Shown here: positions 1 to 64,000 of the stretch, piece by piece
Position numbering within the stretch: position 1 is the first letter of the stretch
Layout of the letters: every line of letters begins with the position of its first letter
Assembly (NCBI GenBank): GCA_947462335.1
Contig: OX381707.1
Span: 37,127,618-37,191,617, forward strand
DNA: 64,000 bases
Direction of reading: 5' to 3'
DNA from: Harmothoe impar
Lineage: Eukaryota; Annelida; Polychaeta; Phyllodocida; Polynoidae
The notes under the pieces: model-generated
What the model saw: only the letters and a program-made list of their open reading frames with translations
What the model was told of the DNA's origin: nothing
Database searches by the model: none
Position numbers and translations under genes: made by a program

Positions 1-86
1 TGTTTACTGAAAGGTTCAAGCATCTTTACCTGGATATCTAGCCCAAATTTTTTACCATGGCCCCTACTTTCAGAAATGGCACCCAT

Positions 87-1372
87 GTAACCTCCGCCAC
101 TTTTACTTTCTGGACTGATGTTTGTCTGCTAAGAATAACAATCTTATATTCATTTTACCCTCACTATAAGAAGGGCTGTGGGTTGTAACACTGGGGAAAA
201 AATTGTGGGGCTAACTCTGATATTTACGGTGCCAGCCCCCGATGAGTGGTTTTGTTACCGAGGTAAAAGTGGCGGAGGTTACACCGTTAAACCTCAAAAA
301 CTGTACAAAAACCTTTCAACTCACTCTTCTAACCTTTATATATCATGGGGACATACATTTTCTATCATTCTGGCCACTATTTGCAGCCTAAACTTGCTTC
401 AGTGTATTGAGTGGCTGTGTTTTTGTTGTTTTGGCGTAACCTCCGCCACTTTTATGAAATCTCCGCCACTTTTACCATGATACCATGCCCTAGGCTCAGA
501 ATATACTGTGCAGTGGACTGCTCCATAGTTTATATTATACCAGTACCTCCCCTTAAGCTGTTCAGTATGTCAAACTTAACCTGGGGCCCTATATTTGCTT
601 ACTGATAGTGCTTTCCTAGTAAAAGTGGCGGAGGTTACATAAAAGTGGCGGAGGTTACACACAAATACTTTATTCAGTCATAGAAATGTCAATATCAACA
701 ATATCAAAGTGAATCCTCTCCAGCACTTTGGAGAGGTATATATTTTAACATTCAAAGCAAAAAAAAAGAATTCCACTAAATCTTTGACATGTCAGCATCA
801 ACCACCAATCATGTATTCTCCACCACTTTGACTTTTTTTGATTTTTTGGTTAAAATCCTACCTCCACTCAGTCAATGAGCTCAATATTTTAACTAAACAT
901 GCCCCTATGGTACTTCTATCATCCCAAATAGTCATTTTGTCAATATTAGATACTTTATTTTTGCATGCTGGATAATTCAATAACAATCAATGATATATGC
1001 GTAACCTCCGCCACTTGTACTCACTTATTTTGATTATGATGACAAAAATAGTCTATTTACATGTAAAGTGATATGTAAGATTGCAAGTATACATATTGAA
1101 GATAATACACAGCAAATGTTATGATAAACAAGACATTTTTGAGCAAGCTAGAGTAAAGTTTGTAATTCTTGGTAAAAATTGCAACATTTTCACGAGTTTT
1201 CGAAAGTTTGTTAACCCACAAAATGAAAAGTCTTTGTCTGTTGATTATCAAACTTGGTATGCATGATTATATATACCGTAGCTACTTGTAGACAAAATTA
1301 TAAGTTACTGTAGTGTTTTTCAGACGTTCTATCAAATCTGTGATATTTTGGTCGTAACCTCCGCCACTTTTA
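87..1372. repeat. Cluster of one 19-20 bp motif in both orientations
   Basis: The motif GTAACCTCCGCCACTTTTA occurs on the plus strand at about 87-106, 436-454, 459-475 (first bases changed), 1001-1020 (one change) and 1353-1372. It occurs on the minus strand at 264-282, 621-638 and 640-659. A degenerate copy lies near 825-840. The sequence between copies is ordinary AT-rich DNA without other similarity that I can see. Irregular spacing and mixed orientation rule out a simple satellite. This looks like the subterminal or internal motif array of a non-autonomous DNA element, or a motif spread by gene conversion. The family was not recognised. Confidence 0.85.
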
Positions 1373-1687
1373 CTCTAGGTTATGTTCACAGGATAATAAA
1401 AACTGACCCCCTGGGAGTTAAGCCTTCCCTTTGGTGGTTTCATGAACCCAAGATACTGGTCTTTCAATGTAATTAACTTGTTTTAAGATAACCTGAGTTT
1501 ACCAAAATTATCTTTATCATACCATAGTGCCCCAGTTTAGAGCATTTTAAGGAAATCTGACTCATATATGTACATTTCTATATGGGGGATAGATAGTAAG
1601 CACTTGAGAGTCAAGGCCAAAAAACTTACTTATGTCTTCAAAAGACACAAGGCTGTGTCTCACGAACTTGGGCCAATGTTTTCGTCT

Positions 1688-1755
1688 ATGACCGAGTGCC
1701 ATCTATGACCAGTTGCCGTCTATGACCAGGTGCCGTCTATGACAACTATGAACCA
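1688..1755 (+). repeat. 17-bp minisatellite, about 4 copies
   Basis: Four consecutive 17-bp units share the core TCTATGACC followed by a variable AGTTGCC/AGGTGCC/GAGTGCC tail. The last unit is degenerate. Nothing suggests coding. Confidence 0.8.
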
Positions 1756-1759
1756 GCTT

Positions 1760-2585
1760 TTTTGACAAACATAAAGGATGTATTTCAGGTCACCCATCTC
1801 AACCTACATCTTATATTGAAAAGGTTTTAATATCTTTACAAAATTGTATATATCAAAGTATCGGGCTTCCAACAGGCTCTCGATATATTAACTACCTAAA
1901 AAGGACTGCTCTTGTCAGTGACATTTATTTTGCCGTATACAACGTCCTCTCTTGAGATAATCTTAGACGTTGCAGCAAATAATGTGGCATTTCCATTACA
2001 ACAGTACTACAACTAAAAGTGAGGAATGTCATTGCAATCCCTCAAAAATGTAACGTGATTGGATGAAACAAATTAGTGAACAAAACAGGGCTTTTAATGA
2101 ATTGTCCCGCTTTTTTTCCCACTAAAAGTATTTACCACGGTTATTTTTGCAGAACTAAATATGAGAACAATGGGAACCTCAGCCAGCAGAAACCTTAGAA
2201 ATCAATTCGCTAATGTGGATCAGAAACATAACTCTGCCATTGAATAATCAAGATTCATGTCATTATATATATTGTACATAAAGATGTAAAATCTGGATCT
2301 ATTATGTAACATGAATTCTATTTTAATTCATGAAAAGGTGTGCTGTGGGACCCTTCCGATGGCATCTGACTTCGTGTACTGTTGATTCCAACAGGGGCTC
2401 ACCAATGAAGACACGCATTTCTTATCGAAGAACATGGCCCCAGTGGACATGTTAATGTTACTCCAAGGTCAAATACTACTATGAATGCAGATTGAATGAA
2501 AACTACATCTATTTTAAACACAAACATTTTTATCGCTGTGGTGTATTTGGAATGTACCACTTTAAAGGTGGGGATAGACGGCGTA
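1760..2585. other. Unassigned AT-rich DNA
   Basis: No gene, tandem repeat or clear paralogous block was seen. It includes short A/T runs and stop-rich frames on both strands. Confidence 0.5.
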
Positions 2586-2590
2586 ACTTT

Positions 2591-2665
2591 CAGCGGACAA
2601 GTCAAGACAAAACTGAGTTTGCTGATGTTCTGACTTGTGTGCTGAAGTCTTGTCTTGTCTGCTGG
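2591..2665 (+). repeat. Imperfect hairpin, 18-bp arms
   Basis: Arms at 2591-2608 and 2648-2665 pair with about two mismatches (CAGCGGACAAG against CTTGTCTGCTG) around a 39-nt loop. It may be a small foldback element or an RNA hairpin. There is no second copy to test conservation. Confidence 0.5.
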
Positions 2666-2669
2666 AGCT

Positions 2670-4385
2670 GATACACAGCAATATTACAGGGTACTATGGG
2701 GTGTGTCTCAAGCTAAATCAGGGTCAATGTAGTTCTTTTTAGAGAAATATAACCTATATGTTTTACACAAATATGTATAATATCATCCATTGTATGTAAT
2801 ATAATATATTTTGATAACTCTTGCAATTATGGGCCCTTATCGTAATGTATAACCATCAGTGGAAACTCTAATACATAAAAGAATATCTGAAGTTTATGCA
2901 CAGATGAATAGCAGTAAATTAAGGAAAATGATTGATTTTAGAAATAGATAAAATGTTTAGAATACCAGTAGTAATACTCAATCCTATGAAGTAGACAATT
3001 CTGAAAATCACAACCCAAAATACTTCATTCTGATTTTTTGTATGCGAAGGTACCGCCGTCCAAACCACCACTGACCAGTCCTGGCCACACTCTGTCCTGG
3101 TTGAGCAACCTACCACCAGGTGGAGGCTTAGTTCATGCTCCAGTGGTTTCACCGGATAACACCTGTACCCAGACTGGTGAGGGAGAGTTTGATGATCCAT
3201 TTTATAGCCATATAGACACACGTGTCTATCTGCTCAGAAAAAGGAAAATAAAGACAGATGGAAGATAAAGAAGAAATCTAAATATCAAATATCCATAGTT
3301 AAACACGCTTAAGATCCTGAAAGCAGTTGTTATTCCAGCTTATAGATTATGGACGTTTTTCAGAATTAAAGTAACCAACCTACGACGCTCAATCTCATTT
3401 TCAGATCTGATGCCTATCATAGTCTTCCTGAGTGACAACAGGAAGGAATAGAACAGGATCAGCATTACCAGCACAGTAATTGGCTACTGGGTGAAGCGGG
3501 AAAGGATACCCATCAGCATGTCCACCATCAATTAAATCTGATCAGAGATAATTGCTTACAATTCCCTGCATTAATGATATGCTTGTCGCAGATTCACCAC
3601 AGGAAAGAATTGTATGGCTGAAAGCATGTGGCTCTTATTCTGACATGAGATAACCAGCTGTTGGCAAACCGTAATCCCATATTGCAAAAATGGTGCTTAG
3701 GTTTTAAACATATTCAAAATCTAAGCGCTTGGCGCAGTTTGTGTATCTAAGGTCTTTTGTTTAGCTATTTTCTTAAAGGTTCTTAACACCTAAACAGTTG
3801 TCTTAAACATGTTTAGATGTTTAGTATTCCAACGCTCTGAAAGGTAGGTGTTGAGGATGGAAGCTCTTCTCTAGAATGTACACTCCAACTTTATTAACAT
3901 CGAAAAATTGTTGTTAAACCCCAAGAATCAACTTGTAGGGATTCATACAATATAATACTAGATAAATATTCCATGACTGAACATCTGAATCAAGCCTGAG
4001 GATGATTAATGCACAATAAAGAAATAATTGCTATAAGGGAACCTTTCTTTAGTATCTAAATATAATCATCGTATACATTTAAGCCTTTTGTGTTCTAAGC
4101 TCAATCCTCAAAACCACAATATGAGATTGAAGCACTAGCAATCTAAGCACTTGGCCATAAACACATTATTGACCTAAACATGTTCAGAAAAGTGATATTG
4201 TGCTGACAAAATGCGGGGCAGGATTGTGTTTAGTATTGTGGCTTGGATCTAAACATCTTTTTGCAGTGTATGGTGAAGCATAACGGAATGCAAAATGCCC
4301 ATCATCACCTTTCCCATGGCCTACATAATATTATAGATACTAGTTTATAACCCTCCTGATATACATTGCACCTGTACATGTGGTA
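2670..4385. other. Unassigned DNA
   Basis: No supported gene. Short overlapping frames on both strands near 2.9-3.3 kb are not protein-like and have no paralogous support. A CCACCAGGTGG motif at 3112-3122 is an isolated CTCF-like half match. Confidence 0.45.
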
Positions 4386-4389
4386 GCTT

Positions 4390-4610
4390 TACAAATACCA
4401 CCAGTCACAAGGACAAAGCAGAGTTCATTTTGTCTGTAGAAAGAAAGCTTCAATAATATCCATCCCTCAGGACCCTGTAGCCTCATTTGAACAAATGCCA
4501 TCAAATATGGGGGTGATGCTGCCCTTTGTTGTTGAAACTAACCTGCCATCTACCATGTTCATCTGCAAACAGCAATTGCTGTCATGGTTTTGAGACCAAA
4601 GCTGGTGACA
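4390..4610 (+). repeat. Array block A, copy 1
   Basis: The segment matches 13555-13830 and 25100-25345. All share the order: CCAGTCACA-type start, TTTGTCTG, GAAAGAAA-CTTCAA, CCATCCCTCAGGA, GGCCTCATTTG, then GTTCATCTGCAAAC (the last only in copies 1 and 2). Indels of varied length make it non-coding. Function is unknown. The three copies show an old duplication of at least 10-20 kb. Confidence 0.75.
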
Positions 4611-4769
4611 ATGAATTAATGTGTCTAATGAAATCACTGGGTATCAAATATAAAGCATGAAAATACTGGATTCAAATCTAAAGCTAGATGTCATGCAACT
4701 CCTATCATCTCTTTTCTAGGAGTCATATGTATCAAAACATGCCTAAAAAGAAGAGACCCACTGTTGGTA

Positions 4770-5115
4770 GTCATACTTTCATCAGAACAACAGGAACAAC
4801 ATGATCAGACTTTGTAATAACACAAACGTATTAGACCCCTGCTTGGAGCATCCATTACTGTTTCCACATGGTTTCCCATATTGTATCCAAATGTTGGCTG
4901 CTACTTCTGCCACATAGCTGATGTTTATGGGAATGTCTAACCAAGGCCATGTAGTCCCCATGGACTTGCATCACTGATATATCATGGGGCACACAGGGAG
5001 GGGGAGATATGGTAGGTAGTGCAGAGGGCAGCCTAGGTTAATGGACACAAATTAATAATGTGACCATCTGGGTATCAGATGGAGAGTCAGAAACCCCTTT
5101 TAAGCATAGCACACT
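4770..5115 (+). repeat. Array block B, copy 1
   Basis: Follows block A and matches 15240-15575, and more weakly 25630-25795. Shared landmarks are GAGCATCCATTA, CCATGTAGTC/TCATGTGGTC, TATCATGGG, GGTAGTGCAGAG, GTTAATGGACACA, and the ending GGTATCAGATGG...ACCCCTTTTAA. The A-then-B order is kept in all three copies. Confidence 0.75.
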
Positions 5116-5746
5116 GCAGCAATGTTTGTTGCGTGAGATGAATGCTATAGAGACAAGCACATTTTGACATGTGGATCAACAAGGTAAAACTTACCTCCAT
5201 TAGAGATTTTAGCACCAGTTTTAGTTATACAAACAGGCATGCGACAATAAAACTAAGATTATTCAGGCTACTTTTACTGTAGAATGCAAAAGGCCGTTTT
5301 TCATCTTCTGCCTGCCTGACAGTGCCACCCACAAGAGGCTACCAACATACCACCGTTTACGTACTCTAATAGCTGATACTGATTTGGAGTTCATTTGGCC
5401 AAGATTGATACACTACACTCTGACAGTTGATGTTCAATGTTGAACCAAAATATAACTTCTGGCGAGGTTGGCTGAGGCCTTATCACCCACACATTGGGGT
5501 AGCTTAACCAAGAGTGAACCACGTACCTTGAGATGTTTACCTCAATTATGTAGTCATCCATGCATGATAAGCCCTCTTATTGTGTATCACAGTACATTTA
5601 AGTGTTACTCTTTCCAGCAAAGGACAATAATTATTAGAGACAATACCATACATGATTGGCTACATAAAATATTGACCTGCAAATGCATTACCGGTATCAT
5701 TATCGGTGGACACAGTGGAAAACTACGTATTGGAATAGTGAAATAC

Positions 5747-5824
5747 GTATTGAGCGCACAACTTGTCCTGAGGTATTGAGCGTACAAATTGTCCTGAAGT
5801 ATTGAGTGTACAACTTGTTCTGAT
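5747..5824 (+). repeat. 26-bp minisatellite, 3 copies
   Basis: Three head-to-tail 26-bp units start GTATTGAG and continue CGCACAACTTGTCCTGAG with one to three changes each. The repeats also make open frames on both strands, which are not genes. Confidence 0.9.
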
Positions 5825-5829
5825 ATTTC

Positions 5830-6540
5830 CATTGCAGTGCTAAAGTGATATTGGTTGTCCTCTGAGCTGAGAGATTGATACAACTTCTTAAAGGTAATCG
5901 ACATGTATATGTGTCAAAATCCCATAATAATCATTTTGGTTTACAAAAAGCAATATTGAGATATATAATATTAAAATTAGATAATCTATTTAAACAAACT
6001 TAGAGCAATATAGTTCATGAAACAGAAATGCCCTTTGCTCATGAAGATCTATTAGAATATACCGATCACTGATTGATAATGCAATATGGCCTTATTTACC
6101 CTATACAAGGTTGTCGGAGAGAACAAAGGAATTCACACCTTGGGTGTATTGCATACACTAGTGGTAGACGTTACATAAAATCCTCATGAGCAGGGTAAGT
6201 AATTACAAGCATGGTAGAGTACTGTCTGGCAGCGCTGAGCAGTCTCTCAAAGCTATATATTATTATTGCTCACTTGAACGTTATATATAAGATATGTAGG
6301 TCAACACATGAGAAGGTACCTTCGGGGGGAGTAACAACAGTTTACTCATGTTCGAAATATGATTCCCAAAAAACTACCAGGAGTATCAGTTCTTCTCTTA
6401 TTTTTTGGAAAGACAAGATCTCCTATGCTTTAGCATTGGAAGGCCGTATTCACTGCCCCCCCCCCATTGAATACAATGTGCCCGTATTAAATGGGATAAG
6501 AAAATTCGTCTTTCCTTCATTAAATGGCTTCAAATGAAAA
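5830..6540. other. Unassigned DNA with a poly-C run
   Basis: No gene recognised. A run of about 12 C lies near 6459-6470, and short AT-rich palindromes occur around 6270-6290. Confidence 0.4.
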
Positions 6541-6546
6541 AAATAA

Positions 6547-6752
6547 ATGCAAATGCCAACTACATTGATACCTCTCTGATGTATTTCACTCGTGGGGGCT
6601 GTGGCTTCATGGGATACTGCCCCAGCCCCCACTCGTGAAATACAACAGAGATAGTATCGATGGGCATTGGCATTTGTTTATTCATCATATCTCATTTTAA
6701 AGATCATGACACAAACTTTTACCATCAATTCCCTTTTCATGTGCCTGGTCAC
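6547..6752 (-). mobile_element. Foldback segment of a GTGACC-ended element
   Basis: Two arms of about 55 bp (6547-6603 and roughly 6626-6688) are inverted copies at about 85% by eye, sharing TATTTCAC, GTGGGGGCTG and AAATGCCAA. Adjoining sequence to 6752, read on the minus strand, begins GTGACCAGGCACATG and is related to the elements at 9291, 12027 and 34532. The left terminus of the whole element was not located. Confidence 0.6.
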
Positions 6753-8720
6753 ATAATAAATTATGTTCCAACTTACCCCCAAAAGTGGGCTATGCAGCTG
6801 CAATCCAACCATAGTAAACAGGTCATTATAATAATCTGACCGTACCAAGTAACCCAAACCATTTTGTCACCAATTATATTTTTTCATGTCCTCAGAAAGA
6901 TACAAATTGATCTTCTTAAATGACAGCCTCATTTACATTATGTATTTCATTATGGTAGAGAAGGGCTATTGTGGTACCCAGGTAATATTCTGTAACCTGA
7001 TCTGCAATTATATCATCATTTTGTGTAGCGTCGAGCATGTAGGACGTTTCGGAAACAACAAAAGCTCATCTTGATTTTTAGCTTCTCAGTCAGTCACTAC
7101 AAATGCTATTCTGGCACTGCAGTCTCCAGTCAACAAGTTACATAATACACTATAATATCATGTCATTCACTTAATCTAATACTGGAGCCCTATACACCAG
7201 AACACAATGTGTCCGCTGGCACAGGCAGTGCTTGTGAAAGGCTGGTTCTCTTCACGGAATGTCACTTGTTCCTGGCAAAGTATGGCATGTTGGAGTCAAG
7301 TACCAAGGTAAATACCGCTGGATATTCCCGGGACAGAACCAACATAGTCGTGCATATGGATTCATCATATTTATCACTATCATGTAAGACTAAGACATAT
7401 TATATAACCAGATAGCAGATTACTGATAACAGATGATATATACATGCTGACAGATTGGCTCCTCTTTACACAAGTACACTCACAGAATACATAATCATCC
7501 TCGTCTTAGGGGAAAGATATCAAATTGTATTTTACTTTAATATCAGAACAAATGTGGGTATTCAGTTACATTGCCTTCCCATCTATCTACAATGTGAATA
7601 AAGCTGTTGCATCAGTATCATTTTCAATGCCCTTTGTCACTGAATATAACCCCAGTCTTAATTTAGATTCACATTATTTTCTGCTTGCTCTATTCATGGC
7701 ATTATTCTCAGATGCATATCAATAGAGATGAAATAAGATAAGAGTGATCTATTTCCACCCACGCCCTCTGATTGAGACGAAGACAGTACGTCGAGGGACA
7801 TTGCATTTCATGACCTCTCTGGACAGAGTAATAATGACCACAAATGACATGATAGAAGAATTGGAAAGGTATAATTATAATTATAATCATGTCCATGAAA
7901 GATCTCCATCCATGTCTCCACCTTACATTCAAGAGGTTTCGTATAGATCATTATGACAACAATGACATCTAGGTTAATCCAATTACCTACCCGCCATGGA
8001 GAGGTGTACCAGGTCAGCATTGTTCTTTACTGTTTGCTGTAAACCTGTGCTGCTTTCCTATTACTCATGGAACCGATCTTCTGGTGTGAAACAATAATGT
8101 ATACAGCAAGTCAATACATTTTGTCCATAATATTATTTTGAACTCGCCCTAGAGCAAGGTGAATGACCGAATTATGTTAGGCCAATATATACTCTGATAT
8201 ATGTATGTTGCATTGGGACAATTGAATTGCATTGTGTAAAGCATGAGGCACTTAGAGATCTGTTACATGGCATGCTGCAGGGGAGCCCTGCGGGAACTGG
8301 GACACGAAATTAAAATCATAACATGTTTGCTTGTGATTGCTACAATACTAAGAATAATCAAATGCTTTTGCCTCATGAGGAAAGACTACTAATAAACCTT
8401 TCCATTGGACTATGCAATAATGTCCTGGTCTAGCATGAATATCTGTAGGGCCATTTGGAATTTTGAGAAATTCCAAAGAGAACATTGCATGGATGTTTGC
8501 ATCTATGTAATGAAATATGCTTAATGGAACACTTTTCAAAAATGTAAAATTTTGAATTCAGGTAAATTTCATTCAAATCCACTTAAATGATGTTACGGCC
8601 TTTCTATATACCTTTGCATGGCATTACTGAGCTTAACGCCACAAGCATTTCCTTTAATGCACTTTAAATTTGCTTAAATGCAAACATTCGTGCGGTACAC
8701 GTGTTAGTACCTATAAGGAG
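6753..8720. other. Unassigned DNA
   Basis: No supported gene. One frame around 7209-7310 has fairly balanced composition and is followed by a donor-like AAG|GTAAAT, but no acceptor, start or paralogue supports it. TATAATTATAATTATAAT near 7870 is a short simple repeat. Confidence 0.4.
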
Positions 8721-8739
8721 GAGGCAGGCTAGATTATGC

Positions 8740-8870
8740 CGAGTCAGCATTAGTGTAGATGGTTCCACCATCATTAGGTAGTAGACTCTCTGCCCCCATC
8801 CTACCTCTGATTGTCAGGGTTGTCACATTAATAACTCCTACCTGACTTTACAACAGTGTTTGCTGTCAGA
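8740..8870 (+). repeat. Array block J, copy 1
   Basis: Related to 45295-45440 and 48595-48740. Shared pattern: GTGTAGATGGTTCCA (or GTATAGATGACT), CCCATCCTACC, a GTTGTCAGGGT core, then CACATTAA and an A/T-rich tail. It precedes block I, as in the later copies. Confidence 0.6.
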
Positions 8871-9084
8871 GGAGCAAAGTAATGAACCTTATGGCATTTT
8901 ACAGAGAACAAAATGAGTAGTAGGCCTATGCCTGTTTCACACTGAAACACCAACAACGTTTAAAACTTTGGTTCATTTATTACATTATAATACCAGAAGA
9001 TATTCTGCATTCCTACAACCATACCCAGTTTCCTTTGTAAATACGCATTCAGGCCACCATATGCTTCGGTCACATATTTGGCGT

Positions 9085-9180
9085 GGGATATTAACCTGCT
9101 GCTTTCAATGAGGGCCTGGGAACATCTGGACCCTTTCAACTCCTCTGAGAAACCGTTCATGGGTGATGGCCATAGCTCTT
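9085..9180 (+). repeat. Array block I, copy 1
   Basis: Weak copy of the block at 47435-47595 and 52000-52165. Shared: CTGCTGCTTTC-AATGAG, CCTGGG, then GAGAAAC and a CATGGG/GCATGGGC region. The J-I order is preserved here and at 45.3/47.4 and 48.6/52.0 kb. Confidence 0.45.
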
Positions 9181-9290
9181 GATCTTGACAACAATAGGGA
9201 CAGCTATTATGGGTTCACAGAGAAGAATGTGGGAGTCAATATATCCAAAACGAGCATCTTCTCTTTAGTACTGTAGCCTCTGCACAAAAT

Positions 9291-9630
9291 GTGACCAGGC
9301 TAGGGAAAAAAACATCCGGGAAGTAATTAGTATTTAAAGTTGATGTCATACCCTTTAGAATGAGATATCATGAGCTAAAAATTCTTGTTAGTTTGGTGGG
9401 AATTGCTTTTCAAAGATTAGCTCATATTAATAACTGAAAATGGTAAATAAGCTCTAAAATTACAGTCTTTTTTCAGTTTTGACTAACTGTTGTGATTTTT
9501 TACGGTTGTATTCGACACAAAAATTATCCTATAGTGAGTTATGCACTCTCTAGCTATTCTGGTGCTCCCTGGTGGCCAAAGCCAGTACTCTAACTCCCCC
9601 ACGGATGGGTCTTTTAGCTAGTTGGGTCAC
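9291..9630 (+). mobile_element. GTGACC-ended non-autonomous DNA element (short form)
   Basis: Starts GTGACCAGGCTAGGG and ends GTTGGGTCAC, so the ends are inverted repeats. The inner terminal sequence GACCCATCC(G) recurs on the right arm. It matches 34532-35142, of which it looks like an internally deleted form. It carries a CTCF-like motif at 9562-9578 (reverse of TGGCCACCAGGGAGCAC). There is no transposase frame. Confidence 0.75.
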
Positions 9631-10010
9631 AATATTAATGTGTTCCTTAATTACCTCTTCATATCATCATATAGCACAAACATTGGCTTAGCCTTACATG
9701 CAAACCGAAGGTGACATAGAGCTATAGTAATGCTTTAAATAGCCACCGCATGTAGAGCAAAGAGATTCAAGAAGGTTTCAGGTATTGGAAATTATCATGA
9801 TCTACGAGTGGATTGATTAGATTAAAGAGATTGCAATTCTACAATTTCTAATCTGAAGAGCCCTTTTATTATGCTTGGATATTGCCACTAATTTAACTAA
9901 ACAAGGCAAATCTCTGGACATCGGAGTAAAAAATTAGTTTTCATTACAGATTGCTAAATCTCCAACAGGAAAATTGGTAATTATGTATGACATTTCTTCT
10001 GTAAAGTTTA
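9631..10010. other. Unassigned DNA
   Basis: No gene or repeat identified. AT-rich with stops in all frames. Confidence 0.4.
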
Positions 10011-10012
10011 TA

Positions 10013-10159
10013 CCCAGCTAACAAAAAAACGTTATTTTACGTCGAAATAACGTTCTAAAACTGTATATAACGTTATGCCGTAGTGAGGAGCCTTAGAAAA
10101 ACGTTATACAACGCTAAATAACGTTACAAAATGTTGTATAACGTTTTTTGTTTACTGGG
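10013..10159. mobile_element. Palindromic ACGTT-rich MITE, copy 1
   Basis: 147-bp element with terminal inverted repeats CCCAG(C/T)(T/A)AACAAAAAACGTT, flanked by TA on both sides (10011-10012 and 10160-10161). The interior holds repeated AACGTTATA-type steps, so it can fold nearly end to end. A close relative lies at 30510-30655. TA target duplication suggests mobilisation by a Tc1/mariner- or PIF-like transposase; that assignment is inference. Confidence 0.9.
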
Positions 10160-10840
10160 TAGTACTCCACCAATGCGATGCATTATTTATACAGTTCGAT
10201 GCAAAGCTCTTCACTAGAATCTTTTACCCTGTTACCCTGTACAAGAGTAAAATGCTGCTTAACCCACCACGACTGCTACTGGAAGGGATAGCATTTGGTT
10301 GGCCTTTAAGATAAAAGGAAAAGGAAATTGACTACAACCAGAATGTGTAGACCATTAGGGGCAATGTCCAGTGGGATGGACCCTGAGTGCACAATCTACT
10401 TATGTGAATTGGAGAATTGAGTTTACTCTGCCCCATGCCCCCTAGAATCTGATAGGTGGATCTAAATAGGGGACATTCAATTGATTGTTTTTTCTAAACG
10501 GCATTCAGGATATTGAGGCTTAATCGTTCAAGGTTTCTTTAGGCTGGGAGTCCTTGCGATTCATTAGACATTACTGGCGTTTAGACCCTTCACAGATACA
10601 TAATGCATAACCTATAGGCCTTTAGTGACAATGTAAGTGACGTTGAGAGTGTCGACTCTTTGCTTTAGTATGTCATAGTAATTTGCTTGAGTATGTCATG
10701 GTTATTTGGTACTTGCGCCTGCTCTCCCGCCCCCGAATCCCCCTCCCCCTACAAACTATTTATATTTGGTATACAAAACTGTGCCTTCGATTATGCGTTA
10801 TAACAGCAGAATTGCATATTCTGCCTGTGGAAAACACTAA

Positions 10841-10972
10841 ATGGTAGAATATGTTGTGTATTCCTGTGTCTTGGTAAGCAGCTCGTTCTATGTGACTGGT
10901 AAACCGCAGATCAGCAATGGGGGATCTCATTTTGACAGTTCAGTTAATGTTCTGTATTGTTATTCTTGGTGA
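10841..10972 (+). CDS. Candidate small ORF in block E, copy 1 (43 codons)
   Basis: An ATG-started frame of 43 codons has a hydrophobic first 20 residues (MVEYVVYSCV...) and a polar rest, ending TGG TGA TAG. From residue 17 it lines up in frame with open frames at 19297-19497 and 23012-23197: (Y/C)VTG, PQ, S-H, and a final C-S-W or Q-S-L before the stop. Indels relative to copy 2 in the aligned part are multiples of three. Against coding: this copy has no clear upstream homology and substitutions are mostly amino-acid changing. It may be a fast-evolving secreted peptide or exon, or chance. Confidence 0.25.
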   Translation: MVEYVVYSCVLVSSSFYVTGKPQISNGGSHFDSSVNVLYCYSW

Positions 10973-11475
10973 TAGTAATCATAGTCAGATCGTGCATGGT
11001 GGCCAGTATGATTGAGTAGTGAAATAAAATAGATCTAATAAGACGCCAAATTAGATGACATTAATAATGGGTCTGCTATAATTCACTTACCCAAGGTAAC
11101 AGTATAGGAAAATGATGGATTTGATAACGGGGAAATACATTCCTAAATAATATGTGGTCAAATACAGACAAAGCATGGCGATCAACAAAACAACAAACCC
11201 TATAGTCCAACCCCCCCCCCCAACACACACACAAGATGGTAGCACTGTTAAACGGTCTTACTCAGTTGTGCCACACTTTAAGTACTGTAAGTGAGCAGCT
11301 CAGAAACTGCATCCTACCCTAAAGGCCCCATCTACACCGACAGGACCCACAAAACAAAGGACACTTAATTGGGCTGCTGAACATGTGTGGATATCGCATG
11401 ACTCGAGCTACGAGTAATTGGAGACACTGGGCTCAGCCTCCGGGGGTGCTGTCATCTCTCCACTGATGCCACCTA
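10870..11475 (+). repeat. Array block E, copy 1
   Basis: TATGTGACTGGTA...ATTCTTGGT (10892-10971) and the later AGTAATTGGAGACA...CCTCCGGGG (11413-11445) match block E at 19385-19497 and 19575-19605. The stretch between contains an extra insertion, including a poly-C/CA run near 11211-11232. Confidence 0.6.
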
Positions 11476-11479
11476 CCAC

Positions 11480-12025
11480 CGTAATGTGACATGACTCCCA
11501 CAGGGCATAGACTGCAGGCAGGAAAAAATCACTGCATTGTCATTCTTCTGTCCGTGGGAATGTTGTTTTCATTGTCAGTGATTCACAGCTGGTACAAAAA
11601 CGTCCCCAAGGTTTTTTCAGCTACTAGGGATGGAATCGGCGGTGTTTTCTAATTAGGCATATCCTTTTCTTCATGAGGTTGTAAGGAACACTAGTTTGGA
11701 AGCTTCCAGCAACATTTAAGGTACATTATCCAGTCAGCCTAATGGCCTCATGTGGCTCTGTCGACAAACAAAGCTTAATTCAGACTCTAAGCTCATTTCC
11801 TGAAGTGTTCCCAACCTAAAATGACCTGACAGTATCCATGCTTCTACCAAAATATTTTTGGTCATCTAATGACGTGTACACAGTATATGCATGACCTCTT
11901 TGAATTTTTTGGATTATGGGTGCTACTTGTAAATCTGCCTTTTGAATAATTCTTTATCAAGTGAAATGTATTTGCGGGAAATTCATCACCCCACTCAAAC
12001 AGTGACTAAGATGTTTAATAATAAT
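11480..12025. other. Diverged array DNA, possible G-like remnant
   Basis: CCAGTCAGCCTAATGGCCTC (11731-11750) echoes the end of blocks G1-G3 (CAGTCAGCATT...AATGGCCTC). Otherwise nothing is recognised. Confidence 0.3.
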
Positions 12026-12026
12026 T

Positions 12027-12165
12027 GTGACCAGGCACATGGAAAGGGGTACTCAGGGGAAATTGATAATTGAAGTTAAACAAAGAAGAGATATCATAAG
12101 CTAAAATAGTCCCAGTAGTGATGAAACGTTTTCAGTTTTGAGTAACTGATGGCCAAAATTGTCCA
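12027..12165 (+). mobile_element. Fragment of the GTGACC-ended element
   Basis: Begins GTGACCAGGCACATGG and continues with the family's GAGATATCATAAGCTAAAA and TTTTCAGTTTTGAGTAACTG. The right end and second inverted repeat are not recognisable, so this is a truncated copy. Confidence 0.6.
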
Positions 12166-12486
12166 TTTAGAAAAAAATAATTTAGTGCCCCTTCCCAGAC
12201 CTATCTTGATGGCCCATAGCTTAAATAAATTCTGAATGCAGATAGCTGAAGTGCATGAATGTAAAATCACCAGGAGGAACGATGGTGTTTTTGATTTCAA
12301 TTATTGTATCATTCGATTCACATCAATTGCATGAAAATAACTTATGCTTACAAACGTCTATACCCGAGTAAACTTGTTTCACTTTTTCTCGAGAGCGATC
12401 GTAATGTTTTAATATCCTGGGTATCTACCTTTTTCTTTGAGTGGGCAATAATCAGGCTTGATATGCTGAATTACATAGAATACTTT

Positions 12487-12531
12487 CAGTAACACCAGAT
12501 TTATTTTTCAGTAACACCACATTTATTTTTC
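12487..12531 (+). repeat. Two tandem 22-bp units
   Basis: CAGTAACACCA(G/C)ATTTATTTTT is repeated twice head to tail. No coding signal. Confidence 0.8.
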
Positions 12532-12539
12532 TCTGCCCT

Positions 12540-13550
12540 TGGACTAGAAGGAGAGCAAACTTGATGGAGAAATGTCAGTAAAGTGCCTAATATGTTGAGG
12601 TGAAAAAATAATCAAGATCACTTCACTGCAGAGTGTGCATCCAATGAGCCAATTATTTGTAGTACTTTAAGCAATGTTTTTCAATGCATTATAATCTTTT
12701 TTTCTGAATGTAACTAATCAGAACGTCTCCATATCCTTTGTACTCTTACTCCCTCCTGACCATGTTATCTACAGCCTATTCTAAATACCATGCTGTATCT
12801 GCCATATAGTGCCAACCGCATGGAATGAGCAATACATCTGGCAGATCACCAGAGAATGTATAAAAAGGAATACATTCGAAATGAGAAGGGGGAAAAGAAG
12901 AAAAAAGGGTAGCAAATCCCCATTCCATCTCCACTCCCTCGGGCCCTGGCCTTGTCTGTGACCCTCTACCGTTGGTGCCCTTTCCGGGATGATAGAGTGG
13001 TGACAGGGCATTAAGATTTCATGGCCGGGCACAAAGGGCATGCCCTTTGACGTCCTCGTGGCCCTTCCCTATAGGTAGCAGGAAGCTTGGACAGTGGGAC
13101 ACATGCATTAGTCATGGCACCTAGTCAGATAGTACTGGGGGGATCAGGAAATAAAATGGAAAGGACTTCATTCATGACAAAAGGGGTTGTTATAGTTGTA
13201 TAGGAGTTGTACAACAATAGGTAGGTAACAATAGGCCATATATAACAGTAATTGGTCATAAACTGGCAGAAGAGTGGAGCGCCTGTTGTTTCCTTACACA
13301 GGTATGGCCCTAGGGCTCAAACTATAAATGCTAGGATAAATAAACCATTAACTGTTTAAAAAAAACTTGGAGATCAGGAACAGGATGAAATACCCATGGC
13401 CACCATCTTCATCGCAAGAAAACATGCATCTGTTTTGTTAAATAAAAAATATAGAGAAATCATTCAGTAATATATGACGCACATTTTGGCAGATATGATT
13501 ATAGGATTTGCAACGTTTATTGAAAATATAGCTATATAAGTTGTACCTGA
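12540..13550. other. Unassigned DNA
   Basis: No gene, mobile element or array block was recognised. An 86-codon open frame on the minus strand (12781-13041) lacks homologues among the blocks and any gene-like context. Confidence 0.4.
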
Positions 13551-13554
13551 TCAT

Positions 13555-13830
13555 AGCCATTTTGCGCCCGGTCACAGAAAACAGGACTAACCCCACTTAA
13601 ATGTGTCTGAAGAAAGAAAACTTCAAACAAATCCATCCCCTGGGAGCAGGTGGCCTCATTTGGCCAAAATGATGTTAAAGAGGCTGTAATCTAAAAAAAG
13701 GCCTGTTTGTGCACACATCTGAGCCCTTTGCTGCTGTTTGCTGTGGGGAGATTATTAAAGGGCAGTAAATTGTATCTTCTCATCTTCTATGTTCATCTGC
13801 AAACATAACATCACATACGAAATCGAGACA
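13555..13830 (+). repeat. Array block A, copy 2
   Basis: Best matches block A copy 3 (25100-25345), sharing the extra AAAAAGGCCTGT-type segment and CACACATCTGAG(C/T)CCTTT that copy 1 lacks. This makes copies 2 and 3 sisters. Confidence 0.75.
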
Positions 13831-14154
13831 TAACTATGGCAGTATAAGTTCACATTATCATACATGTATATACAAACTCCTGAGTTATGCAGTTTTGGGG
13901 CTGAGGATGGTCAAACTAGAAAGTTCTTAATATGTTTAAACAAGTTGATTTTATTGAAAGGTATATATCTTGGCTCGTTGGAACACTTTTTGATAATCTC
14001 ATACTCTCAACTTTACACTTTTTTCCTCAAAATGGTTCAATTAGTTCTCAAAATCAATCTACAATATCCTCATCATATATACTTCAATATATATGGACCA
14101 TTAAGACCATTGGTTGAACCTACTACGCACTGTACTGGCCTAATGTATGGCCAG

Positions 14155-14720
14155 ATCACTGATTTTGCATCTCGGAATCACCCATATGATTCACTCATGA
14201 AATTATACATAAAGTTCTCCCATCACTAGCAAACTCCAAACAACCTCTTTAAACTATCTCTACATGTACTAAACATGTGTCCTGGGTATATTTTACAACA
14301 CTTGCTCCCTTTTTATTATGTGCACCTTCTAATATAAACCCAGATTCTGAATTTCCATCTCGGAATCACCCGTATCAAGCTGCTGGACATAAAGTTCTCC
14401 CATCACAACCAAACTCCACCCAACCTCCCCAAACTATCTCTGCATTAACATAACATGTGTACGCTGAGTCCTGGGTATAGAACTATTACGGGTATAAATT
14501 TCCTTTATTTTTCTAACTTTCTTGACATTATGCACCCAGATACAAAAATAATATCATCATAGCAGCACTCTTATACCTGTATGGCATAAGGTTAACATGT
14601 CTTCTATCAGTTTAAACAGTAACAAAGGCAACCATATATTCCACATTCGCATGATATCCCTTCTAATATGTATCACATTTCAGGAATTTCCATCTCAGAA
14701 TCACTGGGTGGCTGTTACTG
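14155..14720 (+). repeat. Local direct duplication, two full copies and a stub
   Basis: 14155-14300 and 14345-14480 share TCTCGGAATCACCC, ACATAAAGTTCTCCCATCAC, CAAACTCCA and AACTATCTCT...GTCCTGGGTATA. A third partial copy at about 14683-14710 keeps AATTTCCATCTCAGAATCAC. Copies 1 and 2 are about 185 bp apart. The long open frame through 13864-14229 ends inside this repeat and does not reappear in copy 2. Confidence 0.8.
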
Positions 14721-14729
14721 CCTCAGTAT

Positions 14730-15235
14730 ACATGGGAGACATGTAAAACATGTAATTTTTAGCTTTTTTTTCACGCTTTTATTTATTTTTTGGCCTTTGG
14801 AGGGCCAGAAATGAAAATAAATTGGGCCAATACACAAAAAAAGAAACTCCTGGAAGTTTAGGATGTTTTCTCATATTATACCCAAAATTTGAAAAAAATT
14901 GTGCAAAGGTTGCTATTCTGTAGGGGTATAAGCCTGAAAAGGGACAGAAATCGCCAAAACAACATAGGCCTAAGTCGGGAGTTTGTGCCATGTAATGGGT
15001 TCATGGTGGTTTGCTCCTTTACTGCTGAAGATACTTTCAAAATGTATTAAGCAAATGCATGGAAACTACTTTTAGTATAAAATGTCTTTATAGATCAACA
15101 TGTTAGCATACAAAGACTTTCGCGATATAAATTGGATAACATTGTGTTTGTGGACATAAATATAGATATCAAGTAGCTCTGGAAAATGACGTATTTCTAT
15201 AATCAATCTATGTAAAGCAGGAAGATTCTCAATGT
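14730..15235. other. Unassigned DNA
   Basis: No supported feature. T-rich with poly-A/T runs. Confidence 0.4.
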
Positions 15236-15239
15236 GTCT

Positions 15240-15575
15240 TCCCTCTTGTTCATACTGAGGATATTACCGAAACAACAGAACTAACAGACACGGGTTAGTC
15301 CTGCTACCACGAGCATCCATTAATTATGGTTCTCCCATGGTTCCCATGTCCCCAGCCAAATATCTGCTAGCTGCTGCCGGTACCATGTGACTAATGTTCA
15401 AGGTTGATTAAGGTCATGTGGTCTCCCTGTACGTGCAGTACTGATATCTATCATGGGATATCAGGACAGAGGTCTGATAGGTAGTGCAGAGCACAGCCAA
15501 GGTTAATGGACACAGATTAAGCTGGCCATCTGACTGTCAGATGGAAAGTCGTAACCCCTTTTAACCAAAGGACTT
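15240..15575 (+). repeat. Array block B, copy 2
   Basis: Full-length match to block B copy 1, ending in the same GTTAATGGACACAGATTAA...ATCTG(A/G)...CAGATGG...ACCCCTTTTAA. A short inverted pair GATATC...GATATC surrounds TATCATGG here. Confidence 0.75.
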
Positions 15576-15579
15576 CTCA

Positions 15580-16220
15580 AAGAATGCTTATTCGGCGGTA
15601 TAAATGTTTGCACACACAGGAACTATGTGACATAGTGAAAGTAGCAGTTTTAAGCTATTTAGAAGGAGGTTAAAGCCACAAAATGAAATAATGTATTAGT
15701 AATTTGCTGCATTTATAATTGATTAGCAATGGAATGAGCATGGGTGTCAAGGTCTCTAGTTGTACTTGAAAGGCTGCTGTAATACATTTAAGGGGGGGGG
15801 GGGGAGTAGATTACTTGGTAAATATTTTAATAGGTCGTAATTATACCGTTATACATTGTTTATCTATTATGTTTGTTGATATCACAAGTTAACAAGTGAT
15901 AATGTTGTCATAACAGGTTTTTATTCAATCCTCATGTATACCAACAGGGTTCGTTATTTGTACTGCCGTTATGGATTCGATTAAGCATTAAAATACCGAT
16001 GTTAAGTCGTTATCCATCGTGTTTATTATGTACACTCAAGTTTTCAGGCACGTAACTACCGACCACTACCATCTAACTATCATTCAGATAATAATTACAG
16101 GGATATTTCTCAACTTAATTGTATAAAAAATGTACAAAAACTCCCTCACTCTATGTAACAGGTGTAGGGGGAGTAGCTATTTTCTTTAACTCTGTGCTCT
16201 ACTATCATGACTCGTCAACC
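15580..16220. other. Unassigned DNA with a poly-G run
   Basis: A run of about 14 G lies at 15793-15806. The rest carries no recognised feature. Confidence 0.4.
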
Positions 16221-16224
16221 ACTC

Positions 16225-17080
16225 ACAACCCTATATATGTATGAACCCTTAGTATTACACAGGCAGTCTTTGTCCATTATTATATAGATGACTGATTGTA
16301 GGATTGTCACCCCACTGCAACACCACAATCACTCCCTACAGATAACACAGCCCAAAGTGTGTGTGTGGGAGAGGGGGGGAGGGGAGATGGGGGGTTAGGG
16401 CTAGGGAAGCAGCTGCTGAGGTATGTAAAAGGGTGATGCATGTGCCTCCTGATCTCAAGCATTCATTAGATGCTCCTGTGCAACAACATGGGTATGATAT
16501 GATTATAATTATCATGCTCTTTAATTATCATGCTCTGTAGTTCATGCCTCAATTAAATATGATACCCTACACTGCAATAAGTAAATGTAGCTGCGAATCT
16601 ACAAAAAATCTATAGTATATGCTATGATATTAGTGTACATAGCCAATAAATCTACTATTGGTTTACAGTATTAAAGGATGCTTTTGGGGTTAAGCATTAT
16701 ATGTAGTCATTCATAGAACTGTTAAATCAGTAAATACCCTGAGAGAAAGTACCAATTTTGATAGATATATGCCATTGGATCCAGATGTGCTTTCAATATC
16801 ATGGTTCCCAAATGGTTATCGCCTTAGAAATGAGATCACATGAGGATGACCAATTTCCTGCGTTGCACCTTAGTCAAGGGATTAATCTGTCTTTTCTCTT
16901 CTCCACATTACATCAGAGAGGTTTGTGTATAACACCAATAATCACTAGCTTGAGCAGCCACCTGCGTCAATTGCATATCTGCTGTAGGTAAGGACATAGT
17001 GGGAAGGGACCAAAAGGATGACAACCTACAGACTGGTAGAGCAAAACCACTTAACACATCTTCTCACTTCTAATCTGTTT
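16225..17080 (+). repeat. Array block C, copy 2 (with G-quadruplex-like tract)
   Basis: Strong match to 21020-21950 and partial matches to 26850-27000 and 28195-28500. Shared order: CTTAGTATTACACAGGCAGTC, GTCCATTATTATATAGATGACTG, CACCCCACTGCA, CAATCACTCCCTACAGATAACACAGCC, a G-rich tract, CATTCATTAGATG, ATGGTTCCCA(A/G)ATGGT, and GGTAAGGA-ATA. A GATA-type AGATAACA is kept in copies 2-4. The G-rich tract 16370-16408 has at least four runs of three or more G. Confidence 0.85.
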
Positions 17081-17375
17081 CGGAAATTGAATTGCACTTG
17101 GTTGACCAGGGATGTAATCTCTATATCATGGTACTGAGAAGTTGGATATATATAATCGGCAATCTCCTGGATTAAGTCGCTATTCAGAGGGCCAGAATGA
17201 TTAAGTCGCTATGGCCAGACAACTAAATATGGGAAGGCACAGGTTAGGAGGAAAAAATCGATTGTGTAGGAGGAAAACGGAAGGGGCTGCCATAGCGACC
17301 TAATCCGTTTGGGGTGCCCAATAGTGACCTAATCTGTTTGGGGTGCCCAATAGCGACCTTATCTGTAGGGGGTGC

Positions 17376-17635
17376 CTCCCTGCATTAGCTAACACACTTC
17401 CCTCCTCCCTCCTACTGAATGATTGTCTTTTACTGAATAAGGGTATCCCTCCCTGCATTAGCTAACACACTTCCCTCCTCCCTCCTACTGAATGGTTGTC
17501 TTTTACTGAATAAGGGTATCCCTCCCTGCATTAGCTATCACATTCACCTTCATCCCTCCTATTGAAGCTAATGCAGGGAGGGATACCCTTATTCAGTAAA
17601 AGACAACCATTCAGTAGGAGGGAGGAGGGAAGTGA
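17376..17635. repeat. 73-bp tandem repeat followed by an inverted copy
   Basis: About 2.3 direct copies of a 73-bp unit (CCTCCCTGCATTAGCT ... CTGAATAAGGGTAT) are followed at about 17566-17632 by an almost exact inverse complement. This gives a stem of more than 60 bp. The two direct copies differ at a single base (GATTGTC/GGTTGTC). Confidence 0.9.
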
Positions 17636-18469
17636 CTTAATCCTTCTAGCCTTTAATAGAAATCAAATGATGGCCATATAGCGACTTAATCCCTCTAGGC
17701 TACAACATTGAATGGGATACAGTCCCATAGTAACTTAATCCTTTTAGCCTTTAATAGAAATCAAATGATGGCCATATAGCGACCTAATCCTTCTAGGCTA
17801 CAAGAAATTAATATCATATATTTCCATAGCGACTTAATCCTTCTATAGCCTACAAATATATAGGAAAACTTCCCATACAGTCTAAATAGAGTCAAATGAA
17901 TGCCACATAGCTACCTAAACCTACAGACATTTTCTATGAATAAGGCTGCGCCACCTACCTTCTATTTCCCCCCCAAAATCCAAGCCCCAATTTTTTTTTT
18001 TAGATAGGCCCCTTCAAAGAAACCCTCTTTCCCGGGGAAACTTTCCCTTGTAATACTTATTTGACTTGATAATATTTACAACCTTCCCCTATATTATATA
18101 CTCCTGCTTTAGGTCGCTCCAGTTTAAGTCGCTATTTAGAAATTGCTCTTTCAGTATACAAGGTTTGACTTTGTTTTCATCCCCAATAGAAGAGCAGGTT
18201 TAAAGTGTATACTTATGAATATTGGCCCCATATATATACTCCTGCTTTAGGTCGCTCTAGTTTAGGTCGCTATCTTGAAAATCCTCCTTCAGAATACAAG
18301 ATTTAACTTTATTTTCATCCCGAATAGAATAGAAGGTTTAAAGTGTATAAATTTGAATATTTGCCCTGTATATTTACTCCTGCTTTAGGTCGCTCCAGTT
18401 TAAGTCGCTATCTTGAAATTCCTCTAAAAAACAAGATATAGGAGTATGGCATTTATGGGAATTGAACCC

Positions 18470-18660
18470 CTTTAGGTTTGTATCGCTACATGGTACCCCT
18501 GAAGGTTTAAGTCGCTACATGATACTCCAGAAGGTTTAAGTCGCTACATGGTACCCCAGAAGGTTTAAGTCGCTACATGGTACCCCAGAAGGTTTAAGTC
18601 GCTACATGGTACCCCAGAAAGTTTAAGTCGCTACAGGGTACCCCTGAAGTTTTAACTCGC
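18470..18660 (+). repeat. 29-bp minisatellite, about 6 copies
   Basis: Units GTTTAAGTCGCTACATGG + TACCCCAGAAG are tandem and nearly identical in the middle, decaying at both edges. Without unique spacers of constant length this is not a CRISPR array. Confidence 0.9.
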
Positions 18661-18769
18661 CACATGTTTCATTTATTTTTCCTGTTGTTTTATTCTAAAT
18701 CCAGTTTTCTGGGTTCTCTACATATCAACTTAAACGTAGATATGGCCCCCACTTACCATCACAGTTGAG

Positions 18770-19130
18770 ATATTGCATTCCTTGTCTCTATAGTAGTAGG
18801 AATTTTGGTTATAACCAGCAGCTTGTGCTCATAGTGTGATGGCCCTTTGCCTACAGTGACCACATGGTGCTGAGGAATGCCCTCTCAATAAATCAGAAAA
18901 TTTGGCATCATGGCTCATTAGGAGTACTATTCCTCTCTCTGGTTAAAGGACAAGCCACTATAGAAAAAGAAACCTCCTCCCCAAATTGCTATGCGATGGA
19001 ACAAACATAGTTGAATCAACAGCAACCACTTTTAATGGAAATTAATGTGTGCAATAACAGATCCTGGGATTTCTTATTCTAGCACAGCAATCCTGAAATG
19101 TTAAAAATTCTTCTTTCATTTCATGATGTT
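18770..19130 (+). repeat. Array block D/G, copy 2
   Basis: Matches 22495-22850 closely: GGTTATAACCAG, CACATGGTG(C/A)TGAGGAAT, CCCTCTCAATAAATCAGAAAAT, GGACAA(G/T)CC. Its second half (GATGGAACAAAC...TTTTAATGG...TTCTTAT-CTAGCACAGCAATCC) is more distantly related to G1-G3 at 27.7, 39.6 and 46.4 kb, linking the two halves of the window into one family. Confidence 0.75.
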
Positions 19131-19279
19131 AATTTTGGTTCTAGTCTGAGAATTTGTTTTCAGAACTAAACTTTTGAAGTCAAGTATTCACTTGGGACTA
19201 AACATCTTACCCTTTGTTTATTTATAATGCTCCTTGATTGGACATTAACCAAATTCAGTGTTTCATGTGTTCATGAGCA

Positions 19280-19660
19280 GAGGATCCCAGGAGTGAGCAG
19301 TTAGTGCGGCTGTGTTAAGCAGAACAAAGGTTAATAGAGGCAGTGAGCTGCATGGTGGCTATTTCCTACTCTGGTTGGCGAGCAGCCTGTTTTGTGTGAC
19401 TGGTACACCACAAGCCAACAGGGAATCCCATGTTGACATGCAAGTGAGCATTCATATCAAGACCAGGCTGTTTCTACATTGTCAGTCTTGGTTATAGCCA
19501 TATCTACCATATATCATCGCTATATCATGGTATGCTGTATATGATTATGTGGATATTGAGCGGCTCTAGCTAGAAGTAATTGGAGATGCCATGATCATCC
19601 TCCGGGAATTCCCTTATCCCTCTACTAGTCAGCGCCTCAGACTACCATCGGTCGGAACAT
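19280..19660 (+). repeat. Array block E, copy 2
   Basis: Matches 22975-23260 and 10870-11475. Begins AGAGGATCCCA(G/C)GAGT(G/A)AGCAGTTAGT and ends TCAGTCTTGGTTATAGCC, followed by AGTAATTGGAGA. Contains the candidate reading frame described separately. Confidence 0.8.
19297..19497 (+). CDS. Candidate small ORF/exon in block E, copy 2
   Basis: Open from 19297 to TAG at 19497, with no in-frame ATG until late, so it would have to be a spliced exon. It holds a hydrophobic stretch GYFLLWLASSLFCVTG followed by a polar segment. Length and stop are identical to the frame at 23012-23197. The nucleotide alignment contains a one-base loss and a one-base gain that cancel. Downstream of VTG only about 2 of 16 changed codons are synonymous, which does not support purifying selection on protein. 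Confidence 0.2.
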   Translation, partial: AVSAAVLSRTKVNRGSELHGGYFLLWLASSLFCVTGTPQANRESHVDMQVSIHIKTRLFLHCQSWL

Positions 19661-19844
19661 GGGCCTAAGTTCCTAATTTTGATATCCATCTGTTCTGATA
19701 TAACTGCATATTTGCAAAATGATCCCTGCACACTTTGTACTATATCAGCAGAATAGGCCACAATGAGGTAAATTATTCCTCATGACTTCAGCCATTGCTG
19801 TATGCGAAGGTATAAGATAAGAGCACAAGTTCTATGATTCATAT

Positions 19845-20870
19845 TGCCATGTCTTAAATCCAGTTCAAAAATAAGAGAAGGGAAGGTATTAGATGTATGG
19901 AAATCAAAAAGTATCATTTACACAACGCATGTATCCTTATTCATCCTTCATATAAGGTTTGCGTTAATCATCTCCTGGGTGCTATGAAAGGTTCTCATGC
20001 ATCGTATTCAGATCCTTATATTATATCTCATGTTGTACGAAGAGGAGATTGTTCATAATGTTTTAAATGCGATGTCAGGAACATAAAAGTTCGCCTGTCA
20101 GTGTATTTACAGAACATTTGTGTCACTAATGTAACAAACAGGTCTTGTATTCCATCTAAAACCGACACATTTCATTTCAGACATAATAATCATTTCTAGG
20201 TATAGTTTCAGATTTAAATTAATGAACAAGTGCAGGGTTTTGATTTCAATAAAGGTTAACAAAGTAACAATATATTAGTAACAAGCAACCCTCTATCATT
20301 TTCTTTGCACTGGCTTTAAAACAAAACGTGGGAGGTATTTTGGACATTAAATGTTAATTTTTAGTAAGATTCCTAATGTTTAATTAATCTCAACAAAATT
20401 GTAGATACCTAAAATACTGATAGGGAATCTGGGAGAGGAATCAGGACTTCATTCAGCATCTCCTGTGGAGAGGTGGACTTATGATATTGGAGTAGAGAAA
20501 GGATGGATTCAATCAAAGTAAATCTATGATAATGAAATTAACGAACTGAGAAATGGCTGGGCTTTGCTTTAATCATCAATTGTAATACGAGATCTATATT
20601 TGGATTCTGTAGCTGTCCATCAGATGCTAGCGTTTACCATACCTCACATGACATCGGAACTCAGGCCCGGTTGTCTTCAGCACAGGTGGGGATTCAGAAA
20701 ACTAGATTTTAAGCTGATCAGTGGTTGAAAAACCTATCCTTGTCAGCTGTGCACTGGCCGATAGATTGAAGTCTGTCAGGCGTTATGGGTCATTTGGCTA
20801 TAGGAAAGATGTTTTGTGGGCTGACAGACACCACTTAATCGGCTGGTAGACGTCACACTTGTCCTAAAGC
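19845..20870 (+). repeat. Array block F, copy 2
   Basis: Parallels 23645-24780: AAAAGTATCA(T/A)TTACAC, GATGCATGTA/ACGCATGTA-CCTTATTCATCC, GTGCAGGGTTTTGATTT, AACCTAAAATACT, GATCTATATTTGGATTCTGT, and GGTCATTTGGCTATAGGAAAGATGTTTTGT at the end. No coding frame is shared. Confidence 0.75.
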
Positions 20871-21019
20871 AAGAGCGGAAGGTGTCATTGAAATGCCTTA
20901 AAATCGTAATGTAATTGCAAAATATAACCTGCTGTATAAAGAAATTTTGGATATAGGGGGAGTACCTCTTTGATTTAGACATTTGCTCTGCCACTGCATC
21001 TGCCATCATGGCACTGCAG

Positions 21020-21950
21020 TCAACCAGTTCCAACCATATATGTATGAACCCTTAGTATTACACAGGCAGTCTTGTCCATTATTATATAGATGACTGATCG
21101 TAGGATTGTCACCCCACTGCACTACCACAATCACTCCCTACAGATAACACAGCCAAATGTGCGTGTGTGTGAAGGGGGGGAGGGGAGATGGGGGGTTAGG
21201 GGTAGGGAATCAGCTGCTGGGGCATGTAAAGGGTGATACATGCACCTCTTGATCTCTAGCATTCATTAGATGATCCTGTGCAACAACATGGGTATGATAT
21301 GATTATTATTATCATGCTCTTTAATTATTATACGCTGTAGCAGGCCTACATGATTGTCTCAATCAAATATGACATTCTACACCATTAGATGTAGATGTAG
21401 CTGAAGAGTAGAATATGCTGTAATTTTACAGTATGATCAAAATATGGTATCAGTGTACATGAGTAGTAGAACCTACTGTTGATATACAGTATTAAAGGAC
21501 CTAATTTTGGGTACACTATTTGCAGCGTTGTAGCATTAAATTGATTTTTAAAACTGTTAAATGAGTGTTTATAATGAGGAAAACTACAAATTCTGATGAC
21601 CTATGCCATTGGATTATTGCATTCTTATTGCATTCGTTTTTGTGTGCTTTCAATATGATGGTTCCCAGATGGTCATCAAAATTAATAATGTAGAAATTAG
21701 ATTACATGAGGGTGACCAATTTGTAGTTTTGCGCTATAGTTAAGATGATAACCTCTTCCGCCTGTGTATAGGCCTACCACCAAAGTGTTAGTTCCAACAA
21801 CCACCTGAGTCAATTACATGTCTGCTCTAGGTAAGGATATATTTGGAAGGGACTAAATGATGACTGCCTAAAGACTACAGAGCAAAGCTACTTAGCACAA
21901 TCTTCTCGATTTTAGTCTGTTTCAGTAATTGATTTACCCTGGGTTGCCCA
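21020..21950 (+). repeat. Array block C, copy 3 (with G-quadruplex-like tract)
   Basis: Closest relative of block C copy 2, starting abruptly at ATATATGTATGAACCCTTAG. The G-rich tract at 21174-21208 is preserved, including GGGGAGATGGGGGGTTAGGG, although nearby AT-rich DNA has diverged. Confidence 0.85.
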
Positions 21951-22254
21951 GGGATGTCATCCCTATCTCTGTATCATAGGCATTGAGGAGTCTGGATATA
22001 ACTATTTTGTCCCTCATGTATGTTAAAGTGAATGATAACAGTGATTAAGATTAAGGTAGCTATTGCTACTTGTTCATGGAACATTTCTTTGCTTATTACT
22101 GGAATCATCTTCCTGCATTTGAATCATTTCCATTGATCAGTGAACCCCGAAAACTGTTTCATAACTTTTTGTGTTCATCCTCATGCTACTCTATTAGTGT
22201 TTAAGATTGAGTTCAATGTTTACTCTGGACAATAAGGTAGGTGGAGCATCATTG

Positions 22255-22460
22255 CGGCTACCCATTGTGGCTCTTCTCCTGTCAGGGAGATGTCCATTAC
22301 TCAGTCAGTCATTGGCATTGTTCATGTGTGGTCCTATCCCTCACAGCCTATAACCAGGGTTCCTGTACACAAAAGCCAGTTCTCTAATGGATGGGTGTTT
22401 AGCATTGTTCAGCTCTCCACAGGTACCACTGGCCATGACATAAGTTCAGATTTTGGTATG
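22255..22460 (+). repeat. Distant copy of array block H
   Basis: TGTGGTCCTATCCCTCACAG, CCAGGGTTCCTGTACAC, ATGGATGGGTGTTTAGCATTGTTCAGCTCTCCACAGG align loosely with 32970-33062 and 40590-40690 (GATGGATAGCT(A/T)TTTAGTATTGTTC). It sits between C and D in this unit. Confidence 0.5.
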
Positions 22461-22494
22461 TTATTGGATCTGGTGTGTCTCTAATGGCTTAGGT

Positions 22495-22850
22495 ATAGCC
22501 AGGCTTAGGTTATAACCAGTAGATTCCGTTCTTAGTGTGATGGCTCCTTGAGTACAGTAGTCACATGGTGATGAGGAATTCCCTCTCAATAAATCAGAAA
22601 ATATATGTAAACAGAAAATCAGAAAATATCTGTGACCCATTGTGAGTACTGTCCCTCTCGTTATAGGACAATCCCCTGTAGAAAAAATTCTCTTACCAAG
22701 TTGCTGTGCAATGGAACCAACATGGTCGGAACCAACACCACCTAGTTTTAATGAAGATTAATGTGTATAATAAGAAGTCCGATGAGTTCTTGTCCTGGCA
22801 CAACAATCCTAAAAGGTAGAACTCTTCTCTCATTTCATGATGTTAATTGT
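22495..22850 (+). repeat. Array block D/G, copy 3
   Basis: Pair of 18770-19130, with a local duplication of AAATCAGAAAATAT. Its GTAGAAAAAATTCTCTTACC...GGAACCAACATGG...TTTTAATGAAGATTAAT part aligns with G1 at 27770-27865. Confidence 0.75.
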
Positions 22851-22974
22851 GGTACTAGTTTGAGGATTTATTTCCAGAACTAAACTTTTAAAATTAACTG
22901 TTCACATTGGCCTTCATTTCTTCATATTGCTCCTCAATTAGACACTAATTAAATTCAGTGTTTCATGTGATCAC

Positions 22975-23260
22975 GACCAGAGGATCCCACGAGTAAGCAG
23001 TTAGTCTGGCTTTGTTAAGCAGAGCAAAAGCTAATAGAGGCAGTGTCTGCATGGTAAGCTACCCCCTACTCTTCATCATCAAACATATTTTTTGTGTGAC
23101 TGGTACACTACAAATCAACAGCGAATCGGATGATGAATTCCAAGTGAGCAGTAATATCGAGACAAGGCTGTTTCTACATTATCAGTCTTTGTTATAGCCA
23201 TGTTTACTATTTATCATCGCTGTAGTATGGGTTGCTGGATATGATTGTGGAGTTTTCTAA
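22975..23260 (+). repeat. Array block E, copy 3
   Basis: Pair of 19280-19510; homology stops near 23260, before the AGTAATTGGAGA motif present in copies 1 and 2. Confidence 0.8.
23051..23197 (+). CDS. Candidate small ORF in block E, copy 3 (48 codons)
   Basis: ATG at 23051 opens a 48-codon frame with a hydrophobic, signal-like start (MVSYPLLFIIKHIFCVTG) and an acidic segment (SESDDEF), ending TTGTTATAG like copy 2. The same frame is open further upstream to 23012. It is the only one of the three with both ATG and full-length homology. It resembles a small secreted peptide in layout only; no family was recognised and no RNA evidence is available. Confidence 0.25.
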   Translation: MVSYPLLFIIKHIFCVTGTLQINSESDDEFQVSSNIETRLFLHYQSLL

Positions 23261-23644
23261 ACATGTTTCTTTTTCTGTGTGAGTTTTGGGAGAAAGGTTT
23301 TGCAATTGACATTCACAAATTCCTGAGTTTGATATCTATTCATTCTGATAATTGCTCACTTGCCAATTGATCGGTGAAGACTTTGTAGTATGTGACCAAA
23401 TGGGACACAACGACATATACATATCATAATTCAAGACTGCATGGGCAGATAAAAGATAAATCCACGAGTTCTATTGTTCATAACCATATCTTCCTTTCCA
23501 AAATATGTCCCATCTAGTCACCTCAGCTGTCTTTAATATTGCAATAAGGCGTGAGATATTGCAAGAAGATGTGTTCTCTCCAATGTCCATTAAGAAAAAC
23601 ATTACTCGTGGCTACATTTACTACTCATGCCTTTCCTTGTTCCT

Positions 23645-24780
23645 ATGATAGTTACATGGTGTCTTAAATCCACGTTTAGAATGGGAGAAGGCAGGTTATC
23701 AGGTTTGTAGATATTAAAAAGTATCAATTACACGATGCATGTAACCTTATTCATCCTAATATCATAAGCCCAAGTGTGCAACAAAAGGTTGTCTCAGTGA
23801 GACCACTTGTGCTCCTTCTGAAGTAGGCACATTTTATTTTAGACACCATTATGATCTAGATATAGTTTCGGATTTAATAAACATGTGCAGGGTTTTGATT
23901 TAATTAAGGTTGAAAGTATTTGGACATTTTCGTGGGATTGCTAATGCTTGATTTCAACAAAATTATAGCAACCTAAAATACTAAATAGAAAATTTGGGGT
24001 AGGAATCGGGACCTTATCCTAGGGTAAAATTATAATGATAGAGTTGAATAAGGGTGGATTCAACCAAAGTAAATCCGTAAAAATGAAATAAATGTGGGAT
24101 TCGAATCGATAATCAATTATAATTGAATTATGACATCTAAATCTGGATTCTGTTGGTGTCCGTTAAACTCACCAGATGCTAGGATTTACCATTCTTCAAA
24201 TAACATCGGTAGTGGGGCCCTGCTGTCCTCAGTGTTGTGGAGAATTTAGAAAAGTAGATTTTACGTTGGTCAATGGTCACTATAACTGTTCCTAAAAATG
24301 GTTTTCCACTGGCTGATGGATTAAAGTGGGTATATCTGATTTTTGGCCAATTCTAAATCCTACATAAATGTCTTCCAAATATTGTAAAAGTGTATTATTT
24401 ATGGGTTGGAGTTCATTAAGATGGTATCCATGGGCAGTAGCAGCTCTGAAAGTGGGTTCTATAGGGTCCAACCATGGCCATTTCTAGTGTTTTTTACCAT
24501 GGGCCATTAAAATCGTGCACGATTTTATTGAAAAATGACCATATTTTAGGAAATAAAATCAAATTTGGGCAAACTCACTGGGAATGAGGGGGAATTGAGT
24601 AGATAGGAAGTTAAGTATGATATTTGGGAACATCCTTATTAGGGAAATCAATTTTTTTGTCCCACACATCGGATATACTCATTAATGTCTGTCGGCTTCT
24701 GGCGGGTCATTTGGCAATAGAAAGATGTTTTGTTAACTTATAAACACCATATTTAATTAGCTGGTGGACATCATCCTTCA
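23645..24780 (+). repeat. Array block F, copy 3
   Basis: Collinear with 19845-20870, but about 300 bp at 24345-24660 (around ATGGTATCCATGGGCAGTAG) has no counterpart there and is probably inserted. Confidence 0.7.
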
Positions 24781-25099
24781 TTGTTTTCACTGAGGTAACT
24801 CATGGATTGAATTACCTTTGCCTATCCAGCTTCGAAAATATACATTCTTTAATCATAAACAACTTTTTGGAGACGTTTGTATCATATGTACATTATTGCT
24901 GATTTTGTATAAAGTTTTATTTATCAATACAATTACTGTTAGTAAATGCTGACCTCTAATCATTTCATCCTCTATTACAATGCATTAGAAATAGAATTTG
25001 TCAGTATAATCATGAAGCAGATAATTATCCGTTAGCAGTTAGTGTATACCACTGTGATACTACGAAATAAAGCTACTAGCAGTATGCGTTATAACCATG

Positions 25100-25345
25100 A
25101 TAACGATTTTGTGGCCAGTCACAGGAGACAGAACGAACCGCACTTTAATTTGTCTGCAGGAAGAAATCTTAAATGAAAACCATCCCTCAGGAACAGATGG
25201 CCTCATTTGAATAAATGGCATCGAAGAGGGTGTAATGATGTAAAAAGCCTGTATTCGGCACACATCTGAGTCCTTTCCGCTGAGGAAGACATTCCATGGT
25301 GGGAATCCATAAATTGTCATCTGTAACGTTCATTCTCAAGAGTTA
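25100..25345 (+). repeat. Array block A, copy 3
   Basis: GGCCAGTCACAGGAGACAG ... CCATCCCTCAGGAACAGATG ... CACACATCTGAGTCCTTTCC ... TCATCTGTAACGTTCATTCT. Sister of copy 2. The minus-strand frame across it is broken in the other copies, so it is not a gene. Confidence 0.75.
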
Positions 25346-25629
25346 GTTTTTGAAATGTAGCAATGTTTGAAATAATGTTTATATTCGTCTAATGGGGTCA
25401 TGGAAGTCACCCGAATCCAGGATGATTTCAATTGCATGTATGCACTATCAGGTGTCTCAAACGGAGGGAGTGATCATTCTTAACAACATGTGGGAGGTGC
25501 AATAATGTATGGAGACACAGACTATTTTCCATCTCTACCTGCTCGATTGGAAATTGTACGCGAGTGCCCAATTTTTTGCATCGCAATTCCCCCACCCCCC
25601 TACTATACCCCTCCACCCAATCGTGTTAA

Positions 25630-25795
25630 AAGATGATCACTCCCTATGGTCACCTACATGCTCTACTCATATCTGTCATGGGACACATGGGCCTCAGATG
25701 GGGAGGCAGTATCGAGAATCATGCAACAGAGGTTGATGTACACACATTAAGATGGCCATCTGGGTGTCATAACCCCTTTTAAACAGACTACGTTG
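25630..25795 (+). repeat. Array block B, copy 3 (short)
   Basis: Only the distal half is present: GATCACTCCC...CTCATATCTGTCATGGGACA...GTTGATGTACACACATTAAGATGGCCATCTGGGTGTCA...ACCCCTTTTAA. Confidence 0.65.
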
Positions 25796-25799
25796 GGAA

Positions 25800-26325
25800 G
25801 AATACATATTGTAACATATACAAACACCTCTAGGCCTATATAAAATATGTTGAGAGGGAGTATTTTGAACACACAAGCGATAATTGACTTTAGAACTAAT
25901 GATTATTCCAATTCATATCTTATTACGTTCAGCTTGAAGCTGAATAGTTTTATAGGTTGTATGAACTAATATATAGTACTACCTATTTTCTGTATTTCTC
26001 TCATCCTCTACGATTTAGATATATCTAACCTTGAGTTCTTCTCTTGCCATTGTTGTACGGGTGGCAGCCACCGTAGACATAATTATTTCATATTATATCA
26101 GCATGAGCATGCATCTTACATCACACCATCTGTTCCCTGATATCCCCACTCAGCTTACCCTACCCACCCAACAATCAATGTATTCTTGATTTTATTTGGA
26201 TTTCTTTTATTTATCCTGGCAGGAATGTCTGGCCTGGTAAACACTAGCATTTTCCAAAGAGCGGAGTTAATAAAAGGCACATAAGCCTTTGGAAACAATG
26301 GTGAAACAAGAAAATGGTATAACAA
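25800..26325. other. Unassigned DNA
   Basis: Nothing supported. AT-rich with stops in all frames. Confidence 0.4.
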
Positions 26326-26361
26326 AACAACATTCTATATACCGTAAAGCAACATTCTAAA

Positions 26362-26494
26362 TACCGTAAAACCTTATGTGTAGGCTGTGGAGAGTATGCA
26401 AGTCAGATCACCAGTGCAGCTTATAGGATCAAGACAAAGTCTAGGTGCGGCTAATAATTAAGCGACTTAGCCGTATACTCGAGGGTTTACGGTA
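26362..26494. mobile_element. MITE with TACCGTAAA ends
   Basis: 133-bp element beginning TACCGTAAAACCTTATGTGT and ending GAGGGTTTACGGTA. The inner arms also pair (TAGGCTG against AGCCGTA). Just upstream, ACATTCTA(T/A)ATACCGTAAAGCA is tandemly duplicated (26328-26369), so the left end was copied twice. No transposase. Confidence 0.8.
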
Positions 26495-26849
26495 ATTATA
26501 ACAGTTACGGTACTGGTATTGTACTTTTGGCCAGATAATAAGGTTCGTTTCTGGTATGTCATGAATTGACTCATCTACTAAAAACACTAGTTTTTCCTTG
26601 GTGTTATTACCAACCCAGAGACTTGGTTTTCATTAGGAAGGGTTCTAGTCAGTCAATGTATCGCATTATCTCAGTGTTTACACATATGTATAGCCCTGTT
26701 AATGTATAGCCCTGTTACAGTGTGATATTCCCAAGAATCCTATAGTGTCATTATACAAATCACAAAAAGGAAAATTGGTCTCTTTATGTATTCAGCAGTT
26801 TCTCTATTAAGACAGTGGTTGCTTATATTTAGTTTCCTGCTGTGAGGCA

Positions 26850-27000
26850 GCTGCGGTAAATGAGGTACCTCCTGTATACTATACCCTTGGTGCTATACAG
26901 GCAAGTTTATCCTTTATTATCTGGACTGTTGACAGATTGCCTCCTTGTCACACCACTACACAACTACAATGACTCCCCAGATAACGCAGCCTAGTGTGGG
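26850..27000 (+). repeat. Array block C, copy 4 (truncated)
   Basis: GTGCTATACAGGCAAGTTTATCCTTTATTATCTGGACTG ... CACACCACTACACAACTACAATGACTCCCCAGATAACGCAGCC aligns with C copies 2 and 3. It is cut at about 27005, where the minus-strand retrotransposon tail begins. Confidence 0.7.
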
Positions 27001-27014
27001 GAGGCCGTTGCTGA

Positions 27015-27400
27015 TGCATTTTGTACTTGTATTTATATATTTATTGGCTGAAGAATCTCGGTGTACAAGTATACTATGAGTTTTTCAATCAAAAGCCAAG
27101 TCGCGTTCAAAGAGAAGGGTCGGATAGACAAAGAGTTCATAGTCATAGAGATATATATTACATCTAACAATGGGATAATCTAGAAATAAATACTGTCTAG
27201 TCAATAGTTAGTTCTTCTTCAGTGCATTCAGGAAAAACCTGTCTGACACCATTCTTTGGGAGTCTGCGGACAGTCTGTTCCAGGGCTCGAGCCCTCTCAT
27301 TAGTGGGCTTTTGTCATACACGTCGCTCTTTGATCTCATCGTCTTCAGTTTCACCTTCACATTGCCACGTAGTACTCTGGCCGGGCTGTGGTATATGGCA
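27015..27400 (-). mobile_element. 3' fragment of a non-LTR retrotransposon (copy 3)
   Basis: On the minus strand the end of a reading frame (about 27400 to 27208) encodes LKTMRSKSDVYDKSPL, RGLEPWNRL and FFLNALKKN-stop. It corresponds to LKVMRSKKGIYDKSAL, RGILDWDRL and FLSSLKKT-stop in the copy at 29.9-31.1 kb. The 3' UTR that follows (27207 down to about 27020) shares GCGACTTGGC, TGTACA and CCAATAAA with that copy. No RT domain is left; 5' truncated and dead. Confidence 0.8.
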
Positions 27401-27694
27401 CATACGACCGATGTAATCGTTCCTGTAAGTAGGGTATTTGATGGGGTTTTCATTTTCCATCCACCCATTCCCCCTTGCCCATAATGGAGCCGAAATGAGT
27501 ATACATTTATATAATGGATTCCAGTTGCCATCTTTATAGAATTAAACATAACCTAGAAGTGTTAGAAAAACGTCTGAATTAATCAAAAGGGGCAATATAT
27601 AACATACTGGGATATAGATGTTTGGGAAAAGATTACATTTTGCCCTGTATAGAAATAACCGCTCCTGTATGATGTTATGTCATAGTACTTATAC

Positions 27695-27985
27695 TATTGA
27701 TGGCATGTCTTTAGGTGGGTAATGGTAATAACCTTCCCCCTTTCCCGTTCCTGGTTTCAGCAGTGTTCTACTTAGAAAACTTTCACTTACTTCATTGCTG
27801 GGAATGGAAGCAGTCAAGCAAGAAACAACACAACCTAATTAAGGGATTTTAATGGGGATTAATTCATATAAAAACAAGCACCAGAGTTTCTTATCCCAAC
27901 ACCTCAGCTGCTTCCCAGTCAGCATTGCTTAATGGCCTCATCTAGGTAGGCTGCGAGGTGGGACATAACACTGTTTTGCTCTGGC
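27695..27985 (+). repeat. Array block G, copy 1 (homeodomain-type motif cluster)
   Basis: Matches 39630-39920 and 46420-46800: CCCGTTCCTGGT(T/C)T, ACTTACTTCATTGCTGGG, TGGAAGCA, TTCTTATCCCA(A/G)CACC, TCAG-TGCTTCCCAG. Within it CCTAATTAAGGGATTTTAAT and GGGGATTAATTC contain TAATTA and GGATTA motifs, typical binding sites of homeodomain proteins. They are kept in copies 1 and 3 and partly in 2. Confidence 0.8.
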
Positions 27986-28194
27986 TTTACCAGATTTGAA
28001 GTGCCCAGATTTACCCCAGGTGAAATGTAGGTTTTTCACATTTTGCTAGTCTGTACACAATCATGTAGGCCTAAGTAGTGATATTACTCTTATCCGTTAC
28101 TATGGTGCCCTTCTATAATATCACAATAGGAAAATTTGTCTGTTTTTGTATTCAGAAGTTTCCTTAGAGATATGACAATGACAATATAGTTCAC

Positions 28195-28230
28195 TACTTT
28201 GCGACAGTTGCAGTAATTAGGTCCCTCCCT

Positions 28231-28309
<79 letters not shown>

Positions 28310-28500
28310 GCCCTTAGTGTTATACAGACAAGCTTGATCATGATTTACTATCTAGATTGATAGCAACTTGCCTCCTTGCCTCCTTACCACACCAATGCAT
28401 GACCACATACACTGCCAAGGAAAACACAGTATAGTAGGTGGAGGCTTCTACTGAGCCATATAAGGCTGGTGGAGTTGTGCTTGCATGATCACATACATTC
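28195..28500 (+). repeat. Array block C, copy 5, split by an AT microsatellite
   Basis: GCGACAGTTGCAGTAATTAGGTCCCTCC (28191-28218), then an AT tract, then CCCTTAGTGTTATACAGACAAGCTTGATCATGATTTACTATCTAGATTG, CACACCAATGCATGACCACATACACTGCCAAGGAAAACACAG resembles C copy 4, which has the same TGCGGTAAATGAGGTACCTCC upstream. Confidence 0.65.
28226..28305. repeat. (AT)n microsatellite
   Basis: About 75 bp of almost pure AT dinucleotides. It produces a spurious YI-repeat frame on the minus strand. Confidence 0.97.
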
Positions 28501-28669
28501 ATTAAAATCAATGATCCTGAAAATCGTAAGAAACACCAAAAAATTGGAAAATAGAAATATCCTACTCATATTAGATGATGGATTTGATTATAGGTATATC
28601 ACTTTATATTGCATAATAGTCTACTATATGCCTCAGTAAACATTCATATTGATACAGTGTGAAAATAAA

Positions 28670-28892
28670 TTGTATCAGTCCACACTGTTAGAAGTAAGTA
28701 GTGTTCCTGTACAGCAACTATTGGGGGCAACTTTGGTTCCAGTAAATTCTGCTGTAGACCTACAGTAGAATCTACTGTAGATGCAGACCTGACTTCTAAA
28801 AAGGCTCACATATTCAACATCTTGGAGATTTGAACCCCCAGGTTCCAATCCATAGTCCTGAACCATGACCACTACGCCAGTGAATCCTGCAT
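28670..28892 (-). mobile_element. tRNA-derived SINE-like sequence
   Basis: On the minus strand a tRNA-like head (about 28890-28820) has an A box TGGCGTAGTGG (28869-28879) and a perfect B box GGTTCAAATCTCC (28824-28836). It is followed by a body with a near-palindrome CTACAGTAGA/TCTACTGTAG. The anticodon arm does not fold into a convincing tRNA. No second copy is in the window. Confidence 0.6.
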
Positions 28893-29235
28893 GTCAGGTG
28901 CATTGAAACACCTCCTACTTATGTGTGAATGGTAATGAGGTCAACACAGGATCCCTGGGGACAATTTTGGAACTAGACTGTTCATGTCTTGAGGGATAAT
29001 ATGAAAATTACCCTATTGCAGTAATGTACTAATAAGGACTGAACTACCATTAGTTGAAGTGTAATCTCAATGGCCTATAGATGTTTTTCAAAGTAAATTT
29101 TACTATCTTTCATGCAGGTTGTTGAGATACATTGGTCTTATCCTCTGCATATTTTCAATAGTAACATTTCAGTGTACCAAAACATATTATACTTTAGAAT
29201 TGCATCAGGAGAAATGTAGTTTGTGTGAGAGTTTC

Positions 29236-29306
29236 CTGCCGGGACTGGAACTGCTGACCCTCAGACTACATCTGCCACGGCTCTACCGACTGAGCTAGAG
29301 GGGCAG
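29236..29306 (-). mobile_element. tRNA-Lys-like pseudogene or SINE head
   Basis: The minus strand reads GCCCCTCTAGCTCAGTCGG..., with an A box TAGCTCAGTCGGTAGAGC (29280-29297) and a degenerate B box AGTTCCAGTCC (29242-29252). D arm and variable region resemble tRNA-Lys, but the acceptor arms do not pair and the anticodon arm is broken, so it is not a working tRNA gene. Confidence 0.6.
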
Positions 29307-29359
29307 TCACTATGTAGCCTGCATCATTGGGCTTTTGAAAAGATCAGGTCATATTTGAG

Positions 29360-29500
29360 CTGTGGAGTATGGTACTCCCTCCAACCTCTCTGCTCTCTCT
29401 CCCTCTGGTTGCTGGTTATGGGATTCGAACCCGCATCTACAGTAACAGAATTGTATGTGTACAGCAAAAGTTGCTGTATTATCTTTTACAGCTAAAGTAC
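29360..29500 (-). mobile_element. Degenerate tRNA-derived fragment (B box only)
   Basis: The minus strand holds GGGTTCGAATCC (29421-29432), a consensus B box, without a recognisable A box upstream. It shares CTGTA/ACAGCAA sequence with the SINE at 28.7 kb. Confidence 0.4.
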
Positions 29501-29857
29501 TGTATAGTTACAGCACATATTGCTGTTCACGAACAACAACTTTTTACAGTGCATGGCATGAGTCAACTTATCAAATTGAGGTATAGTATTAGATCTAACC
29601 CTTCTTCAGTTCCGTATTATTCTTCATTGTGTACATTCACTGTCATGGTTTTCAGATATTGATATCAGTGAAGATGAAATTAAATGATTATGACCTATTT
29701 GTGATTTTGTGAGTACGATAATATTGAAATGTATAATCATGTCCAATCATCTCAAAGTTCCAGTCTAGATTTATGCCCAGATCAGATGCCAGGTAGGAGT
29801 ACAGGTGATGCGGTATACGGCCCCCTTGTGGAAATGTATACAATGCCCGGAATTGAG

Positions 29858-31305
29858 ATGACCGGTCGGCCGTGGTGTTCCTCGATCTGAGGAAGGCGTT
29901 CAACACTATCAACTGGTTAATCCTTCTGAAGAAACTGAGGTCATTTAACCTGGGTGATGGGTTTGTAACCTGGCTTACAGACTATTTGACTGATCGCAAA
30001 CAGCAAACCAAGGCTAATGACAGAGTATCGTCGAGTGAACCAGTGGCAAGAGGGGTACCGCAGGGCTCGGTATGTGGTCCTCTCCTGTTTATAGCCTATA
30101 TCAACAATGTATGTGACGTCATTCAACACGCCAAATTCTATCTATATGCCGATGACTTGGCCCTGATCGTATCAGGACGTGGATAGGGTGCAGGCATTAC
30201 TACAGGACTACCTAGACAGAGTGGGTCAGTGGTGCAAAGACAATAAACTCACCGTAAACGCACAAAAAACTCAAGTTCTCTGGAGCTACTCTCAATGCTC
30301 TGTGCCGGACTTGGACGGGGTAGACCTCTGACTATGTGGGCAGACTCTTGAGGTAGTTCATGAATTCAACTACCTGGGTGTTATAGTGGATACCCACCAG
30401 AATCTGACACCACATCTCAAGAAAATGATCAACTTGGTCTGAGTAAGACTGACACAGCTATGCAAGATCAGAGAAAGATCGGACAAAGAAACATCACTAC
30501 AGGTCTATACCCAGCTAACAAAAAAACGTTATTTTACGTCAAATAACGTTCTATAACTTTGTATAACGTTATGCCATAGTGAGACGCCTTAGAGAAAGGT
30601 TATATAACTTCATTTAACGTTATAAAATGTTGTATAACGTTTTTTGTTTACTGGGATACTGACATGATCCGTACCATCATGGAGTACTGTAGTTTCACCA
30701 TTGAAGGCGGACCAGTATGGGCGGTACGGAAACTACAGACATTGCAGAACGATGCCCTGCGCATCTGTGATAGGATACTTGACTCATGCAGGGTAGATGT
30801 GGATGCATTACACTGGCGTCTGCAGATTCCCAAGCTGGAGGTGGCGCGAAAACGACAATTACTGTGCTACAAGCACAAAGCTGCTCAACAACAAGACAAC
30901 ATTATACAACCTCAACAAGTCCTGCATGGAAACACGAAGCTGCAACTCAAAGTGATGAGGTCAAAGAAAGGAATCTACGACAAGAGTGCGCTGTACCGTG
31001 GCATCCTGGATTGGGACCGTCTGGACGCAACGACACAACACATCACTGACAATACTAAGTTTCTGTCTTCACTGAAGAAGACCTAAAAAACAACAGTTAA
31101 CCTGATCTCTGACATGAATTCACTACGCTTAATTGACTTAGATGGTATACATTAGAATATTTGGACTGATCTTATAAGCATACTATCTGACCCTCTCCTT
31201 TATGTGAGGCGACTTGGCATGAAAATGAAAAAGATCCAGCGCTGTACAATCATCGTTTATGCCAATAAAAATTCTCAACAACAACCACAACAACATCCAA
31301 ACTTT
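29858..31305 (+). mobile_element. CR1/L2/Jockey-type non-LTR retrotransposon, 5' truncated and broken (copy 1)
   Basis: 29858-30186 encodes reverse transcriptase motifs FLDLRKAFNTI, GVPQGSVCGPLLF and the catalytic YADD. Later frames carry NKLTVNAQKTQ and FNYLGVIVDT (30230-30410), then C-terminal GGPVWAVRKLQTLQNDALRI (30700-30770) to a stop at 31084. Defects: loss of frame after 30186, stops near 30331 and 30440, and a MITE inserted at 30510-30655. The first motif has N where most RTs have D (FNTI for FDTI). The 3' UTR ends CCAATAAAAATTCTCAACAACAAC, a CAA-rich tail. Upstream RT, endonuclease and ORF1 are missing. Confidence 0.9.
30510..30655. mobile_element. Palindromic ACGTT-rich MITE, copy 2
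   Basis: 146 bp, same ends as the copy at 10013-10159, flanked by ATA (30507-30509 and 30656-30658). It splits the retrotransposon frame. Without the insert and one ATA the retrotransposon reading frame is continuous across the site, so the target is precise and the MITE is younger than the retrotransposon. Confidence 0.92.
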
Positions 31306-31334
31306 CTACCTTGAAACCACAAAGTATAAATTCA

Positions 31335-31578
31335 CCAATGATACTCTTAAGAAACCAGAAGGAACCTATTCCTTAAATCTATAGGCAACTATCATTTAAA
31401 TATATGAGTTTTATTTACATAATTGTAACCATAACGATTCCCCAATGATACTCTTAAGAAGCTGAACCAATTGAGAAGATCTAACCAGAAGGAACCTATT
31501 CCTAAAAATTAATATATAGGCAACTATATCATTTGAATATAAGAGTTTTATTTACATAATTGTAACCATAACGATTGG
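31335..31578 (+). repeat. Direct duplication of about 110-135 bp
   Basis: 31335-31440 and 31442-31578 share CCAATGATACTCTTAAGAA, CCAGAAGGAACCTATTCC, ATAGGCAACTAT and GAGTTTTATTTACATAATTG + TAACCATAACGATT. They are adjacent and head to tail; the second has an extra GCTGAACCAATTGAGAAGATC. Confidence 0.85.
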
Positions 31579-31655
31579 CAGTTGGCCCATCGCTGCCTTT
31601 GAACACCTTGTACTTAATCAATGCAAATTCTTTTTACAAATAGTTCTTCAGATTT

Positions 31656-32273
31656 GTGACAAAACGTGGGAAAACGTGACATTAGGGGAAAACACCTTTA
31701 TTTAAGTTCATGTCTTCAGCTACAATTTGATACTTCAAGCATCAAAATATTTGAAATAGTTGCCGAGATATGACATCTCAAACATGGGATGGTAGGGACA
31801 TGCAGGAATTCAGAATAGACTGCAATGTGATTACATATCAATATAATTATTTTCAAATAATCCATACAAATCATAATTATTAGAAAATAAACCAATAAAT
31901 ACATATTATTGTACATAGATTTGGATCTGGTAGGAATATTGGCATTCTGTTTTCAGTTCTGAAATCCTCATGGATGGGGCAATTGGATAGGGATGATTTT
32001 TATTCCAAAAGAATGAGGTGATTGTTGCCATGGCAACCAAATGTCAACAAATGGGCTAGAAATGGCTAAAAACGTTCTTTTTACATTCCAAATAAGACCA
32101 ATTTAGAATGAAAATAGAATTTTGATAATAGCTTCAAAAGATTCATTGGAAAAAGTTAGTCTAAGGTCATTTTCTCGTAAGTATTCACATTTTTAGCCAT
32201 ATCTTTTGAAATATCATGTTTAGAGCATTTATGGCTATTCCCCCTAATGTTACCATTTCCCAGGTTTCGTCAC
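31656..32273. mobile_element. GTGACAAAACGTGGG-ended DNA element, copy 1
   Basis: Inverted ends: GTGACAAAACGTGGGAAAAC + GTGACATTAGGGG on the left and the complement of CCCCTAATGTTACCATTTCC + CAGGTTTCGTCAC on the right, about 33 bp. The interior includes TTGCCATGGCAACCA and AACGTTCTTTTTACATTCCA, also found in the elements at 34.5-35.1 and (inverted) 37.4-38.5 kb. No transposase frame. Confidence 0.85.
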
Positions 32274-32559
32274 ATTTGTGCTCCTTCCCCCCAGATCTAT
32301 TATTCTCTCCATTCAAATTCGCTAGACCACTAGGTAGTTATCAAGGTATTATTTGATTCAAATAAGAAATATACACTATAGAAAAAGAGGTGAGGCTACT
32401 ACGAGCAGTAGAATGCAAAAATACCTGTATCATGAGAAGCTGCACTGTTTAGTAGTAGGTGGGTGTGTTGGTGGATGTGTTAGGTCGGTGGAAGTTGGTA
32501 GGCCAAAATTCGAAGGAGGTATACCTCACTAGTACTGACCTTTAAGAGCCTCAATATTG

Positions 32560-33575
32560 ACAAGCTTTGGGAGGGGTCTCCTGGAGGGCAGACATAAGTC
32601 AGACGTTTTTAGCAGGTGAGGAAAAAGTCCAAGTCAATTCTCCAACTCATTTGATGAAGCAAGTAGTTTTGATCCAGAACATGACCCTGGCTTTTATCAG
32701 GTCAAGGGCAAGACAATTTATATTGATGAAAGTCTCCATTGTTCTTTCAAAAAGAAATCATTAGTGTACACATCATAATGATTTTCATTCTATAGTTGCA
32801 ACCATCAACATACAGACTGACATGATCAGTTCCCTGTTCTGAAGGGATTCAGCCTTTGTCCCTGTGGGAATCATTAATTAATGCAGCCACCCAGCAGCTA
32901 ACCCGGCTCCAATCCTGGTCAATGTCCATAACTAACACAAGACAACCCTTGTTCCTGTCTACACTGTGGTCACCCCATGCCTACCCCAAACTGACAGCCA
33001 GGCCTGTTCTCCTATACCTATGATGGATAGCTATTTAGTATTGTTCGCCTGTCTGCAGGGCCTGCTGTTCATATATAGAAAATATAATGAACAGCAGAGA
33101 AGGGACACCGGACTATTAGACACAGGGCCTGGGTGTGGGAAAAGGGGATAGTGGTCAGTGGCTGGGGTGTGCTGACGTATGGGGTCGTCCGCCCAACTGA
33201 CACCCCATTACCTCAGTCCCCTCCCCCTCTGCTTGCTCCATCCATATATTATGGATATGTTTGGCTCAGGGCCAGAGTTCAACAACACTTGTACCTAATT
33301 ATGAGGGTCAGTAAATGACCACGCACTGGGTTGTTTTCAGGGTAGCACAATGATATATTTCAGCTGATGAAGCTGCTTGTGTTGTTGTGCTTTGGCAATC
33401 TATTGAAGGTGTGTTAATGGTGCTTTCCTGCTTTCTGTGACAACATACAACTATAGAAATTAGTAAGGTATAAGGGATCCTGATGATTAGTATCCAATAA
33501 CCATTATTATTGAAACATATACAAATCAAAGCTACACATCAAGTCTGTGCATAGGGTGCCTGTTTGCAGAAAGGG
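32560..33575 (+). repeat. Array block H, copy 1
   Basis: Matches 40120-41395 over its length. Best conserved are 33000-33135 and 33240-33340, where about 100 bp differ at roughly four positions. Contains a hairpin: CTGCTGTTCAT (33061-33071) pairs with ATGAACAGCAG (33086-33096). Indels not in multiples of three show it is not coding. Confidence 0.9.
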
Positions 33576-33626
33576 GACCTTACTGCACCCTGCACTAAGG
33601 GCCTTTTTCGTAGATCGTGCCACATT

Positions 33627-33627
33627 A

Positions 33628-33715
<88 letters not shown>

Positions 33716-33731
33716 GATCTATCTATATCTA

Positions 33732-33782
<51 letters not shown>

Positions 33783-33800
33783 ATCTATATCTATATATAT
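33627..33800 (+). repeat. (TATC)n microsatellite
   Basis: About 170 bp of TATC repeats with a few ATATCTATATC interruptions. It is absent from the paralogous unit near 41.4 kb. All SIYL-repeat frames here are artefacts. Confidence 0.98.
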
Positions 33801-34009
33801 GGTATAATTTATCATACAAGTATCATTATAAGACTAAAGCTATAAGTGACTCTGACTGGGTTAGGGTAGTAAGTCCCCCTCTTCATGTCTACTTTCAGGT
33901 TAACCGGTGGCACTTCCAGTCACTGCCTGGCAATCTCACCTCCTTGGTGACCACACAACAAACAGTGACTCTCCTACCACTATGACCCACACCAGCAAAC
34001 TGGTGGTTC

Positions 34010-34330
34010 TCCAGTAAATTTCTAAGGATTTACAAATGCTAATGTGTATGAATCATATTCATGTCCTATAATAAGAGATCTATTCATATGGGTATCATAA
34101 TAAATCAACAATAATCCTCTTGAATTAATATGGACAAGAAAGTGATAGGGAGCATCATGACTAGTTAATTCTAAATGCCTTTAGTGCAATGCCCTATGAT
34201 CTATGTATAGGTGTATATATCCAGTGAACTATCTTAAGACTGGATGCTGGACAAAGTAATCATGTTAGAGCCAGCTTATATTCAAAGGTGACATTTAAAC
34301 AAATCAAGCCTCTTGGGATGCACATATTAT
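34010..34330 (+). repeat. Array block P, copy 1
   Basis: Matches 42045-42372: ATAAGAGATCTATTCATATGG, ATCATGACTAGTTAATTC, CATCCAGTGAAC, CAAAGTAATCATG, GAGCC-GGTTATATTCA. Copy 2 carries about 30 extra bases after CTTAATACTG. Confidence 0.85.
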
Positions 34331-34332
34331 TT

Positions 34333-35482
34333 GTGACACAACGTGGGAAAACGTAACATAACGGGGATTTAGTGTTATTTTCAGCCACTAGGGGGCACTA
34401 ACAGTGCAGAACTGTGTCAATCTCTAGTATTGAATTTAGGAACTTTCTGTCCCTTGTCCTTGTCTGATCTTGATGATCTATATACCAAAGTAATCCCAAT
34501 TGCATCCTCTCCCCATTAAAAGTAGACAGATGTGACCAGGCTAGGGAAAAGACCCATCCGGGGAGGAATTAGTCTTTAAAGTTGGTGTCATATCCTTTAA
34601 CATGAGATATCATGAGCTAAAAAAGTCCTGGTAGTTTTGTGGGAATTGATTTTCAAAGGTTGCTACATATCAACAACTGAAAATGGTAGATTAGCTCTAA
34701 AAGCATCGCATCCCATAATAGATAGTGATAATTAGAAAAAATCAGTGTTATTGATAAATAACCAAATAAAATGGTATTTTTTAGTCTAAATTTGGTTCTA
34801 GAAGGAATTTTTACAGTCTGTTTTCAGTTATGAGTAACTGATGTGATACTTAAGAAAACGGGACAATCATCTCCCATTTTGTGTAACGGAATGGTTTCCA
34901 TGGCAACCAGAAAATGTCTATATGCTAATTTTCCATAGAAAACGTTCTTTTTGCATTCCAAATATGGAATGTTTGCAGTAAAGATAGAATAATTATTATA
35001 AGTCTATTGTATTCTACACAAAAAATTAGCCTGTAGCATTAATACATGAATTATGCACTCTTTAGCCCTTATGGTGCCCCCTGGTGGCCAAAGCCAGTAC
35101 TAAAAATCCCCCGCGGATGGGTCTTTTTGCTTGTTGAGTCACAGATGTTCTGAAATAGTTTAATACCAACTGAAACAACTGATAACTTATCTAAGTTAGA
35201 TATACCTGAAATGAGGATAATCTCTGTTACTATTCTGATGCATAGGAATAATTGTTTGTTATGGGTGTTATGGCATGTTTATTTTTATTTACACAAGAGA
35301 CCTACAGCTATTAATTTGGGGATATGATTGTCAAAATAGGACATGGAGACTTAGTACAAGATTCCCTGAGATGTTACATTGCTGTATTAGTAAAATACCT
35401 GTTGCTATATTTTGTGGTGCCACCTAATCTTTGTGTAATGCCCTAAATCCCCATAATGTTACGTTTTCCCACGTTTTGTCAC
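34333..35482. mobile_element. GTGACAAAACGTGGG-ended DNA element, copy 2
   Basis: Left end GTGACACAACGTGGGAAAAC + GTAACATAACGGGG, right end complement of CCCCATAATGTTACGTTTTC + CCACGTTTTGTCAC. It lies exactly at the P-Q boundary; the paralogous junction (42.37-43.1 kb) lacks it. Its left arm carries a CTCF-like CAGCCACTAGGGGGCACTA (34381-34399). It contains the element described at 34532. Confidence 0.85.
34532..35142 (+). mobile_element. GTGACC-ended DNA element (long form), nested
   Basis: Ends GTGACCAGGCTAGGGAAAAG + ACCCATCCGGGG and complement of CCCGCGGATGGGTC...GTTGAGTCAC, an inverted repeat of about 32 bp. The same ends flank the 340-bp copy at 9291-9630 outside any larger element, supporting nesting here. 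A near-consensus CTCF site lies at 35074-35090 (TGGCCACCAGGGGGCAC on the minus strand). Confidence 0.8.
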
Positions 35483-35713
35483 AATTTTGTGACCAAGAGA
35501 GCGATATACTATTTTCTTTTAAGGCAAGCAAAGTTATCATTGGGTATTTTGTATTAATCTATATATATGAATTGCAATAAAAATATTCCTGGTAGGGTTC
35601 CATACTTGTCCTGTGTTTATTTGTATGACAGCTTTACCATATCACTTCGGCTGTGCATATATATCACAATCTTAAAATAGAAGTGTTCTGAACTACTTAT
35701 AGGGCATGCGTAT

Positions 35714-36780
35714 CAGGACATTCCATTCCACATATCACATTCCTATGTCTCATATGGGCCTCATGGACATGGCGGACAGTTGGGGGTGGGATGGAGAGAA
35801 GCATATTGGATTGCATACCATGATGAACATACTTATCATACATTCAGAAGAGGATGCAACACAATGATGGTTGTAATACTTGCACTCAGACTAAAGCAGA
35901 TTCTATGTACAATGCAATTTCATTCCTACCACACATAGGCTAGAAGTCTCACTGTCATCCTAGGGTCATCCTAGGGTCAGCTTCCAGGACCTCCCTGGGG
36001 ATTCCAACAGAAGCATTGCGTAGAGGCATTATCATGCATAGTGTAATGCATTTCCAATGTAACTAAAGTGTTTAATAAACCCTCTCATTTATTCAGCTTT
36101 CTGCTTGTACAGAATATTTTTGAAGTGTTAGCTTTGTTCATTCATAATCAAACTGCTTCGGAAGTCCAAGGATAAGGTTTCAGAATTGTATTTAGTGCAT
36201 GTGAAAGCATACAGAGCCCTATGTCATCTCTTTTGTATTTAGTGGGTCAGTTATAGCCTTTTGAGATAGCAACTCTGCACATTTCACATCACATGTTACA
36301 TGTGAGTCAATTACAAGGTGAGGAATTACCTTTCTATATCATCATTTGGTTGTTGTATTACAAAGCATGGTAGCCAGTAATGATGTCCTACATATACATT
36401 GCCCACAAAGACAATGCCCCATACTTTGCTGCCAGATCAAGAGAGATCTTTTATATCTTATATTTTCTATTCGTTCTAGTATTTTGATTACCAATGTTAC
36501 CTGTAAACATGTTCTCCCCCAGTCCATTTGTATGATACCATTACTATATTGACCTAGTGGTTAGACCAGGCAAACTAAAAAGAGATTTACCTATATTCAG
36601 CTGGTATCATTCCTACTATATCTTTTACCATTATGAACAGTTATTCCAAATCATCCAACCAAAGGAATATGTAGTGCTCTGTCTAATGCTGGGTTCTCCT
36701 AAAGAAATGTACATTGTGATTTGCACAACAATCAATATATCAGCCTCCTTTATACTGCCAATGAACTGATAGAGGACCTA
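35714..36780 (+). repeat. Array block Q, copy 1
   Basis: Matches 43107-44790: GGACATTCCATTCCACATAT, GAGGA(A)GATG, ATGTCATC/ATGTCATA, CTATTCGTTCT region, TTTGATTACCAAT, AACATGTTC(TC)CCCAGTCCA, TGTATGATACC, ATTCCAAATCATCC, TAGTGCTCTGTCTAATGC. Copy 2 has an insertion of about 360 bp at 43.86-44.22 kb. Confidence 0.85.
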
Positions 36781-36929
36781 CCCCATGATGAAATATGAAT
36801 TGATTGACAATGGACAGAGACATTTTAGCAGAGATATTGGTAGACATAACATTGTGCTTAAACGATGCCTGCAAATGAGTAAAACAGATGCAGCTTGAGA
36901 GGAGAGGTATTATAATTATTTAGAAATAG

Positions 36930-37352
36930 GACGTAAATCCTTGATGGTCTGGCCATGTGATGAAACTGTATCCAAGGTATGTGGGTGGACAGGGCTGTGA
37001 GTTGTGTTGATATAGGGGACTCTAGGGAGAGTATAGTATTGCAATTGGTAAGGGATAAGGAGGAGATGGGTGAGGGCAAAAAAAAAGCTGGGAGGGAAGT
37101 GTGTCCTGGAGGAAGTACTCCTCCCATGCTAAGAGTAGGTTATTGGTAGTTGTAGGACCTTGGTGGCCCTCAGACATCTGGCTTGTGTGTAAAGGTAGAA
37201 GCTAGACGCCTTAGTTCAAACTGCAGACATCCCAGGACTTGTAGATGTATAGGGGCCTAAAAGGTTTATTGCAGTGCCATGTTAGCAGAATTCTCAGTAT
37301 GAAATCCACTCCAAGTATCCACAATGGTCCCACCACCACTCGACCTTTGATT
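36930..37352 (+). repeat. Array block R, copy 1
   Basis: TGGTCTGGCCATGTGATGAAACTGTA(T/C)CC, GGTATGTGGGTGGACA, GGGAGGGAAGTGTGTCCTGG, TTATTGG-AG-TGTAGGACCTT, CAGACATCTGGCTTGTGTG match 44785-45165 closely and 60245-60350 more distantly. Confidence 0.88.
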
Positions 37353-38455
37353 CACCGTAACATTTTACATTGATTCTCTGTATATTCAACAGAATATTTT
37401 TACAAGACATAGCTTCACCGTCAATGAATGAACTGTGTTTCACCGTACTGGACTACAGATATTCACAGTAAAATTGGTTGACTTAACATTGCCTCACCTT
37501 AATCACATTTACTATGATCCACCGTAAAGTTTTGCATTGATTCTCCATAAATTCAATGGAATATTTTACAGTGTAGGTGACTCCCCTCACCAGGATGTCA
37601 CATGACACCGGGGACCAAAAAGTGCTGCATGAGGCCCTCGTTCCCCAATAGTGATATGTGTACAGGGAAAAGGGTAATCCAGCAAACAATACCCCTTCTG
37701 CTTACCGCAGGCAAGCAGAAAAGATAGTCCCCGCGGGATTAGTTCCGATTTTAGCCACCAGGGGGGCACCATTATGGCTTAAAATGGAAGAAACAGGCTA
37801 AAAAATGATTTATGGTAATTTTTTCCGGAGAATACAATAGGATAACCCAGAACATTCCATTTTTGGTGAAAAGCTTCTATATTTAGAATGCAAAATAAAC
37901 GTTTTCAAGCCTAAATGGGGGTCCTTTTCGATATGTGTTGCCATGGCAACATGATTTTCATTCCAAAAAGAAGAAATAAATATTCCCATTGATAGAATGA
38001 TTCATGAGGATTAATATGGTCAAAACTGAATGAAAATATCATTCCTAGATCCAATTTTATGTCCTTAAGAATGAAAATGTATAATAAATTTCAATTTTTC
38101 ATAATTATGCTAATTAGATACAGAAATCTTGGAAAGTAAGAGACTTAGGGCTTATTGGGAATTTGGATGGGCCAATGCCTATGCAAGTTCATGAAGCCAT
38201 TTCTCAAAAACTAGAATTGACATCTTTTTGTGTAATATATCACTGGAAAGCTTATGACATCAATTTTAAAGTTGGCTTTTTCCTCGGAGTAGCCTTTTCC
38301 CTTGCCTGTACACATGTATCATAACAGTGGGGCAATGTAAAATAGATCAATTTTACTTTGAATATCCGTAATTCAGCACAGTGAAACACACTTTATTTTA
38401 CAGTGAAACACACTTTATTTATTTTACGGTGAAGCTTTGTTTAACTGATGCTTAG
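37353..38455. mobile_element. CACCGTAA-bounded element with internal inverted segment
   Basis: Homology with the other unit stops at CCTTTGATT|CACCGTAAC (37352/37353). CACCGTAA(A/C)-TTTT motifs repeat at 37353-37572 and return inverted (TTTACGGTGAA, CAGTGAAAC) at 38385-38440. The core (37740-38290) resembles the other GTGAC elements in inverse orientation, with TTGCCATGGCAACA and a CTCF-like GCCACCAGGGGGGCACC (37754-37770). A piece at about 37570-37665 is the inverse complement of 45175-45240 in the other unit. Confidence 0.65.
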
Positions 38456-38459
38456 TTTC

Positions 38460-39625
38460 ATCACACCAGGTGGCAGTTTGGTTCACGAGGAGATTTTCAT
38501 CTATGCTAAGAACACCACTTTTGTGGTAATGAGAAAAATATATAGATAAACAGCTGTAAGGTTTGCTCTGTAGCCATCCTAGAGGGATGACGTTCTTCCA
38601 CTCTCTCCTCTCCTTCCACTCTCCTTATATGGCCATCTGACCTACTTCCGTGACCTACTTCGACGGATATGCATCTAATTAATAACTGTCTTATTTACAA
38701 TAGGTTTTTTGTTTTGTTAGATCAGTTTAGACAACTGGGGCCAAACCCTTTTCTACTTAAACATGCTTTAACATGCACTGCCAACAATGATGTGCTATTG
38801 TAAAAGCAAGAACAGTTAAGTAAAGAGCTAAGATTATAGAATATTCTTTTTACTTTTGACTCAAGTCTTTGCAATACTTTTATGCCAAAAATCTTATAAT
38901 TACAAAGAATACAAGTCATCCACTATGGAATATCATACACAAGTAACAAAATCGAATCTTGATCTTGACCGTCCTAGATTATATGCATGGCAATATTGAT
39001 GAAATGAAGTCTAAATCTTAACTCTCCTGACAGGACATTACACTAGTATTTGCACTGTTCCAATTCTTGACTGGCATTCAGATGAAACTCATAGTCATAT
39101 TTTGGCGCGTGTCCCACCGCAGACCAATACAATTTGTATGTAATTCTCCCAGTATCTCCAAATAAACAGTACCACAGTATCTATGTCAGCTACGATATCA
39201 TAAACCTGTGGCTGTTTATAAGCATCCTGCTGTGACCATCTCTTATTTGGTTGCCCAATCTTACAAACTCACATGCTGTGGTTCCTATCATATGAAAGGA
39301 AGAGACAAATATTTGAAAGAGAAGAACAGGACGCCGGCATTTTCAAAAATTATTGACTCATTTCTCACATCGTGTCCTGGTCTATATGCATTCTGATTCT
39401 AATTTCTAGCCAAGATCTGACTGTAGCCAACTGGGTTTGCTAGAAAGTGACTGATGGTTATTTCCATGTTCTATTAGGGAAGTCACTTGTCTGAATGTGG
39501 TACGCTCTTTCTATAGAAAGGTTCTCAAAGAAAATGAGTATTCTAATTAGCTAGAATTAAGTATTTCTGTGATGTTCATTTCAATATCAAAATCTTTTCA
39601 TTATCAAACGTAATTTACTTTATTT
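38460..39625 (+). repeat. Diverged array DNA (block S, copy 1)
   Basis: 39058-39090 (TTCCAATTCTTGACTGGCATTC) matches 45986-46010. Weaker matches continue (TCATATGAAA, AGCATCCTGCTGTGACC = ATCATGCTGTGACC near 46180). 38460-39050 has no clear counterpart. The small frame at 39208-39396 is not kept in copy 2. Confidence 0.5.
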
Positions 39626-39629
39626 CATG

Positions 39630-39920
39630 GTTCGATGACATGTCTTTGGGTGATTAATTACCTTTCTACTTCCCCGTTCCTGGTCTTAGCACTGTTCTTC
39701 TTAGAAAATCTCTACTTACTTCATTGCTGGGGATGGAAGCAACCAAGTAAGAAACCACACTGCCTGATTAAGGGATTTTAAGGGAGATTAACAGGTGCAT
39801 TGGTTTCTTATCCCAGCACCTCAGCCGCTTCCCAGCCAGCAATACTTAATAGGCCACATCTAGGTAGGCTACCAGCTGGGACCCACCTTGTTTTCGCAGC
39901 CCAGGTGAAACCCAAATTGA
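39630..39920 (+). repeat. Array block G, copy 2
   Basis: Second copy of block G, placed between the G-H-P-Q-R units exactly as expected for a tandem duplication. The homeodomain-type cluster is changed to TGATTAAGGGATTTTAAGGG + AGATTAAC, with one short deletion. Confidence 0.85.
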
Positions 39921-39993
39921 CACAACACCAAAAACCTCCATCATAAAACCATGCATAGAAGCCGTGGCTAGTGCCCAAGTCAGAGCCCCATAT

Positions 39994-40113
39994 TAGCAAA
40001 GTTTAGATCACGACATGTACGGCAATGTGTACGTCTACAGCAATGCTAAACTGCTAAAGGATGGGCTAGATGTTGCCGTACACGTTACAAGTGGGCATAT
40101 CTAAACCTCGCTA
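39994..40113. mobile_element. 120-bp MITE, TAGC(A/G)A(A/G)GTTTAGAT ends
   Basis: Left arm TAGCAAAGTTTAGATCACGA + CATGTACGGCAA pairs with the complement of TTGCCGTACACGTT...ATCTAAACCTCGCTA. There is a short loop and no coding capacity. It sits between blocks G and H of the second unit. Confidence 0.85.
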
Positions 40114-40119
40114 TTGACA

Positions 40120-41395
40120 ATCATTGGGACGTCTGACATGGGTCAAACATAAAAACCTTTTAGTGGAAGAGAACAGTCAATTCTCAAACTCATTTGATGA
40201 AGCAAGTATTTTTGATTCACAACCTGACCCTGATTTATTGGGGCTTTAATCAGGTCAACAGCAAGAAAGATTGCCCTGATAGAAGTCTGCATAGTTCTTT
40301 CAAATGGAAATGATCAATACATACATATTATTGATTGTCCTATAGTTGAAACAATACCATGACCACACAAACTATCTCCCTACTATTATCTGAATGCAGC
40401 TATAACAAAGTCATTCTATTAGCATGACCCACACACTCAGCCAGCTGTTCCAAAGCAATTCATGATCGATCTTGGTCCATGTGGGAGTTATTGAAATTAA
40501 TGCAGCCATGAAGCACCTAACTTGCTCCCTCCCAGGCCAATGTCCATAACTGACACCAGACACTCCTTGTTCCTGTTTACACTGTGGTCAACCCATGCCT
40601 ACCCCAACCTTACCTGACAGCTGACAACAGGGTCTGTTCCCCTATCTCTATGATGGATAGCTTTTTAGTATTGTTCAACTGGTTGCAGGGCCTGCTGCTC
40701 ATATAGAGAAAATATAATGAACAGCAGAAAAGGGACACCGGATTATTAGACACAGGGCCTGGGTTTGCGAAAAGGGAATGGAGGTCAGTGGCTGAGGGTG
40801 TGCTGACTAATGGGGTCGTCTGCTCAACTGACACCCTGACACCTCAGTCCCCCCTCTGCTTCCTCCATCCATATATCATGGATATGTTTGGCTCAGGGCC
40901 AGAGTTCAACAACACTTGTACCTAATTATGAGGGTTGGTAAATGACCACACACTGGGTTGTTTTCCATGTAGCTTGTGCTATCTTTCAGCTGATCATGGA
41001 AAATCTGATTGATGACCACGTAAACTTAAGATGCCTAAATTAAAGGGACACTTTCAGCAGTTTCAGATCAGCAATGCCATGTAAATTTCACAGATAGGTA
41101 ATAACGGCATTCAAGTGGCTTTAAGTTACATTTACTACAATCAAATATGCTTAAAGTAATCATTTACATATGACTTGTTTGATTTACTTAGATGCAAACA
41201 TTCATGTAGTGCAACCTATGGGAAGTGTGGTGATGGTGCTTTTTGTGTTTTGATAGAACCAAATTACTGTATAAATTGATAGGGTACATAGCCCATAGGG
41301 ATCCTGACGATTAGTATCTAATAACCAGTTTTTGGAAACTACACAAATTGAAGATACACATCAATTCTAAATATGGGGTGCCTGGTGGCAAACAA
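40120..41395 (+). repeat. Array block H, copy 2
   Basis: Collinear with 32560-33575. The hairpin homologous to 33061-33096 has one mismatch (CTGCTGCTCAT/ATGAACAGCAG). 41040-41220 has an extra segment with no partner. Confidence 0.9.
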
Positions 41396-41399
41396 ACCT

Positions 41400-42040
41400 G
41401 GTTACATCAATAACATATACCATACTTATACGTAATAACTTACATTAATCAACCATTTACATGCCACACATTGGCAGGCAAATTGTCTTTATCACCCTGT
41501 TTCCCATTACAGTAAGTGCAGCAGAGTTTTGATCCGGTTTGACTGCACTGCACAAAACGGTTCTTAATACTCCCTGGTATCGACACATTTATAGATGATA
41601 TACTGATGCGAAGTGTTATTTTCAGCAAATATCCTGACGTTTCTGAATCCACTCGTTGCTTATCCAGGCATCAAGAATGGTCGAGTGTACGCTATAGGCT
41701 ATTTAGGCTCGTTGCAGGCACCTCCATTACTCCCATCACCTTACAAGTGTCTGTCCAATACACTTTCCCCTGCACCTTTATGATATTATATGATTAAACA
41801 AATATATCCTATACCACCAATAATGTTGACACGCACATCTTCCAGCAACATTTGGCCTACACTTTGACATTTTCATGAACATATCGTTTTTATGATTCAC
41901 ATATAAATCAGGACATTTTTCCGACTGGAAGTAGCAATCATCTAGATTACATGCACTAGCTATTTAATCACCTGGAGTAAAGCTCAGCACACCCCAACAC
42001 AATGTCCAATGCTGTGTCATAAATAACCTCACAGATGATA
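41400..42040. other. Unassigned DNA
   Basis: No gene recognised. It lies between H and P and corresponds in place to the microsatellite region of unit 1, with little sequence similarity. Confidence 0.4.
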
Positions 42041-42044
42041 TATA

Positions 42045-42372
42045 TATATGCAGATACTAATGTGAATGAATCATAATTATTCCTCTCTTGTAATAAGAGA
42101 TCTATTCATATGGATATCATAATAACAATGGACATTAATGCTCTTGAATCAATATGTGCAGGAAAGGGATTGAGGTGCATCATGGCTAGTTAATTCCCCG
42201 TGCCTTCAGTACAATGTCCTATTACTTATGTATAGTTTTATACATCCAGTGAACAAACTTAATACTGCTCAAAATTACAGAAATGCTTGTATGATGGCCA
42301 AAGTAATCATGGTAGAGCCTGGTTATATTCATGGGTGACCTTTTTACAAATCAGGCATCCCAGGATGTACAA
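42045..42372 (+). repeat. Array block P, copy 2
   Basis: Pair of 34010-34330; landmarks are listed there. Confidence 0.85.
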
Positions 42373-42699
42373 ATTAATCATGACAAAGACAGCAATATAT
42401 TTTCTTGAAGGACTAACAAAGACAATTCCAAATTCCACTTATAAGCATTTTGAAGTTTTATTTCAGTTTTCTCTGATTGGGTATATTGTATTTGACTGGA
42501 TTTAGGCCGCACAAACCATCTAGAATTCTGTACAACTCAATAGCAATGAGTTGCAGTAAAATGAGTTCTCAGCATGGTTCTATAATTACCCTGTGCTCTT
42601 CCGTATGACTACTATCATATGCAGCCCATGTAGCTCCACATTTTATTTCATGGTGAATACGGACTGTCAAGCTTAAAGCAATGGGAGACCCGTTCCCCA

Positions 42700-43055
42700 G
42701 GGGGGCGTGCAATAACCCTAGGTCGTATTGCAAGCTGTGGCTGTATTGCACGCTCCCGAGGGTCACGTGACCTTTGCGGAATTCAAAATGGCGGCACCAT
42801 GGAAGTAAACAAATGCTGCGGAAGTAAACAAATGCCGTAAAAGTTAACAAATATGCACTGCATCTCTATTTTAGATCGAAATACCCTAAAATAAATACAG
42901 AGCTTCACTTAAAAGTGACCTCTTCACTGATTACTGAACTCACGGTGCCTGAGCCATATTGCACTAGGCCTACGGCTAGCGTGCAATACAGCCCAGGCAC
43001 GGCGCGTGCAGTAACCAGTGACTCTGTCACTTTAGCGTGCAGCTCTGTCTATATA
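42700..43055 (+). promoter_or_regulatory. CpG-rich promoter-like island, possibly within an inverted-repeat element
   Basis: A GC- and CpG-rich patch at the P-Q junction of unit 2 only. It contains a 12-bp palindrome GGTCACGTGACC (42761-42772, USF/MITF-type E-box), AAAATGGCGGC (42785-42795, YY1 consensus) and CGGAAGTAAACAAATG (42819-42834, ETS-type), with a second GGAAGTAAACAAATG-like copy just before. GGCTGTATTGCACGCT (42739-42754) recurs inverted at about 42978-42993, so it may be a transposable element carrying a TATA-less promoter. No gene is visible downstream. Confidence 0.5.
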
Positions 43056-43106
43056 TCACAACTGACAACAGAGGCATTTCAAATTACTCATAGGCTATAG
43101 AGGTTA

Positions 43107-44790
43107 GGACATTCCATTCCACATATCACATTCCTGTGTCTCATATATGGACCTTAGTAGGGAGGGGGCATATTGGATTGCACACCATGGTGAACATACT
43201 TACCATGCATTTAGTTATTAGAGGAAGATGAAACACTATGAGGGTATTGATATTTGCACTCTGATATTATGCACAGTTTACTTTCATTCCTTTCACACAT
43301 ACTTTAAAAACATCGATCTCCCAGGTCTCCATGTTCACCTCCCAGGACGACTTCCCTGGGGAGTCCAAGAGTTCTAATCTTTGTGCAGAGTCATTATCCT
43401 GCGTAGTGCAATGCATTTCCTATGTTTTATAGACCCTATAATCTATAGCTTTTCACTGTTACAGTACAGTGTTTGAAGTATCAGCTTTGTTCAATCAAAA
43501 TCAAACAGCTTGGGAAATCCAAGGATTAGGTTTTCGAATCATATTTGATATACTGGACATGTGTAAACATACAGAGCCCTATGTCATAATATTGTGTTTT
43601 TGTAGTTGGTACGCCCACGATTGCACCTCTCTGTACATTTCATACTACCTGTTGCATGTGAGACACTGTATCCACATCTGAATTGTCAATTACAAGATGA
43701 GGAATTATCTTTCTAGATATTATATGGTTGTTGCATTACAACAGACAGTAATGATATTCGACACATACACGGCTTGCAAAGACAATGCCCCCTATTTTAC
43801 TGCCAGAGCAAGAAAGGATTCTTATATTTTATCATAATATTTTCCCATTCCTTTTATTATCACACTCGATGGGGGCTTTGACACAAATATCAAGTCATCA
43901 AATATCAGATCGATATTTGATGTTGTCAAGTGATATTTTGATGTTGTCAAGTAGCTTTACTTTGTTGTCAAGGTTGTAAAAAGAGGGGATCCTTGTTGGT
44001 CGACAGCATCAATGAAGTCACATCACAAACTTCTAATACTTATTACGAGGCCCATTAGACTAGGGTGAAAAATCGTAATTTTACCGGCCCTAGCAGGCCC
44101 TCTCATCGATTTCTGCTTGTGTCCACTGCCCCTCTCGACCCCCCTGCGGGGCCTCTCGAGCCGAGGGGCCATGGACACAAGCAGATAGTGACTCGAGGAT
44201 CCGCCAACAACCAAATTCTATCAATGTATTTGATTACCAATATCATTTGTAAACATGTTCCCCAGTCCACTTGTATGATACCTTTAATATATCAATTTAG
44301 TGCTTAAGACTTACCAAGCAAACTAAGGGCGTCCACTTATTGGTCACCGATTGTATGAGGACCATTTGAATTGCTCTGTATCTGCATATGATAAGTTGAG
44401 TATCTACTTTGTTCTTCAATAAATAAAAGCCGTACATGTGTCAGAGAGCTTACATGCTAAAGTAAATCACAGAGAAAAAGATATGACCATATAAAACATT
44501 GACAGGGGTTGTCTATCAATCATTGTCTATGCACAAACATTCTCACTCACCCAGTTGATTTGGACTTCAGTCAACTTTGAACACAAAAATAGCCACAGGA
44601 GATAACGAGGCCTGACTGTATTATTCCTACGGCATATTTGCCAATATAAACAAATAATTCCAAATCATCCATCTGAAGGACTATAATTGTAGTGCTCTGT
44701 CTTATGCCGAGTTCCCCAAAAGTAATGTACATTGTGCAGTGTATGACTGTCAAGATGTCAACTGCCTTCATTCCGGACTCATTGATGGTC
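43107..44790 (+). repeat. Array block Q, copy 2
   Basis: Pair of 35714-36780, interrupted at about 43862-44225. Confidence 0.85.
43862..44225. mobile_element. Insertion with GC-rich hairpin in block Q copy 2
   Basis: Absent from copy 1. It holds GATATTTGATGTTGTCAAGT twice in near-tandem and a GC-rich hairpin with arms 44113-44140 and 44158-44185 (CTGCTTGTGTCCA and its complement, then CCCCTC/GAGGGG). Edges read CACTCGAT and GACTCGAG, perhaps degenerate ends. Coding frames on both strands across the stem are only complements of each other. Confidence 0.55.
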
Positions 44791-45165
44791 TGGCCATGTG
44801 ATGAAACTGTACCCAAGGTATGTGGGTGGACATGGATGTAAGTAGTGCTGATATAGGAGGCTCTAGGGGGAGTCTAATATTGCGCTTGGTGAGGGATAAT
44901 GAGCAGATGGGTGAGGGGAAAAAAGAGCAGACTGGGAGGGAAGTGTGTCCTGGAGGAAGCGCCCCTCCTATGCTAAGGGTTGGTTATTGGCAGCTGTAGG
45001 ACCTTCCTGGCCCCCAGACATCTGGCTTGTGTGCAAGGGTAGCAGGCCAGGACATGTAATAGATATATAGGAGCCTGATAGCTTTATTGCAGTGCTATGT
45101 TAGCAGGATTCACAGTAGGAAATTCACTAAAAAAATCGCCATACTGGTCCCAACACCCCTCACCT
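44785..45165 (+). repeat. Array block R, copy 2
   Basis: Pair of 36930-37352, about 85% by eye, and continues into ATTATCACTATTGAGGGCCT where unit 1 carries the inverted segment. Confidence 0.88.
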
Positions 45166-45294
45166 TTTGATTAAATTATCACTATTGAGGGCCTCATGAG
45201 CAGTCATTATTACAGAGGGGAGTCACCTACATAACTATGGAACCATGGTTTATGAGGAATATCTACTATTCAAGGAGGGAGGCGTTGCTGCGAG

Positions 45295-45440
45295 AGGTTG
45301 TGTATAGATGACTTTATCCTCATTATATCAGCAGTCTATGGGAGGAAGCCCTCCCATCCTACCCAATGTTGTCAGGGTAGGTGATACATAGGCACAGCAT
45401 CACATTTACAACTTGTAATTCACTTACACTGATGTCACCT
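45295..45440 (+). repeat. Array block J, copy 2
   Basis: GTGTATAGATGACTTTATCC + TCATTATATCAGC and CCCATCCTACCCAATGTTGTCAGGGTA match 48610-48685 closely and 8740-8870 weakly. Confidence 0.75.
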
Positions 45441-45449
45441 TTTAAAGTG

Positions 45450-46415
45450 TCTAACATAAGACAGTTCAGCGGGTCTAGATACTAACCTTCACGAAGTCTT
45501 CTTGGGAACATGGACAGAAAAGGCAGACCTGCCAAGCAAGTCTGATTTTTCATTTTGTTTCCTTTTTGCATTCCCTGTTCTTTAGCTGAGCAGGTCAACC
45601 CCTTGAGAGCCACCAAAGGAAATCTTTGCTGGTGATGGGGGCGAGAATCTTTGCTGGGTTGGGGGTGGAGGGGGGGGGGGGTTAGACCCTATGTTAAATT
45701 CAACGTTACGCTGACTATTATACTGGGCCAACCATCTCATAAACTATAGTTCATGCTTGGCCATAACAGTTTAGACACTTCAGTATTTTCACATAATATC
45801 TGATGTAATTATATAATATTCTATTGCGCCATATGAGAACAATTAGAATCTGGAATCCTCAGCAATTTTCTAATCGACAAACCCTAAAATGTGGTATGTA
45901 GCCCAAAAACTATTTAAATAAAACCAAAGCAGTATATGAGCTGTGCCCTATTTTGACAGATCTGGTATACTAACTATTCTCACTGTTCCAATTCTCGACT
46001 GGCATTTGAATCAAACTCATCCCCTCACGCTGCCATATTGTGTATGGTTTCATTAGCGTTCACAAAATATTTTTATTCCCGGTTAATATCATTTGCAAGT
46101 AATGCTCACCAAATATCAACACATAAACAGCAGCTAAGTTATAGGTTAATTATACTATCATATGCTTGTGGCTATGTATGTATATCATGCTGTGACCTAC
46201 TATTCTTATCTGGCTGCCCAACCCCCCTTACAAGTCTACACGGTAGGTCTCCTATCATATGAAAAGAGGTAGCACAAAATGCCTGGTCTAGCCAGGTCTA
46301 TATATGTATAGGCTATCGTAATTTTAGGCTAACATCTGAATGTAGCTTGGCCAACGGGCTCAGGTAATTACATTGCCTCATGGTAATTCTTAAGTTCTGA
46401 AGTGCGTCCGAGTGT
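45450..46415 (+). repeat. Diverged array DNA (block S, copy 2)
   Basis: Only 45986-46260 has a partner in unit 1 (39058-39290). A poly-G run lies near 45668-45680. No gene. Confidence 0.45.
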
Positions 46416-46419
46416 GACG

Positions 46420-46800
46420 TCTGGTTTGATGGCATATCTTCAAACAGGTAATAATACTTACTTCCCACCTCTTCACCCCTCTTGGTCTTAGCACTGTTCC
46501 CCTTAGGAGACTTCCATCGATGGGAATGGAAGCAGCTGAGTCAGAAATAACACCACCTAATTAAGGATTTTAATAGGGATTAATTCAATATAAAAACAGG
46601 TGGCATGGTTTCTTATCCCAACACTCCAGCTGCCTCCCAGCCAGCATTGCTTTAAATGGACCTCATCTAGATGGGGTGCCAGATGAGACCTACAATTGTT
46701 TTGATGAAGGCTACCCAAGTGGGATCCATTTGGGTATGACTATAATAATATTATTTGAAGTGCCCAGATCCGGCCAATGGCAAACCCAAGTTGACACAAT
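46420..46800 (+). repeat. Array block G, copy 3
   Basis: Matches G1 best. It keeps CCTAATTAAGGATTTTAATA + GGGATTAATTCA and TTCTTATCCCAACAC. An 89-codon frame begins in its tail (46676) but is closed in G1 and G2. Confidence 0.82.
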
Positions 46801-46949
46801 ACTAGCAGATTCTACCTTAAATGCTTATTTTCCAAGAATAATCACAGATGACTATGCTTTGCCACATTTGCAAAGGTTTCTGCTGGCGGCCCTGGACAAT
46901 AATGAACAAATTACAGATCTAGTGAAGCTTAGCTTGTCCAGATAAACCC

Positions 46950-47430
46950 ATATGGGGGCCGTTAAGCAATGCAAAGGGTGGGACTATGTCCTCCGATGTC
47001 TTGATGTTTATTGACCGTCCATGGGCAAAGCCGGCCTTATGCACCCCTTCCATAAGGCTTCCATTTTAATGATGAAGCCCAGATTTGCTATTTTGCGGAT
47101 TTGTCTATAGGTCCATTGGTAGGAGTCTCAAAACAGTGCCTGTAGCAGCTAACTTATGACCAATGACTTTTCAAAAGCACAATTAAATGACATTTTTCTT
47201 TCCATTGCTAATTGATGGGACAATAATTCCACCTAGTGTAATCAATGTCAGATAATACAACGCAATTACCTTTACTTATGCCTTATCTCATATGTGTTCA
47301 TTATAGGGTAAACATGTTTCAGAATATTGCGTAGAGCTGGCTGGGAATTTCTGTAATACTTACCACATTAAAGGGCCCAGATTGTATTTGGTATTGCACA
47401 GTTAGGGCATCATAAGCCATGGTCACACGA
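46950..47430. other. Unassigned DNA
   Basis: No recognised feature. Confidence 0.4.
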
Positions 47431-47434
47431 AAAC

Positions 47435-47595
47435 TTTGACAGATGTACATCTGCTGCTTTCGATGAGAACCTGGGGAGCTCTCAGCAGTACTACCAGGTG
47501 GCATGGCTCTGTCTGTTGCATGCAGGGCCATATTGTGTGTATGTCCATGAACCCTGCCCCCTTAGAAACTCTGCATGGGCAATGGACATAGGTTG
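47435..47595 (+). repeat. Array block I, copy 2
   Basis: CTGCTGCTTTCGATGAGAAC, CCAGGTGGCATGGCT, GCATG-AGGGCCA, ATGAACC-TG and AGAAACT match 52000-52165. A CTCF-like CTACCAGGTGGCAT is shared with CCAGCAGGTGGCAT of copy 3. Confidence 0.7.
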
Positions 47596-48195
47596 GTGTC
47601 TAAATGGGTAGATCTATAGGCAATGTGATATCAGGAACAAGGCCTGTATAGAATTTGTTCCCTCATCAGCTACTCATATGATATCAAAAAGAATTGGAGA
47701 CATGTGTATAGATCTGCATTTCCTCCATATATGGCCTTATATGATATCACATGTGCAGTGGTTTTCCCAAAAATATCAAATGGAGTATTCTTTCTTGGTG
47801 TACGTACCATAATGAATAGGATCCCTGTGGTAAAAGCTTAACAGATTTGATGTTACGCATATGAATATACCTCCTGGTCAGCCAGGGACCTCCATGTGAG
47901 AATATTGGAAAATACACATTACAAATATTGCATAGTATAATAGGAATCTCTGGTATGTTGTTCTTTCACAGTATATTGCATGCAGTGTCAATTCACCAAA
48001 TTCTTAAGAAATCTAGAAATTCGGTTTTATAGTTTCACACTTTCAGTGATCAATTTGTTGATTATTATCTGTGGAAAGACTCACATTACGTCACCTTTTT
48101 TATGACTATGTTTGCTACATCCAAGTTTTATTTCCCCACGGATTTGAAACAGAACATAGACAAAGGTGCACGAGTAGAGTTCCTCACCTGGCCTC

Positions 48196-48351
48196 GTGAA
48201 ATAACCCTCAGTGTGGAACTCAATGAGTGCTCCTTTGTGTTTATTTCATGTCATTATCAACAATATTTGTCAAAATTCCACTCAAGTGCTCTGAAAAAGC
48301 AAATTTATAATATTGATGACAGGCCGTGAAATACGGGTAGGGTTATTTCAC
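48196..48351. mobile_element. Foldback element, GTGAAATAACCCT ends
   Basis: GTGAAATAACCCT (48196-48208) is inverted at 48339-48351, flanked by CCT/AGG that extends the match. It is 156 bp. The 75-codon frame across it reads through one arm and is not a gene. Confidence 0.65.
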
Positions 48352-48594
48352 AGGGGATGTTAAATGCAGCCTTCCTTGGTCAAGTCAATAGTAGTGTTGT
48401 ATTCACTATGAAATAAAGAGAGATATTTTGCATAGAATGATGCGTGATCGTTGCAAATTGAGGGACAAATAAATAGACCTCAGTATGTAGAGCACCATAG
48501 TTCTAAAACCCGTATGGAATGGCTAGCAGGACAACATGTCACAACACTGTCAAGCAATGTTATATAGTTTATGAGCAATATCCAGCAGGCCCCA

Positions 48595-48740
48595 TTGGGA
48601 CATTGTGTATAGGTGACTCCATCCTCATTATATCAGCTATCTATGGGATCCCATCCCATCCTACCCCACATTGTCAGGGTAAGTGGCACATAGCCATATC
48701 ACCGCATTAACGTGTGCTCACACTCATGTCATTTAACAGG
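48595..48740 (+). repeat. Array block J, copy 3
   Basis: GTGTATAGGTGACTCCATCC + TCATTATATCAGC, CCATCCTACCCCACATTGTCAGGGTAAGTGGCACATA, then CACTCATGTCA(T). Sister of copy 2. Confidence 0.75.
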
Positions 48741-48967
48741 CCGGTCCTCACTGAGTCATCCGGTCTCCCTTGGATCACCCCTGTTAAATCTGCTCACAAT
48801 TTGTCACATTTTCTATTTTTTGGAAAAGCACTTAGTTTTCCCTTAGAATTGTTTTTTGTCACCAGAAAATATCATCATCATATAAAATGCTTTTTTTCTT
48901 TTTCACTTTTCTGTGCAGTTTAAGCAATTCCTCAAAAAAGTTTTTTTTTTTGGGCTGTCAACCGTGG

Positions 48968-50045
48968 CCCATTCCTGTGTGAATATCCTTTCACTTCTGC
49001 TGTCCTCTTTCTATGCATAGAAACACAACAGGCATGGTAAAGAAATATTCTGCAATTGAAAAGGATAATCAACTTGGTACAGGTTAGGCTCGACCAACTA
49101 AGGCGTATAAGAGCTAACTCAGACAAAGAGGCCTCTGTCCTAGTTAACATCCACATGGTGAGATCAATCATCGACCAATGCAGCTTCTTGAACGGAGGAG
49201 GTCCCGTCTGGGGGTTGCGAAAACTACAGACCCTACAGAACAATGGCTTAAGGGTCTGTGACAAAATCCGGGACCCCCGAGGTGTGGACGTCATGAACCT
49301 TCATAGAACCAAGTTCATAGAATAATGAAGGTCAACACTGTGGAGACTACCCGCAACAGACAACTGCTGTGCTTGCTGCACAAACGGTCTAGAATTGATG
49401 AAAACATACTGCAAAGACCAAGACCTCTGCGCAGCAATGACAAGATCCAACTGAAAACGATGAGAGTAAAAAAGGACATCTACGAAAGATCCCCACTATG
49501 TCGTGGTCTACCTCTCTGGAACGCACTGGATGCAGGAACTCAAAAGCTGGACAGTAACACCCAGTTCTTGGAAGCTGTGAAGAGGCTGCCAGATGCACCA
49601 CTGCGCGTTTGAAGCACTAGTTCCCAATGGAACTACAAGTAGTGATCACTGAACTGAGTTATTCATCAGTACTCTGTCAATCAAATGTAGTATTAAATTA
49701 TTACAGTACTTAATATTAAGAGAACGTAATGTACTGACTTACAGACACTCGTGAGACTATAAATATTGATAGGCACTTGGCAAGCAAAGAATTGAATATC
49801 TGTAAATATATTAACTTTCTCCCCTCCATGAAGTATTAGCTTTTACTACTTCTTGGCAATTAAATTAAAATCGTCCAGTGTATGCTACGAATTTTTTGCC
49901 AGTAATAAAATTTACCAACAACAACAACTGTCCATTCCTGTGTGAATATTCTGTTATTTCTTCTAATCTTGCCTCACTGCTTGATTCAAATGACTGTGCC
50001 CTGTTTCACTGCATAGAAACAGGACACTCTCCTGCAGCCAATAGG
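48968..50045 (+). repeat. Direct repeats flanking a retrotransposon fragment
   Basis: CCATTCCTGTGTGAATAT occurs at 48969-48986 and 49930-49947. Similarity extends through (T)CTTCTG/TCTTCTA to GCATAGAAACA (49015-49025 and 50012-50022), with about 30 extra bases in the right copy. Far too long for an ordinary target-site duplication. Confidence 0.7.
49055..49928 (+). mobile_element. 3' fragment of the same non-LTR retrotransposon family (copy 2)
   Basis: Starts RIINLVQVRLDQLRRI (matching KMINLV-VRLTQLCKI of copy 1), then GGPVWGLRKLQTLQNNGLRV (49199-49258), a stop and frame change at 49325, then RQLLCLLHK, LKTMRVKKDIYERSPL, RGLPLWNAL and a stop at 49612. The 3' end GTAATAAAATTTACCAACAACAAC is again CAA-rich. 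5' truncated after the RT palm; no YADD motif. Confidence 0.88.
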
Positions 50046-50089
50046 AAGCCTTGTTTTATTGCCTGAAGCAAGAGAGTATGTTGTTTCGG

Positions 50090-50195
50090 CGGTGTATGTT
50101 TACACATGGTTGACAGCAAATCAGTGACCCTCCTCACCCAATGTTGACAGTTGACAGCAATAATTTTCATGGTTGACAGCAAATTCTTTTTTTAA
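50090..50195 (+). repeat. GTTGACAGCAA motif repeated
   Basis: GTTGACAGCAA occurs at about 50109, 50151 and 50173, with an extra GTTGACA at 50143. Short degenerate direct repeats, nothing coding. Confidence 0.6.
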
Positions 50196-50599
50196 ATCAC
50201 GTTTTTGAGAAGTTGCTTAAATGGCCGGAAAATAAATCATTTTGTATAGTGATATCTATTTTGGTGACCCTTGACGGTCACCGTACATATGTCATAACTA
50301 TTATGCTCACAATGTTATGGTCATCCATATGTTAATTGACACATTAGGTTAGTGGGTAACAGTCACCAACCAAACAAGCTACATGTATAGACCGTAGAGG
50401 CTTGTGTATGTGCTCAGACACTTACAGATTTCAATATTTTCACTGTAACCCTGACAGTTATGCAATATATAAACTTATTCAGGATGGTTGGTGCTTAATT
50501 CAATGCCCTAATTGTATATTCTATATCTTAATTGTAATTATAAATAGACCATCACAATTATAGGTGGTATAGCCTAGCTATACGAGTATAATCTTGAGG

Positions 50600-51125
50600 G
50601 GGGCGTGGCAGGTCCAGTTCTCCTGTAACCCGTGGGTAGCGCCACCGACGCGCTTAGTACCAACCGCCGCCAAGAGGGGGGGCACCGGTATGGCGCGCGT
50701 CATCAATGACGTCATGCGTCACCCATGACGTCATCCGTCCTTGACGACCGGAGTTGTTGGTGGGTGACTATAAAAGGGCACTCCGGATCCAGGGCGAAAT
50801 CCGTCAGTTGGCACTGGAGGAGCGACCCATACGTTTGTCAGGTACCAGTCTGGTACTTTTCAAAATTTTTATTTTTTAATTATTATTAGTCATATTTTTA
50901 GGTAGTTTTTCAGCTGTTAGTTAGGGTCCCTTCGTCTGTGCGAAGGTAGTTAAAGACTGTTGTTGTATTACTTGTTAGGCTGTCACTCCAGAAAAAATTC
51001 TGTGACTTTAGCCTTGGTTTCCATGTAACTGCCTTTAACCTGTCTCTTGTAATAAAGGCTGTTTGATGTACTTGATGGTACCAAATATTTCCACTAAACT
51101 CATGACTTGTGTCCTTGCACTCACA
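50600..51125 (+). promoter_or_regulatory. TATA/CRE promoter with short transcript; possible solo LTR
   Basis: CpG-rich 50600-50830 holds two perfect CRE palindromes TGACGTCA (50707-50714 and 50726-50733), TATAAAAGG (50769-50777) and TCAGTT initiator (A at 50806, about 37 nt after the TATA start). An AATAAA at 51051-51056 is followed by GTTTGATGTACTTGATGG, a T/G-rich polyadenylation context. Promoter and polyA signal within about 300 bp is the layout of an LTR. No TG...CA ends with a clean target duplication were found, so LTR status is open; a short non-coding RNA gene is the alternative. No open frame of note. Confidence 0.65.
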
Positions 51126-51129
51126 TGCC

Positions 51130-51990
51130 ATAAGCTTCTCTCACTTGCATTACTATATGAATCGTACCGGAATATTTATTATAATATTTAATGTATTTAT
51201 TCTCTGGCTAAATTGACCTAATCATATTTGCTCCCACACGCTACCGGGATTATATTCACGACCTAATTCCAGGCAAAATATAGTTGTATTCTTATACAGA
51301 ATATGTTTCTTAATTTATTGTAGAGTATTCCAGAAATGCTGTTTTCGTCATTCTTTTGAAAATTTCTTATCTATCCGGAAAGCATCAATATCAGAATATT
51401 TATTCCCCTTTTGCTCAGAGTTGACAAGAGAGAACTCATTGTGATGGGTTTAGAATACCGTACTCTTCAATAAATGCCAGTCCCTTCATATAAAGGTCAT
51501 GCATGCCCTAGTTGTAAGCTCATAGATAGACCCTGTATGAACTATATGAGTCGAGTGAACAAACAATAGGCTGTATCAAGACGACATATTAGGGAGACCA
51601 AAACCAAATCATAATAACTGACAGAAATGTTATCTTTGTTTGATATAATACCTCGAAGTCGGCAACTTACATAACGGAGAGAAGGTCATTATTGCCTAGT
51701 TGAAGCAAACCCATGGCAAACACTCATTTATTCTAGTATAACACTGCACATATATAAATCCATGCTTCTAAATTATAATATAATTATTATATCTATATCA
51801 TATCTAATAAAACACATCTAAATCTATTTAATCAGGGGAATAGAAGTTACAATCATGGTTATGACTGACAAAAATTTGAACTTCTAATGCAAGGACTCAT
51901 ATAATATTAATGAAAGCTATTGAGCCTCATTACTGTAGAAAGACGTTTACTTGTTAAACTTTTACTGCCCAAAGAGGCATTCTGTCTGTA
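51130..51990. other. Unassigned DNA
   Basis: AT-rich, no recognised feature. Confidence 0.4.
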
Positions 51991-51999
51991 CGAGTTGTA

Positions 52000-52165
52000 A
52001 ACTCTCTGATTTGTAGAGCTCGCTCTAAGAGTCTGGGAATATCTGGACTCTGCATACAAAGCCAGCAGGTGGCATGGCTGAGCTAGTGACATGCATGGCC
52101 ACATCAAGCGAGATCAATGAACCTTGACCTCTGTGAGAAACTGTGCGTGTGCGATAGGCAAAACC
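52000..52165 (+). repeat. Array block I, copy 3
   Basis: Pair of 47435-47595; carries CCAGCAGGTGGCATGGCTGA (52061-52080), a CTCF-like match. Confidence 0.7.
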
Positions 52166-52589
52166 CTTTGATTAAAGCGATACTAGGGGCAGTTATAGGG
52201 CCATGTAACATGGGAAGCCTGGTGTACCTTCTGAACTTTTTTGATCGCTTTCGGTAGTGGGTAAGCATAAGGCTATGAGCAGGCATACAATTATAATAAA
52301 GTTTTTCTACTCTGACATAAATAGTGACATTTTATGGTAAAATTAGGAACTTCTTGAAGGCTTCATCACTTGGATCTAAGTAATGATTACTGCCTAGTTA
52401 CTGTATTTGTCGTGGTTCCTGGCCATTATCTAACGCGATAAGAATAACAAAGATCTTATTTCATAAAGTGAAGAGTTCCTACTCAAATGCACTGGGAGGG
52501 GTGACGTGTTGTGAGATACTTAAACAGGTGGTCCTAACATACTGACAACACCAAGCATACGAGTTACTTACTATCAAGATGCACACAGG

Positions 52590-52990
52590 CCATTTACAAT
52601 ACTATAATATGGAACTTTTCAGAGGGTATCTGTATAGACGGTTCCAGCCTACTAGTAGTATGCAGTATACATGTTTGTAAGTGTGTCCATTGGGCAGTCA
52701 GGGTGACCAGGCAGTTTACATGTGAATGACAAGCCCTAATAGGCAGGGACCAGGGAATAATTGGCTTGCTACCAGGAATTACTCTCCAGGGGAAGATGTA
52801 CGGAAATGGACGGCATGTTTAGCAGGCTCTCTGTATGAGTCAGGATTTACTATTCATGCTCTTTTATATCTTTTATTATGCTATCAGAGATTACGCATTA
52901 TTCATATACTGTGATTCTTCATCTATTTCGGGTTAATTGGGGCTGTTCCTAGTCATTAGTGGTAGTTAATATGAATAATGATGTCAGTCG
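52590..52990 (+). repeat. Array block T, copy 1
   Basis: Matches 60990-61335: GTATCTGTAT, CGGTTCCAG, CAGTCAGGGTGACCA, GTTTACATG, CCTAATAGGCAGGGACCAGG, GCTACCAGGAATTAC, ATGCTCTTTTAT, CAGAGATTAC(G/A)CATTATTCATA. The middle 90 bp is about 85-90% identical by eye. Confidence 0.88.
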
Positions 52991-53059
52991 GATTCACTAG
53001 ATATGCTTAGGGCTTTAACAAAACAATGAACAGGTTTGTAGAGGATTGTATACAGTACA

Positions 53060-53430
53060 CATCTACAGATTGAGATGTGTACACATGGTACACTCAAACT
53101 GACAAAGTTTCATCTAAGCATCATTCTATATATGGATTGGGACAAATTAATCAATCAAATACTAAATTATAATTGCCAGTTATTTACTTTTTTAACTTAA
53201 CCTATCTATGGTCATCTCGAATAGGGGTTATGTAAGGCCATCTCTAACACTTTCATCCATCATCAAGGTACACATTCCAGATTCCTTTGATGGAAATAAT
53301 TATCTCTCTTAGTAGGAGGTCTGTGGGAGGTGACCTGAGCATCAAGATCATTGGTATGAGGGTAGCCCTGGTGTCACAGTTTGATCCAAAACAAGCTGGA
53401 TGCTGATTGGCTGGTAGAAAATAGAGTAGG
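53060..53430 (+). repeat. Array block U, copy 1 (NF-Y-like site)
   Basis: Matches 57890-58270 and 61400-61690: GGAGGTCTGTGGG(A/C)G, TGACCT, CTGGTGTCACAG-TTGATCC, GGATGCTGATTGGCTGGT. CTGATTGGCT is a reverse CCAAT (NF-Y consensus CCAATCAG), present in all three copies. Confidence 0.85.
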
Positions 53431-53439
53431 AATAGAGAA

Positions 53440-54160
53440 GTAATGTAGGGTTTTATTTTTTGTCATAGGCAAGAATAAAGAATAAGAACACCAGGCAATA
53501 GCTAAGGGCAGTGAGAAATCTGAATCTCAATTATTAGAGGTACACCAAGAAAAGGAACAGAGTCAAAAGGGAGTCCAGGCCTACCTCAAGAACAACACTC
53601 TTTTCTGACTCTCTTTCTCACTCTCTTGATGAAAGGAGTCAGTATTTGACTTCTTTAAAAGGGAGTTATGTGACTCGCCTAAGAAAGCCCTCCAAAATGA
53701 ATCCCTTTTATGGCCCCAAGGCACAAGGACTCCAAATGTAAAGGGAGCCATTAAACCACGACTACCTTTGTTGAGAGGGTCATTGAAGGATGGCTCCAAT
53801 GGAATAGGGAGTCACATTGGTAATTTCAATTCCCTTCTCCTATATTATATATAAGCATTCCAATAGCTGTCTTCCTGGTTCATCTTTCTACATCACATTG
53901 GTTCAAGGTGTCAGAAGGAGGAGGGGTCTCAGAAAGATCCCTCAGTGCCCATTAGTTAATTATGTGAAGGAACATCTGAATTTATGTGGATTTGACTTTC
54001 TCATGTTTCCACAAATTTGATGTCTATACCTAAAACAATGTTTTTAAAACCCAGACATGATGAACTAAAGAGATATGGTGTAAACCATATTTGAGAAGGT
54101 GAAAAATATGATTAAAATCTGTACATGATTGAAAAGTGATGCAAACTATAACAAACGCCA
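53440..54160. other. Unassigned DNA between U and V
   Basis: No partner in unit 3 and no gene. CT/GA-rich stretches near 53590-53640. Confidence 0.4.
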
Positions 54161-54169
54161 ATAATAGTC

Positions 54170-54690
54170 TTTACCTTTGATAATTAATAGCAGAGGCTGC
54201 ATATCATCAGATTGACGCCAAAAATCTACAACCTACTCAATTTGGTACTCGCAGCATCATAAGCCATGAGCACTGAAGACTGCTTAGAAACTTCTGGCAT
54301 TTAGTGGCAGCTAATATTGCTCCAAATTCATTCTAGAGGGAAGGAAAAATACAGAAGCACAGATGCAATCATGCCATTTTAAGCAATACTTTCTACTCTT
54401 TGAGCGTGGTCCTTTGTGTTCAGTGGATGCATGGGTTCTGCTCCTTTCAGAGACAGGCTGTGAAATGCAATCTTTCTACTACTTCCAAAGCAGTTAGCCC
54501 CTACTAGTTTCAGTTTTAGCTCGCAAACAAAAGGCCTCTGCAGTAGAACACAGGGCTGATGGTTCTTCATGATTTTCCATTTCCCTCTCCAGATCCAATG
54601 CTATTCAGAGAAGCACGCTGCCAGATTGGAGGACAATCAATCACCAGCTTAAAGGGGAGAGGTCTTGTCTAAATAGGGAACAAAGAAAAG
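54170..54690 (+). repeat. Array block V, copy 1
   Basis: Matches 62100-62650: TTTTAGCTCGCAAACAAAAG + GCCT, GTAGAA-ACAG-GCTGA, TTTTCCATTTCCC, AATGCTATTCAGAGAAGCAC, TTGGAGGACAATCAATCACC + AGC, AATAGGGAACAAAG. A pyrimidine tract ending CTCCAG|A (54593) looks like a 3' splice site and is kept in copy 2. Confidence 0.88.
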
Positions 54691-55004
54691 TAATACTGAT
54701 GTCAAAATCGTCTAAATAGCACTCCAACTAGATCTTTCCAATACATCTTTCAGCCATTTCAAGATTCCTCATAAATTCCTGATAGAACTACATGTACCAT
54801 TAATTTACTATTGAAAGTGATTCTTTTACATGATTAAATATGAGCAGCTATAACCAGAGACCCAGGGCAAAAAATAGGTATAGGCAATAGTTATGCAGAA
54901 TCAACTAACAATATATATAATTATACACCAATATTTGCATTATCTTTTCAAGAGCTCTGCCATTTAGTCTGGGATATAACTGATGCAGGGTTATTTACTA
55001 GAAA

Positions 55005-56190
55005 ATAGAACTTGGCGAACTCACCAACCAACATACTCATGTACACTGTATCACTCTCACTCTCCCTATAGTAAATCATAGCAGGCAGTGTGCTCAATCA
55101 CCCCTGTATATTAGTATAATTTATGTACTATGAACAAATGAACTGACGAATTAATCTCCCAACAATACCCTGCAGCATATCCAGTTAAACATGATTCAGC
55201 CATATCCATTTAACACACATAGTACAGACACCACTCCTTCAGTCTCCCCTCCTGCAGCCATATATAACCCTTCACCATTGAATTCCTGGTAACTCAATGT
55301 TATTTGTGTGTACATCATGCCTTACTTTGTGAAGGGGTTAATGGAGGTTTCTTTGGTACATTCAATAGCCAACACAAACATGATTTTCCTTACAGATCCT
55401 CTGTGCTGGCAGTTTTTGAAATATAGGCAACTTGCTCACCTGGCACCAAGTATTGCATTAACCTTAATGAAATATTTAGTCACGAGCCAATTATTGTCAT
55501 CCTATCCTCAGGCACACCTTGTAATAACAATCCATGTGCCAATTTGATAACATCAGGCATTGATTGGTGACATGTGGAACATACCAGAAACAAGAAGATG
55601 GCTTCTTAGACATTTGTACCAAGCTGCATTATTGTTCAAGTCACTGATATACTGTTTTGGGAATTTCAGAAGATTTATGTTGCATAGGTTCACACAGCTA
55701 TTAACAATATCTTCTATCTATTAGAGTCAGCCGTAGTTAGATACATTGGCCCCATTGCAATGAATACATTTCACACAAAACTATGAATTATCATTATGAT
55801 CACTAACACCTCCTTCACGCTGGCTTACATTACAGTTATTGAGCCCCTATAACCCATTTATTGCTGACCATCCTAATGATTCTTACTGGTTACAACTCAA
55901 GGATCCAGTTTTTGGCTTGAGGGAAATAGTGGGGTATTTGGACCAAACAGGGGAATACAGATCAGGATAAAATTAATAAGCCTCCTTGTTTCTTATTCCT
56001 GTGAGTGATATGTACAATCTTGAATCCTTTGTAACATATCCACTCAAGGGCCATCGGTACCTTACTATTGCCATCCACTGTGAGATTCCTATCTCAGATG
56101 ATACATTAGCATCTCTGTAGACTTATATTTCCTTCTTACACATCAGGTTATATAGGGACACCTGGATAAGAGAGGCAGGGATATTTTCAT
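55005..56190 (+). repeat. Array block W, copy 1
   Basis: Collinear with 62865-64000: TAGTAAA-C, CCAGTCT/TCAGTCTCC, CACCTGGCACCAAGT, ATTGTCATCCTATCCTCA, GCCAATTTGATAACATCA, TTATGTTGCATAGGTTCA, AACAATATC/TGCCCTCTATCTAT, ATGATCACTAACAC, CATCCACTGTGAGAT, GATAAGAGAGG. Reading frames on it are shifted between copies, so not coding. Confidence 0.88.
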
Positions 56191-56194
56191 CTCA

Positions 56195-57335
56195 TTCATG
56201 TCAACCCCTCCTACAATCTTCCTTGCAACCTCTCTGGCTCAGTGGCTCAGTCGCCTAGAAACCTAGGTCTGTATCCCGTATAAATCTACTAGCACTAGAA
56301 AACAAATCATCCTTCTTTACAGTCTCTAGGGTAGCCTACATCTACCCCTAACTACCCATGATACCAGATCTTCCCTGGAGAGGAGCTGTAATTATATCAG
56401 GCACACTCTTCCAGTCCCTTACCGCCTCCTCTCCCCATGTCCGTGAAACATCCACATGACTCAACTGTGCCTGAATTGTTTACAATGCCTCCACTAAGTA
56501 GGAGTTGCCAGCAGCCAAAGCTTCTCCATTCACCATACATTACCTATAGAGTACAGTTAACAATGCACTAGCGCTCACATACCTCAATACACCTTAATTA
56601 AATGAACATTGGACAGAATTTACATTGAAAACCCCTAAATGTGCTGACCTCATCAATTATGCTACAGAATCAATCTTTGGACTATGTGTAAATTTAATAT
56701 ATCAAGCAGTATTAGGTTATTTTCACCTACATATCTTCTCCCAAAATACACAAGCTAGTCAGGGCTATGATGTACAGCGTAGACAAACTGGTCATTGCCC
56801 TGTGGCAGACTCAGGAATGACCATGATGATTCTTGGTAGTGACAACCCTGGTCCTCCAGGGGTAATTTGTTTGAATTATACATGCTCCCTGTCACACCAT
56901 CATTTACTCTGGTAGCTGTGGGTGTAAGTTAGTCATTTGTTACCTTTACCTGCATATCTATCTCCTCAATTAGCTCACACAAACTCTTGATAATCATTAA
57001 GGGATCACATCCAACATTTACTTTGTTGAGCAACATAAGAGATGACTGGGTATTACCTGACAGCATAATTCTGCATAAACTGCTGCCATCAGATGCCACT
57101 GATTTTCAAGAGTGACCTATCATGTTTTCATCAATAATTTATTCAGGAACAGTTTTATAATAAAACGTTGTCATGCAACAATTAGATTTAATGTTATGAG
57201 TGCTTCTATCAGTCAAAAATAATGGAAAAGAGTAAGGCATTGCCCATACCATGCCCATATCCATGTCCATGACTCATACAGAACATACTCTGCCTTCCTC
57301 TCACAGTGACCATTTCCTGCAGCCTTAACCTAATA
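56195..57335. other. Unassigned DNA
   Basis: No block partner and no gene recognised. A 96-codon frame at 56625-56915 is unremarkable and has no support. Confidence 0.4.
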
Positions 57336-57338
57336 AGG

Positions 57339-57581
57339 CTACCCCCTGGGCTTCCTCTCACTAGGCCGGTAATGGAAGGCTCTCTGCATTTCTACTAAGG
57401 TCCGTCGCTTTTGAATGCAATACTTTAAATCATTAAGGGCCACATACTGCTTTAACTGCTTTATGGCCTTTGACATCATAATGTGTGAATACACCCCTGA
57501 CAAGTCACCAGTTTTATTTTCAAGCATCAGGCCAACCACCATATCCCTTGTGGCTGCTACATACGTACACGTATGCATCAT
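57339..57581 (-). CDS. Candidate 80-codon ORF, unrecognised
   Basis: An ATG-started minus-strand frame (MMHTCTYVAATRDMVVGLML ... RAFHYRPSERKPRG stop) whose second half is rich in K, R, Q, L and Y and could form a helix (SKAIKQLKQYVALNDLKYCI). Composition is more protein-like than other frames in the window and the segment is absent from the other array units. No signal peptide, promoter or polyadenylation signal was found next to it, and no family was recognised. It could be an exon, a processed remnant or chance. Confidence 0.25.
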   Translation of the reverse strand: MMHTCTYVAATRDMVVGLMLENKTGDLSGVYSHIMMSKAIKQLKQYVALNDLKYCIQKRRTLVEMQRAFHYRPSERKPRG

Positions 57582-57889
57582 GACATAATATTATATGTGA
57601 CTACTACTAATTTTATGCCTATTATTGTGCACTCCAGTAGAGTACTCAACAGTGCTGCATAAATGATGATATGAGAAATGGGTGAATTTACATGGAGGCT
57701 CAAAATAGGCTAGATCAGAACAACAAAGCTACTCCATCACCTATCACGATTCGATATAATATATATATCAGTAATCTGAGTACATTCCTAGCTGTTCCAC
57801 AGAGGGTTCATGCCTTATACTATGCAGAGCTCTCGGGATATCATTTTACTATCAAAAGTCGGCATGTAACCAGATACCATACTTTGGCC

Positions 57890-58270
57890 CAATACCAATT
57901 TACTTAATGCATAAGGAGACGTTTTATCCATATCAGTCTTGAGATGGATTGGGAATAACTCATCATTCAAATCCTCAATTAGCATGTCCATTAATTATTC
58001 TACCTCCCACTATTTAATTAGTGGCCATTTTGGATCGGGGTGGAGCGATGTAAGGTCAGCTGGGTAACCACTCCGTGCAGCTTCCATCAGAGTGGACATC
58101 CTGGATTATTGTCATGGACAAGTCTCTTCCGGAAGGAGGTCTGTGGGCGTTGACCTTAACCTGTAGGTCGTAGCGGACTCTGTGACCTTGGTGTCACTGG
58201 TGTCACAGGTTGATCCCAAGTTTATCTGAATACAATCTGGACTCTGATTGGCTTTTGGGCGATCTCAGAG
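57890..58270 (+). repeat. Array block U, copy 2 (orphan)
   Basis: TGAGATGGATTGGGA (57942) matches 53136 in U1. CCTGGATTATTGTCATGGACAAGTCTCT...GGAGGTCTGTGGGCG...CTGATTGGCTTTTGG matches U1 and U3. No T, V or W partners surround it, so this unit lost most of its sequence. Confidence 0.75.
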
Positions 58271-58279
58271 AGAGATTTT

Positions 58280-58900
58280 GTGGGCTAAAATTTATTCAGG
58301 AGGAGTGAAATTAGAGCTCCTTGTGGTCAGAATTGGTTACGTCATGTATCATAAAATTGTTACTGATTATTGTTGAAAGTCATAATACAATCTATGTATC
58401 ACTAATTCTCAGTCACCACCAAACTCATTAGGCCTATTCTGGTTCCAGCTACTAATTGTCCAACCTGAGGCCTACCCTATGACAGACCTTTGAAAGGCTC
58501 AACTTGTTTGTGTCATTCTATGTCAATAAAGCCCTACACACCCTCTATGGCACACCTAACGCAATTAAGCTATAAACTAAGTATGGATAGACTTGATACA
58601 ACTTACAGTTACGGCAACATATTCAATGGAGTAATGGCAGTTGAGGCCCGGTCACTGCCGGGTTTAGCGACAAAGTCCCTCCCCCCCATGTAGATTATAG
58701 TTATTATATTACGTATCAGTAGACGTGTACAGGGTTCACCCCGGTTGATACACACATAATACCTTACATTGATTGTAATTGCCATATCGGGCCATCGTCA
58801 ATTAGCATTGGACTAATATCTGAGATTTGATATGCACAAAAGTAAGTAACACTACAATCAGTGGTTAGGTGTGTAGTTTGGGTTTATTGTACATCAGGTA
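58280..58900. other. Unassigned DNA
   Basis: No gene. GCCCGGTCACTGCCGGGTTT at 58646-58665 contains a 5-bp hairpin. Confidence 0.35.
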
Positions 58901-58904
58901 TGCG

Positions 58905-59075
58905 ATGGTATGCACCTAGTACCCTAGCCAGCTCTCTCTGACTGGCTAGTAGCGCGTGCCCCTTATATAGAATAGGATGGTGCAGTGCCACTGGTGGTGG
59001 GTGTGGGTACTAGGTAGCAGGTGTTCGTATGCTTTGTCCTCGGCTTGTACGCGTGGACAAAGCAATCGTATATGA
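58905..59075. repeat. Multi-hairpin segment
   Basis: Three nested or adjacent stems: GCACCTAGTACCC with GGGTACTAGGT (58911-58923 / 59015-59025); CTAGCCAG with CTGGCTAG (58924-58931 / 58940-58947); GCTTTGTCC with GGACAAAGC (59031-59039 / 59056-59064). Could be a foldback element or a structured RNA. Confidence 0.55.
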
Positions 59076-59084
59076 TATTCTTGG

Positions 59085-60235
59085 TCAATTAATAGCAGTT
59101 TGAGCCTTCATAATATCACAGAGGTGAACAGGGAAGAAGACTGAAAACATGACCTCAGACAGGCCTTGACAGTATATCGTTTCAATAATAACATAGCTGT
59201 GTCTTCAATTGCTAAAACCTTGCTATAGCATTGCAATGATACATATGTAAAACCTCGGATTTACATTAGGATTATCCACAACTGCCATCGCTTCGCTTAT
59301 CTAGTCGAAGGCTCAGATACATCAACCTTACATAACTTGGCATTTTCTGCCCGAATCATGGCGTATCAGAATAAGTAATATTCTACTTCTCCAATCCTCA
59401 GGTCACCCTTCACTTGGTACTTCATGTAGTCCTTGCCCCCACCACAAAACTCCCATGTCTCCCTGCCCACACGCATGATCCTAATCCCTTGACAACCGAA
59501 GTGTCTAGTGTTGGGCTGTGGGAATGGTTATGGTATAAGGACTAGGCAGTGGATTAGGCTTTCTTGTGCTGGGATTAAGGAAACTTGGCCCTCTAGGACA
59601 TGATAATCCCCAGACGACAGGGATTGATGTTGGTTCTCCAGCCTCCATGTAGACCTTTTTAGTGCTTCTAAGGCTGGAGTACCAGTAGCTCCAAGTTTAT
59701 ACTTGTCTAACATCCTAAAGATAGCAATCAACCTGGAAAGACATCTCTCCCGGTTTAGAAAAAAAAACTGTACTCAAATTAAGCAATAAGAGAAAATGAC
59801 AGAATTTGAGAAGCTACATTTATGACAACATTGACATATCATTATTCATAGGGTATGCTTACCTTCAGCGAAATTGATTAGGTCATATATGGGAGAGATA
59901 TGGGGCACGGTATCATTCAAGGTGTACCAGAAATAGCAATGTCGTATTGATTCGACCATCTTAAATTCATTCAGAAACCCATGAATAACATTGTAGAATG
60001 ATATGGCTAATGTGAGGCATACATTTGCCATCAGGTCATTTATTTTTTATTCACACTGCACCTAAGTTTCTAGATTATCTTAGATATATCTAAGGCAAAG
60101 GCAAAATGTTCATAACTTGTACCATCCAATGGAATTGCATTCTAGTCTGAGGCAATCATGGGTGTTCGGAACCATACGTTGGGCTGATATAAGGTGGTTT
60201 ATGAGAATTTTTATTGGAGGTGGATCAAGAAAGGT
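59085..60235. other. Unassigned DNA
   Basis: No supported gene or block. Small minus-strand frames near 59.5-60.0 kb have no support. Confidence 0.4.
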
Positions 60236-60239
60236 GATA

Positions 60240-60352
60240 AGGTTTGGAGGGAAGTATGTCCGAAAAGAGGCTTCCCTTCAGGCTATGAGCTAATTATTGG
60301 TTGCTGTCAGGATGGGATCCTTGGACCTCAGCCATGTTGCTTCTGTTTGCAG
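60240..60352 (+). repeat. Array block R, copy 3
   Basis: GGAGGGAAGTATGTCC, GGCTATGAGCTAATTATTGG + TTGCTGTCAGGA-GGGATCCTTGG-CCTCAG-CAT aligns with R1 (37091-37180) and R2 (44936-45028), at lower identity. An open frame through it is shifted by one base in R2, so non-coding. Confidence 0.65.
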
Positions 60353-60989
60353 ATTACGCAAAAGGCTCAGGCCAACACTGCATACAGCACTTGTCCAAGG
60401 TACAACACCACGGTAGTAGTAGTAGGCAACTTCTTGCAGGTATCTTCCCTAGGATGTAGGTCATGCAAGATTGCTGCCTAGACAGGAAGAAAACATACAG
60501 CACTACATGTATAGGTTGGACAGGTCGTAGCTAAATATGCATATTGAATCATTGCTCACCATGATGAGCACCAACAAGCCTTTTGCAAGTTGTCATTACT
60601 CCAAAAACTAAACATAATCTCATAACATAGAGCTAGATATTTTCAAGTTGCTACTCAAATTCAAATTCTCAAATCCAATCCTCCTCAAGTGTAAAAATGC
60701 AATTCCTCCTTCTGCTCTGATCAACGATTAATGAAGTTGTCGCTAGTGTTAGCCTATTTGTGACATCTCCTCTGATTACCTCTGAAACTGGATGCCTTAT
60801 TGTTTAGCTCTGCATTTAAAATTAAAGATGGCGACTCTTCAGATTTGAATTGTTTTCGGGACTATTGCCTGTCATGAATGCTTACACGGCTGGCCCTAAG
60901 ATGGATGATGACACCTGTATAAAGGCTTCAAATTACTTGCTATCAAGGTATCAACAAAGCCACTTACAGCACTAGAGTTTGATCTCTCG

Positions 60990-61335
60990 GATTTCTCAGA
61001 GTGTATCTGTATTTATATATAAACGGTTCCAGTATTGTGTGGGAGAGTGGCCATGCGATAGTCAGGGTGACCAAGCTGTTTACATGGGACTGACAAGTCC
61101 TAATAGGCAGGGACCAGGGGACGATTGGCTGGCTACCAGGAATTACCCTCCAGTGGTATATTAACGGAAATCAATGGCATGTTTACCGGGCTGTCTGTTG
61201 GAGTAAGCATTTACATTTCATGCTCTTTTATTCCTGCCAGAGATTACACATTATTCATACCCTTTGCATGGTTCTTCATCAATTTCGGGTTATTTTTGAG
61301 GGTATCTTTGGTCATTTGTGGTAGTAAAAAATAAT
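60990..61335 (+). repeat. Array block T, copy 2
   Basis: Pair of 52590-52990; landmarks are listed there. Confidence 0.88.
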
Positions 61336-61399
61336 AGCGGTTCCTCCCAATTTCACAATATACAATCGTGAATACAATCCTAAATTAACATTGTCCAGT

Positions 61400-61690
61400 A
61401 ATCAACCTTTTAACCTGCTCTGGTCATAGTCATTATAGATAGAGGTGGGGTTATGTATACGACCACCTCTACAATGTATAACCACTTCTTCCAGCTGCCA
61501 CCAGAGTAGAGATCCTTGTTCACAGTAATGGACAGGTCTCTCATGGTAGGATGTCCATGGGCAGTGTCCTTAGCCTTAGGGTCATTGACCGGAGGCTAGC
61601 TCTGGTGTCACAGTTTCATCCTTGGCTGGTGCAGGCGCAATATGGATGCTGATTGGCTGGTGACCAGTCTGACAAAATGTAGTTGGGAAA
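61400..61690 (+). repeat. Array block U, copy 3 (NF-Y-like site)
   Basis: CTGGTCATAG-CATTATAGAT, CCATGGGCAGTGTCCTTAG, CTCTGGTGTCACAGTTTCATCC, GGATGCTGATTGGCTGGTGA. The CCAAT-type core is intact. Confidence 0.82.
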
Positions 61691-61798
61691 ATGATAGAAT
61701 AAAGGGTATTATAGTCTATAAAATGTCAGATTCCAATTGAAAATAAAAAAATCGAGCAGTAGTTAATGATCTTGTTTAGGTTCATCATTGCAGCTACT

Positions 61799-61850
61799 AA
61801 GCGTTCTTCTGAAAGGTCCATACATGTATGACCCTTTCAGAAGAACGCTT
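61799..61850. repeat. 52-bp near-perfect palindrome
   Basis: AAGCGTTCTTCTGAAAGG on the left pairs with CCTTTCAGAAGAACGCTT on the right, and the centre CATACATGTATG is itself palindromic. 24 of 26 base pairs match with no spacer. It is absent from the paralogous position after U1, so it is a recent insertion or a newly formed palindrome. Confidence 0.92.
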
Positions 61851-62099
61851 TCCCACAACATTTCCCTCAAATAAATGATTAATGCCAGCAAAGCGCACAT
61901 ACTCAGCTAAGGCACTATGCAAGACGATTTAAAGTCAATTTCTTTGGCCTTAGACATTGGAATAACAATGACGGTTTCTTCTTGGCTGATGCGGTTATTT
62001 TGCGGCATGAGTGTAAACATCAGGTATCAGTTCCAGTTTGAATGACCACACTGAACAATTGACATATCTCATGCTTTTCTGATGGAAAGGTCCTAATAT

Positions 62100-62650
62100 C
62101 TATATCAGTTGAAGAGACCAAACAATATTAAATTGAGGTCTAATGCTTTAAATCTACAATTCTCCTCAATTTGGTTCTCGCAGTACTATAGGTCATGCTT
62201 AAAAACATCTAGGCTTTATTGGGAGCTAAACCCATATTGCTCTAAACTCTTTCAAGGAAAAAGGACATTTGAAGAAGCACAGATCTATATAGTCATGCCA
62301 TTTGAGCAATACATTCTACTTTCTACTTGATTGTGGCCATTTTGTGCTCAGCAGAGCAGCTCCGCTCTTTGTTAGAAATGGGCTGTGAAATGCAATCTGC
62401 CTGCTACACTTGAATAGCAGTTAGGCCCAGCTAGTTTTTTCTGTTTTAGCTCGCAAACAAAAGGCCTATGGAGTAGAAAACAGAGCTGAGGGTACTTCAT
62501 TATTTTCCATTTCCCTTTTCAGACTGAATGCTATTCAGAGAAGCACACTGCCAGGTTGGAGGACAATCAATCACCAGCCAACAGGGAGACAGCTCTGGTC
62601 TGAATAGGGAACAAAGGAAAGTAGTACTGATGTCCAAACCATTCAAATAG
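62100..62650 (+). repeat. Array block V, copy 2
   Basis: Pair of 54170-54690, with the splice-acceptor-like CCCTTTTCAG|A at 62522. Confidence 0.88.
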
Positions 62651-62864
62651 TTCTGGCCTACACATCTGTTGGCTGTTTCAAGATTCAAGATGTACATGTA
62701 TACATAATCAGAGACCCTGAGAAAATAATCATTTATAAACAGTTACTACTCACAATCAGCAAATGCATACACCACTCTTTGAGCTATGATATTTAGATAT
62801 TTAGGACATAAGCACTTTATTTACCTTGGTGAAAGTATATAAAAAGCATCCGCACCAGCTGGCA

Positions 62865-64000
62865 TACCAACTTAAACACAGCTTCATGTAGACTGTATCA
62901 TTCTCAGTATATCAGTGTGTAGTAAACCCTCACAACCAGTGTACTCAGCCACCCCGTCTACTATATACTATGGACCCAAGGATAAATCTCCCAACGTTAC
63001 CATTCAGCAGCAACAATGATTTACGAATTTTCATTTATCCTCGGCACCAGCAAAGATAGTTCAAACCCAAGCCCTCCAGTCTGTCCTCCAGCCTTACCCC
63101 TTCAACACTTCACCACTTCGCAAATCCTGTGTTACAGGTTGGAAGTGGTTATCCTTTGTGACCTTTGGTAGATTCGATACCTATAATGTTGAGACGTGTC
63201 TATGCAGATCCTCTCTCCTGGACGCTATTGGAATCTAGGCATCAACCTGGCACCAAGTCTGAATATTAATAGAATATTCAATTATGAACCATTGATTGTC
63301 ATCCTATCCTCATGCGCATCTTGGAATAACATTGCCAATTTGATAACATCAATATGGCTTGTTGACATATTGAACATTCCAGAATGAACAAAATGATTTC
63401 TTAGATATATCCTACCAATATTGCTGGAGTCCTGCACATCATATGAAATCAATTTTTGAAGATTCATGTTGCATAGGTTCAAATAATTATTAACAATGCC
63501 CTCTATCTATCGGTGCCGTTTATAGTTAAAAACAGCAGCTGCACCAAACTGGGGGTATTCTCAGACAAAACCATAGACAATCATAATGATCACTAACACA
63601 CCCCTTCAATCTGGCGAACCTCACAGTTGTTAAACCCCTACACCCCCATCCCACTGCCCATTCTCATGATTGTCTTCTTTTTTACTGCAATTATCTGTTT
63701 TTAAGTTGGAGGAAGGAACAGTGTATGAGGACCAGGAAAGGTAATAGGGATTAGGGATAAATCACCCTATTTTTTCTCAGTCTGTAAATGTTGTGTATTT
63801 TGCGGAATATAATGATGTACACTCTGGCATGCAGTGTAACATCTGTACTCAACGATCATCATTACCTTAACTAGTATTAGCATCCACTGTGAGATCCCCA
63901 TCTGTAATGCAGTGTTGGTATCTCTGCAGACCCCAATTTTCTTACAACACATCATGTTAGGTATCTATCCACGGAAAGATACACATGGATAAGAGAGGTA
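62865..64000 (+). repeat. Array block W, copy 2 (continues beyond the window)
   Basis: Pair of 55005-56190; homology is still strong at the last base (GATAAGAGAGGTA), so the array extends past 64000. Confidence 0.88.

Follow-up and report, generated by a model that had tools for sequence, protein, structure and literature searches.

A tandem array of old non-coding units in Harmothoe impar as a candidate regulatory cluster

The window, a 64,000-nucleotide stretch of the Harmothoe impar genome, contains non-coding DNA that was amplified head to tail, in copies that are old and have kept their block order. The blocks resemble islands; alignment now fails over most of the intervening DNA. The best candidate among the readings offered is a regulatory cluster: tentatively, selection on the DNA sequence itself may have kept the blocks, their most likely role being that of a cluster of cis-regulatory (enhancer-like) elements.

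Organisation of the tandem array

Between positions 4390 and 64000, self-matches comprise 37 same-strand and 4 opposite-strand cases, whereas a single 60 kb control region (C2:50.00-50.06 Mb) gives 6 and 5. Self blastn of the repeat-masked whole window (E<1e-3) yields 48 same-strand and 11 opposite-strand HSPs, and the reversed (not complemented) window sequence, used as blastn control, yields 0. Block families were built by single linkage of same-strand pairs, after removal of pairs <1 kb apart and of 13 manually listed intervals of TEs or simple repeats. Twenty of the 21 families within 4390-64000 occupy 2-4 places each, and the remaining one, a composite, occupies 7. Nine blocks are collinear from 32549-39894 to 40106-46702, and six from 52507-62639 to 60870-71013. 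The strand counts and collinear chains bear out the recurrence of blocks in direct orientation and shared order described in a sequence-only reading, whose lettered families could not be matched one to one with ours. Its links between window parts are likewise recovered by iterated nhmmer: block 27699 matches 18927, 22650, 39634, and 46428 (left-middle), and block 36939 matches 44780 and 60122 (middle-right).

Over 264 kb, pairs spaced 5-20 kb are 132 same-strand vs 12 opposite-strand, in line with the earlier claim of head-to-tail amplification of non-coding units, whereas pairs >100 kb apart are 20 vs 20; the excess is limited to short distances. Twenty collinear chains, each of at least three blocks in direct orientation and common order, average 66-75% identity. 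Same-orientation tandem clusters are consecutive over at least -94 kb to +181 kb (window coordinates, Table 1), and near same-strand pairs are absent within -34.7 to -9.6 kb. For most pairs of zones within the 264 kb, strand bias is absent (e.g. 9 vs 10, 10 vs 11, 9 vs 9). The single ancestral locus proposed earlier is supported in part: weak nhmmer links between its parts suggest that the window may derive from one locus, and the support reaches out to ~110 kb but not to the outer clusters, most zone pairs showing no strand bias. Adjacent clusters without demonstrated common ancestry would also be expected if the region were simply prone to duplicating in tandem.

Table 1 Features of the array in window coordinates.
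Feature	Position	Strand	Copies, identity and pair counts
Left cluster	-100 to -33.5 kb		49 same-strand vs 9 opposite-strand pairs
Window zone	-9.7 to 47 kb		43 same-strand vs 4 opposite-strand pairs
Next zone	47-111 kb		67 same-strand vs 5 opposite-strand pairs
Right zone	111-164 kb		34 same-strand vs 16 opposite-strand pairs
First blocks of unit	4401..5170	+	13579-13806, 15162-15632, 25128-25826; outside window -4447..-3637
Weak copies of later blocks	10869..11724	+	10869-10980 of 19250 block; 11314-11724 matches -9478..-9058 (74.5%)
First blocks, second copy	13529..15633	+	self blastn, family linkage
Block	16165..17150	+	20954-22000 (69.9%)
Partial copies of 16165 block (iterated nhmmer)	26837-27000, 28299-28779, 29538-29711, 7635-7778 (weak), -33038..-32862
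Block chain	18820..20860	+	22521-24778
Copy of 16165-20860	20954..24778	+
Unit	25077..27978	+	first blocks (25077, 25624), part of 16165 block (26846), 27697 block
Left-middle linking block	27697..27978	+	39634-39885, 46428-46692; weaker 18927-19089, 22650-22805
Nine-block collinear unit	32549..39894	+	40106-46702, 71.6% over 3620 aligned columns
Island inside 32549..39894 unit	33018..33339	.	90% vs 40648
Copy of 32549-39894	40106..46703	+
Middle-right linking block	36938..37352	+	44779-45172, 60122-60394
Block	45298..45437	+	48603-48731
Unit	52507..57029	+	60870 to ~64896, past window edge
Further partial copies of 52507..57029 unit	68-71 kb and 81-84 kb
Five-copy block	53151..53442	.	57961, 61376, 69719, 82847; CTGATTGGCT identical in 5/5
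Seven-copy block	59409..59656	+	within 55.8-94.3 kb, 2/7 partial; CATGATAATC identical in five aligned copies
Copy of 52507-56183	60870..63991	+

Confinement to the locus

When three blocks were compared with the whole 1.51 Gb genome, matches fell at this locus only, save for one short dispersed repeat inside one block; such a search is not very sensitive, because one of this kind missed copies that iterated nhmmer finds. For the three blocks tested, this result contradicts the objection, foreseen in the sequence-only reading, that the blocks are dispersed repeats found genome-wide. Dispersed repeats do occur here (the 85-1370 element, 55268-55343, and the L028 element), and the links between distant zones lack strand bias, as expected from such repeats. 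However, the clusters show same-strand bias and kept order, and the control region has 6 matches to the array region with 0 in the main tandem blocks (judged by eye), so that a chance clustering of dispersed repeats is extremely improbable.

Conserved islands and spacers

In global alignment, all 167 blocks reach z>3, among them the 41 with identity <66%, vs 5 of the 39 testable intervals between blocks; z<2 is found for 32 of these intervals, including 7/7 of similar length, in a test that is biased to low similarity since intervals are by definition what blastn missed. Transposon insertion could wipe out interval homology without selection. Conservation within the tandem alignments is patchy, with a median variance ratio of 1.43 and permutation p<0.05 in 33/89, and the contrast with pairs >25 kb apart, where TEs and array blocks are mixed, is modest (median 1.08, p<0.05 in 8/27). 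Cores of 143-207 bp at 95-97% identity lie inside alignments averaging 75-79%, and the long alignment -8984..-7970 shows no patchiness. The islands are CpG-poor (0.19 vs 0.35). CpG poverty could slow island mutation without selection, and gene conversion could create islands. The blocks are probably constrained, and the keeping of their order in old tandem units with no shared gene detected suggests, but does not prove, that they do something.

Search for shared coding sequence

The sequence-only reading held that the units share no protein gene, and none was found by codon-position, protein-only similarity, or Pfam tests. Of 504 ORFs 68-500 aa long, the Pfam scans covered 382, together with two lists of 10 long ORFs; no host gene was recognised among them. 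The coding signals are transposon-like, apart from isolated weak Pfam matches (EGF_integrin 0.002, C_LFY_FLO 0.005, DUF5493 0.0021, and Tail_P2_I 0.0096), which were taken as chance. In a BLOSUM coding test of window pairs, at most 5 of 100 shuffles reached the score in nine strand tests, including a LINE pair on both strands and a stop-free 13-codon stretch at 47495/52066. Over 264 kb (236 pairs, each with 80 columns or more), the same test put 17/472 strand tests above z 3.5. Stops occur in 14 of the 17 flagged rows, and 12 rows come from pairs flagged on both strands; the rows therefore reflect local conservation rather than coding.

The third-codon-position test gave p<0.05 in 19/851 open aligned segments, the best being a LINE pair. 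Protein-only similarity among 4461 ORFs (30 aa or longer) produced 1492 hits, with 25 outside the DNA alignments; by eye, reverse transcriptase or LINE accounts for 22 of the 25, and the other 3 are short matches on opposite strands. Signal-peptide-like ORFs number 9, vs 3 in the control, each in a single pair only (by eye). Conserved splice donors favour no strand (34 vs 27; 10 vs 12 at a stricter cut-off), and conserved acceptors (2 vs 0) are too few to judge strand.

Unit size and head-to-tail order would suit a tandem gene family whose exons are tiny or evolve fast, the units being its introns or flanks; introns of such a family with tiny exons had been suggested earlier. The nine flagged strand tests in the window with their stop-free stretch also speak for it, and ORFs <68 aa and 122/504 longer ones lie outside the three Pfam batches. 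No shared exon emerged from the codon test, protein similarity, Pfam, signal-peptide scan, or splice asymmetry, and the third-position result, the LINE-dominated hits, the stops in flagged rows, and the single-pair signal peptides all count against such a family. We regard it as very unlikely, with a small residual chance of short fast-evolving shared exons.

RNA and motif content

Rfam reports no family at gathering score, ARAGORN finds nothing in the window, and a strict scan gives no C/D-box candidates; by eye, 6/11 weak Rfam matches fall within inverted or simple repeats. Palindromes able to fold on both strands make up the strongest shared hairpins, and some weaker ones (-27 to -37 kcal/mol) recur at corresponding positions inside blocks, e.g. 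138483/115451/126071. Covariation support is absent in two block families folded by alignment. A structured-RNA cluster finds no support in the Rfam search or in the two folded families.

AATAAA is kept in 6/90 cases vs 59/595 for its permuted forms. Among 29 known motifs, 12 are kept above their permuted forms, 11 below, 5 are absent, and 1 lacks any permuted instance. Before any correction, the largest excesses are AGGTCA (18/79 vs 46/409) and CATGTC (16/78 vs 37/328), followed by CAGCTG (15/62 vs 23/166) and CCAAT (62/264 vs 536/2988). The census gives no real support, since 12 motifs go up and 11 down.

Discussion

Several observations favour the regulatory reading: the same-strand bias at 5-20 kb, which the control does not share; the confinement of three blocks to the locus, the internal dispersed repeat aside; the contrast between islands and intervals together with patchy conservation; the lack of shared coding sequence in our tests and of covariation in two families; and the identity in all copies of one family of CTGATTGGCT. 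Copies would arise by unequal crossing-over, unconstrained spacers would then be lost to transposon insertion and drift, and blocks would be retained as enhancer-like elements of a putative target gene outside the sequence analysed. The regulatory reading is weakened because the interval test is biased, the patchiness is modest, and gene conversion or CpG poverty may contribute. A balanced motif census and zones without visible relatedness shift further weight from it to a functionless relic. Such a relic, a duplication-prone region or a graveyard of lost tandem genes decaying by transposon insertion, with the blocks as still unbroken remnants, is somewhat unlikely; it agrees with the short range of the same-strand excess, the several adjoining unrelated-looking clusters, the abundance of transposons, and long unpatchy alignments such as -8984..-7970. 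Against it stand the 32 intervals without similarity, including all seven of similar length, beside alignable blocks, and the highly conserved cores within far more diverged alignments.

Gene-free tandem non-coding units are the usual look of lncRNA or small-RNA clusters in the manner of SNORD116 or C19MC, and the array matches that appearance. Its blocks could then be the exons, promoters, or precursors of tandem lncRNA or small-RNA precursor units, with the recurring weaker hairpins and the promoter-like retention of the NF-Y-like CTGATTGGCT in agreement. We consider a non-coding RNA locus unlikely given the empty Rfam and C/D-box scans, the repeat-borne weak matches, the palindromic hairpins, the missing covariation, the strand-neutral donors, and the low retention of AATAAA; an unstructured lncRNA or small-RNA locus is a candidate.

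Gene families are well known to evolve by birth and death. A wider reading, which we judge quite unlikely as a whole, would see here a region of hundreds of kb without recognised host genes, made of ancient non-coding units whose element order is kept by selection, the regulatory counterpart of tandem gene families with birth-and-death of non-coding units. If true, such a region would belong to a class of locus that usually goes unrecognised. If the blocks are functional, the gene-free array would extend the birth-and-death process to regulatory or RNA units, and constrained bases could be read from its internal copies without a second species. If they are neutral, it would be a useful case of old tandem duplications decaying into apparent islands.

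Comparison with known systems

A literature search limited to abstract openings returned no published description of such an array, which does not imply its absence from print. Tandem clusters of receptor, immune, or secreted-peptide genes share its single orientation, kept order, and short-range similarity, whereas our tests detect no coding exon shared by the units of the array. Macrosatellites, tandem repeats with kilobase units, also have units of several kb placed head to tail; a macrosatellite was rejected for the array since near-identical units are required, and the chains, at only 66-75% average identity, are unequal in length, carry conserved islands, and are not homogenised. The tandem non-coding RNA arrays SNORD116/SNORD115 and C19MC likewise consist of head-to-tail non-coding units, whereas the array, known from sequence alone, has larger units with no snoRNA or miRNA detected. 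Finally, segmental duplications carrying regulatory elements (e.g. PMC13333887) differ from the array, whose copies are old, numerous, and head to tail in one region, and for which no accompanying gene was found; the two are alike in that duplication has multiplied families of similar non-coding elements.

Tandem organization of the region

The assembly holding the window comprises 1.51 Gb in 736 contigs, and the window occupies C4:37,127,618–37,191,617. The masked self-comparison of the window yielded 48 same-strand and 11 opposite-strand HSPs, and the reversed window, used as a control, gave zero. At the threshold used for the 264 kb region (the window with 100 kb on each side), positions 4390–64000 contain 37 same-strand vs 4 opposite-strand pairs, and 20 chains with at least three collinear blocks, with mean identities of 66–75%, are found regionally. 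These results bear out the direct orientation and shared order of repeated blocks described in the sequence-only reading. Across the region, 132 same-strand vs 12 opposite-strand pairs are spaced by 5–20 kb, and 20 vs 20 by more than 100 kb. Same-/opposite-strand pairs number 39/7, 18/1, 37/4, 46/5, and 35/16 in five 60 kb regional slices with some overlap, compared with 6/5 in a control, one 60 kb stretch of another chromosome. The region very probably consists of old, tandemly amplified non-coding DNA that is larger in scale than the window, without any shared gene found.

Consecutive same-orientation clusters extend at least over C4:37,033,187–37,309,056, between −94 and +181 kb in window coordinates. 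Relatives of the right-edge block are located at 37,272,067 and, beyond the 264 kb region, at 37,308,667, the latter borne out by a 4 kb fragment taken there. Inter-zone pairs are mostly balanced (same/opposite: left-window 9/10, left-right 9/9, window-right 10/11, left-next 3/3), with 6/3 for window-next and 5/2 for next-right, and the zone count of the 264 kb region found no near same-strand pair at −34.7 to −9.6 kb. Because of these mostly balanced counts and the empty stretch, common descent appears supported only for the window to ~110 kb. The proposed single ancestral locus is thus retained for this part, in which the linking blocks include 36939/44780/60122 and 22248/32855/40472/57257/66317, and is not extended to the outer clusters. 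The four adjacent tandem clusters between −100 and +164 kb share orientation and show little visible mutual relation.

The genome-wide search covered three blocks with limited sensitivity, as query 54222–56183 missed locally found copies, for example 70536. Queries 32549–33368 and L028:7026–7960 (L-numbers denote pieces of the 264 kb region) match this locus alone, as does 54222–56183 apart from 28 listed places elsewhere, all matching an inner 75-bp repeat. Genome-wide dispersal, the alternative to a local array, therefore applies to this inner repeat and not to the three blocks, although given the limited sensitivity distant relatives may exist outside the locus.

Zones and other features of the region and assembly
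Feature	Position	Observation
Left cluster	−100 to −33.5 kb	49 same-strand, 9 opposite-strand pairs
Window zone	−9.7 to 47 kb	43 same-strand, 4 opposite-strand pairs
Next zone	47–111 kb	67 same-strand, 5 opposite-strand pairs
Right zone	111–164 kb	34 same-strand, 16 opposite-strand pairs
75-bp dispersed repeat	window 55268–55343	77–86% identity to the 28 listed places
Non-LTR retrotransposon remains	window 29857–31083, 27211–27552 (−), 49041–49609	RVT_1 at 29857–30183; related fragments at the other two intervals
Presumed Crypton-like transposon	L025:3313–5089	ORF 4229–5089 with DUF3504 and phage-integrase-type domains
Near-perfect palindromic hairpins	window 6572–6652; ~+131685	also elsewhere in region; resemble folded-back repeats
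Left-end dispersed element	window 85–1370	GTAACCTCCGCCACTTTTAC in both orientations
Dispersed element, ~620 bp	L028:8044–8664	inverted ends; 93–99% identical copies on many contigs among matches listed (40 scored of 4529 first-look candidates)
Dense minisatellite cluster	window 17292–18666	periods 29, 73, 49, 138, 29; inverted copy at 17395/17566
Second COX1 match	G000:C466:6571–7902	perhaps contaminant, symbiont or parasite

Coding potential

No shared coding exon was found by the third-position test, protein-level similarity, or Pfam scans of two ten-ORF lists of long ORFs and 382 of 504 ORFs of 68–500 aa (batches of 104, 138, and 140). Outside these batches were ORFs below 68 aa, most of L009, L016, and L017, and parts of L018, L019, L023, and L025–L028, from which one long-ORF list included a few. 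In the alignments, 851 segments have an open frame in each of the two copies; 19 of them (2.2%) show third-position excess (p<0.05), and the best score belongs to a reverse-transcriptase pair. The 4461 ORFs with 30 aa or more gave 1492 protein-level matches, of which DNA alignment leaves 25 unexplained: 22 judged by eye as reverse transcriptase/LINE and three short opposite-strand matches. Pfam returned reverse transcriptases, one DUF3504/integrase protein, and four isolated weak matches. The earlier statement that the units have no protein gene in common agrees with these data.

Conserved islands and their possible roles

Global alignment gave z>3 in 167/167 aligned pairs of 100–1500 columns lying no more than 25 kb apart, a set that includes some TE pairs. 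Among the 99 intervals between successive chain blocks, 39 had testable length; five pass the same test and 32 have z<2, among them all seven length-matched within ~18%, a comparison biased toward constraint because intervals are by construction what blastn missed. Within alignments, 33/89 tandem pairs show patchier identity than expected, and the median variance ratio of the tandem pairs is 1.43; for a mixed set of pairs more than 25 kb apart, the corresponding values are 8/27 and 1.08. Among the top islands, those of 143, 174, and 207 bp reach 96.5%, 96%, and 95% identity, respectively, in host alignments averaging 75–79%. The interval test would support block constraint, short of proof, and a cis-regulatory role is the likeliest single reading of the islands, tentative as it is. 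CTGATTGGCT, which we take to resemble an NF-Y site, is identical in 5/5 copies of the 53151 family, and CATGATAATC across five aligned copies of the 59409 family. A census of 29 motifs against their permuted forms (12 kept more often, 11 less often, five absent, one without control) is balanced and gives no real support.

That the islands are a functionless relic ranks second and is rather unlikely; transposon insertion would produce the identical interval pattern, and the low CpG of islands (0.19 vs 0.35, with G+C 46% vs 39%) may itself slow sequence change. An RNA locus ranks third, less likely still. The strongest hairpins common to aligned copies are palindromic repeats, and weaker ones also lie inside blocks. 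Rfam gave zero matches in the window at the gathering score, and covariation support is absent in the two multi-copy families folded (terms −0.32 and +4.52, the latter counting against structure). Conserved donor sites are alike on the two strands (34/103 vs 27/99; 10/42 vs 12/49 at the stricter cut-off).

Dispersed repeats and mitochondrial sequences

The exact 20-mer GTAACCTCCGCCACTTTTAC occurs 157 times forward and 136 times reverse genome-wide, often grouped at similar spacing among the places listed. Contig C736 (15,367 bp, mitochondrial) carries a COX1 with internal TGA codons, which differs from the match on contig C466. Read with the invertebrate mitochondrial code, its ORFs are presumably nad3, nad2, cox1, cox2, and the beginning of cox3, in succession on one strand with a short cox2–cox3 gap. 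The host is therefore probably an annelid, as this succession is the annelid mitochondrial ground pattern.
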